A DNA stretch of 64,000 nucleotides, taken from Eudorina sp. 2006-703-Eu-15 (lineage: Eukaryota; Chlorophyta; Chlorophyceae; Chlamydomonadales; Volvocaceae). Location of the stretch: positions 186,001 through 250,000 of the forward strand of contig BDSI01000050.1 in assembly GCA_003117195.1 (NCBI GenBank), in the 5' to 3' direction. The position numbers and the translations under genes were made by a program. The notes beneath the pieces are model-generated. The model was given only the letters and a program-made list of their open reading frames with translations. It ran no database searches and was not told the origin of the DNA. Shown one piece after another: positions 1 through 64,000 of this stretch (position 1 is the stretch's first letter; every line of letters begins with the position of its first letter).

Positions 1-1080
1 TTCCACCTGCGAGCAGTGCCTCCCAGTGCACGGCCCCAGAGGCCTAGGCGTACCCCGCAGCTGCTTGGCCCCGTTTTCCTGAGCCAGCTCTTGAGTTAGT
101 CCTAACCAGCACCGAGTTTACTTGTGGCAGCGCCAAATGCTCTCGGCCGCCGGGTTATAGGTCTGCTGTCTGTCGGTCTCTAGGGAGAAAGGCATGCTGA
201 CCCTCTAACCGCCACACGCCTGGGTCCGCAGGCAAACCTCGCGATTTTGCTGAACCGCAACAAGCAGCAGCAGTGACCGCCCGGCTGCCGGCAGGCCAGG
301 GCGGAGGTGAGGAAAGAGCAAACCCACGTCGACGGATCTGGAGGCATGGCAGTGCGGCAGTGCAAATCCATATCGACGCAATTGGTGGAGGCATGGCAGT
401 ACGGCAGTACGGCTCGCTGTTGCGGGACCGGGGCCACACTGGCTGGGGCGCGTGACGCACGGGTTGAGAGTGATGTGTTGCTGGGTGGGGTGTTTTATGG
501 CGCTTTATTGCGGAGCCATTTTTTGGTCAAGTCGTCTTGGCAGGGGTACGGTAGGTGCAGTGGAGGCAGCTGAGCGCGAGGTTGGGGCCATGGGACACAT
601 GAGCCCCCGGGTGCTTTGGACGACGTGTTTTGCAGTCGCGGCTGCTCCAGGGGGGGAGCGTCAGCACAGGAGGATGCCCCAGGAGGCCGAACTTTTGAAT
701 CCCAAATGATTATTCGGGAATTCGCAGGCCTGGCAGGAAACCGAGGGGTTTCGGTTGCGGATGCACAGGCAGGCCTCAGGCAATACGGGCATGTAAACAA
801 TATGGCAGAAGATTACGAGAGTCGACCTAAGAATTGACTGTGTCCGGTACATCGGGCGGCCGAGGGTTTAGTAGCGGAGCGGGGGAGCAAAGGGGGAGAA
901 AGCTACCATCGGTGTACGGCAAGACAATCTCAACATGCCAAGTGGCATCATGGCGCCGACAATTTAGGAAGTATCTTTCTTCAATTATTAATTAATTAGC
1001 AGGGCAACGCGAGCCCTTTGTAATCGCGCTGAGCAAACGTTAGGGATTGACTAGTGGCTTCTAGATCAGCCCACTCAAAA
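1..1080. other. Upstream flank of the PsbP-domain gene, no gene seen
   Basis: No open frame here has recognisable protein content or splice-consistent exons. A short direct repeat is visible: a GGAGGCATGGCAGT segment near 341 recurs near 387. The stretch just before the ATG at 1081 becomes AT-richer (about 980-1010), which would suit a promoter or 5' UTR, but no clear TATA box can be assigned. Confidence 0.5.
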
Positions 1081-4000
1081 ATGCTCCAAAAATCACTTGG
1101 GCACACGCCATCCAAAAGGCGTGCAGCCTTTGGTGGTGGATCTGCGTTGCGTGTACCAGCACCCCGCTTGGTTGCTCGCTGCAATGCTGGCCAAGGTCAG
1201 TGATCAAATTAACATTTTACCTTCAAACTTACATATGAATTGTTCAGAATTGCTTGCCGGCGTGAATTGGAGAATCAGGCTTGGTTTCAGCGTGCAAGCA
1301 GCCAGCTGATTGTGTGATGTGAGTCGTCGCTTTGGTGCGTCGCAGAGCCCCATGCCGTGGAGGCGTCAAAGGAGCCTGTGCTCAGCCGTCGTGAGGTCCT
1401 GGCCTCAAAGTTGCTGCTGGTCGCCGGCGCGCTGGCACCTGTCGGCCCGGCGCTGGCAGACGTGGAGGAGGCGTACATCCCCACTGGGAAGGTGCGCGGT
1501 TGCATCGCAGGGATCTCCCCTGTCACCTCTCGACAGCTCCAATGTAGAGGATGCAGCAGCGGTCGCCAATGTCGGACACGCCTATTCGTCCGATATCCTT
1601 CACACAAGCGCTCCGCGTTTTGAGCCGCGATCCGACCCCCGCCCATGAACGCGACCAAGCCCAGCATTCAGGATCCAGGTCTCACGGCTGGTTCAAGCTT
1701 GGTGATGCCATGACGCACACCACGGTGCCGCCAGAACCGCGTGTCGCTTCCCCCCTTCTCCTCTCCTGGTGGTCCGGAGCGTCACACCACACCGCTGCTG
1801 CGGTCGCGACTCCGCAGCTGCACAGCGGTACCACTCAGAACGCCAGCAGCCGCCGGGAGTCGCCGCAGCAGCCAGGGGTTTGAAGAATGGGGTCATGGGG
1901 GGCACGCCGCGAGTTGGGCACATCGCGTCCCGGGAATTCCCGGCAGCGGATTTGGGTCAGTCTGCAGCGAGGGGCATCACACGCAGGGTCAGCCTCCACC
2001 GAGGCATAACAGTCGCACCGCAGGACGGGGCAGGGCTCACCAGCCCGTCCCCTCGGGAGTGCGCCGCTCGCACACCGTTGCAACTCCCCCGCACCCGCGC
2101 GAGCCTCAGACGGTGGGGCCGCACCCCACGAACTGACATCTTGGGACGTTGCGTGGGGGCATCATCAGCTTTGTGCTGCTACGCGCCTCCATCCCTGACG
2201 GTGACGGTGACGGACCCGGCTCCAGGACCCCCCTGGGCGGTACCACGCAGCGGTTTGATCCCCCAATCACACGGTCCCCGGTTCGCCGCCCGCCCGCAGA
2301 TGAAGGAGCTCTCGGACAACATCCTGGCGTATAAGTTTGAGTACCCGGTCAGCACCACCTCAGGTGAGGGGCGCCGGCGAGGTCCCCTATGGGGGCATTG
2401 GTGGTAGACATGATGGACCTTGGTAGTAGACACAAGACAGCTGCGCTGCTGCCAGAGCAAGGGTCCCGACGGGTTGGGGCCCCACACTCTCACTTTGCGA
2501 ATGGGACAGCAAAGGGCCTGGGCGGAGGGGTATACCGCAGGGAAGGGGCTGGAGGGAAGGTGGGGCTGAGGCGGGTCGCCGCGTGACGGGTCCGTCGGAT
2601 CGCCGGTGGGCTGGAGGGAAAGGTGGGGCAGGCCCTGGGGGAAACGGCGGGGAGACACGACAAGACGGGTAGAAGCCTGCAAACCAAGGCCGCGTCATGG
2701 ATGGGTCCCCCCATCCATACACATCTACATTCATGCAATAAAGAGGTATGTTTTCGGCTCAGCTGCGTCCGATCATGTTTCGCAACCTTGCCCCCCCCGG
2801 GGGTCGCGGGGGTCGCACGGAATCCGACGGTCCGATCTCCCCCTCCCGGTTTCTTTTTACCCTCCTCCCGGTCCCCTCCCCGCCCCCCTCCCCCTCCCCG
2901 CCCCCTCCCCTCCCCGCCCCCGCCCCCCTCCCCTCCCCGCCCCCTCCCCCTCCCCGCCCCGCCCCCTCCCCGCCCCCGCCCCCTCCCCGCCCCCTCCCCG
3001 CCCCCGCCCCCTCCCGCCCCCTCCCCGCCCCCTCCCCGCCCCCTCCCCGCCCCCTCCCCGCCCCCTCCCCGCCCCCTCCCCGCCCCCGCCCCTCCCCGCC
3101 CCCTCCCCGCCCCCTCCCCGCCCCCTCCCCGCCCCTCCCCGCCCCCCCCCCCCCGCCCCTCCCCGCCCCCTCCCCGCCCCCCCCCCCCGCCCCCTCCCCG
3201 CCCCCCCCCCCCCCCCCCCCCCGCCCCCTCCCCGCCCCCTCCCCGCCCCCGCCCCCTCCCCGCCCCCCCCCCCCCCCCCCCCCCGCCCCCTCCCCGCCCC
3301 CGCCCCCCCAGGCAAGCCCCTGGGCATGTTGGTCTCCCGTGTGCCCGAGAAGTACAGCAGCGCCGCGCCGCTCACTGCGGATGCCCGCCAGCGGATCGTC
3401 TCTGAGGTGGGAGAGACGGGTGTTTGACGACGCAGGGGTATATCGATGTTGGCATATGTGCGGTGTGTGCGGTGGGTGCGGTGTTAGCCGGGAGCTCTGT
3501 GGGGTGTACGCGCACGGGCGGCTGTGCGCCGTGTCGGGTGGTGGGCGCATTTCGGATACCGCCGTTGTCTTTCCCGCACCACACCGGCCCGGGCATGGTC
3601 GGCGAACGCACGCAGCGTACCCCGCACTGCGCCCATGCCATGATGCCACCACCACCACCACCTCATTGACCGACCCGCTATGACGCGGTCGCCCGCGCAG
3701 GTGTTTGACTTCCGCAACTACGTGACCGCCTCTATGAGCGTGGGACCCGCCTCGGGGGCGCTCAAGGTGGGGGGGGGGGCGTATACGTGCGTCCGTCCGT
3801 CCGTCCGTCCGTCTGTCTGTCTGTCTGAATGGATGGATGGATGGATGGATGGTGTGGGAGCGGGGGACGCTAACTACCGGGTGAAGAAGAAGCTAGCGAC
3901 CGCGCTTGGACGCACAGCATGGCGGCTGCCGTACACAGCCGTACTCAGCATCCGCGGACTACGGGGGAAGGGATCTGCCTGGTTCGGAGACTGGCGGGGG

Positions 4001-5919
4001 GAGGATACTGCGCGGCGTTCTGGGTTTGTTTGCCACATCGTGTGGTGGCGAGGGGAGGAGGGCGGCAGCAATGGCAGCAGCAGTGGGCGGGGGCCGCTCA
4101 CTCCCGGAGGAGAGGGCCGTCCAGGGAGGGCGCCAGCAAGTGTTACCTCCTGGTAATGGCGTGTACCGCCCTGCGCTTCAGCTGTCTGGCTTGTCGTGGC
4201 TGGGTTGGGCTGCTTGCCGAGCTCGAGAAGTCCAACCTGGCTCTCTCTGGAGCTCTGAGATCTGCTGAGCTGAGGGCGGGGCGGGGCGGGGCGGGGCGGG
4301 GCGGGGCGATGTTCCCCCTCGCGTCACGTGGTGCCAATCGCTCCCTGCCCGCAGGGCCGCAAGCCGGAGGAGTGGAAGTCGCGGGAGGTGGCGCTGACGG
4401 TGCTGGTGGACAGGTGGGTGTGGGGCCGGGGACCCCCGGTTCGGCCGCACCCCACACGGCTCCACACCGCACCCATCACTCGGCACCGGATCCCGGCACG
4501 ACACCGGATCCGCACCGGAACGACGAGCATCAGATGGGGTGGCCACATCGGTGCGATGGCGCTGCGCCAGGTCGCCGGCGGCCCCGAGCCCCGCCGCGCT
4601 CACCCCGGCCCCCCATGTGCCCCTCCTCCTGATTCGTCCGACAGGTCCACGGCGCGTACGACAGCGGGTCAGCGCGTGGCGCTGAATGACGTACAGGAGT
4701 CGCACCTGGAGGAGCGCAACGGGCTGCAGTACTGGGTGTACGAGCACGTCAGCCAGGTGAGGGCTGCTGTACCCCGGCTCTGTACACCGCCCACCGCCCA
4801 CCGTGCATTGTTCAGCGCTGCATGCACATTCCCCCCTTTCCTCCTTTGTCGCTGGACTGGATGTGTTCGGGCTGTTTTCGCTCTTAAAACCTTCTCCGCT
4901 CCCTCCCCCCCCTCCTCCAGGGCTCCCCCACCATCACAACCCGCACCCGGGAGTCGTACCGCCACGCCCTGGCCGTGACCTCGTGGCGAGCGGGCCTGGA
5001 CGGGACGCCCTACCTGTACACCCTCAACCTGAGGTGCGGCGGGGCGGGGCGGGGCGGGGCGGGAACAGGGGCGGGGGCGGGGCGGGGAGGTCTACGAGCG
5101 CGCGTGGGGCTGTGGATGTGTTTAGCGGAGTAACCCGCCTGACTCGAACCCGTGGCCCGTGTACTCTTACCGTATTGACCTGCACATGAGACTGTGTGTG
5201 TATGCCTGGGGTCCTGGGCCCGACAGCGCCGCGCCCCGCTCACCCGTTCAATTCGTCCCCGTGGCCTGGCTGGTCTACACCCCTCCCCCCTGCCCCCACA
5301 CGTTGTTGGGTTCGTCTTCCATTTCAGCCCCCTCCCTCCCCCCCTCCCTCCCCCACTCCCTCCCCCCCTCCCTCCCCCACTCCCTCCCCCACTCCCTCCC
5401 CTCCCTCCCCCACTCCCTCCCCCACTCCCTCCCCTCCCTCCCCCACTCCCTCCCCCACTCCTCCCCCTCCCTCCCCCACTCCCTCCCCCCCTCGGGTGGA
5501 CCTTAGCTCCGGCAGCAGCGCATTTTGAATATGTCTACCCAATTTCCTATACCCCTCCCTCCCCCCCTCCCTCCCCCTCTCCCTCCCCCTCCCTCCCCCC
5601 CTCCCTCCCCCCTCCCTCCCCCCCTCCCTCCCCCCCTCCCTCCCCCCTCCCTCCCCCCTCCCTCCCCCCCTCCCTCCCCCTCTCCCTCCCCCTCCCTCCC
5701 CCCCTCCCTCCCCCCCTCCCTCCCCCCCTCCCTCCCCCTCCCTCCCCCTCCCTCCCGGCCCCATGCCTCACCCCTCATGCGGTGTGCCCATGCAGCTGCC
5801 CCGAGGACCTGTGGACCGACCTGGAGCCGCTCTTCCGCCGCTCCGTGGAGAGCTTCACGCTGCTGCCCACCACCCGGGACTACATCCCACCGGACAAGGA
5901 CCCCTGGCTCTTCTTCTAA
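1081..5919 (+). CDS. PsbP-domain thylakoid lumen protein, 9 exons
   Basis: Probable lumenal PsbP-family (PPD/PPL type) protein acting on the lumen side of the photosynthetic membranes. Exons: 1081-1195, 1346-1491, 2300-2363, 3312-3406, 3701-3766, 4355-4413, 4645-4756, 4921-5033, 5796-5919. They sum to 894 nt, giving 297 aa with every phase matching. Residues 1-45 are a basic, Ser/Ala-rich plastid transit sequence. Residues 52-76 are a second, lumen-targeting signal with a twin-arginine SRRE and a hydrophobic core, ending in ALA before DVEE, so Tat import and cleavage after residue 76 are likely. The mature part has the PsbP-fold motifs FEYPV, LVSRVPEKYSSAAPLTADAR, NGLQYWVYEHVSQGSP, YRHALAVTSW and a C-terminal WTDLEPLFRRSVESF ending DPWLFF. 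Intron 3 and intron 8 hold large C-rich tandem arrays. Family assignment is from motif memory; the exact PPD subgroup is not resolved. Confidence 0.85.
2868..3310. repeat. C-rich tandem array (CCCCGCCCCCT-like) in PsbP-gene intron 3
   Basis: About 440 bases almost purely of C with regularly spaced G and T, in units of about 5-12 bases. It runs up to the splice acceptor of exon 4 and forms the whole polypyrimidine tract. Several frames read as long poly-Pro or poly-Gly ORFs on both strands; these are artefacts of the array. Confidence 0.95.
3791..3852. repeat. Compound microsatellite GTCC/GTCT/GGAT
   Basis: Tetranucleotide runs that change from GTCC to GTCT and then to GGAT. They lie in intron 5 of the PsbP-domain gene, about 25 bases after its donor. 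Confidence 0.9.
4275..4308. repeat. GGGGC pentamer run
   Basis: Short tandem GGGGC in intron 5 of the PsbP-domain gene, close to the exon 6 acceptor. A similar GGGGC run lies just after exon 8 (5036-5062). Confidence 0.9.
5323..5757. repeat. Two CCCTCC-rich tandem arrays in PsbP-gene intron 8
   Basis: Two arrays of CTCCCTCCCCC-like units (about 5323-5492 and 5551-5757). Between them is a non-repetitive spacer of about 60 bases holding a copy of a dispersed element (see the entry at 5510). The downstream array ends about 40 bases before the exon 9 acceptor. Confidence 0.95.
5510..5555 (-). repeat. Dispersed short repeat, ATGTCTACC-AATTTCC family
   Basis: GGCAGCAGCGCA, then ATATGTCTACC, then CAATTTCCTA. 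Near-identical segments occur at 33539-33580, and partial copies at 2393-2445, 27158-27185, 32332-32435 (three tandem copies, opposite orientation) and 52553-52595. The copies at 5510 and 33539 run on into C/T-rich low-complexity sequence. The source element is unknown. Confidence 0.6.
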
Positions 5920-6349
5920 GCGGCTTAGACCGACCCACGGGTCTCGTGTACCTGGGGAGGGGGGGTTCATGACCGCCATGACGACTCAAGAGTGGTTGTA
6001 GCCCCTAGCTATTCGAGTGGTCGTCACAACCACGTGGCTGTGAGAGTGGTCGTGACAACTCGAGGGGCGAAAAACGTCGGGGCTCAACAGCCCTATCTGT
6101 AGACACACACGTCGGGACCACGATGGATGCGGAATGGGGCTGGGCACCGCCACCGAGAGCGACCTACTGCATGTTCCAAAGAGCTGGAGCCGCGCGCTGG
6201 AGGCTGGCCGCTGGCGAGCTCGTGGTTCAAGGGACGTGCTGGGTGTCATGGGTAACGTGGTGCGGGGCGTTGGCCCCAGTCGTCGTCGTCGGGAGCGGAT
6301 TGTGGTTGGGAGCCTGCGGAGATCGGAAGAAGGTTGCTGCTCGTTACAC

Positions 6350-6354
6350 TGTAA
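6350..6354 (+). terminator. Candidate TGTAA poly(A) signal of the PsbP-domain gene
   Basis: First TGTAA noticed after the stop at 5919, about 430 bases downstream. TGTAA is the usual poly(A) signal of chlorophycean algae. The position fits a normal-length 3' UTR but nothing else confirms it. Confidence 0.35.
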
Positions 6355-6402
6355 CTTGGTGGGGACTGAAAGGCGGAAGGGCGCGCTCTCCGGTGGCTAC
6401 GA

Positions 6403-6497
6403 AGGGGGGGGTCCAACGGGGGGGGCCCAACGGGGGGGGGGGCCAACGGGGGGGGGCCCAACGGGGGGGGCCCAACGGGGGGGGCCCAACGGGGGGT
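6403..6497. repeat. G-run tandem block (GGGGGGGCCCAAC units)
   Basis: Six or more units, each a run of 7-9 G followed by CCCAAC or CCAAC. Four or more G tracts in close succession could form a G-quadruplex on the + strand. Confidence 0.9.
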
Positions 6498-8061
6498 GTG
6501 GCCCCCAAGTGAGGTACCGGTACCATGCGGGTACGGGGCTGTGGGGCGGTGGGAGGAATTGGGCCGAAACCAAGTCAGCCAACCAAGTCGTTTCGAGGTG
6601 GGCAATGTGCGGGGTCGTGGGACGGGGGGCCCCGGAGGTTGGGTCACGTTCGAGGGCAGGTGCCGGCACCCGCGCACATGGCTAGGCGCAGGCCGGCTTG
6701 CAGGTCAGTCAGTCGGACGCGCGGGATGGAACCGGGCGGCGTGTGCGAGACGGGGGGTGTGCGTGCGGTGCGTGCGGGCCCCCGGGGTTTTGGACGCTGC
6801 GTGGCTCCAGGGGAGAGGGTTAGTGGCCGCGGGGGAGGTCCGGGTAGCGGTGGCCTTGTCCTCCACATACTGCCGTACACTGGGCGCGGTGCGAGCCCTG
6901 GGGGCGAGGTGCGCTGCGGACACGAGCGTACGGCGGTGTGTTTCGGGGCGCCTGGGGTTGCGGGTCATGGGTCATGGTCGGCAGCCGGCATCTCCCGTCA
7001 CGGGTCATCGGCGACAGCCGAGGCCACGTGTCTGTCTGGGCGATGATGCATAGCGACTTCCGTGTCCGGAAGCGTGACGCGAGGAGTGGTGGTTCCGGAG
7101 CGCATCTCCAGCCTGCTGCTCCATCCGCGCTTGGGGCCTTATGTAAGGCTTCCAAGCTTGGAATCCCGCCGAGGAGGCCAGACCGCGCAGTACCGTACGT
7201 CAGCCAAATGTGCTTGTTGAAGGTATGGACAAAAAATGACCGTGCACGGAACGACCAGCGGAACGGCCAACCAACGGCAGGACCAACGAGGTGCCGTACA
7301 GGAGATCCAAGGCTTGTGCTCCTGAAGGCTGACTCGGCGGTTACTCGTGGCCAGGTACAGTACAGTACGGATGTACAGCCCCGGGCGCCTCCTCGGCTGT
7401 CACAGCATTATGTCAAAGACAAAACGTTGGGGCAACAGGCCGTGCGCAACAGAACGTGGCTCATAGTCGCCGATTCTGCAAAGACCTACCAAGACCAGGA
7501 CCCTTACGTCCTTGATGATTACGTCCTGAAAGCGCGCTGAACTTTGACAACGCCGGGACTGCATTCTGTCCTTTCTGTAGTTGTGCCTTAGTTATACATC
7601 GGCTTGCAACGTTTATTTCCGGGAGTATATACATAAGAGCTTCCGCTTCCGGGTGGCAGCCTGCAACCTGTCGCAGCCTGCAACCTGTCACAGCCTGCGG
7701 CACAGATCGCCCTTTGCGGTGAGACCATTCGAGAGCGAGGGCAGCAAGCCAGCAACGTCACCAAAAAGTCATACTGGCATACCTTATCGTGGAGCGCCGC
7801 GCCTGGGCAGTCTCGTAGGCTGGACGGTGCCACCACCTGGCCCTTCAGCCGTGCTGCTGCGGCGTTCTAGCCGGCTCCCGCCAAACGAGCTCTCCATCCT
7901 CCAAAGATCCCTCTCTCCGGAGCCCGCTGCAACGTTCCCGAGTTCATTCCTGTGCAATTGATACAAGCTGGACCCTTATTCCCGACATTCTGATATTGCC
8001 TGCCTCGTCGTGGTGCCGCCGCAATGCTTGCCGCCCAACACTTGAATCGACTGCTGAACAA

Positions 8062-8653
8062 ATGAATGGCTGCCGCGATTGTCGTCATCGGGCATTTCCT
8101 GTGATTTTGAAACGCATCGCAGTCGCGCCCAGGACCGCGATGCAACACAGCGAGGGCGGCCGGCATCCCCGCAATGCCGCGCTGGGCGGCGGCGCGCCGA
8201 CCCACGGGTCGGCGCCACCGCGGCCTGCTGCTGCCGGCGAGGACCCTACGGAGCTGCTGGGTGGTCTCCACGGCTCCGGTGGGGAGTATGAGGTGGTGGG
8301 GCCGACAGACGCGGGCGCGGCGTTGGGCTCTCTGGCCGGGTCGTTGATCGGTGAGGCGCCCCGGGGGTCCTCTGCGGAGGAGGAGGGAGAGGTGCGCTCC
8401 GGAACCCCACTCCTACTGCGGTTTCGCTGTCAGCCGGATGACAGCAGTAGGGAGCGGGCAATGATATAGCACACAGTGCCGCCGTACAGAGATAGCGACA
8501 CTGTCGTACTTGCGTGTCGTACAGGCTCGCTGGGTGCGGGTGTGGCGGGCGCGTCGCCGGGCGCCTCGGCCGCCGCGGTGACGGGCGCTGCCGGGATGGG
8601 CGCCGCGCTGGGTGCGATGCTGGGTCACAGACTCGGCGGAAGCCCCAGGAAAC

Positions 8654-8686
<33 letters not shown>

Positions 8687-9546
8687 TTGACGACGCGCTC
8701 GACGGCGGTGATGTGCCGCTGCTGGGTGATGAGGTGCGCGGGCTGATGTGATGAACTGGCTGCTGCGTTCCAGTAGGTGGTGTGTTTAGAGAAGAGAGAA
8801 AACCCGCCCGACCCAAACCAGTTGGGTGGTGTGTGTAGGGTGTGTGTAGGGTGTGTGTAGGGTGTGTGTAGGGTGTGTCTGCTTCTGCCAGTGTGTGCCG
8901 GCGTCCCGCGTCCTCAGGCCGACAGACAGACCTGTACGGCAACCCTTGTGCCGTATGTGCCACGATTTCGGCGGGTACGGTAGGAGGCCGTACACACAGC
9001 GAACGGCTGCAGCACGGCAGGGCTTTTGTCGCGCGTCTTGCCCGCGTCGAATAAAGCATGGTCGGCATTGTGACACGCGGTCTCCTCAGAATTCTCAGAC
9101 GCCCAGCAGGGGAGGGTGTGCAGCGCCCTCCAACCGCTGGTGTCTGCCCCGTGTCCTCTCTTGCCTGTTTCCACTTACCCATCGCTTCCGTCCAGCCTCA
9201 CCCCAAACCTAAAACCCCAAACCTAAAACCCCAAAACCCAAAACCCAACAAGCTCATCCGCCGTGCCTCTCCCATCTAAACACCGGGCCATGTCGTACAT
9301 AATACGGCACATTGCAACCGCCAGGACGTGGCCATCGAGCGCGCCAGCCGGGCGGCGGAGGCGGCGGAGGCGGCGGAGCAGCGCGCGGCTGCTGGAGAGG
9401 CCGTGGCGACCCGTGGGTCGGAGGAAGAGGCGGGCGGAGCCGCCCCTGGAGCGCCGGAGCTGATCGGTTTGCAGCCGCTGTGCGAAATGGGCGTGAATGC
9501 GGGGATGTACCTGGGGCACGGGCACTCGGTGGCGGAGGCCGAGTGA
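8062..9546 (+). CDS. Glycine-zipper-like protein of unknown function, 3 exons
   Basis: Function not recognised. Exons 8062-8350, 8525-8733 and 9325-9546 join in phase (720 nt, 239 aa). Donors are GTGAGG and GTGCGC. The alternative start at 8140 gives 213 aa and is equally possible. The middle is rich in small-residue zipper spacing (GSLAGSLIGGSLGAG, then GMGAALGAMLGHRLGG). This is typical of glycine-zipper or GxxxG segments that pack in or on membranes. It is followed by a basic SPRKR and a Gly run. The last exon gives a short Ala/Glu helix (AAEAAEAAEQRAAAG) and ends with GMYLGHGHSVAEAE. No signal peptide is clear. If the intron after 8733 were retained, a stop at 8749-8751 would truncate the protein. 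Confidence 0.6.
8826..8877. repeat. GTGTGTAGG tandem microsatellite
   Basis: About five units in intron 2 of the glycine-zipper gene, directly after a copy of the GTTTAGAGAAGAG repeat family. Confidence 0.9.
9200..9248. repeat. Telomere-like CCTAAAACCCC repeats
   Basis: Degenerate units of CCCCAAACCTAAAA and CCCCAAAACCCA in intron 2 of the glycine-zipper gene. They resemble the C-strand of green-algal telomeres (CCCTAAAA or CCCTAAA) but are not exact. Confidence 0.6.
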
Positions 9547-9804
9547 CCCGTGGGTCACCGTCCGGGGCGTGGTACGATTGTACGGCTGTACGGAGGCTCG
9601 CACCAGGGCGGCCTCATCATAAAATTCCTGATGGCGTGAATGTGGACAGTGCGGCTCGGGCAAGGAAGGAGATGTTTCGAGTTGTCGAGTAGGGCACCGG
9701 AGAATGGTATGAGTGACGAGGCTGGCCATTTGTCGTGTGGTCTGTTGTGACACGCAGCCACTTGTCTATGACGGCTGGTGATCTGACGGCAGCCTGCCTC
9801 GGTG

Positions 9805-9809
9805 TGTAA
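9805..9809 (+). terminator. Candidate TGTAA poly(A) signal of the glycine-zipper gene
   Basis: TGTAA about 260 bases after the stop codon at 9544-9546, on the coding strand. Confidence 0.45.
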
Positions 9810-12648
9810 ATTTACGTAATGTTGTTCGCATTCGCACGCATGCCTGTTAACACCGCGTGTTCGCCTGTTCGTGTCTTTGGTAATCACACCGTGACTGACT
9901 GACTGATTGAAAAAATGACTGACTCAATGCCTGCCTGCCTGACTGACCGAATAAAGGAATGTTACAGCGGACCCCGCAGCGGAATCATCGGTGCACGACT
10001 AACAGGTGTGCACCTGTGCACCGAAACATACCCTCCCTCCAGCGCCGGCCGCAACCGACCGTGACGCAACAGCTCAGCTTTATTCAAACACTTCTACCCC
10101 GCGCAGACAATATTTCGACAACGGCGCACTGCACTGCACTGCTGCCCCCGCACACAACTAGCGAACTAGGTGTGGGCCCATGTATGAATGAATGAACGTT
10201 ACAGCGGACCCCAAAGGGATGACGCGCCCTAACGGCCCATGTATGATGCTGCGTCCATTTCCTGGATCTCACTCGCTTTGGGTCCCCACAGTAATTGTAC
10301 TGCAGGCAGGTACGTACGTGCGGCAAAACCGGATAGAGCGTGTATCGTGGCCCGAACGTTCGCTTCCAAAATTTCACACACAGGAGCAGAAGCGAGGTAC
10401 GGCCCCCCAAGCAATAAGCAAAAACGATCCCCACCCAGCCAGCAGCCCACACGTACGGAAAACACCTCTCAGTTAACGAAACCCAATCAAAGCTCCTGCG
10501 CACATACAGCTATTGGGCCCCGCGCCTCCATCCACAGGCCGGTCGTCGACTTGCTTGACTCCCGCCGCCCCGCGTACCCCCGCCCCTCCCCCCAGCAGTC
10601 ATCAGGGAGGGATCGTTAGCAGCCACAGCCACACACAGGCACAGCTACATGCACAGGTAGACCTGCGGGACATCGCGACCACAGATGCGTACCTCAATGC
10701 CTCACCGATCCGAACTGCTACTGCCACGTACGTACGACTGCTACTGCTACAGTCGGAGCGCCTACGTTGGTACCAGACATACGTACAGATAGAGCCAGCA
10801 GAGACCAGATACATACAGCCGACCCAGCTACCTGCTGATCAATCATGAATCGATATCATGACACCTGTCGTACAGTACGGCTACGTACATACTGTACGGT
10901 GTACGACGACGTTGTGCGCTCGATCCCGGCCCGGCGGCAGGCAGGCTGTTCACGCACAACAACGAAAGCCCGCGCTTTCCGCAGATCTATCTTACCATCA
11001 TGACATGTGTGCAGGACAATTCAACGTAACAACAACTCTTATCGCTATCACTTGGTGCGCCGTCAAGGAGCGCCGGCAGACTCCTCAGAATACACTATCA
11101 CACACAAATATACCTATAATTATCACTCCATCCGTCCAGAATGCTACCACGCACGTCCAGAGGGCCGACGGGCGAGTTGCGGGGGGTTGCTTTGAGGGTA
11201 GGTTGCTTTGAAGGCAGATGGGGGAGGAGGATGAGCGGGTTGTCCGATGGCCGGCGGCAGGCCACGGCCCACAGGCCACGTTCATCAGCGAGCGAGAAAC
11301 CCTAGGCGCCCGGACCGTCCACCAAGCAAGGCGGGTGTGAGAGTGCGTGTTCGTGATCATGTGTGTGTATATGGACTGCCGTACAATCACCACGCACGTG
11401 CGGCGGAGCACACATGTGCGGTACATCTAATGAGTGGCTGGACGTGACGTACAAGAAGAATAAGAGAGGGATACAGACCAATCCTGACCACTCTGACAAC
11501 ATTATCACATGCAACAATAAAATCTATTTGTTACTAAACTGATCGACTATCGGTCATACATCACCTGTGTATCCGGCCGTGGCAACTGGCGTACGGGCGT
11601 CGTGCCCCGCCCCGCCTGCTAATGAGCGCATACATGTAGTAATAGTGTATAGTAGATAAGAGAGATGCTTCCTCCCGACTGACTGACCGACTAACCGATT
11701 GACTTACTGACTTTCACAGCAGGTTCGAAACCAAGCAAACTGCTCATACAGATACGACCCGACCTGCGCTGCTGGCTGCCCGCCTACCGACTCTCCAAGC
11801 AAGGCGACACGGAAGCGCTGTCCGATCCGCCGGCGGTGCGTGGATGGACGCACGACGGCGCGGTCCGTCGCCGTGTGTGTACGAACAATTTCAACCGCCG
11901 TACTCTGCCGTACTGCGTGGACATCCCAGACAACCCAGCCAAAGCTGATGAAGCAAGTTAGGCGCGGGGCACCTCACATGCATTTCGGCGCGTCGGACGG
12001 ACTAGCTAGCTAATGGCAACCCACTACTATGATCAACAACGCGGATAGCTGCTGCTGCTGCTGCTGGATAGCCCCTCAAGCTTCTGATAGCCGTACACAG
12101 CAGCCAGCTAAGCCAGCCAGCCAGCAAGCCGCCCGGCGTACGTCATTCACATCGGCAGGTCTCCGCCGCCTGCCGCGCGCACGGCTGCTACATACATACG
12201 GTACCACGCAACGTGCAACTACCGTGCAACTACCGCGCAACGAATTGGAACTACCGTGCAACTACCGTGCAACGAACGAACGCGGGCAGCTCATCATCAG
12301 GGCACTACCTTCAGAGGACAGATCATACATAGCTGAGTCATACTGCCATACGTACGGACAATCAACGAAGATCGATGGCGACGGGCACGCACTGAGGCTG
12401 TACACCGGCTGAACACTCACTATGGAGATGAAAGCAAGCAAAAATGTACTTTACTTCCCGCTCCCTCCCTCCTGAAAGAGCCCGCCTCTATCAACGCGGC
12501 TGCTGCTGCGTCGTCAAACGCCATGAATTTGTGAAGGCTATATATCTATCGTACATAATATGCAAAGCTTCGTCATGTTTGAACGGAATTTCAGCACCAC
12601 CGTGCACAGCACAACCCTGTTCCCTGGATGCGCGGACAAAACTCCAAT

Positions 12649-12653
12649 GGTTA
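12649..12653 (-). terminator. Candidate TGTAA poly(A) signal of the PUF gene
   Basis: TTACA on the + strand, so TGTAA in the direction of the PUF gene, about 390 bases after its stop codon. Confidence 0.35.
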
Positions 12654-12946
12654 CAACCATCTCATGTATCGACGACTAGCTAGCTGGCAACTGCCCACCC
12701 ATACGCTACAGGCAATAAGCGCAACTAACATTCGCCGCAGAAGCATCGCCAGCAAGCTGCATTGCAGGCTGCAGGCAGGAGCAGCAGCACCCGCAGCATC
12801 AGCAGCAGCCGTACGCACAGGCGCAGATAGACAACCCGCATTGACTGATCGCCGTACATAGCCGTACATATACCTGCCACTGAAACAGAGAAAAGGAGCT
12901 GCTGACGCCCAAATTCGCACCGTGTCGCAGCATTGTGATTGTGCAA

Positions 12947-13015
12947 ATATCGTACAAAGACCGTACAAACATCGTACAGACACCGTACAAGCAAGCAAGC
13001 ACCGTACAAGTATAT
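12947..13015. repeat. CCGTACA heptamer cluster
   Basis: Five CGTACA cores within about 65 bases, with further copies at 12852-12872. A perfect tandem of four CCGTACA units occurs at 14597-14628, in the last intron of the PUF gene. Confidence 0.7.
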
Positions 13016-13042
13016 ATCACGCACCTACCAGGACGCAGCAGC

Positions 13043-13937
13043 TTACTCCGCCTGCACCCTTCGACCGCTGCCCACCGGCGCCAGCCCCAGGGCCTTCAGT
13101 ACGGCAATCACGCTGTCATTGGTGAGTACGGTATCATCATTCGGCTCGTCCGGATCTGCCCCCCCGCCCGCTTTGGCGGTATCGGCGTTGCCTCTGCCGT
13201 TGCCGCTGTTGCTGGCGATGGGTTGTTGACCGATGGACTTCAGAAGCAGCAGCCGGCGGCTCACTGCCGCCTCGCCGTGGAGCGCCGCCGAGGCCGCCGC
13301 CGCCGCCGCCGCCGCATTCCCGTCCCCGTTACCCGTACTCTTGGGGGCCGCCGGCTGCTGAGCTGTCGCGGAGGTGGAATCCGCAGCGCCGCGGCCGAGG
13401 CCGTCACTCGTCGACGACGCAAGTGGGAGTGGCGGCGGCTGAAAGTACGGCAGCGAGTACACCGCCGCCGCGGCTTCAAAGGGCCGCGCCTGGCCGTCGC
13501 CGCCCCTGCCGCCGCCGCCGCGGCTGCCGCCGCTGGAACCATCGCCGCCGTTCGCAGCCGCCACCAGCGCCCACTCCTCAAGGCTCAACGCCCGCGCCGC
13601 CGCCGCCACAGCTACAGCCGCTGCCGCCGCCGCGGCATCTGAGTCACACCCGGTCGATGCTGGAGGTGCTACAGCCAGCGAGGGCTTCCCCTCACGATTG
13701 GCTCCCGATGACCTCGCGGCCGCCGGCTGTAGCGCCGCGGCGCCAGCTGCTACAGCGGCGGCGGCGCCGCCGCCGCCAACCGCCGCCATTTGGGATCCGG
13801 AGCCGCCGGCGCTACTGCAGGAGCTGCTACCGCCGATTTGGCCGCCGACGCTGGCGCTGCTGCTACTGCCGAAGCTGCCGTTGCTTGCCGCCAGCGCCGC
13901 CCGCAGAAGGCTCCGGGGGCTGCTACTGCCGTCCGCC

Positions 13938-13968
<31 letters not shown>

Positions 13969-16900
13969 TGGCACTACCGTTACCGACGCCGGCGCTGGCC
14001 AGCAAAGGACTGCAGGACCAAGGGGTCGCGTTCGCTGCCTTGTCCGACGGCGACGTGGACAGGGGCGGCGGCGGCGGCGGCTGAGCCGGAGGCAGCGGCG
14101 ACTGCTCGGCATTCAGCAGTACGGACGGATCCGCCGTGATTTCCTGCGGCGGGTTGTGGGGACGAGCGCGAGCGCGGGAGCAGAGCCGATGTGAACTCGA
14201 GGGCGCGATCTCTTGAGACGATACGGTAGTGTACGGTGGCAGCAGCGCGGTCCGTACGACACTCAGACCACAAGGGGCAGGCAGTACGGCAGCTCGGTCT
14301 TGCTGGCATGGATTACCGACTATCGCTGCATGCCCCATGTATGGGTACGGTATGCGCTTGTGTACGGACGGAGGGAGGGAATGACCAGCGCCTGTGTGTG
14401 CGTGTGTGTGTGGGTGTGCCGTACGACGTGCCTCCGTACCTGCAGTCTCGCCAGCAGCGCCGCCATGCCCGGGTGGTGACTGGCGGCGCAGCGGGCGGAC
14501 AGCTCGGGGATGGTGGGCAGCAGCGCGGCAGCGACACGTGCCGTCTGAGCCGGGTTGCACACCTGCGGGGGGTCGGGGGCGGGACCGGAGGGGTTGCCGT
14601 ACACCGTACACCGTACACCGTACACCGGGAGTGCTCTCGTGAGAGCAGCCGGGTCGAGGCCGCTGAGTCCCGAGTCCGGGTGGTGGCCTCGGGCCCCTTG
14701 AAACCTTAGGCCTCAAGGTTATCAATGGCAGGCGGTGATCAACGACAGGGCCATTCCCAATTTCCCACAACACAGCGCCTCCATCCCGCCCCGACTCTGT
14801 CCCAAGACGTCCCGTCTTCCTGACCCACAGCCCTCCGACCCGGGGTTCCCTCCCTCGCTCTTTCCTCATGACGACGAGGACAGCGGCGGAGGCTCCACAC
14901 AGCTCCGCTGTCCCCGCAACGATACCGTCGAACCCTCACGAGTGTGTTTAATATTATATATGCAGCCCGCCCGAGTGTGTGTGCCCTCTCCGTCGTGCGT
15001 GAGTGAGTGAGGGCCCATAGGCCGCGGACCGCATCGCCACAGCTCCGCGTCCCAGGGCCGCAGGCCCTCCATCGCCGGCAGTGCCGTACGGTACCTCACC
15101 TGGAAGCACCGCTGCAGCACGTAGTTGCCGAAGGGGTCGCAGGCCAGTCGCAGCGCCCGCGCCACCGTCGGGGGGCCGGGGGACGCCACCGCTGCCACCG
15201 CCACCGGAGGGGGGTAGCCGTCGCCGTCAGCCACGGACGCGTTAGGGCCCCGGACGCCGCCACGACTGGGCGGCGGCGACGAAACCCCGCCGCCTACAGT
15301 AGTCGCCGGAGGCGCCTGCAGTGTGTGGGGATGTGTGAACACATCGGGCAGCAGCAGAAGTAATAGCAGCACCGTAGCAGTGGCAGCAGCAGCAGTAGCA
15401 GCAGCGGCAGCAGCAGTATTAGCAGTAGCAACAGTAGCAGCAGCGGCATAGTGGGGCAAGTGCGGCGGTTGGGCCACGATTTACACCTCCACCACCGCTC
15501 GGCGACCAGATAGGAACTGAGGTCACGACCCATGGGTCATGCAGCACCGAAGTGTGCTGGGGCAATCCGTAACGGTACGTATTGAATGTCGTACATCTAC
15601 TACATAGCTCACCCCAAGGAGGGCCGTCAGCATCAGCTCCCGGTCGCCGTCGCTGCCGTACTTCAGTACGGCCTCCAGTACGGGGCTTCCGTGGCGGCAG
15701 CACGCCAGCCGCACGGCGTGGGGCGCCAGAGCGGCCGCCAGCCCGGAGCGCACTCCAGGGGCGGCGACCTGTACGGCGGCGGCGGCGGAGGAACGGACCC
15801 GGCGGCGGGTGTGTGCCACATCGCCCGGGGTGCGGAGTGCGGAGGCTGAGCGTCCCCTCAATCACAACCCGGCACCCACGCCCAGCCGTACATACGACGA
15901 TTGCCGTACATGTCATTGCCGTACGGTACGCAGCAAGTGGGCACCATGTTGTCCGTACCCCCATATGTCGACAAGTGCAGCACCCCCTCGGTGCATCGGG
16001 TCCGCTGTAACATCCCTAATCATTAACCCCTCGTGACTCACCACACTTGCTGTTTGGGAAACAGTCGGGAGGTCACCTAGGGAGGTACGGCGCATCGGGG
16101 ACCGCCGACAGCGCGGCCACCACCCGATATCCTAATCAGGACACCGCACCGGTCGGTGCAGCTCACAGCTCACAGATGGACTGGCACCTGGCTGTCACAG
16201 CAACCCGCCCACAGGCTCCCTTCCTCCCCCGCCCCGGATAAATAGACCGGGACATCCCCGGCATAAGGATGGATGCGCCCGCCACCGTCGCTCCGCCCCC
16301 CGCTCCAGGTGTGAGGTGAGCCACGCGTCGGCCGTACCTGCGCCAGCGTCTGCATCACGTAATTGCCGTACTCGTGACCGCCCAGCTGCGGCGCGTCCTG
16401 TCGGGGCCGCCAGACGGTGAGGAGGGTCACCTCGTTCTTGGGGTCTCAAAAAGAGGGGCCCTCGACCTTTTTATAGCAGAAACTAGATCTACTTGTGGAT
16501 GACTTGGTAAAGTGTTAAGTGTAGGCAAGAGAGGGACATCTCCATCATCAGCACCCGCGCTCGGTCGTACAGGCGATACCGTCAAACGCAACGCCGGTCA
16601 TACAGACGTGACGCTCACCAAACTCCTGACCGACCAACCGACACACCAACCGACACGCCAGCCGCCGTATCTACCTGCAGCAGGTCCCAACTGATGGCCT
16701 TCCAGCGCTCCGCCTCGCACACTGTCTGCAACAGCGACTGCACCAGTCGGCAGCCGTACGGATGACGAGCCAGGGAGGGCAGCGCCGCCTGCAGGAACAG
16801 CCGGATTGCAACGCAGCCGTACAGCCGCCCGTACGACACGGGGAATATATCAGTCCGAAGGCTATCGGTATACGGTCAAAAAACAGGCTGTAACTTGTAC

Positions 16901-17884
16901 GACGGATGGACATGTGACGTACGACATGGGCCACGTCAGCTTCTTCGCTGGCGACATTTAGGCATCTCATGTACGGCAGCAACTGGTGCAGTACACATCA
17001 CACTTTCGTCAGTCCGGCGTACCCAGCCACACCCCCTCCCTCCCTCCCTGGAGGGCGCCCCATACACGGCTGTGTCTGTACGACCTGCAGTACATCCACC
17101 AGGAAGGTCTGACGGTGGTGGGGCACGTGATGGAGGGCGGCGCGGAGGACATGGTGGGCGCACTGCCGGGAGAGGGCCGGGAGGGAAGGGGAGGTTGGAG
17201 GTGGGAGGGGGAGGGGGGCCAGGTGGGAGTTGGGAGGAGGGAGGTGGGAGGAGGGAGTGCAGGCGGGGAGTTATAGGAGCGGACAAGCAAAGACCCGCGA
17301 GAACAGCCCGCCAGGGACGGACTATGCTATGCGATGCGATGCGATGCGGCGAAAACGGGGGTGCGGGGGTGGGGATGGGGGATGGCGCTGGCCGCAGCTG
17401 GGCGGGGCCTCGCCAATGGCCCCACAGGGACCTCCGGCCCCGCAGCCCGCAGCCCGCAGCCCGCAGCCCGCAGCCCGCAGCCCGCAGCCCGCAGCCCGCA
17501 GCCCGCAGCCCGCAGCCCGCAGCCCGCAGCCCGCAGCCCGCAGCCCGCAGCCCGCAGCCCGCAGCCCGCAGCCCGCAGCCGCAGCCCGCAGCCCGCAGCC
17601 CGCAGCCCGCAGCCCGCAGCCCGCAGCCCGCAGCCGCAGCCCGCAGCCCGCAGCCCGCAGCCCGCAGCCCGCAGCCCGCAGCCCGCAGCCGCAGCCCGCA
17701 GCCCGCAGCCCGCAGCCCGCAGCCCGCAGCCCGCAGCCCGCAGCCCGCAGCCCGCAGCCCGCAGCCCCGCAGCCCGCAGCCCGCAGCCGCAGCCCGCAGC
17801 CCGCAGCCCGCCCGCAGCCCGCAGCCCGCAGCCCGCAGCCCGCAGCCCGCAGCCCGCAGCCCGCAGCCCGCAGCCCGCAGCCCG

Positions 17885-17916
<32 letters not shown>

Positions 17917-20900
17917 CCCGCAGCCCGCAGCCCGCAGCCCGCAGCCCGCAGCCCGCAGCCCGCAGCCCGCAGCCCGCAGCCCGCAGCCCGCAGCCCGCAG
18001 CCCGCCGCCCGCCGCCCGCCGCCCGCCGCCCGCGCCCGCCGCCCGCAGCCCGCAGCCCGCAGCCCGCAGCCGCAGCCCGCAGCCCGCAGCCCGCAGCCCG
18101 CAGCCCGCAGCCCGCCGCCCGCCGCCCGCCGCCCGCCGCCCGCCGCCCGCAGCCCGCAGCCCGCAGCCCGCAGCCGCAGCCCGCAGCCCGCAGCCCGCAG
18201 CCCGCAGCCCGCAGCCCGCAGCCCGCAGCCCGCAGCCCGCAGCCCGCAGCCCGCAGCCCGCAGCCCGCAGCCCGCAGCCCGCAGCCCCGCAGCCCCGCAG
18301 CCCGCAGCCCGCAGCCCGCAGCCCGCAGCCCGCAGCCGCAGCCCGCAGCCCGCAGCCCGCAGCCCGCAGCCCGCAGCCCGCAGCCCGCAGCCCCGCAGCC
18401 CGCAGCCCGCAGCCCGCAGCCTGCAGCCCGCAGCCCGCAGCAGCCCGGAGCCCCGCAGATGTGTGGGGCCCAGCCACCCGAACCGCTTCGTGTCCGGCCG
18501 CGAAACCCGCCCCCACCCCGGCCCCCCCCGCCCCGCCCCCTGACCCCACCTTGTCCCGCACGCAGCGCATCACGGCCCCATCCAGCTCCACGACGGCCGC
18601 AGCGGCCTGCTGCTCCGAAACCACCTGCGGCAGCGCCGTCCAAAGAACTAATGAAAAGTACTTTCATTATATAAAATAAACATATACTTATACATATATG
18701 AACTTACTTACAACAAAATATGAACGTAGCTGTAGGGTTCGGCTGTAGCACCCATTCGTTCAGTCACCACCCCAAACCCAACAAATGGTACTGACAGACG
18801 TGTAGTAAGCAAGTCACTACTGTACGGCGGCGAGTCCAGCAAACGGGGCTTCTGCAGGACGGTACCTCCAGCAACTTCTGTACGACACGACAGCCGTACG
18901 GGTCGAAGGACAGCTCCAAGATGCGCCCCGCGAGCGCGCCGCACAACCGCAGCTTGTGGCGTGAGCCGCCTGCAGTGCAGTACAATGCAGTCGAACAGTA
19001 CGGTACAGTGCCGCAACTGTGACAATCACTCATCCATGCATTGTACTACCGGATATTGTGTTGCAGGCCATGCAGGCCGCTCAAATCCGCTGATGTCGCT
19101 TGATGTCCAATCCCCTGGAGTGCGCCCGGTCCCCACTCACCAACTGTCATCAACTGCTGCAGTACATAGTTGCCGTACGGATGACACGCCACCTCCATGA
19201 CGCTGGGCAGCAGCTCGTCCAGACAACGACCCACCTGAGGAGCCCTCCCCCCCGGGCGTGTACGGACAGTACAAGGGACGAGTGACGTACCGTACGGCCG
19301 CAGGACCACATTCGTACAACAGCGCTGTAAGCCCGCAGCGCTACACACCCACAGTTCCGCAGTGTCGCAGCCGTGCAACGCGCCGGGCCGAATGCCATGA
19401 TTGGAAGCTAGGATGATGATACAAGTTTTACACAGATACAGAAACAAACATGTTCCTCAAGGTATTTGAGAATAGGGCCCCTCCGAACTTTATTATAAAG
19501 GATGTTACTTTATTATAAAGGATGTGACACTGGGCCCCGCGGTTCATCGGCGACAGCCGTACAACCGACCTTCGCTGGAGTGTGGGGACGGGGAGGCGTG
19601 GCGGTGTGACCCATGGGTCGCCCCCACTCACCTGCTCGCTCTGCGCCGCGCACAGCAGCCTCTGCACCACCCGACTGCCCTGTTGGTCGCAGCTGAGTGA
19701 CACCAGCCGACCGAAGAGGGCCTCAAGGCGCATGCAGCCGCCGCCGCCGCCGCCGCCGCCGCGACCGCCAGCGGCGCCTCCGCCGCCGCCGAAGCCGAGG
19801 TCGCTCGTCGTAAGAAAGCTCCTGCCTCGCTCCCCGGCGTTGCTGCCGCCGTACAGCGGCGGCGACGGCGGAGGGTTGGACAGGGGCGACGCGAGGCCGC
19901 CGCCGATGCCAGTGCTGTACAGGTGGTGTGGCGGCGACGGCACGCCGTACGGCGACTCAGCGCCGTCCAAGAACGGCCAACCGCCGGCGCCGTCGGCGCT
20001 CAAATAGAACCCGGACGACCCATCGAGCGGGCTCTCCTCCGTACGGCATCCTCCGTACGGCAGCAGGGCCCCCAGGTCGATGTCTGAATACGGCTTCAGT
20101 ACTGCCGCGCTGTCGTGCATGTCGTACAGGCAGGTGGCTGTAGCGGAGGCTGTAGCAGCAGCTGCAGCGCCGTTGCCCGCCTGCGAGCTGGTGGACACGA
20201 CGGCCGCCCCATCGGCGCCGTCGAGCGCGGCGGCCACGGCCGGGGGGAAGTGAAAGGGGTCGGCGGCGTCCGCGCCATCCCCGCCGACCGCGGCGGCCTT
20301 GCCGCCGTGGCTGGCGGCGGCGGCGCCGCCGCCGCCGCTGCCGCCGACCGCTGCACGCTGGCTGAAGAACCGACACAGCATCTTCCCGGCTGGGCTCAGG
20401 GCCGTGCCGCCACTGGCGGAGCCGCCACCGCCCGGGGGCGGTGACGCGGGCGGGCGCACCGACGGCGACGACGGGAGGTTGCCCGTCGACCAGTGCGGCA
20501 TACTGGTCCTTCCCCCGGGGGCGATCGGTTGCCACGGCGGCGGCGGCGCTGCCGGCGCCATGTCATGCCACCAGTGTCGTACATGCTGGCTGTACGGCAG
20601 TTGCGCCGACATGTGATAGTACAGGTTGTTGCCCTGGTGATAGGCGGTGGGTGCAAGGCCCTCCGTCGCCTCCGAGTCGAGCAGATTTCGCTGCCGCCAC
20701 TCGTCCAGGGAGGTCCAGCACTGGCCACCGCCGCCGTGGGCCTTACTGCGGTGGCCGCCGCCGCCGCCGCCGTTGCCTGGGCCGTGCCCTCTCGGTGGTG
20801 GCGGCGGAGGCGGCGGAGGCGGCGCGACAACCGCCGGCGGCCCGGCCGGGGCGGCAGCCGCCGCCGCCGCCATCCAAAGCTCTGCATCCGGGGTCCTGTG

Positions 20901-21653
20901 CCTGGCGTCGGCGGCGTCGCCTCTGGCGTCGCCGCCAGGTACGGCCGCCGCCGCCGCCGCCGCCGCCAGCTCCGCCAGAACCTCCGCGTGCGCTTCACAC
21001 ATCCGCGCGTAGTAGCGGCGATACTGATTTGGCGGCAGGAGCGCCGCCGCCGCCGCCAGCGGCACCGGCGCACCGCCGCCGAATGGCGACGGCATCAGCG
21101 ACGACGCCGCTTCCGACGCCGCCCGCGCATCCGGCTGCCTCGACGTCCAGCTGCCCGGGCCATCGGGAATGTCGTCACCGAGGGGGAGCTCGTTGGTGGT
21201 GACGCCGCCGTCGATGTCGCCGCCGCCGTAGCCCTCACCATCGTCGGCGCTGCCGTCACCCGCAGCAGCACCGCAACCGCCGGAGGTCCGGAGCTGTCGT
21301 CGTTGCTCGCCGCTGCCGCTGCCGCTGCCGCTGCCGCTGCCGCTGCCGCTGCCGCTGCCGCCGCCGCCGCCAACGCCAACGCCAACGCCGACAGACGATG
21401 CCGCCAACGACGCCGTTGGCGAAGACGTTGACGTTGACGTTGACGTTGACGACGCAGCTGACTCGGGCCGAGAGTCGCGGGGGGCCAACAGTACGGCATC
21501 AGGTGACGCCGGTGAAGCTGCATCTGCCGTACCTAGCCGCGCCGTCGCGACGGCGGGTGAGGTTGTGGACCCTGGTGGAGCGGCAGCCGCAGCGGATGCC
21601 GGGCACACGGCGGCACATGAACAATGGTGCTGCAGACAAACGTTCACATACAT
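13043..21653 (-). CDS. Pumilio/PUF-family RNA-binding protein, 11 exons
   Basis: PUF proteins bind UGUA-type sites in mRNA 3' UTRs and repress or localise the message. Exons (minus): 21653-19632, 19234-19141, 18969-18866, 18624-18550, 17162-17085, 16788-16675, 16397-16338, 15768-15613, 15315-15100, 14562-14440, 14143-13043. Total 4143 nt, 1380 aa, all phases fit. Residues 1-645 are low-complexity Ser/Gly/Ala/Pro. Eight repeats follow at about 645-973: R1 QQGSRVVQ, R2 YGNYVLQ, R3 YGCRVVQ, R4 CAHHVLR (split by an intron), R5 YGCRLVQ, R6 YGNYVMQ, R7 HGSPVLE, R8 FGNYVLQ. A C-cap is at 974-1014 and a 366-residue Ala/Ser/Gly tail ends PVGSGRRVQAE. By the PUF code this predicts UGUA-N-AUA, with R4 and R7 altered. 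The start is the first in-frame ATG; a CTGCAG just after it leaves room for an upstream exon. Confidence 0.92.
17443..18450. repeat. CCCGCAG heptamer satellite inside the PUF gene
   Basis: About 1 kb of tandem CCCGCAG, with occasional CCGCAG, CCCGCCG and CCCCGCAG variants. A pure C run sits near 17883-17915. It fills most of the 1.4-kb intron (17163-18549) that splits PUF repeat 4. The long PQPAARS and CGLRAAG ORFs on both strands are artefacts of the heptamer. Confidence 0.97.
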
Positions 21654-21755
21654 TTGCGGCGTTGAGGTGTGGAGGTGTCTTGCCGGTGTCTTGCCGCCTG
21701 GTCGGTGGGGCCCGCTGGGGCTTGCCCTGGTATACACTGTTGATCCCTTTGCTTC

Positions 21756-21788
21756 GGGTCCGCTGTAACGTTCATTTATTCATTCATC
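21756..21788 (+). mobile_element. Short retroelement 3' end, GGGTCCGC-TGTAAC-(ATTC)n family
   Basis: GGGTCCGCTGTAAC followed by a GTTCATTTATTCATTC-type tail. Sister ends with the same core: 15997-16020 (+), 24463-24505 (+), 29321-29370 (+, long ATTC tail), 63004-63050 (+). In reverse orientation: 9957-9993, 10185-10226, 23607-23643, 24729-24765, 33287-33352, 60028-60070, 62480-62519 and a degenerate copy at 19486-19560. Inner sequence conserved in several copies reads GGTCATCGGTGACRG on the opposite strand. The TGTAA inside the core is the algal poly(A) signal, so these look like 5'-truncated retroposon ends. Confidence 0.6.
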
Positions 21789-24738
21789 AGCTGCTTTCAT
21801 CAACGAGCCGCTTGCTAAATCTGTCCATCGCTTCATCCGTTTTTTCTGTGGCGCGCAGGCAGCGTGCTGTGAATAACTGAATATGCTCACAACCTGTTTA
21901 ATCTTACCGCCGTTTGCGCATTCGCCTTGGTTCGCGGCCGGCGACGCTGCTGCCGCTGCCGCGATCGCGTTGAGCAGAGCCATCCAGAGAGGCGCGCAGG
22001 TTCCTACCTCGCCGCCCGGAGAAGACAGGTGGATGGACGATGGGCGACGTGGGTGTGATCGTTCTCCTGGGAAGGAGCTGGGCAGCTAGGGGGCACCTGG
22101 GGGCACCGCGAGCGGACGGATGAATTACGCAATCACCGACAGCATTACGTTGTTGGGATTTGATTTGATTTGGCACGGGAAGCATCTATCGAGAAGTAAA
22201 AGCTTGCACAGTAAGAGTATATTGCGCAGTAACAGTAAACAAACACGACCCCAGACGGACGGACGCACCAGAACGCTACAGTTCAAATCCTCGGACCCGA
22301 TTCCGTTGTGCTGGCAACCGAGGCAAGCTCAGCGCGGGGCTGCAAATGCGAGGGTGGTGGAAGCAAGTGATCACCAAACACCTCAAACACGCGTCGGCAG
22401 AAGTGAGTACACAAGATGCCCTGCCAGTCGAATGATTTGGTGGCTGTGCGGATGTCGGGGGACGGGGGATCTGGGCATGTCACGGGATGATGGGCGAGGC
22501 AACAGACATTAACCACAAAGGAGGGACAGCACGCAAATGTGAACTGCGGTGTTGATGCCTCGCACTCTGCCGCGCCGAAGTCGCGGGCTTGAAAGGGTTG
22601 TTTGGCAGCGCGCGCGGGGCGGCACCGAGGCCGATGGCCGAGCGTTTTTCTCGGCGGCGGATTCGAGGGGCGGCACGTCGTCGTCGTCGTCGTCACGTGA
22701 CCGCATTCGGCACAACCAAGACAGGGCGACATCGCCGGACTTGCCGCCGTGGATGAAGATAAAGCGATCTCGTCACCTGAATCTTGGGGATGTTGATGGT
22801 TTGATGTCTTTGAGTTGAGGAAACAAATAATATGCAACCACGAGGAACCACGGGATCGGCCCGTCCACCCGTGCGAAAGGATTCAGGCAGACCAGGATAG
22901 TATTTGTCGCAACCTGCTAAATTTTATGAAATATTTGCGGTATCAATGAGTGATAGTTGTGGCAATGATTGCAATTCTTGACTGGCCGGCTACGACCCGA
23001 ACGTCTCCACGTAAAAAATAAAAATTCGTTCGGTAGTGATTACCCACGTGATCAGCAGTTTTTACTTATGGCAAACTGTGTCCATTGGAACTGCAAACTT
23101 TGTGGCTTTTGCTGGGACAAAATGCCGCAGCTCCGACACGTCGCGGGGCTCGCGCATTTGCGCCACAATTATCGATCATCCAAGGCTTACACCCTTCAGT
23201 TCCGAATCGATTCATTTTAGATGTTCATGTTCTAGAACTCAATTTGTGCAAGCAAACCTTGAGGTTTCAGTTGTCGGTCGCGAAATCACGGGCAAACGCA
23301 CTTGTATCATGACGGTTAATGGTGAAATCAGGTAAAATCGGAAACCGATTGCCTCGGAAACAAAATAAAGGCGCCATTATATACCACTTTTGATGTGTGG
23401 TTGCCATTGTATGCCTGACCACTAGGCCCTTCGAGGCCGAGGCGCGGTCGTCCTTACTACGAGCGTCCCCGGGTGTCGCCTCGGAGGCAACCAGCTCACT
23501 CACCACGGTGAATATGGCGTGCACTGCACCCTTCTCATGCCGCATCCTTCTCACGCAGGAACCTCTGCAAATGCACACGCCATTGGGCATGGGTGCTTGC
23601 GATTATTGTTAAGGATGTTACAGCGGACCCCGCGAGTCACCGGCGCCCTCCGGTGCTTGCGATTACCGGCTGCGCGCGCGATGTTGGCTTTCGTTGTTGT
23701 CATCGGGACGGGCTCCTCGCCGCCACCCCCCCCCCCACAGGGCTCCAGCGACGTCGCACGCAGCACTGCCGGCCGCGCCCCTCCCAACTCCACTGCACCC
23801 AGGAACCCGTCGGCGCTGCGCGTTCCAGATAGGCCGCCCGTCGTCGGTGATCGGCTGAACGCCGACCGCCGCCGGGCAGGGAGGGAGGGAGGGAGGGAGG
23901 GGAGCACAGGCTGGTTGTCGGGCCCACCGCGCATCATGCGATGGCCGGCACACGGCCATATGTCCCTGCCATATCTGTCGCCGCCCAATTACCGCCGCCG
24001 GTAGGTCCTAGGTCGGACGCCAGCGGGACTGCTCCGTACCTGCGGTGAGGCAGGTGAAGTGGGGACTGCCGCAGTGGCACTTGGGGCACCTGCACCGCCA
24101 GCGCAACTGCGGTTTGGCATTCCCAATTCCCCATCCGCCATCAGCATTCTCCTTTTTCCTCCACGACATGCGATTGGACGATGAATGAATGATCGAGAGT
24201 GGACGGGCGTTGCGGCCCTGGCTGTGCAGCGCACCTCGCAGAAGGAGTCATCGGCACATGGATACCGTACATACGTACGGCACCAGCCCGGGGGGAGGGG
24301 GGTAGCAGCCGCGGGTGGCACATCAACGACGAGCCCCCGTCCGCTCCGATTAGGTCATGATGCGCCATTCGTTCGTTCGTAGTTTCGTACCCACCGCCCC
24401 GGCGTGCAGGCCACAGCGAGCACTGCAATGCGGCACCCGCCCACCCGACATGTGGGCCGCGCTGTAACGTCCATTCACTCATCCATCCATTCATCCATCC
24501 GTTCATGTGGGCCGCGGGAGCGAGGCAGATGGTCGCACGACCGAGGACACCCCCACCCCGCAGCATCGTCGGGCGGGCCAGTCACGCAGATCTCCTCTCT
24601 CTTAACACGCAGCCATGGCCCACTGTCGCACCTTGCTTGCCTCCTCTCTTGTCTCGTCATCCCTCAACCCGCAACCCAAAGCAGAGCCCCCCGCCCCCCC
24701 AGCGACCTTACTACCCACCAGGGGTGCTATCAAGGATG

Positions 24739-24743
24739 TTACA
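24739..24743 (-). terminator. Candidate TGTAA poly(A) signal of the LRR gene, inside a retroelement tail
   Basis: TTACA on the + strand, about 445 bases past the LRR gene stop, in the correct orientation. It sits within the retroelement end at 24729-24765. No closer TTACA was noticed. Confidence 0.35.
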
Positions 24744-25186
24744 GCGGACCCCGCGAGGGTCATCCAGTGGGAGCTATTCACACTTGCAGCACACCCACCC
24801 ACACACCCCTCTCGGCAGGGAGCCGTCCAACCCCCCGCCCGCCCCCCTCGCCGTGACGACATTCGTAGCGGCACACCCGCGCGGCCGCCGTTACGGTCCT
24901 GGCGCAGTTCGGCCCCTATAGCCCACACCACCTAATAAGCTGGCTGAACCCCCCCTACCTTCCGGCCCCAGCGCAGCCCAGCAGCACCGCGCTGCAGCGC
25001 GGTGGGGCCCCCTCCGCTCCGCTCTGCACCACCACCCCCATCCCCATCCCCGGCCTCCACCCACCAGCCCACCGCCACCACAGTAGTCCCCGCGGAGTCC
25101 CCGCGGCGTCCCCAGTACCGTATCAAAGTGGCCTCTCCCACTCCCTGAGGTCTTGGTTTCGGGGCGCGTGGGGTAGGGCCCCGTCG

Positions 25187-27469
25187 TCACCGCCGCTGCG
25201 GGGACCGGGACCGGCTCGGCGCGCACGGCAGCTGCACCTTGGCGGCGGCGGCTGGGGCGGACTGCGGCTGCTGCTGCTGAGGCGGCGGCGGCTGCTGCTG
25301 CTGCTGATGGCTCACGGCGGGGCGCTGTGGTGGTGGCACGAGGGGCGGGTGCTGTGAGGGGTCCTGAGGGGCCGGCTGCAGCCTGGCCTGCAGGCTGCGC
25401 AGGGGCGACTGCACCCGCGGCGGAGGCGGAGGCGAGGGCTGCCGCTGTCCGTGCTGTGACGGCGGCGGAGGCGCCGGCGCCTGCGGCTGCAGCAACGCGT
25501 CGTCGCACAGGCCGCACCAGCGGTCGAGCTGCTCGATGATGGTGTTGACGTTGACGCCGTTGCCGCGCGCTGCGCCGTCGTACTGTCGTACAATGGGGTG
25601 CGGCTGGAGCTGCACCACCAGCGGCGGCGATGCGCCGTCCCGCCGTGTCACCAGGAGGTCCGATGGGTCGGTCGTCGTACCGACCGCGACGGTGCCGCCG
25701 CCGCCGCCACCCACGCCTTCGGCACCAGCAGCAGTCGTGCCTTGCTGCCGCCACGACGGTCCCGACGGCTTCCCGGCAGCGGCGACCTTTTTAACACGCC
25801 GTACGGCATCTTTCACAGTCCGTTCCGCCGCCGCGGCATGGTCGGCCGCCGTCACCGCGGCCCGCTGCGCCGCCTCCGCCGCCACCGCCGCGCGCTCCGC
25901 CGCGGTGGCGGCGGCGCCCACCGCCGCGGCGCGCTCCTCCCTCTCGAGCTCCGCCGCCGCCGCCTCGGCGCGCGACGCCGCGGCGGCCGCCTCCAGCGCA
26001 CTCACCTCCGCCGCCATCTGGAGCAGCGACTGCTCCAGAGCCGCCAACGCCTCGGGATCCGAATCCGACAGCGCACCCCGAAATCCCCTGCTCAATGAGC
26101 GCCGTTGGCCCCGCCGTCGGGGCGACGACGAGCTCCTGCGGCCCCGACCGCGGCCGTCCTTCTTCTCCTTCTTCTTAGCACTGCCTGCGGCTCAGCGCGG
26201 GTCGGCGAGTTCCCGGTTAGTGTCAGCTAGAGATAACTGAGCCGCGAGCAGCCAAGTCCAGGCGCCAGGCCAGTGTCGGTCAGTGTGGTGTCAGTGTGGT
26301 GTAGCCGCAGCAGTGCCAGGGATCGCACGTCCCGGGTGAGGTAAGGTCGGGTCAGATGGGCGGCACGGGTCAGATCGGGTCGGGTTCGGGTCGGGACAGG
26401 TCAGGTCGGGTGGGGCGGCACGGGTGTGGGTGCGGTCGCGGCAATGGTGAGCGCAGACGTCCAGTCGTGCCCCGACCCCTCGTCCCACCGCAGCGACCCG
26501 GCGCCCGACGGCGACTTGCCTGACCCACGGGTCCGTTTGGCCTTGACCCGCCGCCCGGTGCGGAAGGCCAGGCCGTTACGCCTGGGCGTCTTCTTCCGGG
26601 CGATGCTGCTGCTGCCGCTGCCAGCAGCCCCCACGGCGCCCCCGGTCCTGGCTCCTCCGGGGGCCCGGCGGGCGAGCCCCCCTACTGCGCCCGGCGAGGC
26701 GGCCGATCGGGTGCTGCTGCCGGTAAGGGCGGTGGGGCGGCGCCGCGAGGTGGTGGTGGTGGTGGTTTGGTGCCGGGTGGGTGTTGCCGGTGACGGCGAT
26801 GTGGTCGTCCTCCTGGTCCGGATGTGATAGCGACGGCCGCGGCCACATCCGGTGGCGGCAGGGGATGGGGGGGAGAGGGGCCAGGGGGCGAATGAAGCTC
26901 GACAAGGATTTCCAAGAGCAGGACAGGCCCAAGAGGAGACAAGCTCAGGGGGAGACAGGATATGGTTCCATGACGTCCGTTGTATCCTTGCTTCCGGTCC
27001 GCGGCACACCGGGAGTTACAAGCGCCAGAAAGGGCCTGTGGGCTCAGCCACCAATAGGAGGACATATTCAATCCCCGCTTTCATTGGTAAGTGTTTGTCG
27101 CCGGACTAGGTGTGTCGGTCTGGGCTGTTTTTCTTTTTTACCCCCTCTTTAATCAGCTTGAGTATGTCCACCAAGTATCTTGCACCCTAAACCCTTCCAC
27201 GTACCGCACCTGGATCCGGATCCGGGGCGGGAGCGCGTCGGCGTTGCTCGGGGGGGCGCGCGCGAGCGGGAACGCGGCGGAGACCGGCCGCGGGGCGGAG
27301 AGCGGGACGCGGAGCGCGGGGCGCGACGGCCGCCGGCCGCCTTGGGCGTGGAGGAGGGCTGGCGGCGCTTCAGCCCCGCCCGGCCGCCCCCGGGCCGCCG
27401 TACCGTCCTGGACGATGACCTGCGGGGAGCGGCAGCACACACCCACCGTGGGCGTTGGGGAAAGGTGAG

Positions 27470-27503
<34 letters not shown>

Positions 27504-28856
27504 CACGGGCACGACAGCATGCGGAATACGAGCAGGAGGCCAGGGGACAGCTTGAGACAGACGGAGTGGCTGGGCCCCCGGCATTCAGCATGCCTGCCAC
27601 TCTACAGCGGCTTTGGGCCATCAAGTGGGAACGAGAGCACAAAGAAACACTGTGGCGCCTGGCGGTTGACGGGGTCCCGCTGCCTGGCAACAGCCACCTC
27701 CACAACGCCCACCCCGAGGCGTGCGGGTGTGGCGAGTACGGCGGTGCGGGGCCCCACCCGTGTTCACCACGGGCACACCATTTCTGGGCATGCCCGGTCG
27801 CTCAGGCAGTGATACAGCAGATCGGGGTACACGTTCCGGGCCCCATCACCCGAGCCAACGTGTGGCTGGCTGAGCCGCCACAGGGGGTACAGCAAGGGGT
27901 TTGGGACATCGTTGCCCTGGCGGCGCTGACGGCCATGGAGCGGGCGAGGGTGGGGTTACGTGCAGCGACCCTCCACGGCGGCGCACAGCCCGTGCCGGGG
28001 GCGCCGGCTGCCCAGTCGCCGGTTGATGTAGCTAAGGCGCGCGCAGTCATGGAGTTCTGGCAGCGGGTGGCCAGTTTCGCAGAACTGGGCCGACCGCGAC
28101 GGGGATGGGAGGGGGTGGGACCGGACCACCCAATCCTATCGGTGGTGGACGGCCGGATCCGCTGCGTGCAGCCAGTAGACGTAGACTCGTTATGGATAGA
28201 TAGCAGCGCGAGTCGCTAGGGGGTAGGGATTGGGACTAGGGAAGCCCACTTCCGGGCACGATGGGGATCCGTGGGTGCCCGAGGAGGGTCGGGCCAGACC
28301 AGTGGGAGTTGGCAGCGAGCGGGACGTGTAGGCGAGGGCCGCTTGCGACGGGAAGGGGTGTACGACAGGGAAGCTTGCGTGGTGATGTGCTGCCTTGTGC
28401 AAACCATAGCCCCATCATGGAGCACCCGACTGCATACCCGGACCCAGCAAGGCCTGACGCGTGCGAGCCGCCTCGCTCTGGCTCAGCTGAGCAGGCAGGC
28501 CTGCCGGAGGGTGCAACCCTAGCTAGTACGATTAGGTTGGGACGCGGGACCAGGCTAGTTTTACCGCACCAAGCAGGGGCGCGCCTCCGAAACGCGCCCT
28601 GGGTGCTGCAAGGACTTGAGGAGGTTGAACAGCGGACTGCGAGGCGCAGACCGCCCGGGATGGGCCTTCGCCCACTCCCTTGAGGGGGCACAGCGGTCAC
28701 CGATCCACGGGATCGGGCACGCGCCCTAGGTTGAGAGCGAGGGGACAGAGGCCCCTTACGCCCCTTTCCCCCGTATCCGGGGAAAGTGCTTCGGCGGTCT
28801 CCCGTATGGGGCGGGTTAGCGCCCCCGGCCAGTGTCGGCCCGGCAGATATGTAACG

Positions 28857-28893
<37 letters not shown>

Positions 28894-31800
28894 CCCCCTG
28901 TTAGACCCGGCGGGGGTGAGTGAGCCGCACTCTCAGGAACAGCACCACACCTGGCCCGTGCACCCGGGCTGGGCAAGGATGGCGACGTGCGAGTGTGTGT
29001 GTGCGCGCACGGCAGCACCGCACCTGGCCCGGGGTCCATCCACCTGCCCCTGCGCCCCGCCGCTCCGCCGCCGCTGGTGGTGCCGTTGCCTCGCGGCGAA
29101 CAGGTAGTCGTAGCTGCCCTGCGGGCGCACCAAAGGGGACGGGAGGGGGTCCTAACGTCCGACGCGCGGGGGCAGCAGGGCCGATCAACCACAACCCGAC
29201 CAGGCAGCAAACAAAGCATTGTGTGTTGTGAGTGGGTAGGGGAAGGAGCAGCCGCCGCGAGCGCGGTTCGGTGGCCCAGGCGCTCGTCTCGGTGCGTACG
29301 TACGTCCATGGCGCATGGTAGGGTCCGCCTGCGTAACGTTCGTTCGTTCATTCATTCATTCATTCATTCGTCCATGCAGGGTCCGCCTGCCTTACTGCTA
29401 GCTGACTACGGCAGCGCACTAGCTGCGTACCTCTGAAGAGACTGATGCGGGTGGGCGCGAAGCTGGGCACTCATCCATGGTGCAACACAGGCGAAGGCCC
29501 AGTCCATCCCTTTCCCCTGGTACGGCACCCGTCCTGCGTGGCTGCGCGTCCACATAAGGCCCCTTCGGCTGTGACTACCAGGACTGCCAATGAACGACCG
29601 AATGCAGAAACGTGTGTTCGATCGGCACATCCGTCCCCCCTGGTACGGCACCCGTACACGTCGTCCGTACCCCTGCCCACCGCTGCAAACCTGCCCGGTC
29701 CGCGGCGCCCCAGTGCGCCTCACCTGCCCGCCCGCCAGACCGTCCCGGTGCAGCATACTGGGGGCCACCGCCTGCCACCCCCCATCGGCCGCTGCCGCCC
29801 CCGGCTCGAAGGCCGCCGCTGCCGCGGCGGCGGTGCCGTCGCCGGTGCCACCGCGGCTCCACAAGCCCGACAGCGGTCCGCCCTCCTGTCGGTACGCCCC
29901 GGCGTGGGCGCCCCCGGGGCCCGCGCCTGCAGTCACCGCCCCCTGCCCGTAGGCCTGCGTCGCGTGCGCGCCGGTGTTCGGCGGCCGCCAGCGCCCGTAC
30001 GGCGCCTCCTGCGGTATCGGTACGGACCTGAGGGCCGTCGGTGAGGCGTCGAGACCTGCAATGGGGACCGGTGAGGCCAGCCAGGCCACGCCGGCGCCGT
30101 CGGGGAGGTTGACCCAGCTGCCAGTCGGGGGCTGGGTCGGTGCCGCCGGGGGCTGCTGCTGCTGCTGCATCAAGTGCTGCTGCGAGGGCGGCGGCGGCAC
30201 CAGCATGCTGGGTGAAAATTGCGGCCCGGCGGCACCCGCTTGCGATCCCCGCGCTGAGGTGCGGCCGGAGGTAGCCGCGGAAGGGTAGGGCCGGGGCCGC
30301 AGCGGCGGCTGCTGGTGCGGCCCCGCGCCGGGAGCTTGGTGCGCGTCCGTTGCACCGCCGCCGGGGGGAAGCACGGGCCCTGCTGCCCCGCCGGCCGATC
30401 CCCGCTGCCGGGGCGGCGACGCCACCGCGACGAGCACCACCATGTCGCTGCCATCCGGGTTGACGGCCCGGCCCCACACCCACGGCACGCCACCGCCGTC
30501 CCCGTCCCCGCCGCTGCCCCCAGCCGATCCCTCGCCGTCCCCGCCGCGGTCTCCTCCTGCTCCTGCTGCACTGCCGTCGCGGGGGCTGGTGAGCGGCCCG
30601 GTGACGCGCGACAGCGGACTCCGCCCCAGCGGCGGCGTCGGGTGGCCCGGCAGCGGTCCGAAGCCCCCCGCGCCGTGGCCCACGCCGAATCCGCCAGATG
30701 GCCCCAGAGGGCCGGGAGGGCGGTCCCCCGGCCCCGGCCCCCGCTCCACCCGCTGCGGGGACATCGGACTGCTGGCGGCTCCGCTGGCGAGCACGGCAGG
30801 ATCGGAGGGCCCGGCGTGGTGCTGCCAGGGGTTGACGGCGGGCGGCGGCGCGGCCCAGCTGCTGGCGCCATCGCCCGGCCGGCCCGGGCCCCGCAGAGAG
30901 CCGCCGGCTCCGGAACCGCCGGCCGCCCCGAAACCAAACGAGTCGGGGCCGGAGGCGTGCGGGACGGGGATGCCCGTCACGAGGGAGGCGGCGGCGGCGG
31001 CCGCCGCCGCCGCGGCGTCGGGGCCCGAGGCCTGCAGCACGAAGTCGGAGTCGCCGGTGCCGGTGCGCCGCTGCGGGGTGTCGTACACGCCACTGGCGCC
31101 GGGGCCGCCGCCGCCGGGCGGGGGTCCCACCGTCGGCTCGCCCGAGAGGGTCGCCTCCCGATGGGCCCACAGCGCCTCCATTCTGTCCAAGGGGATCTCT
31201 CCCTGAGCCTGCTGTTGCTGGCCGCCCTGCCTGCCGCGCGGCGACGGTGGCGCTCCGGAACCCAGCCCGCTCTCGCCGCCGTTCCCAGGTCGGCGCTCCC
31301 CGCCGGCCCCCGCGCGCTGCGCTCCACCGGCCCTGGCGCCTGTCCCCCCGCCCGCGTCGCCCCGGCCCCGGCCTGCTTCTCCTCCTCCTCCACCTCGTCC
31401 TCCTCCTCCTCCTGTCCCCCCGGCGGCGGCGGCGGTGTTGCGATTCGGCGAGCCCCTCACCAGCAGGTGCAGGTCGCCCCAGCTGACGGTGGACATGCGG
31501 CCGGGGGAGGGGGGCGAGCTGGGGGCCAGCGGCCGCGGCGTGGCCATGGGCGTGGGGCCCAGCGAGTCGGAGACCTCCTGCGAGGGCGGCACATCACCGG
31601 GGATGGACCCGTGCGTGGGGGAGCGAGCCTGACCCGTGGCATAGCGCCCGATGGCACCACTCCCGTTCCCGCCCGCAGCGCCCACAGCGGCATGCCCCCC
31701 CCTCCCCGCACCCACCTCCCGCAACGCCCACAGCGGCATGCTGGTGTTGGTCCGCGCGGGCGAGTGCAGTCCGGGCGCCGCGGGGTTGGGCTGGAAGCCC

Positions 31801-34143
31801 AGTGCGGCGGAGAACACCCGGGGGGCCGCACGGCGCTTGAGCTGCGGGGCGGGGCGGGGCCAAAGGGGGGGCCAGGTGGGGCAAAGCGGGGCCCAGGCGG
31901 CACGCACTGTAGGGGGAGGAGGCACTGGAGGTCTCTCGCGAGGGGGTGCAGGATTGCGGCTTTCCGGGGCACAGCCTCCAGCTCGGACGCGTCCCACCCG
32001 TTGGGGCTGTTGTTTGGGCGGCCCACACATATCCGCGGTGTGCTCCTCAGCCCTCGCCCGCCCGCAGGACCCCGGAGTGGAGTGGAGTGGGGTGGAGTGG
32101 AGCCCACTTATCACTGAACCCCTTGCCTGCCCTTTGCACATCATCACCGGTAGCCCCGGTAGCGTCCTGAGCCCCCCGCCGGGCCAACCGCCCGCCCAAC
32201 CGACCCCCCACCTTGAGGATGCCCAGCTGTGGGTCGGCGTTCTGCCTGAGGTCCACCCGCAGGAGCGCCTGGTGCTCCTTCATCAGGGCCACCAGCTGCC
32301 GGAGGGTTGGGTTGGGTTGGGGGGGTTGGGGGTATAGGACATTGGTAGGCATGGGGGTGGGGGTTGGGAGTATAGGACATTGGTGGACATGGGGGTGGGT
32401 GGGGGGTATAGAAATTGGTAGGCATGGGGGTTGGGGTTGGTAAGGCGGTGCGGGTCAAGGGGTAGGAGACGCCGGAGAGCGCCACCACCGGTACAGGGCG
32501 ACGTGTGAAGGCAGGGCTGGCTGCGTGCTGTGGGGAAGTTGTGTGGGCGCGCGCGGCACACGACACGACAAAAGCCATGCCGACCGGCCGGCACCGCAAC
32601 ACGGACCGCGCTACACGTCCACAGCCGCAGCAGACCGGGTGTCCCTGACGGAGCTGGCACCCCCACCCCCACCACCCCCACCCGCACCGCCACCACCCCC
32701 ACCCCCACCCGCACCGCCACCACCCCCACCGCCATGTCTACCAACTTCCCCCACCACCCCCACCAGCTCCTACAGCGGGGGCCCCTCCCCCACCACCCGC
32801 CCTGGCGCTAGCTCCTATGCGGTACACGGTGCGGGCACATCAGTGCGCCGTGCAGAGCAGACCCAGTCCCAGTCCTGCTGCTGCGGCTGTCCCGCACCTC
32901 GGCCTCCGCCGCCGCGGTCAGCAAGTTGGCCCGCAGGCTCAGGAAGATGAGCCGCCGGTCGTACGACAGGGCCGTACATAGGGCCCTGACTGCCTGGTCC
33001 GTCAGCTGGGGACGGCGGCATGCGGCGGGGCCCCGGATGGAGGGAGGGGAGGGAGGGGGAGGCCAGATCGCGAGGCGGAGGGGAGGGACGGGGCAGGGGG
33101 TTGAAGGAAAAGAAGGAAGGAAGGAAGGAAGGAAAGAAGGAATGGACATGGAAATTTTCAGACCCGGTAGGGGTGGACACGGGCATACCGTGGGACAGGA
33201 GCGGACCTACTGGAGGTGGTGGCAGGTGTTGGGGCGCTAACAGACGGGGAGCCGCATTCCTCGCTTTGAGCCGCCTCTACTGTGCTATTGAATGAATGAG
33301 TGAATGTCGTTACAGTGTTACAATGGACCCCCTGGCGGGTCATCGGTGACGGCCGCAGCCTCCTCACCAACCACACTCCAAAACAGTGGTTTTCCTCAGT
33401 AAAAACACCGCAGCACGGGCACTGCCACATGTGCCCATCGCATGCACGTCACGCGCTCCTGCCTTGCCCGCCGCATGACACACTCCACACCGGCACCGCT
33501 GCACTCCTGAATCCCCGCCCCCTCCCCCCGTCCCCCCCCGGCAGCAGCGCAGTATAAATATGTCTACCAATTTCCTACATCCCCTCCACGGAGACCCCTC
33601 CCGCCCGCACCCCCCCGCACCCGGTTCTCCGCCATCTCCAGGTGCAGCAGCCCGCCGCACGTCTGGTCCACGTTGCGGGCGATGGCGCGCAGCTGGGCGT
33701 GGTACTGCAGGTGGGCCTTATGGGCCGGCAGCGAGGTGTCCGGATAGTGCCGCAGCTGCTCGTCGAACACCAGCGCCAGACGGCGGTCCACGTGCGCCTG
33801 AGGGAGTTGCAGGTACAGTTAGTCAGTTACAGTTACAGTTAAGGGGAGTGTGGTGACTTGGTGAGGGGCGGGAGGTTGAAGTGTGGGGGGGGGGGGTAAA
33901 AAAGGCGAAGGCGGATAGGTGAGGGGCGGGAGGTTGAAGTGTAGGGAGGGGGGGTAAAAAAGGCGGAGGCGGATAGGGCCTGCGACAGCAACGGGGAGCA
34001 TGGTGGTGGTGGGGGATGGGGGGTTGAAGTGTAGGGAGGGATAACATGAAAACGCCCAGGCACACCCAGCCCAGCGACAGATATTTACCAAGGATGTCAG
34101 CGAGGGATGAGGACTGGGGCGGGTCAGGTGTGTGCGTGCGTGC

Positions 34144-34186
<43 letters not shown>

Positions 34187-34196
34187 CGTGCGTGTG

Positions 34197-34263
<67 letters not shown>

Positions 34264-35022
34264 GTGTGTGCGTGTGTGTGTTTCGCGAGGAACCCGCCCG
34301 AAGCATATGTGTGCCTCCGGGCGGACAAACCGGGAGCATGGGGCCTTGGGAAAAACCCTAAACCCTTAGGAGAAACCCTTCAGAGAGCAGCGCCAGCATC
34401 AGCGCCAGCGGCGGCCGTCGCCCCCTCCCTGGCCGCCCCCCCCCCACACCTTGATGACGGCCGCCACGCTCCTGGCCGCCTCGTCGGTGAGGAGGCAGGC
34501 GGTGAGGTCCAGCTCCTCCAGGCTATTGTTGGCCATCAGACCCGGCTTGAGCCACTGGGGTGTGTGTGTGGGCGGGGGGGAGGGCACAGCGGGAGGCGGC
34601 CGCAGGAGGCGGGAGGGAGGGGGGCCGCATCAGGAAGGGGCCACAACTCTGTGCGGCGGCCCCGGGGATGCCTGGCTGCATCCCCGACGCGCGCGCGAAC
34701 TCAGCGGGCCTTTGCTGGGATAGGTTTCCCTCTTGTCCGCATTGCACGAGACATCCCCGTCCCCGTGTCCGGGCTCCATTCGGGCTTTGCTTTTCTAGCT
34801 TTGGTCGCTGTCCCCCTGGATCCCGGCGGCCAGTTCGCTGCCCAGCTTGGCGAGCGACCCCCAACAGCCCGGCCTGCAGGTGGGGTTACCCCCAGCCCTG
34901 GTGGAGACGCGACACGGCCTGCATGCCATGCCATCCATCAGGCCACACTCTTTTGGCACACACACACACACATGGGGCGGGTTAGCGCCCCCGGCCAGCG
35001 TCGGCCCGGCAGATATGTAACG

Positions 35023-35056
<34 letters not shown>

Positions 35057-37269
35057 CCGCGTCACACACTCACACAGACCCGGCCCCCGGTGTGCCCCAC
35101 CCCGGCCCCCCACCCCACTCGCCAGGACGCGCTCATCCCCCAGGTGGCTCCCCGCGAAGCTGAGGCGCTTGAGGGTGGTGCTGCCCGCCAGGGCGTCAGA
35201 CAGCATGGCGCAGCCGCTCTCGCTGAAGCGCTGTGGGTGTGTGTGTGGGAGGGTGTGTGTGGAGCGGGAGTGTGTGTGTGGGGGAGTGTGTGTGTGTGTG
35301 GGGTGTGTGTGTGTGGAGCGGCGGTGCGGCGAGTGGGTGAGCAGAGGCGCGGGCAGGGCCATCGGGGTCACGGGGCCGTCAGAGCGGCGGGGTGGGGCGG
35401 GGCGGGGCGAGGGCAGCGCAGCAGGTGGCGGGATGATCCCGGTCGGGGATGCTCAGAGAGGGCGGGATCACGGTGGCTGCTGCATTGGCGCCACAGGGCA
35501 CTGCATGACTACTTGATGGTATTGCGGAATAGACCCCGCGGGTACCGATCATCCGGGTACGGCGCACACCCCTCACCGGTCCCCGCCGCGCGCCAGCCAA
35601 CACCAGGAAGGGCAAGGGCAATGCAACGGCCAATTATCAAATTATGACCTGTATGACACGGTGCACTGAAATGCCCCTTACTTGCTCACTTCCGCAATTC
35701 CTTCTACCCCTAGAGCCTTCTCTCGCCCGCGGCCCCCTCGGCGCCCCCCCACCCGCCGCCACCCACCAGCCCCAGCACCAGCTCCTCCAGGGGCCCCTTC
35801 CGCACCACCGCACACACGGCCTGGTAGAAGGCCATGCGGACCCTGCGGTCCGAGCCCCACCAGCGTGGAACGTCGCAGCCATAACAGAGAGGGGGACGCA
35901 GTCGGGTGAGGCTGTGGGTCGAAGGGGGGGATTTCCTTGCGCCGCTCAACACACGGTGTGGGTGGGTGGGTGCGCCTGGGGTCGTGTGCGCGATCCGTCT
36001 GGGTGTGCGACCAAGCGGCCGCCGGGCGGCACTAGACCGGCGGGGTGGGTGGGTGGGTGGGCCCACGTCACTGGAGCGGCCGGGGTGCAGCCGGATGGGG
36101 CTGATGGGGACCGTCAGCTCCAGGGCCGAGGTGGGTCTGATCAAGTCGTAACGGTTCTGGATTCCATTGGGTGGGTGGGTGGGTTGGGTTGGGTGGGTCG
36201 GGAGTACGCACCAGACTGCAAAGCGGGGGGACCGCGAACACGACACCACGTGTGTACGGCAAGGTGATACAGGACAGTACAGGATCGGCGCCCGTCAGTC
36301 CACACCACAATGTGGGTTTGACCCAGGTGCGTGTGTGTGTGTGTGTGTGTGTGTGTCGCAGCTGGGTGCGGCGGCGCTGTAGGGTGCTCACTGCGGCTGC
36401 CCCGCCCGTCAGGGTGTGATGGCGACGACCCGACCCGGGGTGGGTCGTGCGACTGTGGACCGACTGTAGGCCGTCGAGGGTCGGATCGCTGAGACCCAAC
36501 CGCGGCTCTGGGGGCAGGTGGGGCAGGCGGATCTCCTCCTGGCTAAGCACACAGGGGGTTGCAGTGCCGCCCAGCTCCCGGCCGCCGCCGTCGCAGCTGC
36601 CCATCCCAACCCAGCTCATCCCAGCTCGTCCCATCCCATCCCAGCCCAGCCCAACCAAAGCTCACAAGTGGTGCTGCACGTTGGCGGACGCGATCTTGAC
36701 GCCCATCTTGTGCTCGGGGGTGGAGTAGATGAGCTGCCCGGCGGTGTGTCGCTGCATCTGACTGTCGTGGTACTGCGACCACATGATACCCCTGGGGGCG
36801 GGGAGGGGAGGGGCACCGGGGAGGGGGGGAGGTAGGCAGGGGAGGCAGAGAGGGAGGGAGGGACACCAGGGAAAAGAGGGAGGGGCACAAGGGATACGGG
36901 TTGGTGGTTAAGCCCGGTCGGGGCTAAGGGTCCATACCACATCTGGAGCAGAAGCCGTGGCCTGGGGTTTTTAGGCCTACGGCAACGATTGAACGTAAGA
37001 CACACGACTTCGTTGCGATGAGTGCAGGTCGGAAGCCGTGCTTGCATGCTGCCGGCGTAGGCAAGGCGACGGTGCGGGCGGTGCATGCCTGGAAGGTGGC
37101 GGCCGCGCGAGAAAGGCGGCATGCCACGGCCCTGGCCTTGCACGCACCTGGGCACGCAGAGGATGCGCAGGCTTTTGACACGGTGGGCGGACTCCTTGAG
37201 CTTCTTCGCCCAACGAATCAGTTCCTCACGACTCATGACGGTTGCGTTAACCTGTATTTCCGTTGGCAT
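25187..37269 (-). CDS. Leucine-rich-repeat protein with Ser/Arg-rich and coiled-coil tail, 16 exons
   Basis: RNI-type LRR protein, role unknown. Exons (minus): 37269-37148, 36791-36666, 36542-36392, 36156-36067, about 35840-35767, 35230-35114, 34554-34450, 33797-33621, 33005-32898, 32295-32212, 31841-31716, 31628-29724, 29118-29024, 27419-27210, 26812-26529, 26184-25187. All phases close except exon 4 to 5, so about 1,590 aa. LRR units: LEELVLGL, TTLKRLSFAGSHLGDE, NSLEELDLTACLLTDEAA, RRLIFLSLRANLLT and ALLRVDLRQN. A 635-codon exon of Gly/Pro/Ala/Gln follows. Then comes a basic RS region (SASRSPPRGRSPPRSRSR, KKKEKKDGRGRGRRSSSSPR). An Ala/Glu coiled coil starts at ALAALEQSLLQMAAEVSALE, with a Gln/Pro tail ending RSRSPQRR. 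RS and Lys/Arg blocks suggest a nuclear protein. The layout recalls centrosomal LRR plus coiled-coil proteins, but I do not claim homology. Two LINE fragments sit in its introns. Confidence 0.8.
26340..26412. repeat. GGGTC-rich short array
   Basis: About eight GGGTC or GGTCAG pentamers in the last intron of the LRR gene. This is the same pentamer that forms the 600-bp array in the OS-9 gene intron. Confidence 0.7.
27473..27502. repeat. (CA)n tract at the 5' edge of a LINE insertion
   Basis: About 15 CA dinucleotides directly upstream of a 5'-truncated LINE. A matching (CA)n tract follows the element at 28860-28890. Confidence 0.9.
27503..28859 (+). mobile_element. 5'-truncated LINE (non-LTR retrotransposon) flanked by (CA)n
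   Basis: An open frame to 28219 (TAG at 28217-28219) encodes the end of an ORF2-type protein. After Arg/Gln-rich sequence comes RLWAIKWEREHKETLWRLAV, then a Cys/His zinc-binding block (EACGCGEYGGAGPHPC ... RAHHFWACP) of the kind found downstream of LINE reverse transcriptases, then a 130-residue tail ending DSLWIDSSASR. The reverse transcriptase itself is missing. A GC-rich 3' UTR of about 640 bases ends with ATATGTAACGATT and then (CA)n. It lies in intron 13 of the LRR gene, opposite to its transcription. Its last 54 bases recur at 34972-35025 with one difference. Confidence 0.75.
28860..28890. repeat. (CA)n tail or target of the LINE copy
   Basis: About 15 CA units directly after the LINE terminus ATGTAACGATT. 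It could be the element's own tail, the target microsatellite, or both. Confidence 0.9.
32332..32435. repeat. Three tandem copies of the GACATTGGTRGRCATG repeat
   Basis: Units of GTATAGGACATTGGTAGGCA, each followed by GGGGGTGGG, three in a row in intron 9 of the LRR gene. Reverse-orientation relatives of the elements at 5510 and 33539. Confidence 0.75.
33539..33580 (-). repeat. Dispersed repeat, ATGTCTACC-AATTTCC family
   Basis: GGCAGCAGCGCAGTATAAAT then ATGTCTACCAATTTCCTAC, in intron 8 of the LRR gene. It matches the copy at 5510-5555 over about 40 bases. Confidence 0.65.
34131..34281. repeat. Long (GT)n / GTGC microsatellite
   Basis: About 150 bases of GT with regular GC interruptions, in intron 7 of the LRR gene. 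Confidence 0.97.
34972..35025 (+). mobile_element. 54-bp LINE 3' end flanked by (CA)n on both sides
   Basis: ATGGGGCGGGTTAGCGCCCC to ATATGTAACGATT, one base different from the last 54 bases of the LINE at 27503-28859 (C for T inside CCAGYGTCGG). A (CA)n tract precedes it (34957-34971) and another follows (35026-35055). It lies in intron 6 of the LRR gene, again antisense to it. Everything upstream of the 3' end has been lost. Confidence 0.75.
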
Positions 37270-38132
37270 TAGCAACGCTTTGCTTGCGGCGCTCACGCTT
37301 CATTCGCACACGAACAGGTTTCCATGAAACATGTTGCCATGCGCACCTCGACGTCGCCGCTCTGAAGCTGTCGTTCCAGGACGTCGATGTTTGCGGTTGG
37401 AGGGGGCCGAGGGCCCGTGCGTCCGCTTGCGCCCAGCATCTCGCTGATTGCGTCTGTTTATTCAGTCAAAACGGTATCAGCACCGCGGCTCCGTTGCGCA
37501 GACGGTGTGTTGCCTGACGCTTGACGCCTCCGCACTTCTTCGCCTATTCGGTGAGTTCCTTGCATACATAAAGAGATATATATACAACCAATCTAGATTG
37601 ATAAATTTGCAGCACCATTTCTCCTTCTTCCTACAGTCTCGCGACAGTCAAACTTTGACGCGAGCAAAACGGTACATGAGCAACCCGTAGTGGAGTCATT
37701 TACATCACTGCAATTATTTGGTAACTTGCTAAGTCCGGGGTTTGCATGACAATGGCCGGGGCGGTAAATAATAGTTTGTCGTGCTGCCTAATGTGTACCT
37801 GCTATCTGGGCACATAGCTATAAATTGCATTATGTGCACCCATCTACGTTGACAATTGGTCGGTCGCCCGCTTCGGACGGAATGGGGAATGCACCATCGA
37901 AACCATGACTGTTACGGACTTGTATCAACCGTCCACAACCAATTCAGCAGGGCAAGGCTACCTTGGCAAACCATTTAGGCATGACTCGACATCTGATAGC
38001 ACATATCCTTCATGCCGTCCCTTGTGAACCTTCAAACATGGCAAGCAAACGGTTTTGCTGACGGGGTGACATTGATAAGATGAAGCTAGCAATCAAATTG
38101 ACATAAGATTAAAATGCAATACACTTCACAAG
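37270..38132. promoter_or_regulatory. Divergent promoter region between LRR gene (-) and URB2 (+)
   Basis: About 860 bases separate the two start codons, which point away from each other. The middle is clearly AT-richer than the genes (about 37550-38130). No TATA box or named motif can be assigned with confidence. Shared control is inferred from geometry only. Confidence 0.45.
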
Positions 38133-41100
38133 ATGGACAATCCATCGGGGCTCGCCTCCGAATGCTGGGGGCGCCAGTCCCCATCGTCGACGAAAGGTCC
38201 GTGGTTGTTTGTGCATTGTCGGTGCTGAAGACCTTGTAAAATGTTAGGTTTTGCCGGATGCACCTGCGAGTGTGTTACAGGGGCGGCCGACAGCCGCCGC
38301 TGTTCACAGGCCGTGGGCAAAGGGCCGTCACGTCACAAAACATTTCAATACCCGCATTTTTGCTTTGTAGTAAACTTGAAGTCGCGGCGACGCTTGCGCG
38401 TGACCTGGTCGCTGCCGCATCGTCATCGCTGCCACCGAGCCTCGACGAGCCACCGCTGCCGGTTCTCGCGCATTACTGCCGCACGCTGATCGAGTGGACG
38501 GTCTCATGTATCCTCAAATCGAAGCCCCCGCCGCCGCAAGGCGCCGGCAAGGCGCAGCAGCGCGCGCCGGCCTCCGCCAGCGGAGGTCCCCAACGGCAGC
38601 CAGAGCATGTCGCCGCCGTCCCCGAGGTAAGTAACCAGAAGCATGTGCCGCTCCTGAACGTCATGATCTCCACCCATCGCTTGTCCCTCGTCAATCGGCG
38701 CTCCCATCTTGATGAGTCCCCCGTTACATGGGTGGCCCCTAGAGTCCCGACCCGGCGGGGAGGGAGCCCCCGGGTGGTGTTTAGATAAGAGACCCGCCCG
38801 ACCTGCCCGCGGGTGTTTAGATAAGCAACCCGCCCGACCTGCCCGCGGGTGTCTATGAACCGATGCTCAGGCATGTCGGCGCAGCCATTGAACCACCTCT
38901 CCTGGCAATCGTTAGGATCGTCAACGACACGGCCCCGCCCCAAATCCTTCGGCTCCCAACCGCCTCCATCGCCGCCCTGCCCGCCTCGTGCGAACCTTCG
39001 GCGTCGGCCGACGATTCAACCTCCAATAGCCTGTACGGGTAAAATCGCTGCACGGCACCGCAAACTCGATTGCCTGCTGTGCCCCCTTGCCAGCCTCCGA
39101 GGCTTCCAGACGGGCTGGACGGTCAACTCTGCCCCTATCCTCATCCGCCTCCGCCTCGCCCACCTTCCCCCTCCGCGGCCTCCCTAGGACCACCTCCCAA
39201 GGACGCTGCGACTGTGGAGCCTGCTGCGGCTGCTGCTGCAGGGTGACCCGCGGGTCGGTGGGTCGCCCGCCGACGCCGCGGCGGGCAGCAACAGCGGCGG
39301 CGGCGGCGGCGTCAGCCGCCGGAGCAGTGCTGCCACCACGCTGGCACTGGCAGGCCAGGCGGCGGGCAGCATTTCGGGCGCTCTGCTGGTCAGCGCCGCC
39401 ACTTGCCTCCGCCAGGCGTTCTCAGCGGCTGTGTCTCAGGCTGCTGGGTCGGTGACCACAGCATCTGCACAGCCAGCTGAAGCAGGGACCCTGGAGGGGC
39501 GCGCCGCTGCAGCATCATCGGCATCGGCATCGGCATCATCCTCGCCTGTACCTCTGGCCGCGCAGCTCGCTCAGTCCGTCCTCGGCTGTTTCGAGGTCTT
39601 GATGGGTGGCGGCGGCGGCGGCGGCGACCCAATGCGGCCGTCCCTGGAGCAGCTGGTGACGCTGCTGACGGCGCTGTTGGATGTACGGCCGCGCCGAAAC
39701 CAGCACGGGGGCGCGGGATCTGGCGCTCAGGCGGCGGCTGCGAAGCGCGAGACCGTCGGCACCGCCCCCGCCGCCGCCACCGCTGTAGTTGCTCCAGGCG
39801 ACACGGACAAGAAGAAGGGCAGCAAGAAGGGCCGTAAGGACCGGCGGGAGGAGGAGGAGGAGGCGGTGGCTGACGCGCCGCCAGACGCTTTCGATGGCAG
39901 CCAGCGGGAGCAGCTGGTGGTCTGGGACGCCGCGCCGGCCGTGGTGGTCGCATGGGCCCGGCTGCTCGTGCACGTGCTGCATGTGACCCATGGGTCAGTG
40001 CAGGGCCACCCGGCGCCTCGGAAGGTCTGGCGGGCGTTCGTACCGGAGCTGGTGCTGCCCCTCCTGGAGGTGTCGCAGCCCCTGGAGCCGCTGTCCGCAA
40101 CGATGCAGCTGGTGTTGGGGGCTCAAGGGGGGGCAGTGGCGGCCGCGGCCGCGGCAACGACCAAGACGGGGGGCGTGACGGCGGCGCCGGTGACGTCGGG
40201 GGACGACTGCGGTACAGCAGCGGCAGCGGCGGCGGAGCTCGGACGTGCGGCGCAGCAGCTGTTGGGCGCCGTACTCTTCCAGGAGGCCCACGTGGGAGCC
40301 CTGGCGGAGGTACGGCGGTACGACTTGCGTCAGGAGGGGGGCTGTCAGGAGGGGACTCGGGAGGCCGTCGACGCATTCACTGGGGTGATTGGGCGGAGCA
40401 CGAAACCCACCCTGCCGTACGGTTGCACGTCGGGCCCCCGAGTGCTGAAGCTCCTTCTCCCAAGTGTGTATTGGTGTGTGTTATATGGGCACGCAAGACA
40501 AGCAGTGTATGTGAGCTCGTAGGCAGGCAGAGCAGGGAAGCGTGACATGCAAGGGGCATAGCTAGGCCCGGAGTAGATGTGTGCGTGTGTTCAGCAATAA
40601 ACCCGCCCGACTCGAATCAATGACCATTATATATACTTATTACCATAAGAACCCATGCCATTGATATATCGTGTCAAAACAACAACGGGACAAGGGAGCT
40701 GCGCCACCACCGGGCTGAGCTGTGTGCGTGTATGTGTATGTGTGTGTTTAGAGAAGAGACCCGCCCGACCCCAACCAAGCACCATAATAACCTGCAAATG
40801 CAATGTGTGTATGTGTGTGTCCCCGCATCTCCCGCCCCGCAGCTGTTCGCCGCGTTGCTGCCTGGAACCGACTCGAGCGGCGCCGGGGGAGCGGGGGGGG
40901 CGCCCGCTACCGCAGCCGCTGACGGCACTGCTGGGGGCGGCGCCACTACCGAGCCGGCAGGGACCGCGCCATCAGCGGGCGGAGAGGCGGCAGGCGGCGG
41001 CGGCGGTGGCGGCGCCGTGCCGGAGCAGCGGCGGCTACTGCTGCCCGGGTTCGGAGACCACGTGGGTCGGTGCTACCACGGCCAGCTACTCCAGGTGGGG

Positions 41101-44100
41101 CTCTCCTTGACCCATGGGTCCATCGTCCATGCTACAGCCTCTTAACAGCAATTAATAAACGTGACACGTGAATCCACTTTGTAACTACCCTTAACACCCT
41201 ACAACCCCTAAAGATCACTTGACTCGACCCTTACGTTAGGGTTCCGTTGTCGGTCGGTGCGCTGCAGGTGCTGGCGACGGCGGCGGCGGCTGACGGCGGC
41301 GGCGGCGGCGGAGCCAGCGGGCCCGGCGGCGCCGAAGCAGATACCGTCACCGTTCTGGGTCTGCCGTGGCTCCTGCGGGGCTACTGCCGGGCTGTAGCAC
41401 GATTGCGGCGGAACCTGACGTCCGACGCCGCCGTGACGGCGGCGGCGACAGGCGGCGGCAAGGGTCAGCGGCGGGCCGCGGGCGAGTCGGATGGCGTCCC
41501 AGCAGCGGCGGCGGCGACCGGGAACGACGAGGACGGCGGCGCCGCCGCCGGGGCGCCCTCGCATAAGGCCCTCGCGGCGGCGGAGTTTAACTGCATGACC
41601 GTCCTGTCGTACATGCTGTTGCAGCCGCCGCCGCCGCCGCCGCAGCTGCCATCCGGCGGCGGCGGCGTGGACGTCGCGGCCGGTCGGCCGGCGAAGCGGC
41701 GGAAGGTCGTTGCCGCCGCCGCCGCCGCCGCCGCAGCGGCGCCGTCAGCGCCCGCACCGGCGGCGGCGGCAGAGGTCAGCTCCAGGGGATCTCCCGTCCT
41801 GCGACTGGCGCTGGCGGGAGTACTGGCGGCCGGCCGGGTGCGTGTCCTGACGGCCTGTGTGTTTGTGGATCTCCGTACATGGCCGTACTGCAGCCCGGCT
41901 TGAGGCATCATATGCCTCATGCCTGGAACGCTGGAATAGCGTGCGCCCCCGTGTGCCATGTGGTGCCATGTGGTCGCGCGGAACCTCACCTCACCTCCCT
42001 CCCTGTGGCCGCCTCCCACCCAACTCGCGCCTACAACCCCGCCCGCCTCAGGCCGCGGGAGCCTACCAGCCCACTCGGGACTTGACGGGAGCAAACCGTG
42101 CCGTACTGGCGGTGATCGCGGACCGCCTCCTGGCGGCGGCAGCGGCGGCGCCGCCAGCGCCCGACGCAAAGCCGGGCAAGCCCTCAGGAGGCAAGGAGGC
42201 CGCAGCAGCGGCAGCGGCGACGTCGTACGGCGCGCGTGGACGCTCGTACGGCACGCTGCGTTCACTGAGCACCTCGCTGGCGCTGTGTGCCGTACTGGAT
42301 CTGGATCACAGGTGGGTTTGTACGGACGGAAGGCCGTGGAGGGCGCGGTCACGTGTGACCCGCCGGTAACCGACTTAACGGTGTACTCTCTCGTGTTGTT
42401 TCCTGGCCAAGGGCTTGCGGCGCAGTGTGGGCGGCTGCGCGGTTCGGGGTGCGCTTGAGCTGGAGGTGCAATGCAGCGCAGGGATCCGTACGATATTTGC
42501 CGTACTATGGTGTGGAGCAGTACGGCATAAAGCACTGCGTACTGCGGCACTGGTTGCAACCCCCCCTGACGCACTGCACCATGCGGTACCCGCTCGATGT
42601 CCTCGGTGCACCACCGAGGTTCATATTGCAGAGGGGACAAGTCGTCAAGACCCCGACCCTGTTTGTGTATAGAGAAGAGATCCGCCCTGTTTGGTTAATG
42701 TGCCGTACATCCTCCTCGTCCGTACCCGTCGTACCTGCCGTACCTGTCACAGGGTCCTTACGCCCCACCTGGAGCGGGTCTGGTCCCTGCTGTGGAGCAC
42801 TGCGGGAGGGGACGCAGCGGCGGGGCCGTCCGGGGGCCAGATAGAGGATGCCGGCGGCGGCGGACACGACGGCGGCAGCGGCGGCGACGGCAGTGCTGCT
42901 GCCAGCTCCGCCGTCACGGCGGCCCCGGCGGCGGCCGCGGCGGTGCTACAGCGCACCCTTCGCGCCTTCTCAGAGCTGCGGCAGCTGCAGTCGCTGCTGG
43001 AGTCCCTAGGAAGGGCGATGAGGGCCGTGTGCGGCGGCGGCGGCGGCGGCGGCTCAGCGGATTGCGGCGTGTACGGCGGTGTGGCGGCGGCGGGGCTGCT
43101 TGTGCGACCCGAGGTCGTGGCGGCGCTGCGGCAGGCGGTCACGTCGGCGCCGTCGGGTGAGCATCCCGGGGGGTCCCGTGGGTTGGAATGTGCCCATACC
43201 GGCCTATGTACGGTACCCGTACGTGCACGTACACATTCGCACCAAGCCACGAACGATAGATTTCTACACCAATGCAAGCAGCGCATCGACGCATGACGCG
43301 GATACGGAGTCTTTCCTGGTCGTCAGTCACATGTACGGGAGGGATGGAGCGGGTGGAGGGAGGGTGGTAGCTTCGCCAAGTCACAATTTGTTGCGGTCCT
43401 AACAATTCGCGGTCGCCGTTGTGGGCCTTGTGTCCTGCCGTACCGGATGGCGGGTTGCAGGTCAGTTTCCGGCGCTGGTCAGCTGGGTGGCGGCCGACCT
43501 GCAGGCCTGGTGCGAGATCGCCCAGGTGACCCGCGGGTCGGTGGCGCATGTGGCGGCGGCGGCGGCGGTCGCGGACCTGATGCTCGCCGCAGGCACATTG
43601 TACGACACTCTCCTGACGGCGCTGCGGCTGGATCTGGCGACGGCGTCGCCCGTGGCGAGGGCGAATGAGCAGCTGCTGGCGGCGCTGGCGGCGCCGCTGC
43701 TGTCGTCCGTACGGCAGTACTGCAAGTCCAGGCGGGAGCTCGCTGGCCGCGCCGTTGTCGACGACGCGTCGGAGGTCCTCGCCGTGCAGCTCCACACGGC
43801 GCGGCTCGCAATGCTGCTGCGAGTGTACGGAGCTGTCGTACGTACGAACGCCGTGTGCTCGGGGATACATCCCGAGATACAGCCACTTCCGGAGCAGAGC
43901 ATACACCCAGAGCGAGATGTGAGAGGAGGCAGACGAGGCATATGCTGTGTCAATGGTGACCCATGGGGCGGTGCTGCGTCAATAGTGACCCATGGGGCGG
44001 TGCCGCGTCAATAGTGACCCATGGGGCGGTGCCGCGTCAATAGTGACCAATGGGTCCGCACCGTGTCGTCAGTGACCCATGGGGCGGTGCCGTGTCGTCA

Positions 44101-47100
44101 ATGACCCATGGGTCGGTGTCGTGTTCCCTGGACGCCCGGCCCTCTGCGAAGAACGGCGCCGCTGTCCCCGACCCTCTGGTATCTGCAGCTCGCCAAGATG
44201 TCCGCCATGACGTCTTGATTGCCATGGCCCCCTGGTTCCATCATCTACCAGGCATATTTACAACAACCTGTACGACCGTTCCCTTGTACGACAGGGATCT
44301 CACGATGGTGGATACCTCGCGCCAGTGCTGATTCGCGGGGTTGCGGCAGCAGCGCCCGACGGCGACGCGGCCGGCGACGCCGTCCAGGAGTGTAGGGACC
44401 TACGTAAGGCCCTCAAAAAGGCCGGCAGTAGTGACGAGAACTCGAGGGCGGGGCTGTTGCCGGCGCTGGCGCAGCTGACGCTACTGCCAGCGAACGGCCG
44501 GCTGCAGCAGCCGCCGGCGGCCGCGGCTGCGGCGGCGGATCCCGGCGGGGCTCCGGAGGGGGAGGCGGTGGTCCGGGCGGGTGGCTGGGCAGCGGTGGAG
44601 CTGTCGCGGGCGGTCCATCGGTGAGTGAGTGTGTGTGGGTGTGGGTGTGGGTGTAGGGGGCCTGCCTGGAGTGATCCGAGATCGATAGCATCAGCTTACC
44701 GTACTTACAAGCGCTTTTCGTCGGTTAAGGCGGGTCACAACAGTCAGTGTACGGCTACGAACGGTTAGGAGGGTCAGGAGAGGGCCAGGAGGGTATGAGG
44801 GTATGAGGTTCATCGAGCCCTACCGCCGACACCAGCCAGTGCCGTACTTGTCCGCCGACAGCCGCCCCTGCCGTACCTGTCTGTACCGCACCGCACCGCT
44901 TTCCTTTTCCCCCAGGTGCCTGGGTCACCGGCTGCAGGTGCTGCACGAGCGAACCCTGCGGCGCCGTCACACATGTCCACTGTACGGCAAGGCTGCGGCG
45001 GCCGCGGCGGCGGCAGAGGAGGAGGCGCAGGCGGCGGAGGAGGCGCCGGCGGAGGTGGAGAGGGAGGAGCTGCGGTCTTGCGTGGCGCTGGTGCTGTCGC
45101 CCTTCTCGCCCTTGACGAAATCCAAGTCAGGAGGGTATCCCTCGGTTGGCGGCGGTGGCGGTGGCTCGGCGGCGGCGGCGGCAGCAGCTGTGTCGTACCA
45201 AGCGGACGCCTGGACTGACGTGCTGGCGCTGATGGGCTGCATAGGGCCCTGGGCGCGACGAACGACCCTGACCGAGGTGCTGCAGCTGGCGCTGGTGGCG
45301 GCGTGTCGGGAGCGTACGACAGCTGGTACGGCACTCACGACAGCTGACCGCTCATTCCCATGGCCGCGTCTGCTCCCTCCCGTCAGCGCGTCCACGTTGA
45401 GGCTGCTGGAGTTTCAAGGTCTGCCTGGAGTACGGAAAGCGCTGCCGTACGCTTGGGCCGCGTCGGCGGCGGGGGCGGTCCGCGACCTGGCGTCGGAGGT
45501 ACGGCGGCTGACGGCGGCGCTGGGTGGTACGGCGGGGGTGCAGCCGGAGGGCGGGCGGCCCTCCAAGAAGGCGAAGAAATCCGATGGGTCGATGCCTGCG
45601 GCGGGCGATGACAGCGGCGGCGGCGCCGCCGCGGCCGCGTGCGAGAAGCGCCTCGACATGCTGCTGGACGCAGACACCGACGCGGAGTCATCGTCGGCGG
45701 CGGAGGGTTTCGACAGCAAGGTTTCTACCAAGGCCGTCCGACGCTGCATGACCAAGCAGATCGAAGCATTCGAAATCGTGACGACGGGCTTCGACAAGCT
45801 GTGCGGCAGTGGCAGCGAACGCGGCGGAAGCCCCGACGCCGCGGCCGGCGGCGGCGGCGTCCCGGCCCCGGTCACCCGCGTCGCCGCGTCCGCCGCGTCG
45901 CTGCAGTCCATCCTCGCGTTCCTGTACGACAGGATGTACTTGGATCTGATCCCGCGCAAGGCCCGCGGGGAACTGGCGCGGCAAGTGGCGGCCGCCGCCG
46001 CGATCGTCCTGGATCTGCTGATTTTGGCGCGGTACCGCCCCGCGTCATCTGCGGCCGCCGCACCTTCGGACCAACATCAGCTGCAGCAGCTACAGCTACA
46101 GCTACTGCCAGCCAGATGTGAGCTTCTGGCTGTAGCCCTGGGGTGCCTCCGCGCCTGGCACCGTCTTGCGACCGCGTACGGCAGCGAACGCGACGGCGGC
46201 GGCGACGGCGATGAAGGCGGTGGCGACGACGACGGTGGCGAGTTTGCCAGCCTGGGCGGCAAATGGGCCGGCGCCACCGGCGCCGGCGGCGTGGCGGGAG
46301 ATGTGGACACTGACCCACGGGTCAAGTGGCTTGTGGGCGCATTCCGGCTGCTGGCGGCGGAGGCCGAGGCGGCGGACAGGGACGCCGCCGCCGCCGTGTG
46401 CGACCCGGCGGTGCCGTCACGGCAACCGTCGCCGTACTGGGTACGACAGCGACCGTTACTGAGCCTGGAGGTGGCGTACTGCAGCGGCCAGTTGCTCACG
46501 GCGCTGCTGGCGGCGGCGATGGGCGGCGGCGCCGGCGGCGCCGCCCCAGCGGAGACCCCCGAGTCCGTGACGCGAAAGAAAGGTAGAAAGGCCCTTGGGA
46601 GACTCACTTCCCCGTCGGCAACTGTCGGTACATCATTTGCCCATCGCCGAGGCGGCGCCAGCCTGCGCTGTACCTGGGCCCGTATTTGCCTTTGTTAGGG
46701 ACCGCTGCAAAGCAAATGGTGATACACACATAGTTAACGCATCGGCGGGAACTGTTGGGCACTGCTATGCCCATCGGCCATCGCACATCACGCCCGCGCG
46801 CCTTGCCCGCCCACGAACACATATGACACCACACACCCTCGGCATTGAAGGGCTCCGACGTCGCTCCCCCGCGGTTCGCGACCCCCGCCTCGCTCCCAAC
46901 TAACCACGAGTCCAGTCGCTGCCGGTTCATTTCCATTTGCTGAGCTCTCCAGCCCGCGCGACAAAAGCTCCCCCACACGCACTCGACGCCCTCGGAACTG
47001 TACCTGAACCGCAACCGCCTCCACGACCGTGTCGGTTGGGTCGCGCAGGCAAGAGCCGCGGCGGGCAGGTCCACCCCGGCGGGTGGGACGTCCCCACCGG

Positions 47101-50100
47101 GCTTCTCCTGGCGCACAGCCTGCTCAAACAGGCGAAGGCAAAGGCGGCAAAGGCGGCGAAGGCCGCCGCCGCCGCCTCGACGACCTCGCCCGCAGAGCGC
47201 GCGCTGTTCTGCCGCCTCGGACTCGCCGCGACGGAAGCGGCGGCGGCGACGGCTGCCGCCGCCGCCACTCCTGGCGTGTACGACCTCGGCGCCGCGCGTA
47301 AGGCCCTCGCCCGCGTTGGCTCGCTCTCAACCAAGCTGCTCACCTCCCCTGGCATTGGCGCCTCGGCGGATGCCGCGGCGGCGGCGGCGGCGGCGCCGCC
47401 GCCGCCGAATCAGACGCCGTCGCTGGATGCCGTACTTGCAGTACGCGCCGGGCTGTGCCTGGTGGGCTGTCAGGGTCGGCTTCTGCAACTGTCGGCTGCT
47501 GTCGCAGCGGGGGCTGGGGCTGGGGCTGCCTCCCCTGGAGCTGCTGCTGATGGTGGTGCTTGTGCCGTGACTGTACGGAAGACCGCGACGGGCGCACTGA
47601 CGGGAGAGCACATGCCGCTGCGGTGTGACGGCCTGACCGACACGTTGCTCCGTGCCGCCGGCTGGGTGGCGGCGGAGCGGGGACTGTACAGCACCCTGAC
47701 GGCACTATCGCGCCGCGGCGAAAGCCACGCAGCGGCAGCGCCGCCGCCTGCAACGGTCGCGACAGAGCCCCTGGAGCATTGCCTGTCGTACATGTACGGC
47801 ATCTCGCAGTGGCTGCCGGTGTTGGGACGCAGCGGCGGCGGTGCGCGTGCGGGGGATGATGCCGACGAAGCGGAGGAGGAGACGGCGGCGGCGGCGGCGT
47901 CAGCGTACGACGTCAGCGCGGGCGGCTCCTCGGCGTCCGACGATGCGCTGGCGCTGCTGGTTGCCGTACAACAGGCGCTGCTGGTCTGTACGGCAGCTCC
48001 CGAGCGCCCGTGCCGCGCCAGGTGAGCTATTCGGCACCTGACCGCACAAGAGACGGGTGGAGATGCGCACGGACGGCGTTACAGGGGGTACCTACGGCAC
48101 CGCGTAACGCGGCTGGCGCCCCGGAGAACGCGTTGGGCCCCACTCACAAGCCTCGTTACCCGCGGCTCAGTTTCCTTCTACACGCATGGGCGGGTTGGCC
48201 ATTAAACACACCCAAATGGCGATGCGTTGACCTCGCCCGACGGTGCTATAACCGCCCCCGCCCGGGGGTTGCTGTTGCGTGCGCCCCGTCCCGGTGCCCT
48301 CATGGCTGTCCCTCAGGACGAGCAACATGTGGGCCGTACTGCTGGCGGATCTGGATCCTGAAGGTGATCGGTTGCGTGGCTCAGGGGGCTTGGGGGGGGC
48401 GCAGATATGGCGAGGGGTTGGCGAGCTGGATGTGACGTACCGAAATCTTTCGGCCTTCGGATTGTCCTCCTCGCTCTTTTCCTTTGGCGGGGATGGGACA
48501 TCACACGTCGCTGTGATGGAGCGCCTGAATCTCGTGTGTGTCTCCAACGTGCCCCCTATCCGCAGGTGCCGGCTTCCTCTCACGTCGTGGGTTGCTGGAG
48601 TGCTTCAGGTGAGTGACTGTGGGAACCCGGGAACGCTACACCCCACTGCCTGTTGTCCGCATGCCCCTCCTCCTCCGCCTCCGCCTCCGCCTCCTCTTGA
48701 CATGTTTTAGCAGGCGCGGTAATCCACCGACACACCGACACCTTATAACCGAATGCAATCCTTGCCTGCTTGGTCCGGGACCACCTTTCCCAACAACACA
48801 CCGAACACACCGACCACACCGACCACACCGACCACACCGACCACACCGCCCCGCCGCTGCTGCAGGTCGACTCTCTGGCGGTGCAACCGCGGCCAGCTGG
48901 GGGCGCTGCTGCGGGGCCTGATGTCGCGACTCCGACCGGAGGGGCTGGTCGAGCCGGGACCTGAGCAGCCCCAGCAGCCCCAGCAGCAGACCCCTCAGCC
49001 CCTCTTCCCCCTGCTGCACTGCCTGTTGATCTCCCTGGAGTGCCTCAACGGCCCCCGCGCCACGAGGCTGCTGGCGGCGCAAGGCCCCGCCATCGTCACG
49101 ACGCTGACGGAGCTCCTGGCGGCGCTGGCGGCGCGCGCCGCCATGGGGGAGAGCGGCGGCGCGGCGACGTCGCCGGAGGTCGGCGGCGGCGGCGGCGCGC
49201 GCCGTGGCGAGGAGGAGGTGGAGGTGGTGGCTTGCTGCGCGATGCGGTGTCTGCAGTCGGTTGCGGCCCGGGAGGTGACGTTCCGGCTGGCGGCGCCGGC
49301 GGTGACCGGCGTGCTGTCGGCGGTGGTGGCGGTGGCGTCGTGCCCGCTGCTGCGACCGACACTGGCCCATGGGTCAGACTTGTATTTCCTGCACGCGTCG
49401 TGCTGCGGCCTCGTCGCCGCCGTCGTACGGCACCATGAAGGCGTTGTACGACATTGCGCCGCACTGGTGGTGAGCGCGTGTCGGGAGCTGCTGCTTCGGC
49501 TGGCGGCGTGGGCGTCGGAGCTCCGCGCCGCGCAGCGGCAGCTGCAGCTGCAGCTGCGCGCGTCGCCGGCCGCGTCGGCGTCGGCGGCGGCGGCCACGGC
49601 AGTGGCCGCCTCCGTCGACGGCCTCGAGCGCTGCGCGGCGGCGCTGGCCCGCGTGTACGAAGCGGCTTCGGAGCACCCCAAAACCCTCGGCAAGTACGCC
49701 CCGCACATCCTCGCCGACTACATCGTCCATGTCGCGACGCCGCTGCCCTCCCTGGCGCTGCTGATGCACGCCGACGACACTGACCCATGGGTCATTAATG
49801 TCTCGGCGGCGGCGGCGGTGGCGGCAGCCGCGGGGCCCGTCGCTGATTCCGCCGCACAGGCCGGGGACGTCGGCGCCGGTGGGATGGGTGGCTTCGGCCC
49901 AGCGATAGAGGCCAGCGGCGGTGGTCCAGCGGGTGTGGGCGCTACACTCCTCCCCCAGGGCGCCCATGAAGCGTTACGGCAGGGCGCCTACAGCCTGATG
50001 GCCTGCCTGGGGCCGCCCCAGCTGCAGCACCTGCACATGGCCCTAGGGGCGGGCGACGCGGCGGCGGGCAGCGCGGGGGCGGCACGGCGAGCGGCGCTGG

Positions 50101-50153
50101 CGCAGCTCCGAAAAGAGTACGACAGCTCGTTCAAGTATACGGGCAAGGTGTAG
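38133..50153 (+). CDS. URB2: URB2/NPA2-family nucleolar ribosome-biogenesis protein, 12 exons
   Basis: Urb2/Npa2 acts in the nucleolus in early 60S (27S pre-rRNA) particles. Exons: 38133-38200, 38371-38626, 39188-40309, 40843-41094, 41268-41837, 42052-42311, 42753-43156, 43461-about 43841, about 44326-44620, 44916-46582, 47049-48021, 48866-50153. Total 7536 nt, 2511 aa, all phases consistent. The exon 8/9 border and the first exon (GTGGTT donor) are least certain. Family evidence is strongest at the C-terminus: ARVYEAASEHPKTLGKYAPH, ILADYIVHVATPLP, GAYSLMACLGPPQLQHLHMA and the end EYDSSFKYTGKV. The body is helical repeat-like with large Ala, Gly and Pro insertions. Lys-rich blocks (DKKKGSKKGRKDRR, PAKRRKV, PSKKAKK) look like nuclear or nucleolar signals. 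Typical Urb2 is about 1,200-1,500 aa, so this one is nearly double, mainly by low-complexity insertions. Several exons contain the GACCCRYGGGTC palindrome. Confidence 0.85.
38776..38848. repeat. Two tandem copies of the GTTTAGATAAG-ACCCGCCCGAC repeat
   Basis: GGTGTTTAGATAAGAGACC then CGCCCGACCTGCCCGCGG, repeated with small changes at once. In URB2 intron 2. Relatives lie at 5116-5150, 8782-8818, 40585-40615, 40745-40790 and 42663-42700. Many of these are next to GT-rich tracts, which on the other strand would read as CTAAACACAC tails of a retroelement. Confidence 0.6.
43949..44118. repeat. 29-bp minisatellite in URB2 intron 8
   Basis: Six units of about 29 bases, each holding GTGACCCATGGGGCGGTG followed by CCGTGTCGTCAA or CCGCGTCAATA. 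The last unit carries the complete palindrome GACCCATGGGTC (44103-44114) found across the window. Confidence 0.9.
48795..48850. repeat. ACACCGACC minisatellite
   Basis: About five tandem nonamers just before the acceptor of the last URB2 exon. Confidence 0.9.
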
Positions 50154-51694
50154 GGCCCTGGCGCTGGGCGAGGGTCCTCGTCCCGGAGGTGGACGTTTGG
50201 GGAGGAGGGTCTTGGTCGTTGGAGAGCGGTTGTTGGTTGGGTGGTTGGGTGGTGCCCGGCGGCTTTTGCCTCAAGACATCTGAGCTGGGACCCAGTAGAG
50301 GCGACGAGATGTCGAGATCCCGGCGCGATATCCCCTCGGGCGGAGGATACCCAGCTCAATACCTTTGGTAAGGGCTGTGCCCCTGCCTGTGCCTCCGGAG
50401 GCTTGGTGGGAGCCGAGGTTCGCGTGATCGTGGTGGCCCCCAAGGCCGTAATACGGAGGTGACCGGGCCCGTCTCGGCTTGGGGGCCAGATGTAGGGCTG
50501 TTGACAGGCTGTTGGTTGGCGACGCCATTTGGGTTCGGTGGAAGTATCCCTGTTACGTAGTCTCGGTACGGTACGGTACGGTATGTCCGTACGGTATGTG
50601 TTCAAAGCGACGCGCGCCCTTTGACCGCCCGCTCGACAGCGGTCACTGCGTGCGGTTCTTCGTGTGCCGTAATCCTGATGCCCCTGCAGTGGCTCAGCTG
50701 TTTTGTTGGTCGGGTTGGTACTCGTTCGCAAACATACGGTAGATGAGGTATGCGGTGTTTCACGTTCGGGAGCAGCGGCGTCAAGTCCAACGGCGCAGGA
50801 GCAGCGGTGCGTGAGCGGCTTGGCGCGGACGGCACAGCCTTGTACGGACGTGTACGGCAACGGCACGTAGAACAGCAGCCTCTCAGTTCAGACTTCGTAC
50901 ACTCAGTTGGAAGCCCGACCTGCAGGACCCGCAGGGGGCCAGGCCTTCACGCCAGTCGCCAGCGCCAGGCGAAACACGACAACGTCACGACAGTCGTACG
51001 ACGCGCGTGGTAGGGTCAGGGAGCACAAAGCGCCCGCCCTTGACCGCCGCACCGCGAGCCCTAGCCTCCCAGGCCTCTCACCAAGTTATAACACGTGCCT
51101 TCGTAACGTCCTACGTAAGCCTCACGAGTCCGTCCGTCCGTCCGTCCGTCCGTCCATCTCCCCCTGCGTCCATCACTTGCCGACAGACCGTATCCGCCCG
51201 ATGTCGTCTCACCGGTGTCTGATGACGTCATCCACGCACCCACCCACGCACGCACCCACCCACCCACCCACCCACCCAATCCCGACCCATGGCGGGCGAA
51301 AGACACACACCCGCCCGCGCACCGCAGCATCGGTGCGATCGTGTGGTGGCCCCCTCCCTCCCCTCCCTCCCCTCCCTCCCCTCATTCGTTCCGTTGCTGC
51401 ACCACAGACAGTCGGCCTTCGGACCCCAACCACCCATGCACACCACCGCCACCACAAACAACGCATCCGACCAGCCCTGCATCCCTTCCGAGCCTGAACA
51501 CCCCTCGACCCTAGAAATCAAACCCCCTCCGATCCCTCAGACTCTCCTCTCCACTGTCAGGGACCCGCCCCTGGTGCGGTGGCCTGGCCCTGGGTCGCAC
51601 ATCCTCTGCCCCCACCTGGGTATGCCGGCAGCAGCGGTGCTTGAGGCCCGGCGGTCCGGCGGCACCTCACGAGGGGGTCACCCGCCCTCCCTCC
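50154..51694. other. Convergent intergenic region between URB2 and OS-9 genes
   Basis: No gene recognised. A TACGGTACGG run lies near 50565-50597, a GTCC tetranucleotide run at 51128-51152 and a CCCA/CGCA-type tract at 51237-51275. No TGTAA was found close to the URB2 stop. Confidence 0.5.
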
Positions 51695-54600
51695 CTAGAG
51701 CTCGCCCCTGGGGAGCAGGGCCGTGGCGTCATCCGCCTCCTCGCTGTCCCCCTCCCCCTCCCCCTCCTCCCCCTCCCCCTCCTCGCCCTCCCCACCGGGG
51801 CAGCCCTCTTCGGGGGCCGGCTCGCAGCGGAGCACCAAGTCCTCCCGCGACTGAGGGCCGCCGCACACATGCAGCGGGGGGGCACAGGGCGGGGGCGGCA
51901 CAGGGGGGGGAGAAAGGGGGCGGCACAGGGGGGGGGAGAAAGGGGGGCGGCACGGGGGGGAGAAATGGCGGCAGATCGGGGGAGGACCGTGAAGCTCAAG
52001 AGTTCGGCCGTGGGGTGTGGGGTAGGGTAAGGGATGGCTGCTTGTTGTGCTGGTTTGCGCTCGGAGGTGGGCCAGGTCAACTCACCGCAGCCGAACAGCG
52101 GAAAGGTGGGCGCGTGCAGGAGGGCGCGACAAGTGCCGCAGCCACCGCCGCGCACTTGTACCCGCACATACCCGCCCCAAGTCGTCCCTGGCGGCCCGGG
52201 TGCGGCCCGCTTCTCAACCGGATCTTTGCCCCGCCAAGATTACCAAGAGCCCTCTGGATGTACGCCACCCCCTTCCACCCCCTGGCCGACCCGTCCCCCG
52301 CCCTCACGCCCTCACGTCCCCGGTCCGCTCTTCCCCAGCCCCACGGCCCCGCATGCTCGCCGTCCTCGCGGCCCCACCGGCAGTCTGAAGTCCGGGTGGC
52401 CGCACAGCACCGGCGCATTGACCAGGAAGACGTAGTTGCAGGTGGGGAACTCCTTGACGGCCACGATCGAGTTGTCTGACAGGTCGGGCAGGCAGGTGAA
52501 CCGGACCTGTGCAACAGCAAGGGGAAGGGGAAAGGGAGGGAGGGAGGGTGCAAGGACATTGGTGATAGGCATACTCGAACTGCGCTGACCGCCAGAACAG
52601 AGGGCGGACGGGAGGGAATGAATGAGACACGGGCAGGAGCAGGAGCTGGAACGGGAACAGCGGGTCCGTGGGGACCGGTCCGGTGCTGCGCGTGAGCAGG
52701 GACGGGCGCGAACAGGGACAGACAGACAGACAGACAGTCAGACAACCAGACATGCATCACGACGGTGCTTCGCCCAGCAGCCGCGAGGGATTGCGCACAA
52801 CGGGCCACAGCGCCCTTACGGCCGCCTGCATGGGGACTGAGACATGTAAGCGCGGCTCGCCTCACGGACACGCCCGCTGCCGTCCATCCATCCATCCAGG
52901 GAGGAAGAGAGGGAGGGAGGCGCCGGAGCCTATCAAAGCTGCGCTACTATTGCGCGCTATCGGCCGCACACCACAGTTGCGCGCCTCTTCCTCCTCCCCC
53001 TACCCGCTACCCCCACCCCTAGCCGCCGCCCCCACCTCGGCGGTCCGCGGTGCGCCCGTCAGCGCGCACTTCTCGCCGTTGGAGAAGACGTGCGACACGT
53101 AGCGGATGGGGTGCGGGTGCGAGCTCGTGTCCTCCTGCGGGTCGGGTCGGGTCGGGTCGGGTAAGTCGGGTCGGGTCGGGTCGGGTCGGGTCGGGTAAGT
53201 CGGGTCGGGTCGGGTCGGGTCGGGTAAGTCGGGTCGGGTCGGGTCGGGTCGGGTCGGGTCGGGTGGGGTCGGGTCGGGTCGGGTCAGGTCGGGTCGGGTC
53301 GGGTCGGGTGGGGTCGGGTGGGGTCGGGTCGGGTCGGGTCGGGTCGGGTCGGGTCGGGTCGGGTCGGGTGGGGTCGGGTCGGGTAGGGTCGGGTCGGGTC
53401 GGGTCGGGTCGGGTGGGGTCGGGTGGGGTCGGGTCGGGTCGGGTCGGGTCGGGTCGGGTCGGGGCGGGTCGGGGCAGGTCGGGTCGGGGTCGGGGCGGGG
53501 CAGGTCGGGTCGGGGCAGGTCGGGTCGGGTCGGGTCGGGTCGGGGCAGGTCGGGTCGGGTCGGGTCGGGGCAGGTCGGGTCGGGCACGGGGCGGGGCAGG
53601 TCGGGACGGGTCGGGTCGGGGCGGGGCAGGTCGGGTCGGGGCGGGGCAGGTCGGGGCGGGGAGGGTCGGGGCGGGGCAGGTCGGGGCGGGCAGGTCGGGG
53701 CGGGGAGGGTCGGGGCGGGGCAGTTCGGGGCGGGTCGGGTCGGGTCGGGGAGGGTCGCAGAACGGTGCGGGTCGCAGTCGGTGCGGGTCGCCATCGCAGT
53801 CGGCACCGCACCCCCGGGAAGCCAACAAACAAGTTTCCGGGCTCCACAGGGGGGATCAAGGCCTCAATGCCCAAGGGGGCCCAAGGCCAGCCAGGCGGGG
53901 GCCACAACGGGGAGAGAGGGGGCCCCGCGGGTCCCACTCACCTTGACCTTCCTGTCCTGCAGCTCGTCGCCCGTGTACTTGCCGCAGCTGAAGTCCTCAC
54001 CGTTGCCTGCGTTGTCCTGCGAGGAGCGGGGCGTGGGTTGGGGCGAGGCCGGGGCGGAGCGGGGCGGGGTGAGGGCGGGGGTGGGGATGGGGCCGGGGCA
54101 GGGTGAGGTGAGGGCGCCCGGGGCGTCCCGAGTGCGGCAGCATGTGCAGCGCAACGTGTGGAGCTCAAAGAGACAAAGACAGAGAGGCTGAGAGGGAGCT
54201 CCCCGCACCCGCATGCAGCCATCATGAACAACAACAGCGGCGGCGGCGGCGACAGCCTAAGCGGCCGACTCAGCGGCCGATCGACCAACCAACCAGCCAG
54301 CCAGCCAGCCGAGCTGTAATCGCAGGTGCCATCAAGAAGACGGCCTTCCCCGCCGACACCCATCCACCCACCTGTCTGAACTGCCGTGTGTGCTTCCTGT
54401 AGCAGACCTCGTACGTCCACAGCCCCTCCTGCATGTACATACACACACCCGCTGCGGGCGACACCACCACCACCACCACCACCACCACCACCAGTGGTAC
54501 CACCACCACCACCACCACCCGGGGGTACCAGGGGGTTGATGGGAGCGAGGCAGGGAGGGGTGGAGGGGAGGCAGGCAACGAGGGGGCAGAGAATAGGAGA

Positions 54601-54875
54601 GAATCCTTTCTCCACGTGGGGAACTAGCAGTCAGGACAGGACCGCTGGCGGGGTGGTGAGTTGGGACGGAGCTCAGGGAGCCGAGGTGCGGCCGCAGGCT
54701 AGGGTTAGTGCGAGGCGGCGGTCGAGGAGACGTGACGCAGTCAGGACGGTCCAGCCCCCAGCCCGTACAGCCCTCACACGCCACGCAGGCCCCACTCACT
54801 CAGCGCATCCAGCAGCCCAAAGGCCGCCGCCTCGTCGGCTGTTGACAGGGGCCCCGGTCCGATTCGTCTGCGCCC
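51695..54875 (-). CDS. OS9: OS-9/Yos9-type ER lectin (MRH domain), C-terminal six exons
   Basis: OS-9 family lectins read trimmed mannose on misfolded glycoproteins in the ER lumen and pass them to the HRD1 degradation complex. Exons (minus): 54875-54800, 54451-54372, 54016-53942, 53134-53036, 52506-52378, 51850-51695. Phases fit, 204 aa. The MRH domain reads VCMYMQEGLWTYEVCYRKHT, RQFRQ, VSHVFSNGEKCALTGAPRTA, EVRFTC, then AVKEFPTCNYVFLVNAPVLC and GHPDF. The sugar-binding set Q (RQF), R (APR), E and Y (E six residues before Y in EFPTCNY) is kept. The first Trp of the OS-9 double-Trp motif is Leu. The protein ends in an acidic Gly/Glu/Asp tail, LLPRGEL, without an HDEL signal. N-terminal exons, which should carry the signal peptide, must lie between 54876 and about 56000 but could not be fixed. 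Confidence 0.82.
53137..53760. repeat. GGGTC pentamer satellite in an OS-9 gene intron
   Basis: More than 100 tandem pentamers GGGTC, grading into GGGGC and GGCAG variants. They fill the intron between exons 54016-53942 and 53134-53036. The long RPDPTRPDP and GRVGSGR ORFs are artefacts. The pentamer equals one arm of the dispersed palindrome GACCCRYGGGTC. Confidence 0.97.
54463..54527. repeat. (CCA)n trinucleotide runs
   Basis: Two CCA runs in an OS-9 gene intron, just upstream (in transcript sense) of the MRH exon at 54451. Confidence 0.9.
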
Positions 54876-54880
54876 CTGCG

Positions 54881-55088
54881 TGGGTGTGGGTGAGTGGGTG
54901 TGGGTGAGTGGGTGAGTGGGTGTGGGTGAGTGGGTGTGGGTGAGTGGGTGTGGGTGAGTGGGTGTGGGTGAGTGGGTGTGGGTGAGTGGGTGTGGGTGAG
55001 TGGGTGTGGGTGAGTGGGTGTGGGTGAGTGGGTGAGTGGGTGTGGGTAAGTGGGTGTGGGTGAGTGGGTGTGGGTGAGTGGGTGTGGG
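54881..55088. repeat. GGGTGTGGGTGAGT 14-mer minisatellite
   Basis: About 14 tandem units just beyond the first resolved OS-9 exon. It reads as CCCACTCACC on the gene strand, so each unit carries a potential GTGAGT donor only on the antisense strand. Confidence 0.92.
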
Positions 55089-58000
55089 CATGGGCGGACC
55101 ACGGACGGCCAGCAGATCCACACCGCGGCACCGAGGGCGGCAGGGCCCCACACCGGGTGCCCGCAGCCCCGTGGACTGGGGGCGGAGAAGAAGACGCCGC
55201 ATCGAGATCGGCCTAACACCGGCAGGCTCACGGGCGCACCAGAGGATGCGCGCGGCAAGGGGTCGCGGGGCCACTGCTCTTCAGAAGGTTCTACTGCACT
55301 CGGAGGGCCACTGAGATCTCCACCCACAGGCGAGGGGGACGTACCGTGCGGCGGCGCCCGCGACCCTGGCGGTCCCCTGGATCCCCCCGGCACCTCCTGC
55401 TGACGGCCTCTCGCCACCCACAGGCCGACCAGTGCCCAGACCCAGGGGCCCAGGTCTCGGCCCAGGCCGCCACACGCCGCAGACCTAGAGGCTTGCGGCG
55501 CTCTCCCGCGAGCAGGTAATGAGTGAGAGTGAGCTCCTTGTCCCATCCAAGCCCCATCCCAGCCCCGTCAGGTGTCCTGACCGGCCGGGCGTGCCGGTGT
55601 CCCAGGGAAGGTGAGCCCCGGGTAACGCCGGGGGTCATCCGCACCCACCGCACCCACCCACCCACCGTGCACTCCGGCGTTGCGATCACGCAGCACTGCC
55701 TCGAGCCGTCCCTGGCGGTCATCGGCACACTGCGGCAGCCCTGGGTCTGCGCCGCTGCGGCCGCGGCTGCGCGGCTCACCACCGCCGGGTCCGTCGTGTC
55801 CCTCCCTCCCGGGCGGAGCGCGTCGCCCTGGCGGAGGGCATCGCCTGCGTTCCAAGCAACACCCGGGTGGGCGTGTGCATTTAAATTCCAAGAAGCGCGC
55901 ACGCATCGTTATCTGTCCGAGTGAAGTGGCTCTCAGGTGTCCCAAGGGCCATGCAGGATCGGCACGCCAACTCTCCGACGCTTGCATTAAGGTGAATGAT
56001 ACCGTGTGCTTTGAAGCACTGCTGCCATTCTAGTGTATGTATCCCCGTCCCTGCCTTTGCTCAAAATGACGTTTACCAAAGGAAAACTCACGTTTTGACG
56101 CCAGCGCAACGACATACTTGGGCAAAAAGGGATCCGGCTTAGAGAATGAACTTTGCACGTCTGCATAATCCAACAGGCGCGCGTCATGGACCAAGCCAAC
56201 CTTGCCCAACAAGGACGTTGACGGCTAACCTGTGAAGACGATGTTCAAACTGAAACCTTTTGACGCAAAAGTTAATACCAGGAACGCATGCCAGGCAACG
56301 AAGCCGGGCATGGTTCTGTGACGGATACGCACACTTGATCTACAGCTACTCGAGGCAAGGGCTCCAACTGATAATGGGCGTCTGCATGCGTGTAAGTGTT
56401 GGTCATTGATTGTTTGGTCTAGGGTTTAGGTATTAGTTGGCCTAACTGTTCCGGGCCTTATGTACATACTCGACCATGCATGACGACTTGCGTCCGTCGA
56501 TGATAACGCCAGTGCCCAGAACCACAGGCCACACAGACAAGTGCATCCCGTCTTCTGGAAGTAAGGTTCTAACGAATAGGCACTAATAGGCATACACGTG
56601 CTGGAAGTAACGAAGGCTGTTACTCCGAACAGGCACTTCAAGCACGCGCCGGCGGAAGATGTGGTTACATATGCATACAGCGATACTCGTGGTCCGTTCT
56701 GGCAGGAGTTGAGCCACATCCCGCCACATCGAACGCCCCTGCCTGCTGCCATGCCTCCACAAATGGATGCAACTTAGCCCCGCGATGAGCCTTGGGTGAA
56801 CCCCATCACCGCACCCGCCACAACAGGGACGTGTATGTTATGACTACACTGGCCTGTTAGACTCTCCAGAATTGTAATCAGATCAGTTGCGGTGACAGGG
56901 CAGGCCTTGAGTTGCATCGCCACATGCTGTAGATGAGGCTGTGCCGCGCTTTCCTGGCTGGGGCTGAGCTCGGCTGCGGAAATGTCTGACGGGGATATCT
57001 GATATCCTCATGCCAATACGGCCTTGGCCCAGCAATGAGGCGGTTGCGCCGATGTTGGCCTGTTGTACGGCAGGTGTACGATGATCTCACGTTTATTCTA
57101 CTTTCGCTGGGTAATCTGATGCTACCACCGACCTGCGGCCCCACCGTAAACACAAGCAAGGTGCAACACGGCCGCCTGCAGGTCGCCACGTCGTAGGGCC
57201 GACGGACATCCTGGAGCGACTCTTCAAACATCACGAAAGACCAGCTTGTGATAACCGCAAACGTGATTTATCACTCGACCACCGGCGGTAGAAAGCCTTC
57301 ATGGTTTTGTGTTACAAGCTTCAAGCTCACTGAATCCAGCAAAGAAATGATGGCAGCGACCAACTTGTCTGGCAGCCAGCAACAGAGAATAAGCAATCGT
57401 TAAAATAAAAAATAATTAACTCAAAAGTATAAGTATATCACGTATTACCAAAGTAGACTGCGCCCATTTAACGGAGTGGTATGGATGAAGTGTACGCATC
57501 ATAGTTTGGCTTTCGCGAGTGCGCTTTCAGATATTAACTATATTGATACATACGACAATATGCCTAAATATAATACATTCATGTAGGTCATGCTTACTGC
57601 GTTAAGTACGAGTGACGGTTGACCCGAGTCAACATCCCCAATTCAAACAACTTCTGAGCTTCTAAAATCTAAAATAACAGATTAGTAAATTCTGGTGGGA
57701 TGAAACCGAGTTTGCTCAAAGTGGTGCATTTCGACGTCCTCCGCATCGCTCCGCATAAAAAATGAAATACCCCACGGTTCCGCATTACGCGTGTACGCAA
57801 GCAATCCTCATGAGCGCAGGACTTATAATGCAGTTATGATTGCCCTTACATTGTTTGTTTGTCTCCGCGCGTAGTTCGGTTGTCCTTCGACCGATGTGGA
57901 CAGTTCCCTCCCCCTACACAGATCAACCTGGTTACCGTTTCGGACTGTAAAACTATTGCTGAGGGAAGCAGTGTTAGGCCGTTATGACGCTAGCGGCCGG

Positions 58001-61000
58001 GGGCTTGGAGCGAGCAAGCCGTTACTCAGATGAGTAAAATCCTGGTACGTGGAACTAGTGGGATGGCTGTTCGGGTGGGCAGCCATGTGGCCGGGCCGGG
58101 CCGGGGGGCGGGCACGGGTGAGAACTTGGGTGGGCACACGGGTTGCACGAGGGCAGGTGCGTGGTTATGGTGAAGGGAGGACGGACTTATGTCTAGCAGA
58201 TAGGAGAAAGAGCTGCATGGGCATGCTGACCTGCCACGCACATGCATGCTAGATGGTTAAAGAAGTAGAAAGGATGGTGCTGACAGGCAAGAAGTCCAAT
58301 TATCAACCAGACGGAAAGGGGCATTTGCGCCGATGCTAGCACTGCAAGAGGCGGGGGCTCACCCAGCTCAGATCGATCGGGTTGGCAAGCTGGCATGGGA
58401 CTCGACAAGTTAAGGATGCAGGGGCTGAACATTCATGACATTGCCACCTTCACCATAAATCTGCCCTCTTTTTGCAGGTGGGCCGTCAAACTAGTGGTCG
58501 GGGTTACGGACCATGACCTGCTGGTGGCCGGGGCTATGTATGGACTGGGGCCTGCTGGGGCGAGCGGCTTTACTCAGGAGAGTAAAAACTCGTGGCAGGT
58601 GAGTGGGTTTGCGGGCGGATACCATGTTGCTGTATGTGGGCGGGAGCGCTAGATATGGGTGGCGGCCAGGCTGCGCAGCTAGGAGGCAGGTTGCTTGACT
58701 TGGTGCCATGCCGGCCAATGGGCGAGCAAAGCAGATAGTCAGGATGGTCAGGCGGGGTGTAAATCAGTTATTGGCACGGTGATGATCAGACAGGTAGCAG
58801 CATAAATAATATCTTACAGAGGAGATACGTACACTGAGTAATCGGTGGGTCAGGTTAGCACATACAAGGTCGGGCGGGTCGACGGGCGGCTGTAGCGGCT
58901 GAGGCAAAGGGAATGAAGGCCCAATATCAGGCAGGTGGTCAGTCCAATAATTAAACGAATACCGCCAGAGAAAGAAAACACGAGGAATCCGCTGGCCGTA
59001 AGGGAAAACACGTGAAGCCGGTGCTTTTAGCAAAAAAAACAAGGCGCGTTCAGCTCAGCCATACCCAGACTTCCGAGGCCCGCAAACAGCTTGCACTACT
59101 ACAGCTCCTTTCTCGCTCGAGCGATGAAGCCGCTCCATGATTGTCAGAGCTGTTTTGTAAGCGGTTAACCAATTGATAACCACGGAGTTCCGTGTCGGTG
59201 CATACATGTACGTGATTGTTCATTATAACTAACCGTGCCTGTGCGTCTGCAAGCGAAGCGAGGGAGCACGCACAGACTTGTACGGGGTGGGTATGCTTCG
59301 ACCGAACGATCCTGCCAGGCGAGGGACACATATCCCGGTATGCGTCAAGCCGACAATTCCACCCGGTCGGGGCACGGGTCCACCTTGCTTGTAACGGTTA
59401 CGGTTAGTAATCCATGTAGCTTAGCGCCGGCTACTGTTCTCCGCCTAACCGTGCGTGTGTGTGTAAGCATGTATGTAGCCGTACCGTGCGGCGGCAGCGC
59501 GGCCACGAACGCATACATACCATTCCAGTCGTGGTACGTACATGCGCGTCTTCACCGAGATTACTCGGATGCATGAACAACAACAATAAGATTGCCATAG
59601 TGGGCAGCGCCCAGAATAGGGTGATCGGGGGCCGAGCCCCGGGGGGTCACTGCTGTCACTCAGTGTGTAGTACATTGACTAGTCAATGCAATTATTCTGA
59701 AGAGCATGTACCAATATAATATTATAACACTCGCTATAATCCTCGTAGTAGTAGTAGCAGTAGTATTAATAGTGATGATGGTAGTACTAGAAGTAATGGC
59801 AATGATTATATTAATCATATATCGGTGGTGCGGGCATACAGGGGTGGCTACGCCACCTCTCAGTTCCCCACCCCCTTCACACACACTTCAGGCTCCGGCC
59901 GGTGTACTCTTATTATTTATATTCTTATTATTCTATTAATTATTTGTCTTCTTGTCATTATTATTATCATTATATTATTTATATTATATATAAAATTATT
60001 CAAGTAATATCATACTTAATAATAATTATTAAGGATGTTACAGCAGACCAGACGGGTTATCGGTGACAGGTAATTAATAATACTAAATAACACGAATATA
60101 TAATACAAATATAATAATAGTAATGATGATGATGTCATCCTTCGCTTCTGCCCTGGGTCCTGATTGAGTAATTAGCGCGTGTTCTCAGAGGTGCTGCTAA
60201 CGTTATCCAGCGGTTCGGGACATCCTAGGCGCTTTACTGCTGCTTGACAAAGAGGCCTTCGGAGCATACATGTACAAGGCATCTGCACAAAGCTCGACGA
60301 TCAGTTCGGCAGAGATCGATTACAATAAACGCAAGCAACGCATACGGTATACAATGGTTTTTTTTACATATTATAACAAACATATTATAACAAAAATGAT
60401 CAGGCATTCGCTCGAAGCACGCTCTCCGTTAGTAACCTCAAATCAAGGTATCACAGCAAACAAACATGATAATGACGGGTTAGACGGATGCATGGAGTCT
60501 AGGGCACGAGCGACGCTCTCAGTGGTAGCGCGTCGCAGCGCACCTGACCTGCTGACTGACGCTTGTTGCGGTCTGCTATTCCGATTTCGCCGCCTTAATA
60601 GTTTACCCCTCGATCGCTCGCCTCCGGGTGGCAGCCCTCTTAGCTCTCTCACACGTACGAAAAACATATAAGCAAATACACCTGCAGCAAGGCGTGTACC
60701 GCGCTGCCATCTATCCGCGCGCGCGTGCGTTAGCAGCAAACTAGGGACGAACCAGCAGGTACCTGTATCTCGCCATGCAGCATGCGTGATAAGCGTGATA
60801 GATGGCTTAGATGGCTGGCAAAATTAGCAAAATAAGTTGGCACTTACGTGCTACTACCTTCATGATTATCAACATCTATGCATGAAAAACCCTCACGTAT
60901 ACTCGGAAGAAAATTAGATCGAAGCGCGTATAGCGAGCGATCTATCGTAGTAGTTCAGTGCATGCGTGCGCCCTCCTACAAAATGCTCCAGGTACGTACC

Positions 61001-61281
61001 TAGCTACCGAGCATCTCTGATGCATACTGCTGAGTGGAATGAAAGAAATCAACTAAACCAAGCAACTTGCTTGGGCCGAGTAGGCCGAGGACGGAGCTGC
61101 AGCAAAGTAAGGCGCGCGCGATCAGCGTGATTAGCGCGATTTCACGGACCGCTTGGCGGATCTATCCTACATACATACATACGTAAGTAGCGCGTGTGTA
61201 CGTTCCTCGCTCGCCATCACTATACTTGCCGTACATGCATGTATATGCATACATAGGCAGCGGCCGTCCAACAGCTAACCC

Positions 61282-61286
61282 TTACA
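61282..61286 (-). terminator. Candidate TGTAA poly(A) signal of the GH18 gene
   Basis: TTACA on the + strand, 60 bases after the chitinase stop codon and on its coding strand. Confidence 0.45.
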
Positions 61287-61345
61287 TACATACAGCCGCG
61301 CGCCTACGTACGTAGCCATTCGCCCATCCATGCAGCATGCAGAGC

Positions 61346-63626
61346 TCAACTCAACCCAGCCTTCACTGCCTTCAGGAGGGTCTGCGAGTCGTCGTCACCG
61401 CCCAACACCCAGAACATGGCGCCTCCCAAGTTCTTGGACTTGATGTAGGCAGTCTTGTCCGCAATAGCCCTGACGTTGTCGAAAGTGACAAAAACGCCAT
61501 TTGCGGCGTCGTATCCGTATGATGCCTTGTTCTTCTCGTCATAGTAGTAGACCAGGTTGGGGTACTTGGTGGCAATGTCGCGATAGTCGATGATGCTCTC
61601 TGCGGCGGGGAGGCTGCCTTTGTGCGGCATGTACAGGCCCGGCATCGGCCGTGTGGGGTCACTTGAGGGCTGGAGGTCGCAAATCTGCGGTACATGCATG
61701 CGCAGCAGGAGGTAGGCAGGGAGTAAGGGTCAGCACGCAGTAGCAAGCAAGCAGTCCGCACCAAGCATTTTCGAGCAACGCCCATCCAAGGCGGCACCTG
61801 GACCGCCGTTTCCGACAACTACATGAAGGGAATATTATGTGCGGTTTAGTGTGTCACTTCCTGTGGGAGGGATAGATGACTTAGTGCGCAATGTTAAAAA
61901 TTATCACATGTGTCGGCATAACAAGTGGAAAAATTGTTGCCTACCAGCAGAGAGAAAAAACGAAGTCCATCACAGTGCAACGACGCCAAGTTAGGTATAT
62001 ATATACACACACGCAACCCGCAATCCATGCCTAGGGTATGCAAGGCAGGCATATATACATTCGCTGCTATGGCAGCAGTGTATGTGTCAATGATAAAAAA
62101 GAAAGGTAATGCCGTCGATGGGCGGGCACAGCGCTGAGCCCAGGCGCATGATGGTATGTATGTATGTAGACGTACGTATGGCTGATTTGGCCAAGCCCGC
62201 ACCTGTGAGTGGTTTGCACCGTTCCCTACTCCTTTGAAGACACGGCCGTAGAATGGAATGCCCATGATAACTTTGTTTGGGTCGCAGCCCTGGTTCAGGA
62301 ACATCATCACCCCATCATCGACGCTGAACTCGCGGCTGCTGTCGCCTGGCGTGCTCGCGTAAAGTGCGGCCTGGTGGTTAGTGATAGGGTCCCATGCGCC
62401 TGCGTCCAACATACAGCAGGCCGGCAGACGGATGATGACGCACGAACGAAAGTTTATTTCACAGCTGTCTGTATAATTGTCATTGATTTTACAGTGGACC
62501 CGCGGGTTATCGGTGGCAGTGAGCGATTCTTCTGTGTATGACCATGTAATATACGGAACGTGCAAGTCGTCAACCGTTAAGCAGACTTATACAGGATGAG
62601 GACGCACCGTGAAGGTCATACGCCATTATGTTGACGAAGTCCACTGCATTGCAGACACTGCCCAGGTTGCCGTATTTGGCCAGGAGATTGTTGCCAGCAC
62701 CCGTGGCGATGGTGAGGAGGTAGGGCTCGTTCCGCCACGACACGGACTTCGACAGCTCGGCTCGCAGCTCAGTCAGGAAGGCCACCATTCGGGATGCGTC
62801 CTGGGTCCTGTCGTACTGGCATTTGCCCGTAGAGCAATCGGTCATGCTGTCTGGGTCGCCAGTTGCGGTTTGGCCGTACATCGGCTGTCCACCGTGCTCG
62901 AAGCCCGAAAACTCCCTGCATGTATGGGAATCCATGTACGTTAAAAATGTGAGTGTATGGAGTGAAGCTACAGCGTTTCGTTCAGGATGGAAGAACATTC
63001 ACCGTTGATCCCTTTGGTGTCCGCCGTAACGTTCATTCATTCAATCATCAGGAGCGTTCCGTCCACGATGAAGACTCATAAGTTGGAACTGTAGTATTAT
63101 TATAAGTAGTTGGTGTTGAGAGTGAAATATGAAAATACAGCGATTGCCATATACATCTATCGTTGAGCCATACATATGTGCACTGATTTGATACACGGCG
63201 GGTCCGTTCCGAACGCGGCCTCGTGAGCGAGGACAGTGAGCGCATGCTTATTTAACAGTTATCAGGGCAGTAGCAGCACCAGCAGCGCGCGCTCATCTAT
63301 CGAGCCCTTCTCACGTACATATTTGAGCCCTTAGGCTGTGATACACATCAAAGTAATCATGTATGTGGCTGCTGCCTTACCAGTCGAGGTCGATCCCGTC
63401 AAAACCGTAGGTGGTGATGAAGTCCACCATCGATCGGATCAGCTTGGCCCGCGATGCGGCGGTATTGGTGGCTGGTGACCAAAAGGGCGAGTCGTACCAG
63501 CCGCCCACTGACAGCATCATCCGGATGTGTTGGCCCTCGTTCATTCCGATTTCCTTCAGCAGATACCCAAACTGCCCGCACGCACTGCGGTGCCTCGGCG
63601 GGTCATCCGGCGCATTCCAGAAGGGC
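61346..63626 (-). CDS. GH18 chitinase, C-terminal four exons (5' end missing)
   Basis: Glycoside hydrolase family 18 enzymes cut beta-1,4-linked GlcNAc polymers by substrate-assisted catalysis. Exons (minus): 63626-63381, 62915-62608, 62399-62203, 61684-61346. Phases fit, 362 aa plus stop. Motifs in order: MLSVGGW, the catalytic DGIDLDWE (an intron splits the Trp codon, so the acid/base Glu opens the next exon), VNIMAYDLHGAWDP, GIPFYGRVFKGVG, YYYDEKNKASYGYD, and GGAMFWVLGGDD near the C-terminus. The last motif is usually GGAMFWDLSGDD, so one Asp is Val here. No chitin-binding domain is seen before the stop. The acceptor at 63626 needs an upstream exon in phase 2. None was found in the last 370 bases, so the start and any signal peptide probably lie beyond the window. 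Two introns carry retroelement tails. Confidence 0.88.
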
Positions 63627-64000
63627 CTGCGCGCGTGCGTGCGTGGGTACGCACGTGCGAAGCCACGGAAGTCGAGCAAGAACGAAAAGTAGTAACCTTA
63701 TCCAGATGCGCACTGCCGCAGGCGATGGAAACCAGCTAAAATAATCAATCAAGCTTGAGCTACGGAAACGGATTTTTGAGATGACTTCGATGTCTCAGGC
63801 TTCTCGCTCCCGGCAGGAACCGCTCAACTCATGTAACACCTTGAGTGTGTAAAATAAAGGCTGGGCTGCTGCGCGTGATAATCAGGCGCGACCGCGTACG
63901 ATACATACCGCTCATTTCAATTATTGGTTCTGATAACTGGCCAGCTGCGTAAGCATAGGTACGTACGTGGCTGGATCCATGCATGGCTTGGCAGGGTTGA
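63627..64000. other. Window edge, probably intron of the GH18 gene
   Basis: No chitinase-like exon was recognised on the minus strand. Contains AT-rich sequence and a TGTAAAATAAAGG string near 63848. Confidence 0.4.

Follow-up and report, generated by a model that had tools for sequence, protein, structure and literature searches.

Introduction

The DNA uptake sequences of Neisseria and the Pasteurellaceae are short words with thousands of genomic copies; they serve transformation and are not palindromes of the kind described here. The sites of CTCF-like insulators and genome-wide factors also number in the thousands, with graded information and conservation. In cyanobacteria, the palindrome HIP1 (GCGATCGC) is extended in some genomes by flanking bases that preserve the symmetry, and HIP1 one-off sequences, on the description given for them, show most of their deviation at the outer positions (PMC4390886). 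Volvox carteri has organelle palindromic repeats. These are described as averaging 50 nt, as lying in introns and intergenic regions of the organelle DNA and as folding into hairpins whose short loops are of the TTTA type (PMC2670323).

Here we analyse a 12-bp palindrome, GACCCRYGGGTC, in a volvocine nuclear genome. It resembles the DNA uptake sequences in that a short word is present in thousands of copies genome-wide, but differs from them in being palindromic. In comparison with CTCF-like sites, the present sites do not avoid coding sequence and the protein that would read them is putative. The palindrome is like HIP1 in that a single palindrome recurs in very large numbers throughout a genome (PMC4390886), but it lies in a eukaryotic nuclear genome, has a 12-bp bipartite core with an RY spacer, and has a mean density of one perfect copy per 22 kb. 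With the organelle repeats of Volvox carteri, some of which have nuclear copies, it shares the dispersal of palindromes in a volvocine alga; however, the present site is 12 bp long, has no loop and occurs in exons as well, and identity with the organelle palindromes was rejected because their structure, as described, is different (PMC2670323). The motif was not found in searches by exact sequence and by topic (green-algal palindromic motif, insulator) of open-licence PMC text; one spelling had no exact match there, and six further spellings matched three papers on unrelated topics.

Abundance of the palindrome

The window, i.e. the whole 64,000-nt stretch of DNA that was analysed (C50:186001-250000 of a 181.2-Mb genome in 3,033 contigs), contains 14 perfect copies of GACCCRYGGGTC, against 0.04 expected from 100 dinucleotide shuffles, in which the maximum was one (Table 1). 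All 14 had been listed by the initial annotation, 13 of them exactly where we find them and the other at 5934 rather than 5932; the near-copy that it reported at 49364 is also real. It had further proposed a genome-wide count and a codon-preserving control, and both uphold the excess. Genome-wide we counted 8,230 copies, compared with 87 of the reversed pattern used as control, so that one palindrome occurs far above chance throughout the genome, as HIP1 does; YGACCCRYGGGTCR by itself accounts for 4,594 copies (27 in the control). Summing the excesses over control gives very roughly 17,000 recognisable copies, of which ∼8,100 are perfect, the estimate being rough because the reversed control is imperfect.

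The codon nulls were run on 11,502 coding bases from three genes that had been picked for having copies: an SGNH-domain-type gene (L011), URB2 (window 38-50 kb) and a THADA-like gene (C2). These bases contain 10 copies, whereas shuffling synonymous codons with the peptide kept gave a mean of 0.55 (maximum three in 2,000 shuffles) and shuffling the codon order gave a mean of 0.008 (maximum one in 2,000). The GC-rich genome and the frequency of other GC palindromes in the window might suggest that base composition, codon usage or repeats produced the excess as an artefact; however, the dinucleotide shuffles, the genome-wide control and both codon nulls rule this out, and we attach next to no probability to it.

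Table 1. Copies of the palindrome and the motif-centred array in the window
Position	Feature	Reading in the window	Relatives
5932..5943	Perfect copy, GACCCACGGGTC		
8199..8210	Perfect copy, GACCCACGGGTC	Open frame PTHGSA	
9408..9419	Perfect copy, GACCCGTGGGTC	Open frame ATRGSEE	
9545..9556	Perfect copy, GACCCGTGGGTC	Overlaps TGA stop 9544-9546 of frame ending 9543	
15527..15538	Perfect copy, GACCCATGGGTC		
19608..19619	Perfect copy, GACCCATGGGTC		
26522..26533	Perfect copy, GACCCACGGGTC		
39245..39256	Perfect copy, URB2 exon	GDPRVG	GDPRV also in Pleodorina and Volvox carteri
39985..39996	Perfect copy, URB2 exon	VTHGSV	Pleodorina VTHGSV; C. incerta AAHACV, ungapped
41109..41120	Perfect copy, probably URB2 intron		
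43528..43539	Perfect copy, URB2 exon	VTRGSV	Pleodorina ATHGSV; V. africanus QTHGSL
43949..44118	29-bp tandem array around motif, ∼5.9 units	Perfect copy 44103-44114 and five one-mismatch copies	
46312..46323	Perfect copy, URB2 exon	TDPRVK	Gonium EDPWVGW
49364..49375	One-mismatch copy, GGCCCATGGGTC, arm position 2		
49782..49793	Perfect copy, URB2 exon	TDPWVI	Pleodorina NDPWVM; V. carteri SDPWVI

The window has other features of composition. A second palindrome, CCGTACGG, is enriched in it (14 copies compared with 1.66 expected), with nine copies within 15084-20060 and the others scattered to 50594. There are also a long CCCGCAG tandem array (∼144 copies) at 17439-18441 and a long CGGGT tandem array (∼124 copies) at 53138-53757. 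Between 56001 and 64000 the GC content drops to 51%, from ∼60-73% elsewhere, and the translation of a minus-strand frame at 61894-62586 resembles a chitinase of glycoside hydrolase family 18 (FLNQGCDPNKVIMGIPFYGR).

Architecture of the site

With the two central positions left free (NN), 9,368 copies were found genome-wide (control 387); the RY centre makes up 8,230 of these and non-RY centres the remaining 1,138 (control 300). When spacers of 0-12 bp were counted together there were 15,619 copies and 4,913 in the control, and without the 2-bp spacer these numbers fell to 6,251 and 4,526. The excess is therefore concentrated in copies whose spacer is 2 bp long and reads RY, i.e. the site has dyad symmetry and a fixed spacer.

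The tolerance of mismatches depends on the position in the arm. Counting both orientations, there were 11,619 one-mismatch copies in all (control 3,133). Arm position 2 was the commonest class (5,984; control 782), some copies differed at position 1 (2,074; control 403) and few at positions 3 (1,009; control 365) and 5 (967; control 572), while position 4 was not above control (545 compared with 811); CCC-RY-GGG is thus almost invariant in the mismatch profile. Copies in which the position-2 bases are altered on both arms showed a modest excess (2,003 against 1,458). The two-mismatch class was not in excess genome-wide (40,045 against 44,598), a count below control which indicates that the reversed pattern overestimates the background, at least for this class.

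Beyond the core, 160 distinct sampled sites showed a base bias that is symmetric at positions -1 to -4 (C/T at -1, C or G at -2, A at -3 and C at -4) and flat at -5 to -7. The flank samples (113 sites, then 160) were non-random, being the first places listed on contigs C1-C5 plus the window, with sites excluded if their flank was shorter than 60 bp or their 52-bp context identical. Since neutral decay would erode all positions about equally and the observed profile is uneven, the copies are not those of an evenly decaying repeat; the profile looks like that of a binding site for a protein dimer.

Genomic distribution and tandem arrays

Copies occur in exons, introns and intergenic DNA, and the exon copies lie in varied reading frames. 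By a codon-usage score, 24.8% of 113 sites were coding-like, compared with 25.5% of 263 offset positions (one threshold; others agree), so that a preference for coding sequence was rejected. The initial annotation had placed copies in introns, at a stop codon and in exons of two genes. The copy at 41109 is most likely intronic, as two orthologues continue with LLQVLA where the query frame gives LLQVGLSLTHGS; the overlap with a stop codon is confirmed for the copy at 9545, and the five URB2 peptides that it read across copies are part of open frames that can be aligned with URB2 orthologues. For the two peptides that it assigned to glycine-zipper exons the open frames are present and the exon status is putative.

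A regular spacing, as for origins, was also rejected: among the matches listed (early stretches of C1, C2 and C5 plus the window) the gaps were irregular (CV 0.9-1.7) except in short tandem clusters. In the C1 stretch, which otherwise averages about one perfect copy per 17 kb, 233 kb of the assembly (G000:C1:1287586-1520852) contain no perfect copy, though one-mismatch copies are present there.

Tandem arrays centred on the motif were seen at four loci and are built of unrelated units, of 20 bp at L151, 20 bp at L103, 32 bp at L128 and 29 bp in the window. Such arrays could arise if a site-specific nuclease or recombinase acted on the motif, by nicking, homing or programmed cutting, and its breaks seeded local tandem repeats; a nicking target was one of the three interpretations offered by the initial annotation. 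The short gaps point the same way, as 18 of 181 successive gaps among the matches listed on C1, C2 and C5 were below 100 bp, whereas the share of 12-mers recurring within 15-100 bp was 1.75% for the window, 1.95% for the 3-kb loci and 0.17% for L110; however, this background is a rough comparison, and one seven-copy array supplies six of the 18 gaps. In addition, five of the six copies in the array of the window are mutated. Cutting targets are expected to erode through repair or conversion, whereas the present sites are kept, and we therefore regard a nuclease target as improbable.

Comparison with an inserted element

The initial annotation had likened the copies to mobile palindromic elements inside genes. 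A palindrome scattered through genes recalls such elements, an insertion of 12 bp preserves the reading frame, and two exon copies in the THADA-like gene are missing from the relatives that were compared. If every copy were an inserted element, however, several of the results would be hard to explain. At 135 solo sites the number of target-site duplications was not significant, either for k=3 (six compared with 3.2 expected, reached in 111 of 1,000 shuffles) or for k=4 (two compared with 0.4, reached in 65 of 1,000), and an earlier test with 113 sites gave a similar result. Among the 160 sites there were 56 flank alignments, of which 47 were within one locus; the nine between loci consisted of low-complexity sequence or of the motif itself. 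The graded bias over 4 bp was the only sequence shared beyond the core, with no common flanking repeat found outside tandem clusters and low-complexity DNA. The mismatch tolerance, moreover, is uneven by position, and most exon copies align in relatives to residues that are already present (8/12 sites in Pleodorina, 6/11 in Volvox carteri) and not to clean gaps, e.g. URB2 VTHGSV stands opposite its C. incerta counterpart without a gap. The duplication test, the flanks and the orthologue alignments led us to reject the mobile-element reading, which we consider very improbable as an account of all copies.

Exon copies in related algae

Protein searches that scored only the candidates sharing most words (∼8,000 each) recovered homologues of the three genes from Pleodorina starrii, Volvox, Gonium and Chlamydomonas, which marks the genome as that of a volvocine alga. 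PF10441 is present in three of the five URB2 homologues and PF10350 in all four THADA-like homologues; the SGNH-type gene was named from two homologue records and had no V. carteri homologue among its five matches. In ten coding fragments, Pfam found a SAP domain in one and a below-cutoff match to MPAB_Lcp_cat in another, with no family in the other eight, which has no bearing on the question of insertion.

In the exons of the query genome all nine tetrapeptides of the forms DPRV/DPWV and THGS/TRGS are encoded by the exact motif. The 14 homologous proteins contain 16 tetrapeptides of the same forms, and all 16 stand at places where the query genome carries the DNA motif: one each in P0001, P0002, P0003, P0007 and P0009, two each in P0008 and P0011, three in P0012 and four in P0006, with none in P0004, P0005, P0010, P0013 and P0014. 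In one case the peptide came first, i.e. DPRVT was noticed in P0011 and P0012 before the query DNA had been retrieved, and this DNA proved to contain the exact motif at C2:443526, a coordinate that was already in an earlier match list without its gene assignment. The swaps between species follow the RY degeneracy, namely TRGS/THGS (H/R), DPRV/DPWV (R/W) and PAG/PVG (A/V). The initial annotation held that the DNA and not the peptide is conserved, and these swaps in the protein comparison support that view; as the relatives were compared as proteins, we infer the conservation at the level of DNA.

Residues encoded by the motif were then compared with those of the flanks at 10 of the 12 exon sites, gaps being scored as mismatches in core and flank alike. 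In Pleodorina 34/39 motif residues were conserved with RY swaps allowed (32/39 exactly), compared with 71/160 in the flanks (p 8e-7). The excess was weaker in V. carteri (23/35 against 61/144, p 0.015) and V. africanus (13/24 against 24/96, p 0.012), and in V. reticuliferus it fell short of significance (11/19 against 38/80, p 0.45); the p values of this comparison are optimistic throughout because the residues of one site are not independent. In Gonium (4/20 against 4/80) the positions were mostly gaps, and in C. incerta (3/20 against 28/80, p 0.11) and C. eustigma (0/15 against 9/64, p 0.19), the two Chlamydomonas species whose homologues were compared, the exon sites are missing at the protein level. 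Conservation above the flanks, at the protein level, is thus clear in Pleodorina. Of the two sites outside these counts, one is conserved in both Pleodorina and V. carteri and the other in neither. Overall, a motif-compatible peptide stands at 8 of the 12 exon sites in Pleodorina and at 6 of the 11 that have a homologue in V. carteri.

Not every site is held. In URB2 the site at 46312 is altered in Pleodorina (DLRV), V. carteri (PPRV) and V. africanus (DPLV), and that at 49782 in V. africanus (DAWG); the V. reticuliferus THADA contains no motif-type tetrapeptide. LTHGSV and GPTGH in THADA (two of the 12 exon sites) were present in none of the relatives compared, in linkers that are poorly alignable, and these two copies may have been gained locally by insertion. 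On the protein alignments, the exon copies appear to be mostly old and mostly, though not always, kept.

This pattern bears on the main rival explanation, in which the copies would be made and kept by a directional process with no use for each copy: this might be biased repair or conversion tied to a putative site-recognising enzyme, like the methylation-linked mismatch repair that has been proposed for HIP1, or molecular drive, with bacterial DNA uptake sequences as its parallel. Such a process would be consistent with copies that are indifferent to coding and lie in all reading frames, and with the linker copies that look newly gained. One-mismatch copies also concentrate at the outer two positions, in agreement with what is described for HIP1 one-off sequences (PMC4390886). 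However, the conservation of particular sites across genera calls for each of them to be maintained individually, and drive would achieve this only for as long as it continued to act. We therefore think a purely directional process unlikely, though one like HIP1 or drive could coexist with a recognition site.

Discussion

We propose, with a probability of about 0.6, that GACCCRYGGGTC is the core of a recognition site for a putative volvocine DNA-binding protein. The initial annotation was borne out in part in this respect, as its suggestion of a conserved protein-binding site is supported by the palindrome, the fixed spacer, the RY centre, the position-dependent tolerance and the conservation above the flanks in the Pleodorina protein, while its mobile element is not. 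The predicted site is dyad-symmetric and ∼20 bp long, (C)(A)(C/G)(C/T)-GACCC-RY-GGGTC-(A/G)(C/G)(T)(G), and would be read by a sequence-specific protein on double-stranded DNA. The reader would probably be a homodimer with one subunit on each half-site, the half-sites being separated by the fixed 2-bp RY spacer; recognition by a dimeric protein would account for the symmetry, the spacing, the tolerance profile and the site-by-site conservation. Selection may preserve the copies for a function that extends over whole chromosomes, in chromatin organisation, replication or recombination; we favour this over promoter control because the copies are located in exons, introns and elsewhere without distinction.

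More tentatively, and going beyond what we would wager on, the iterated palindrome may have arisen in the colonial volvocine algae and been held site by site over genus-level divergence, even in coding exons where it would dictate short linker peptides; the reason would be a protein specific to the lineage that depends on the sites to organise or segregate the chromosomes.

The sequence of an exon is usually accounted for by its protein product. In the present genes, URB2 and THADA among them, a DNA site instead appears to impose the linker peptides (DPRV, DPWV, THGS, TRGS and PAG/PVG). If a single protein does read the ∼8,000-17,000 sites, the volvocine algae, which serve as a model for how multicellularity arose, would possess a factor acting throughout the genome, and this putative protein could be fished out directly, as its sites are known beforehand.
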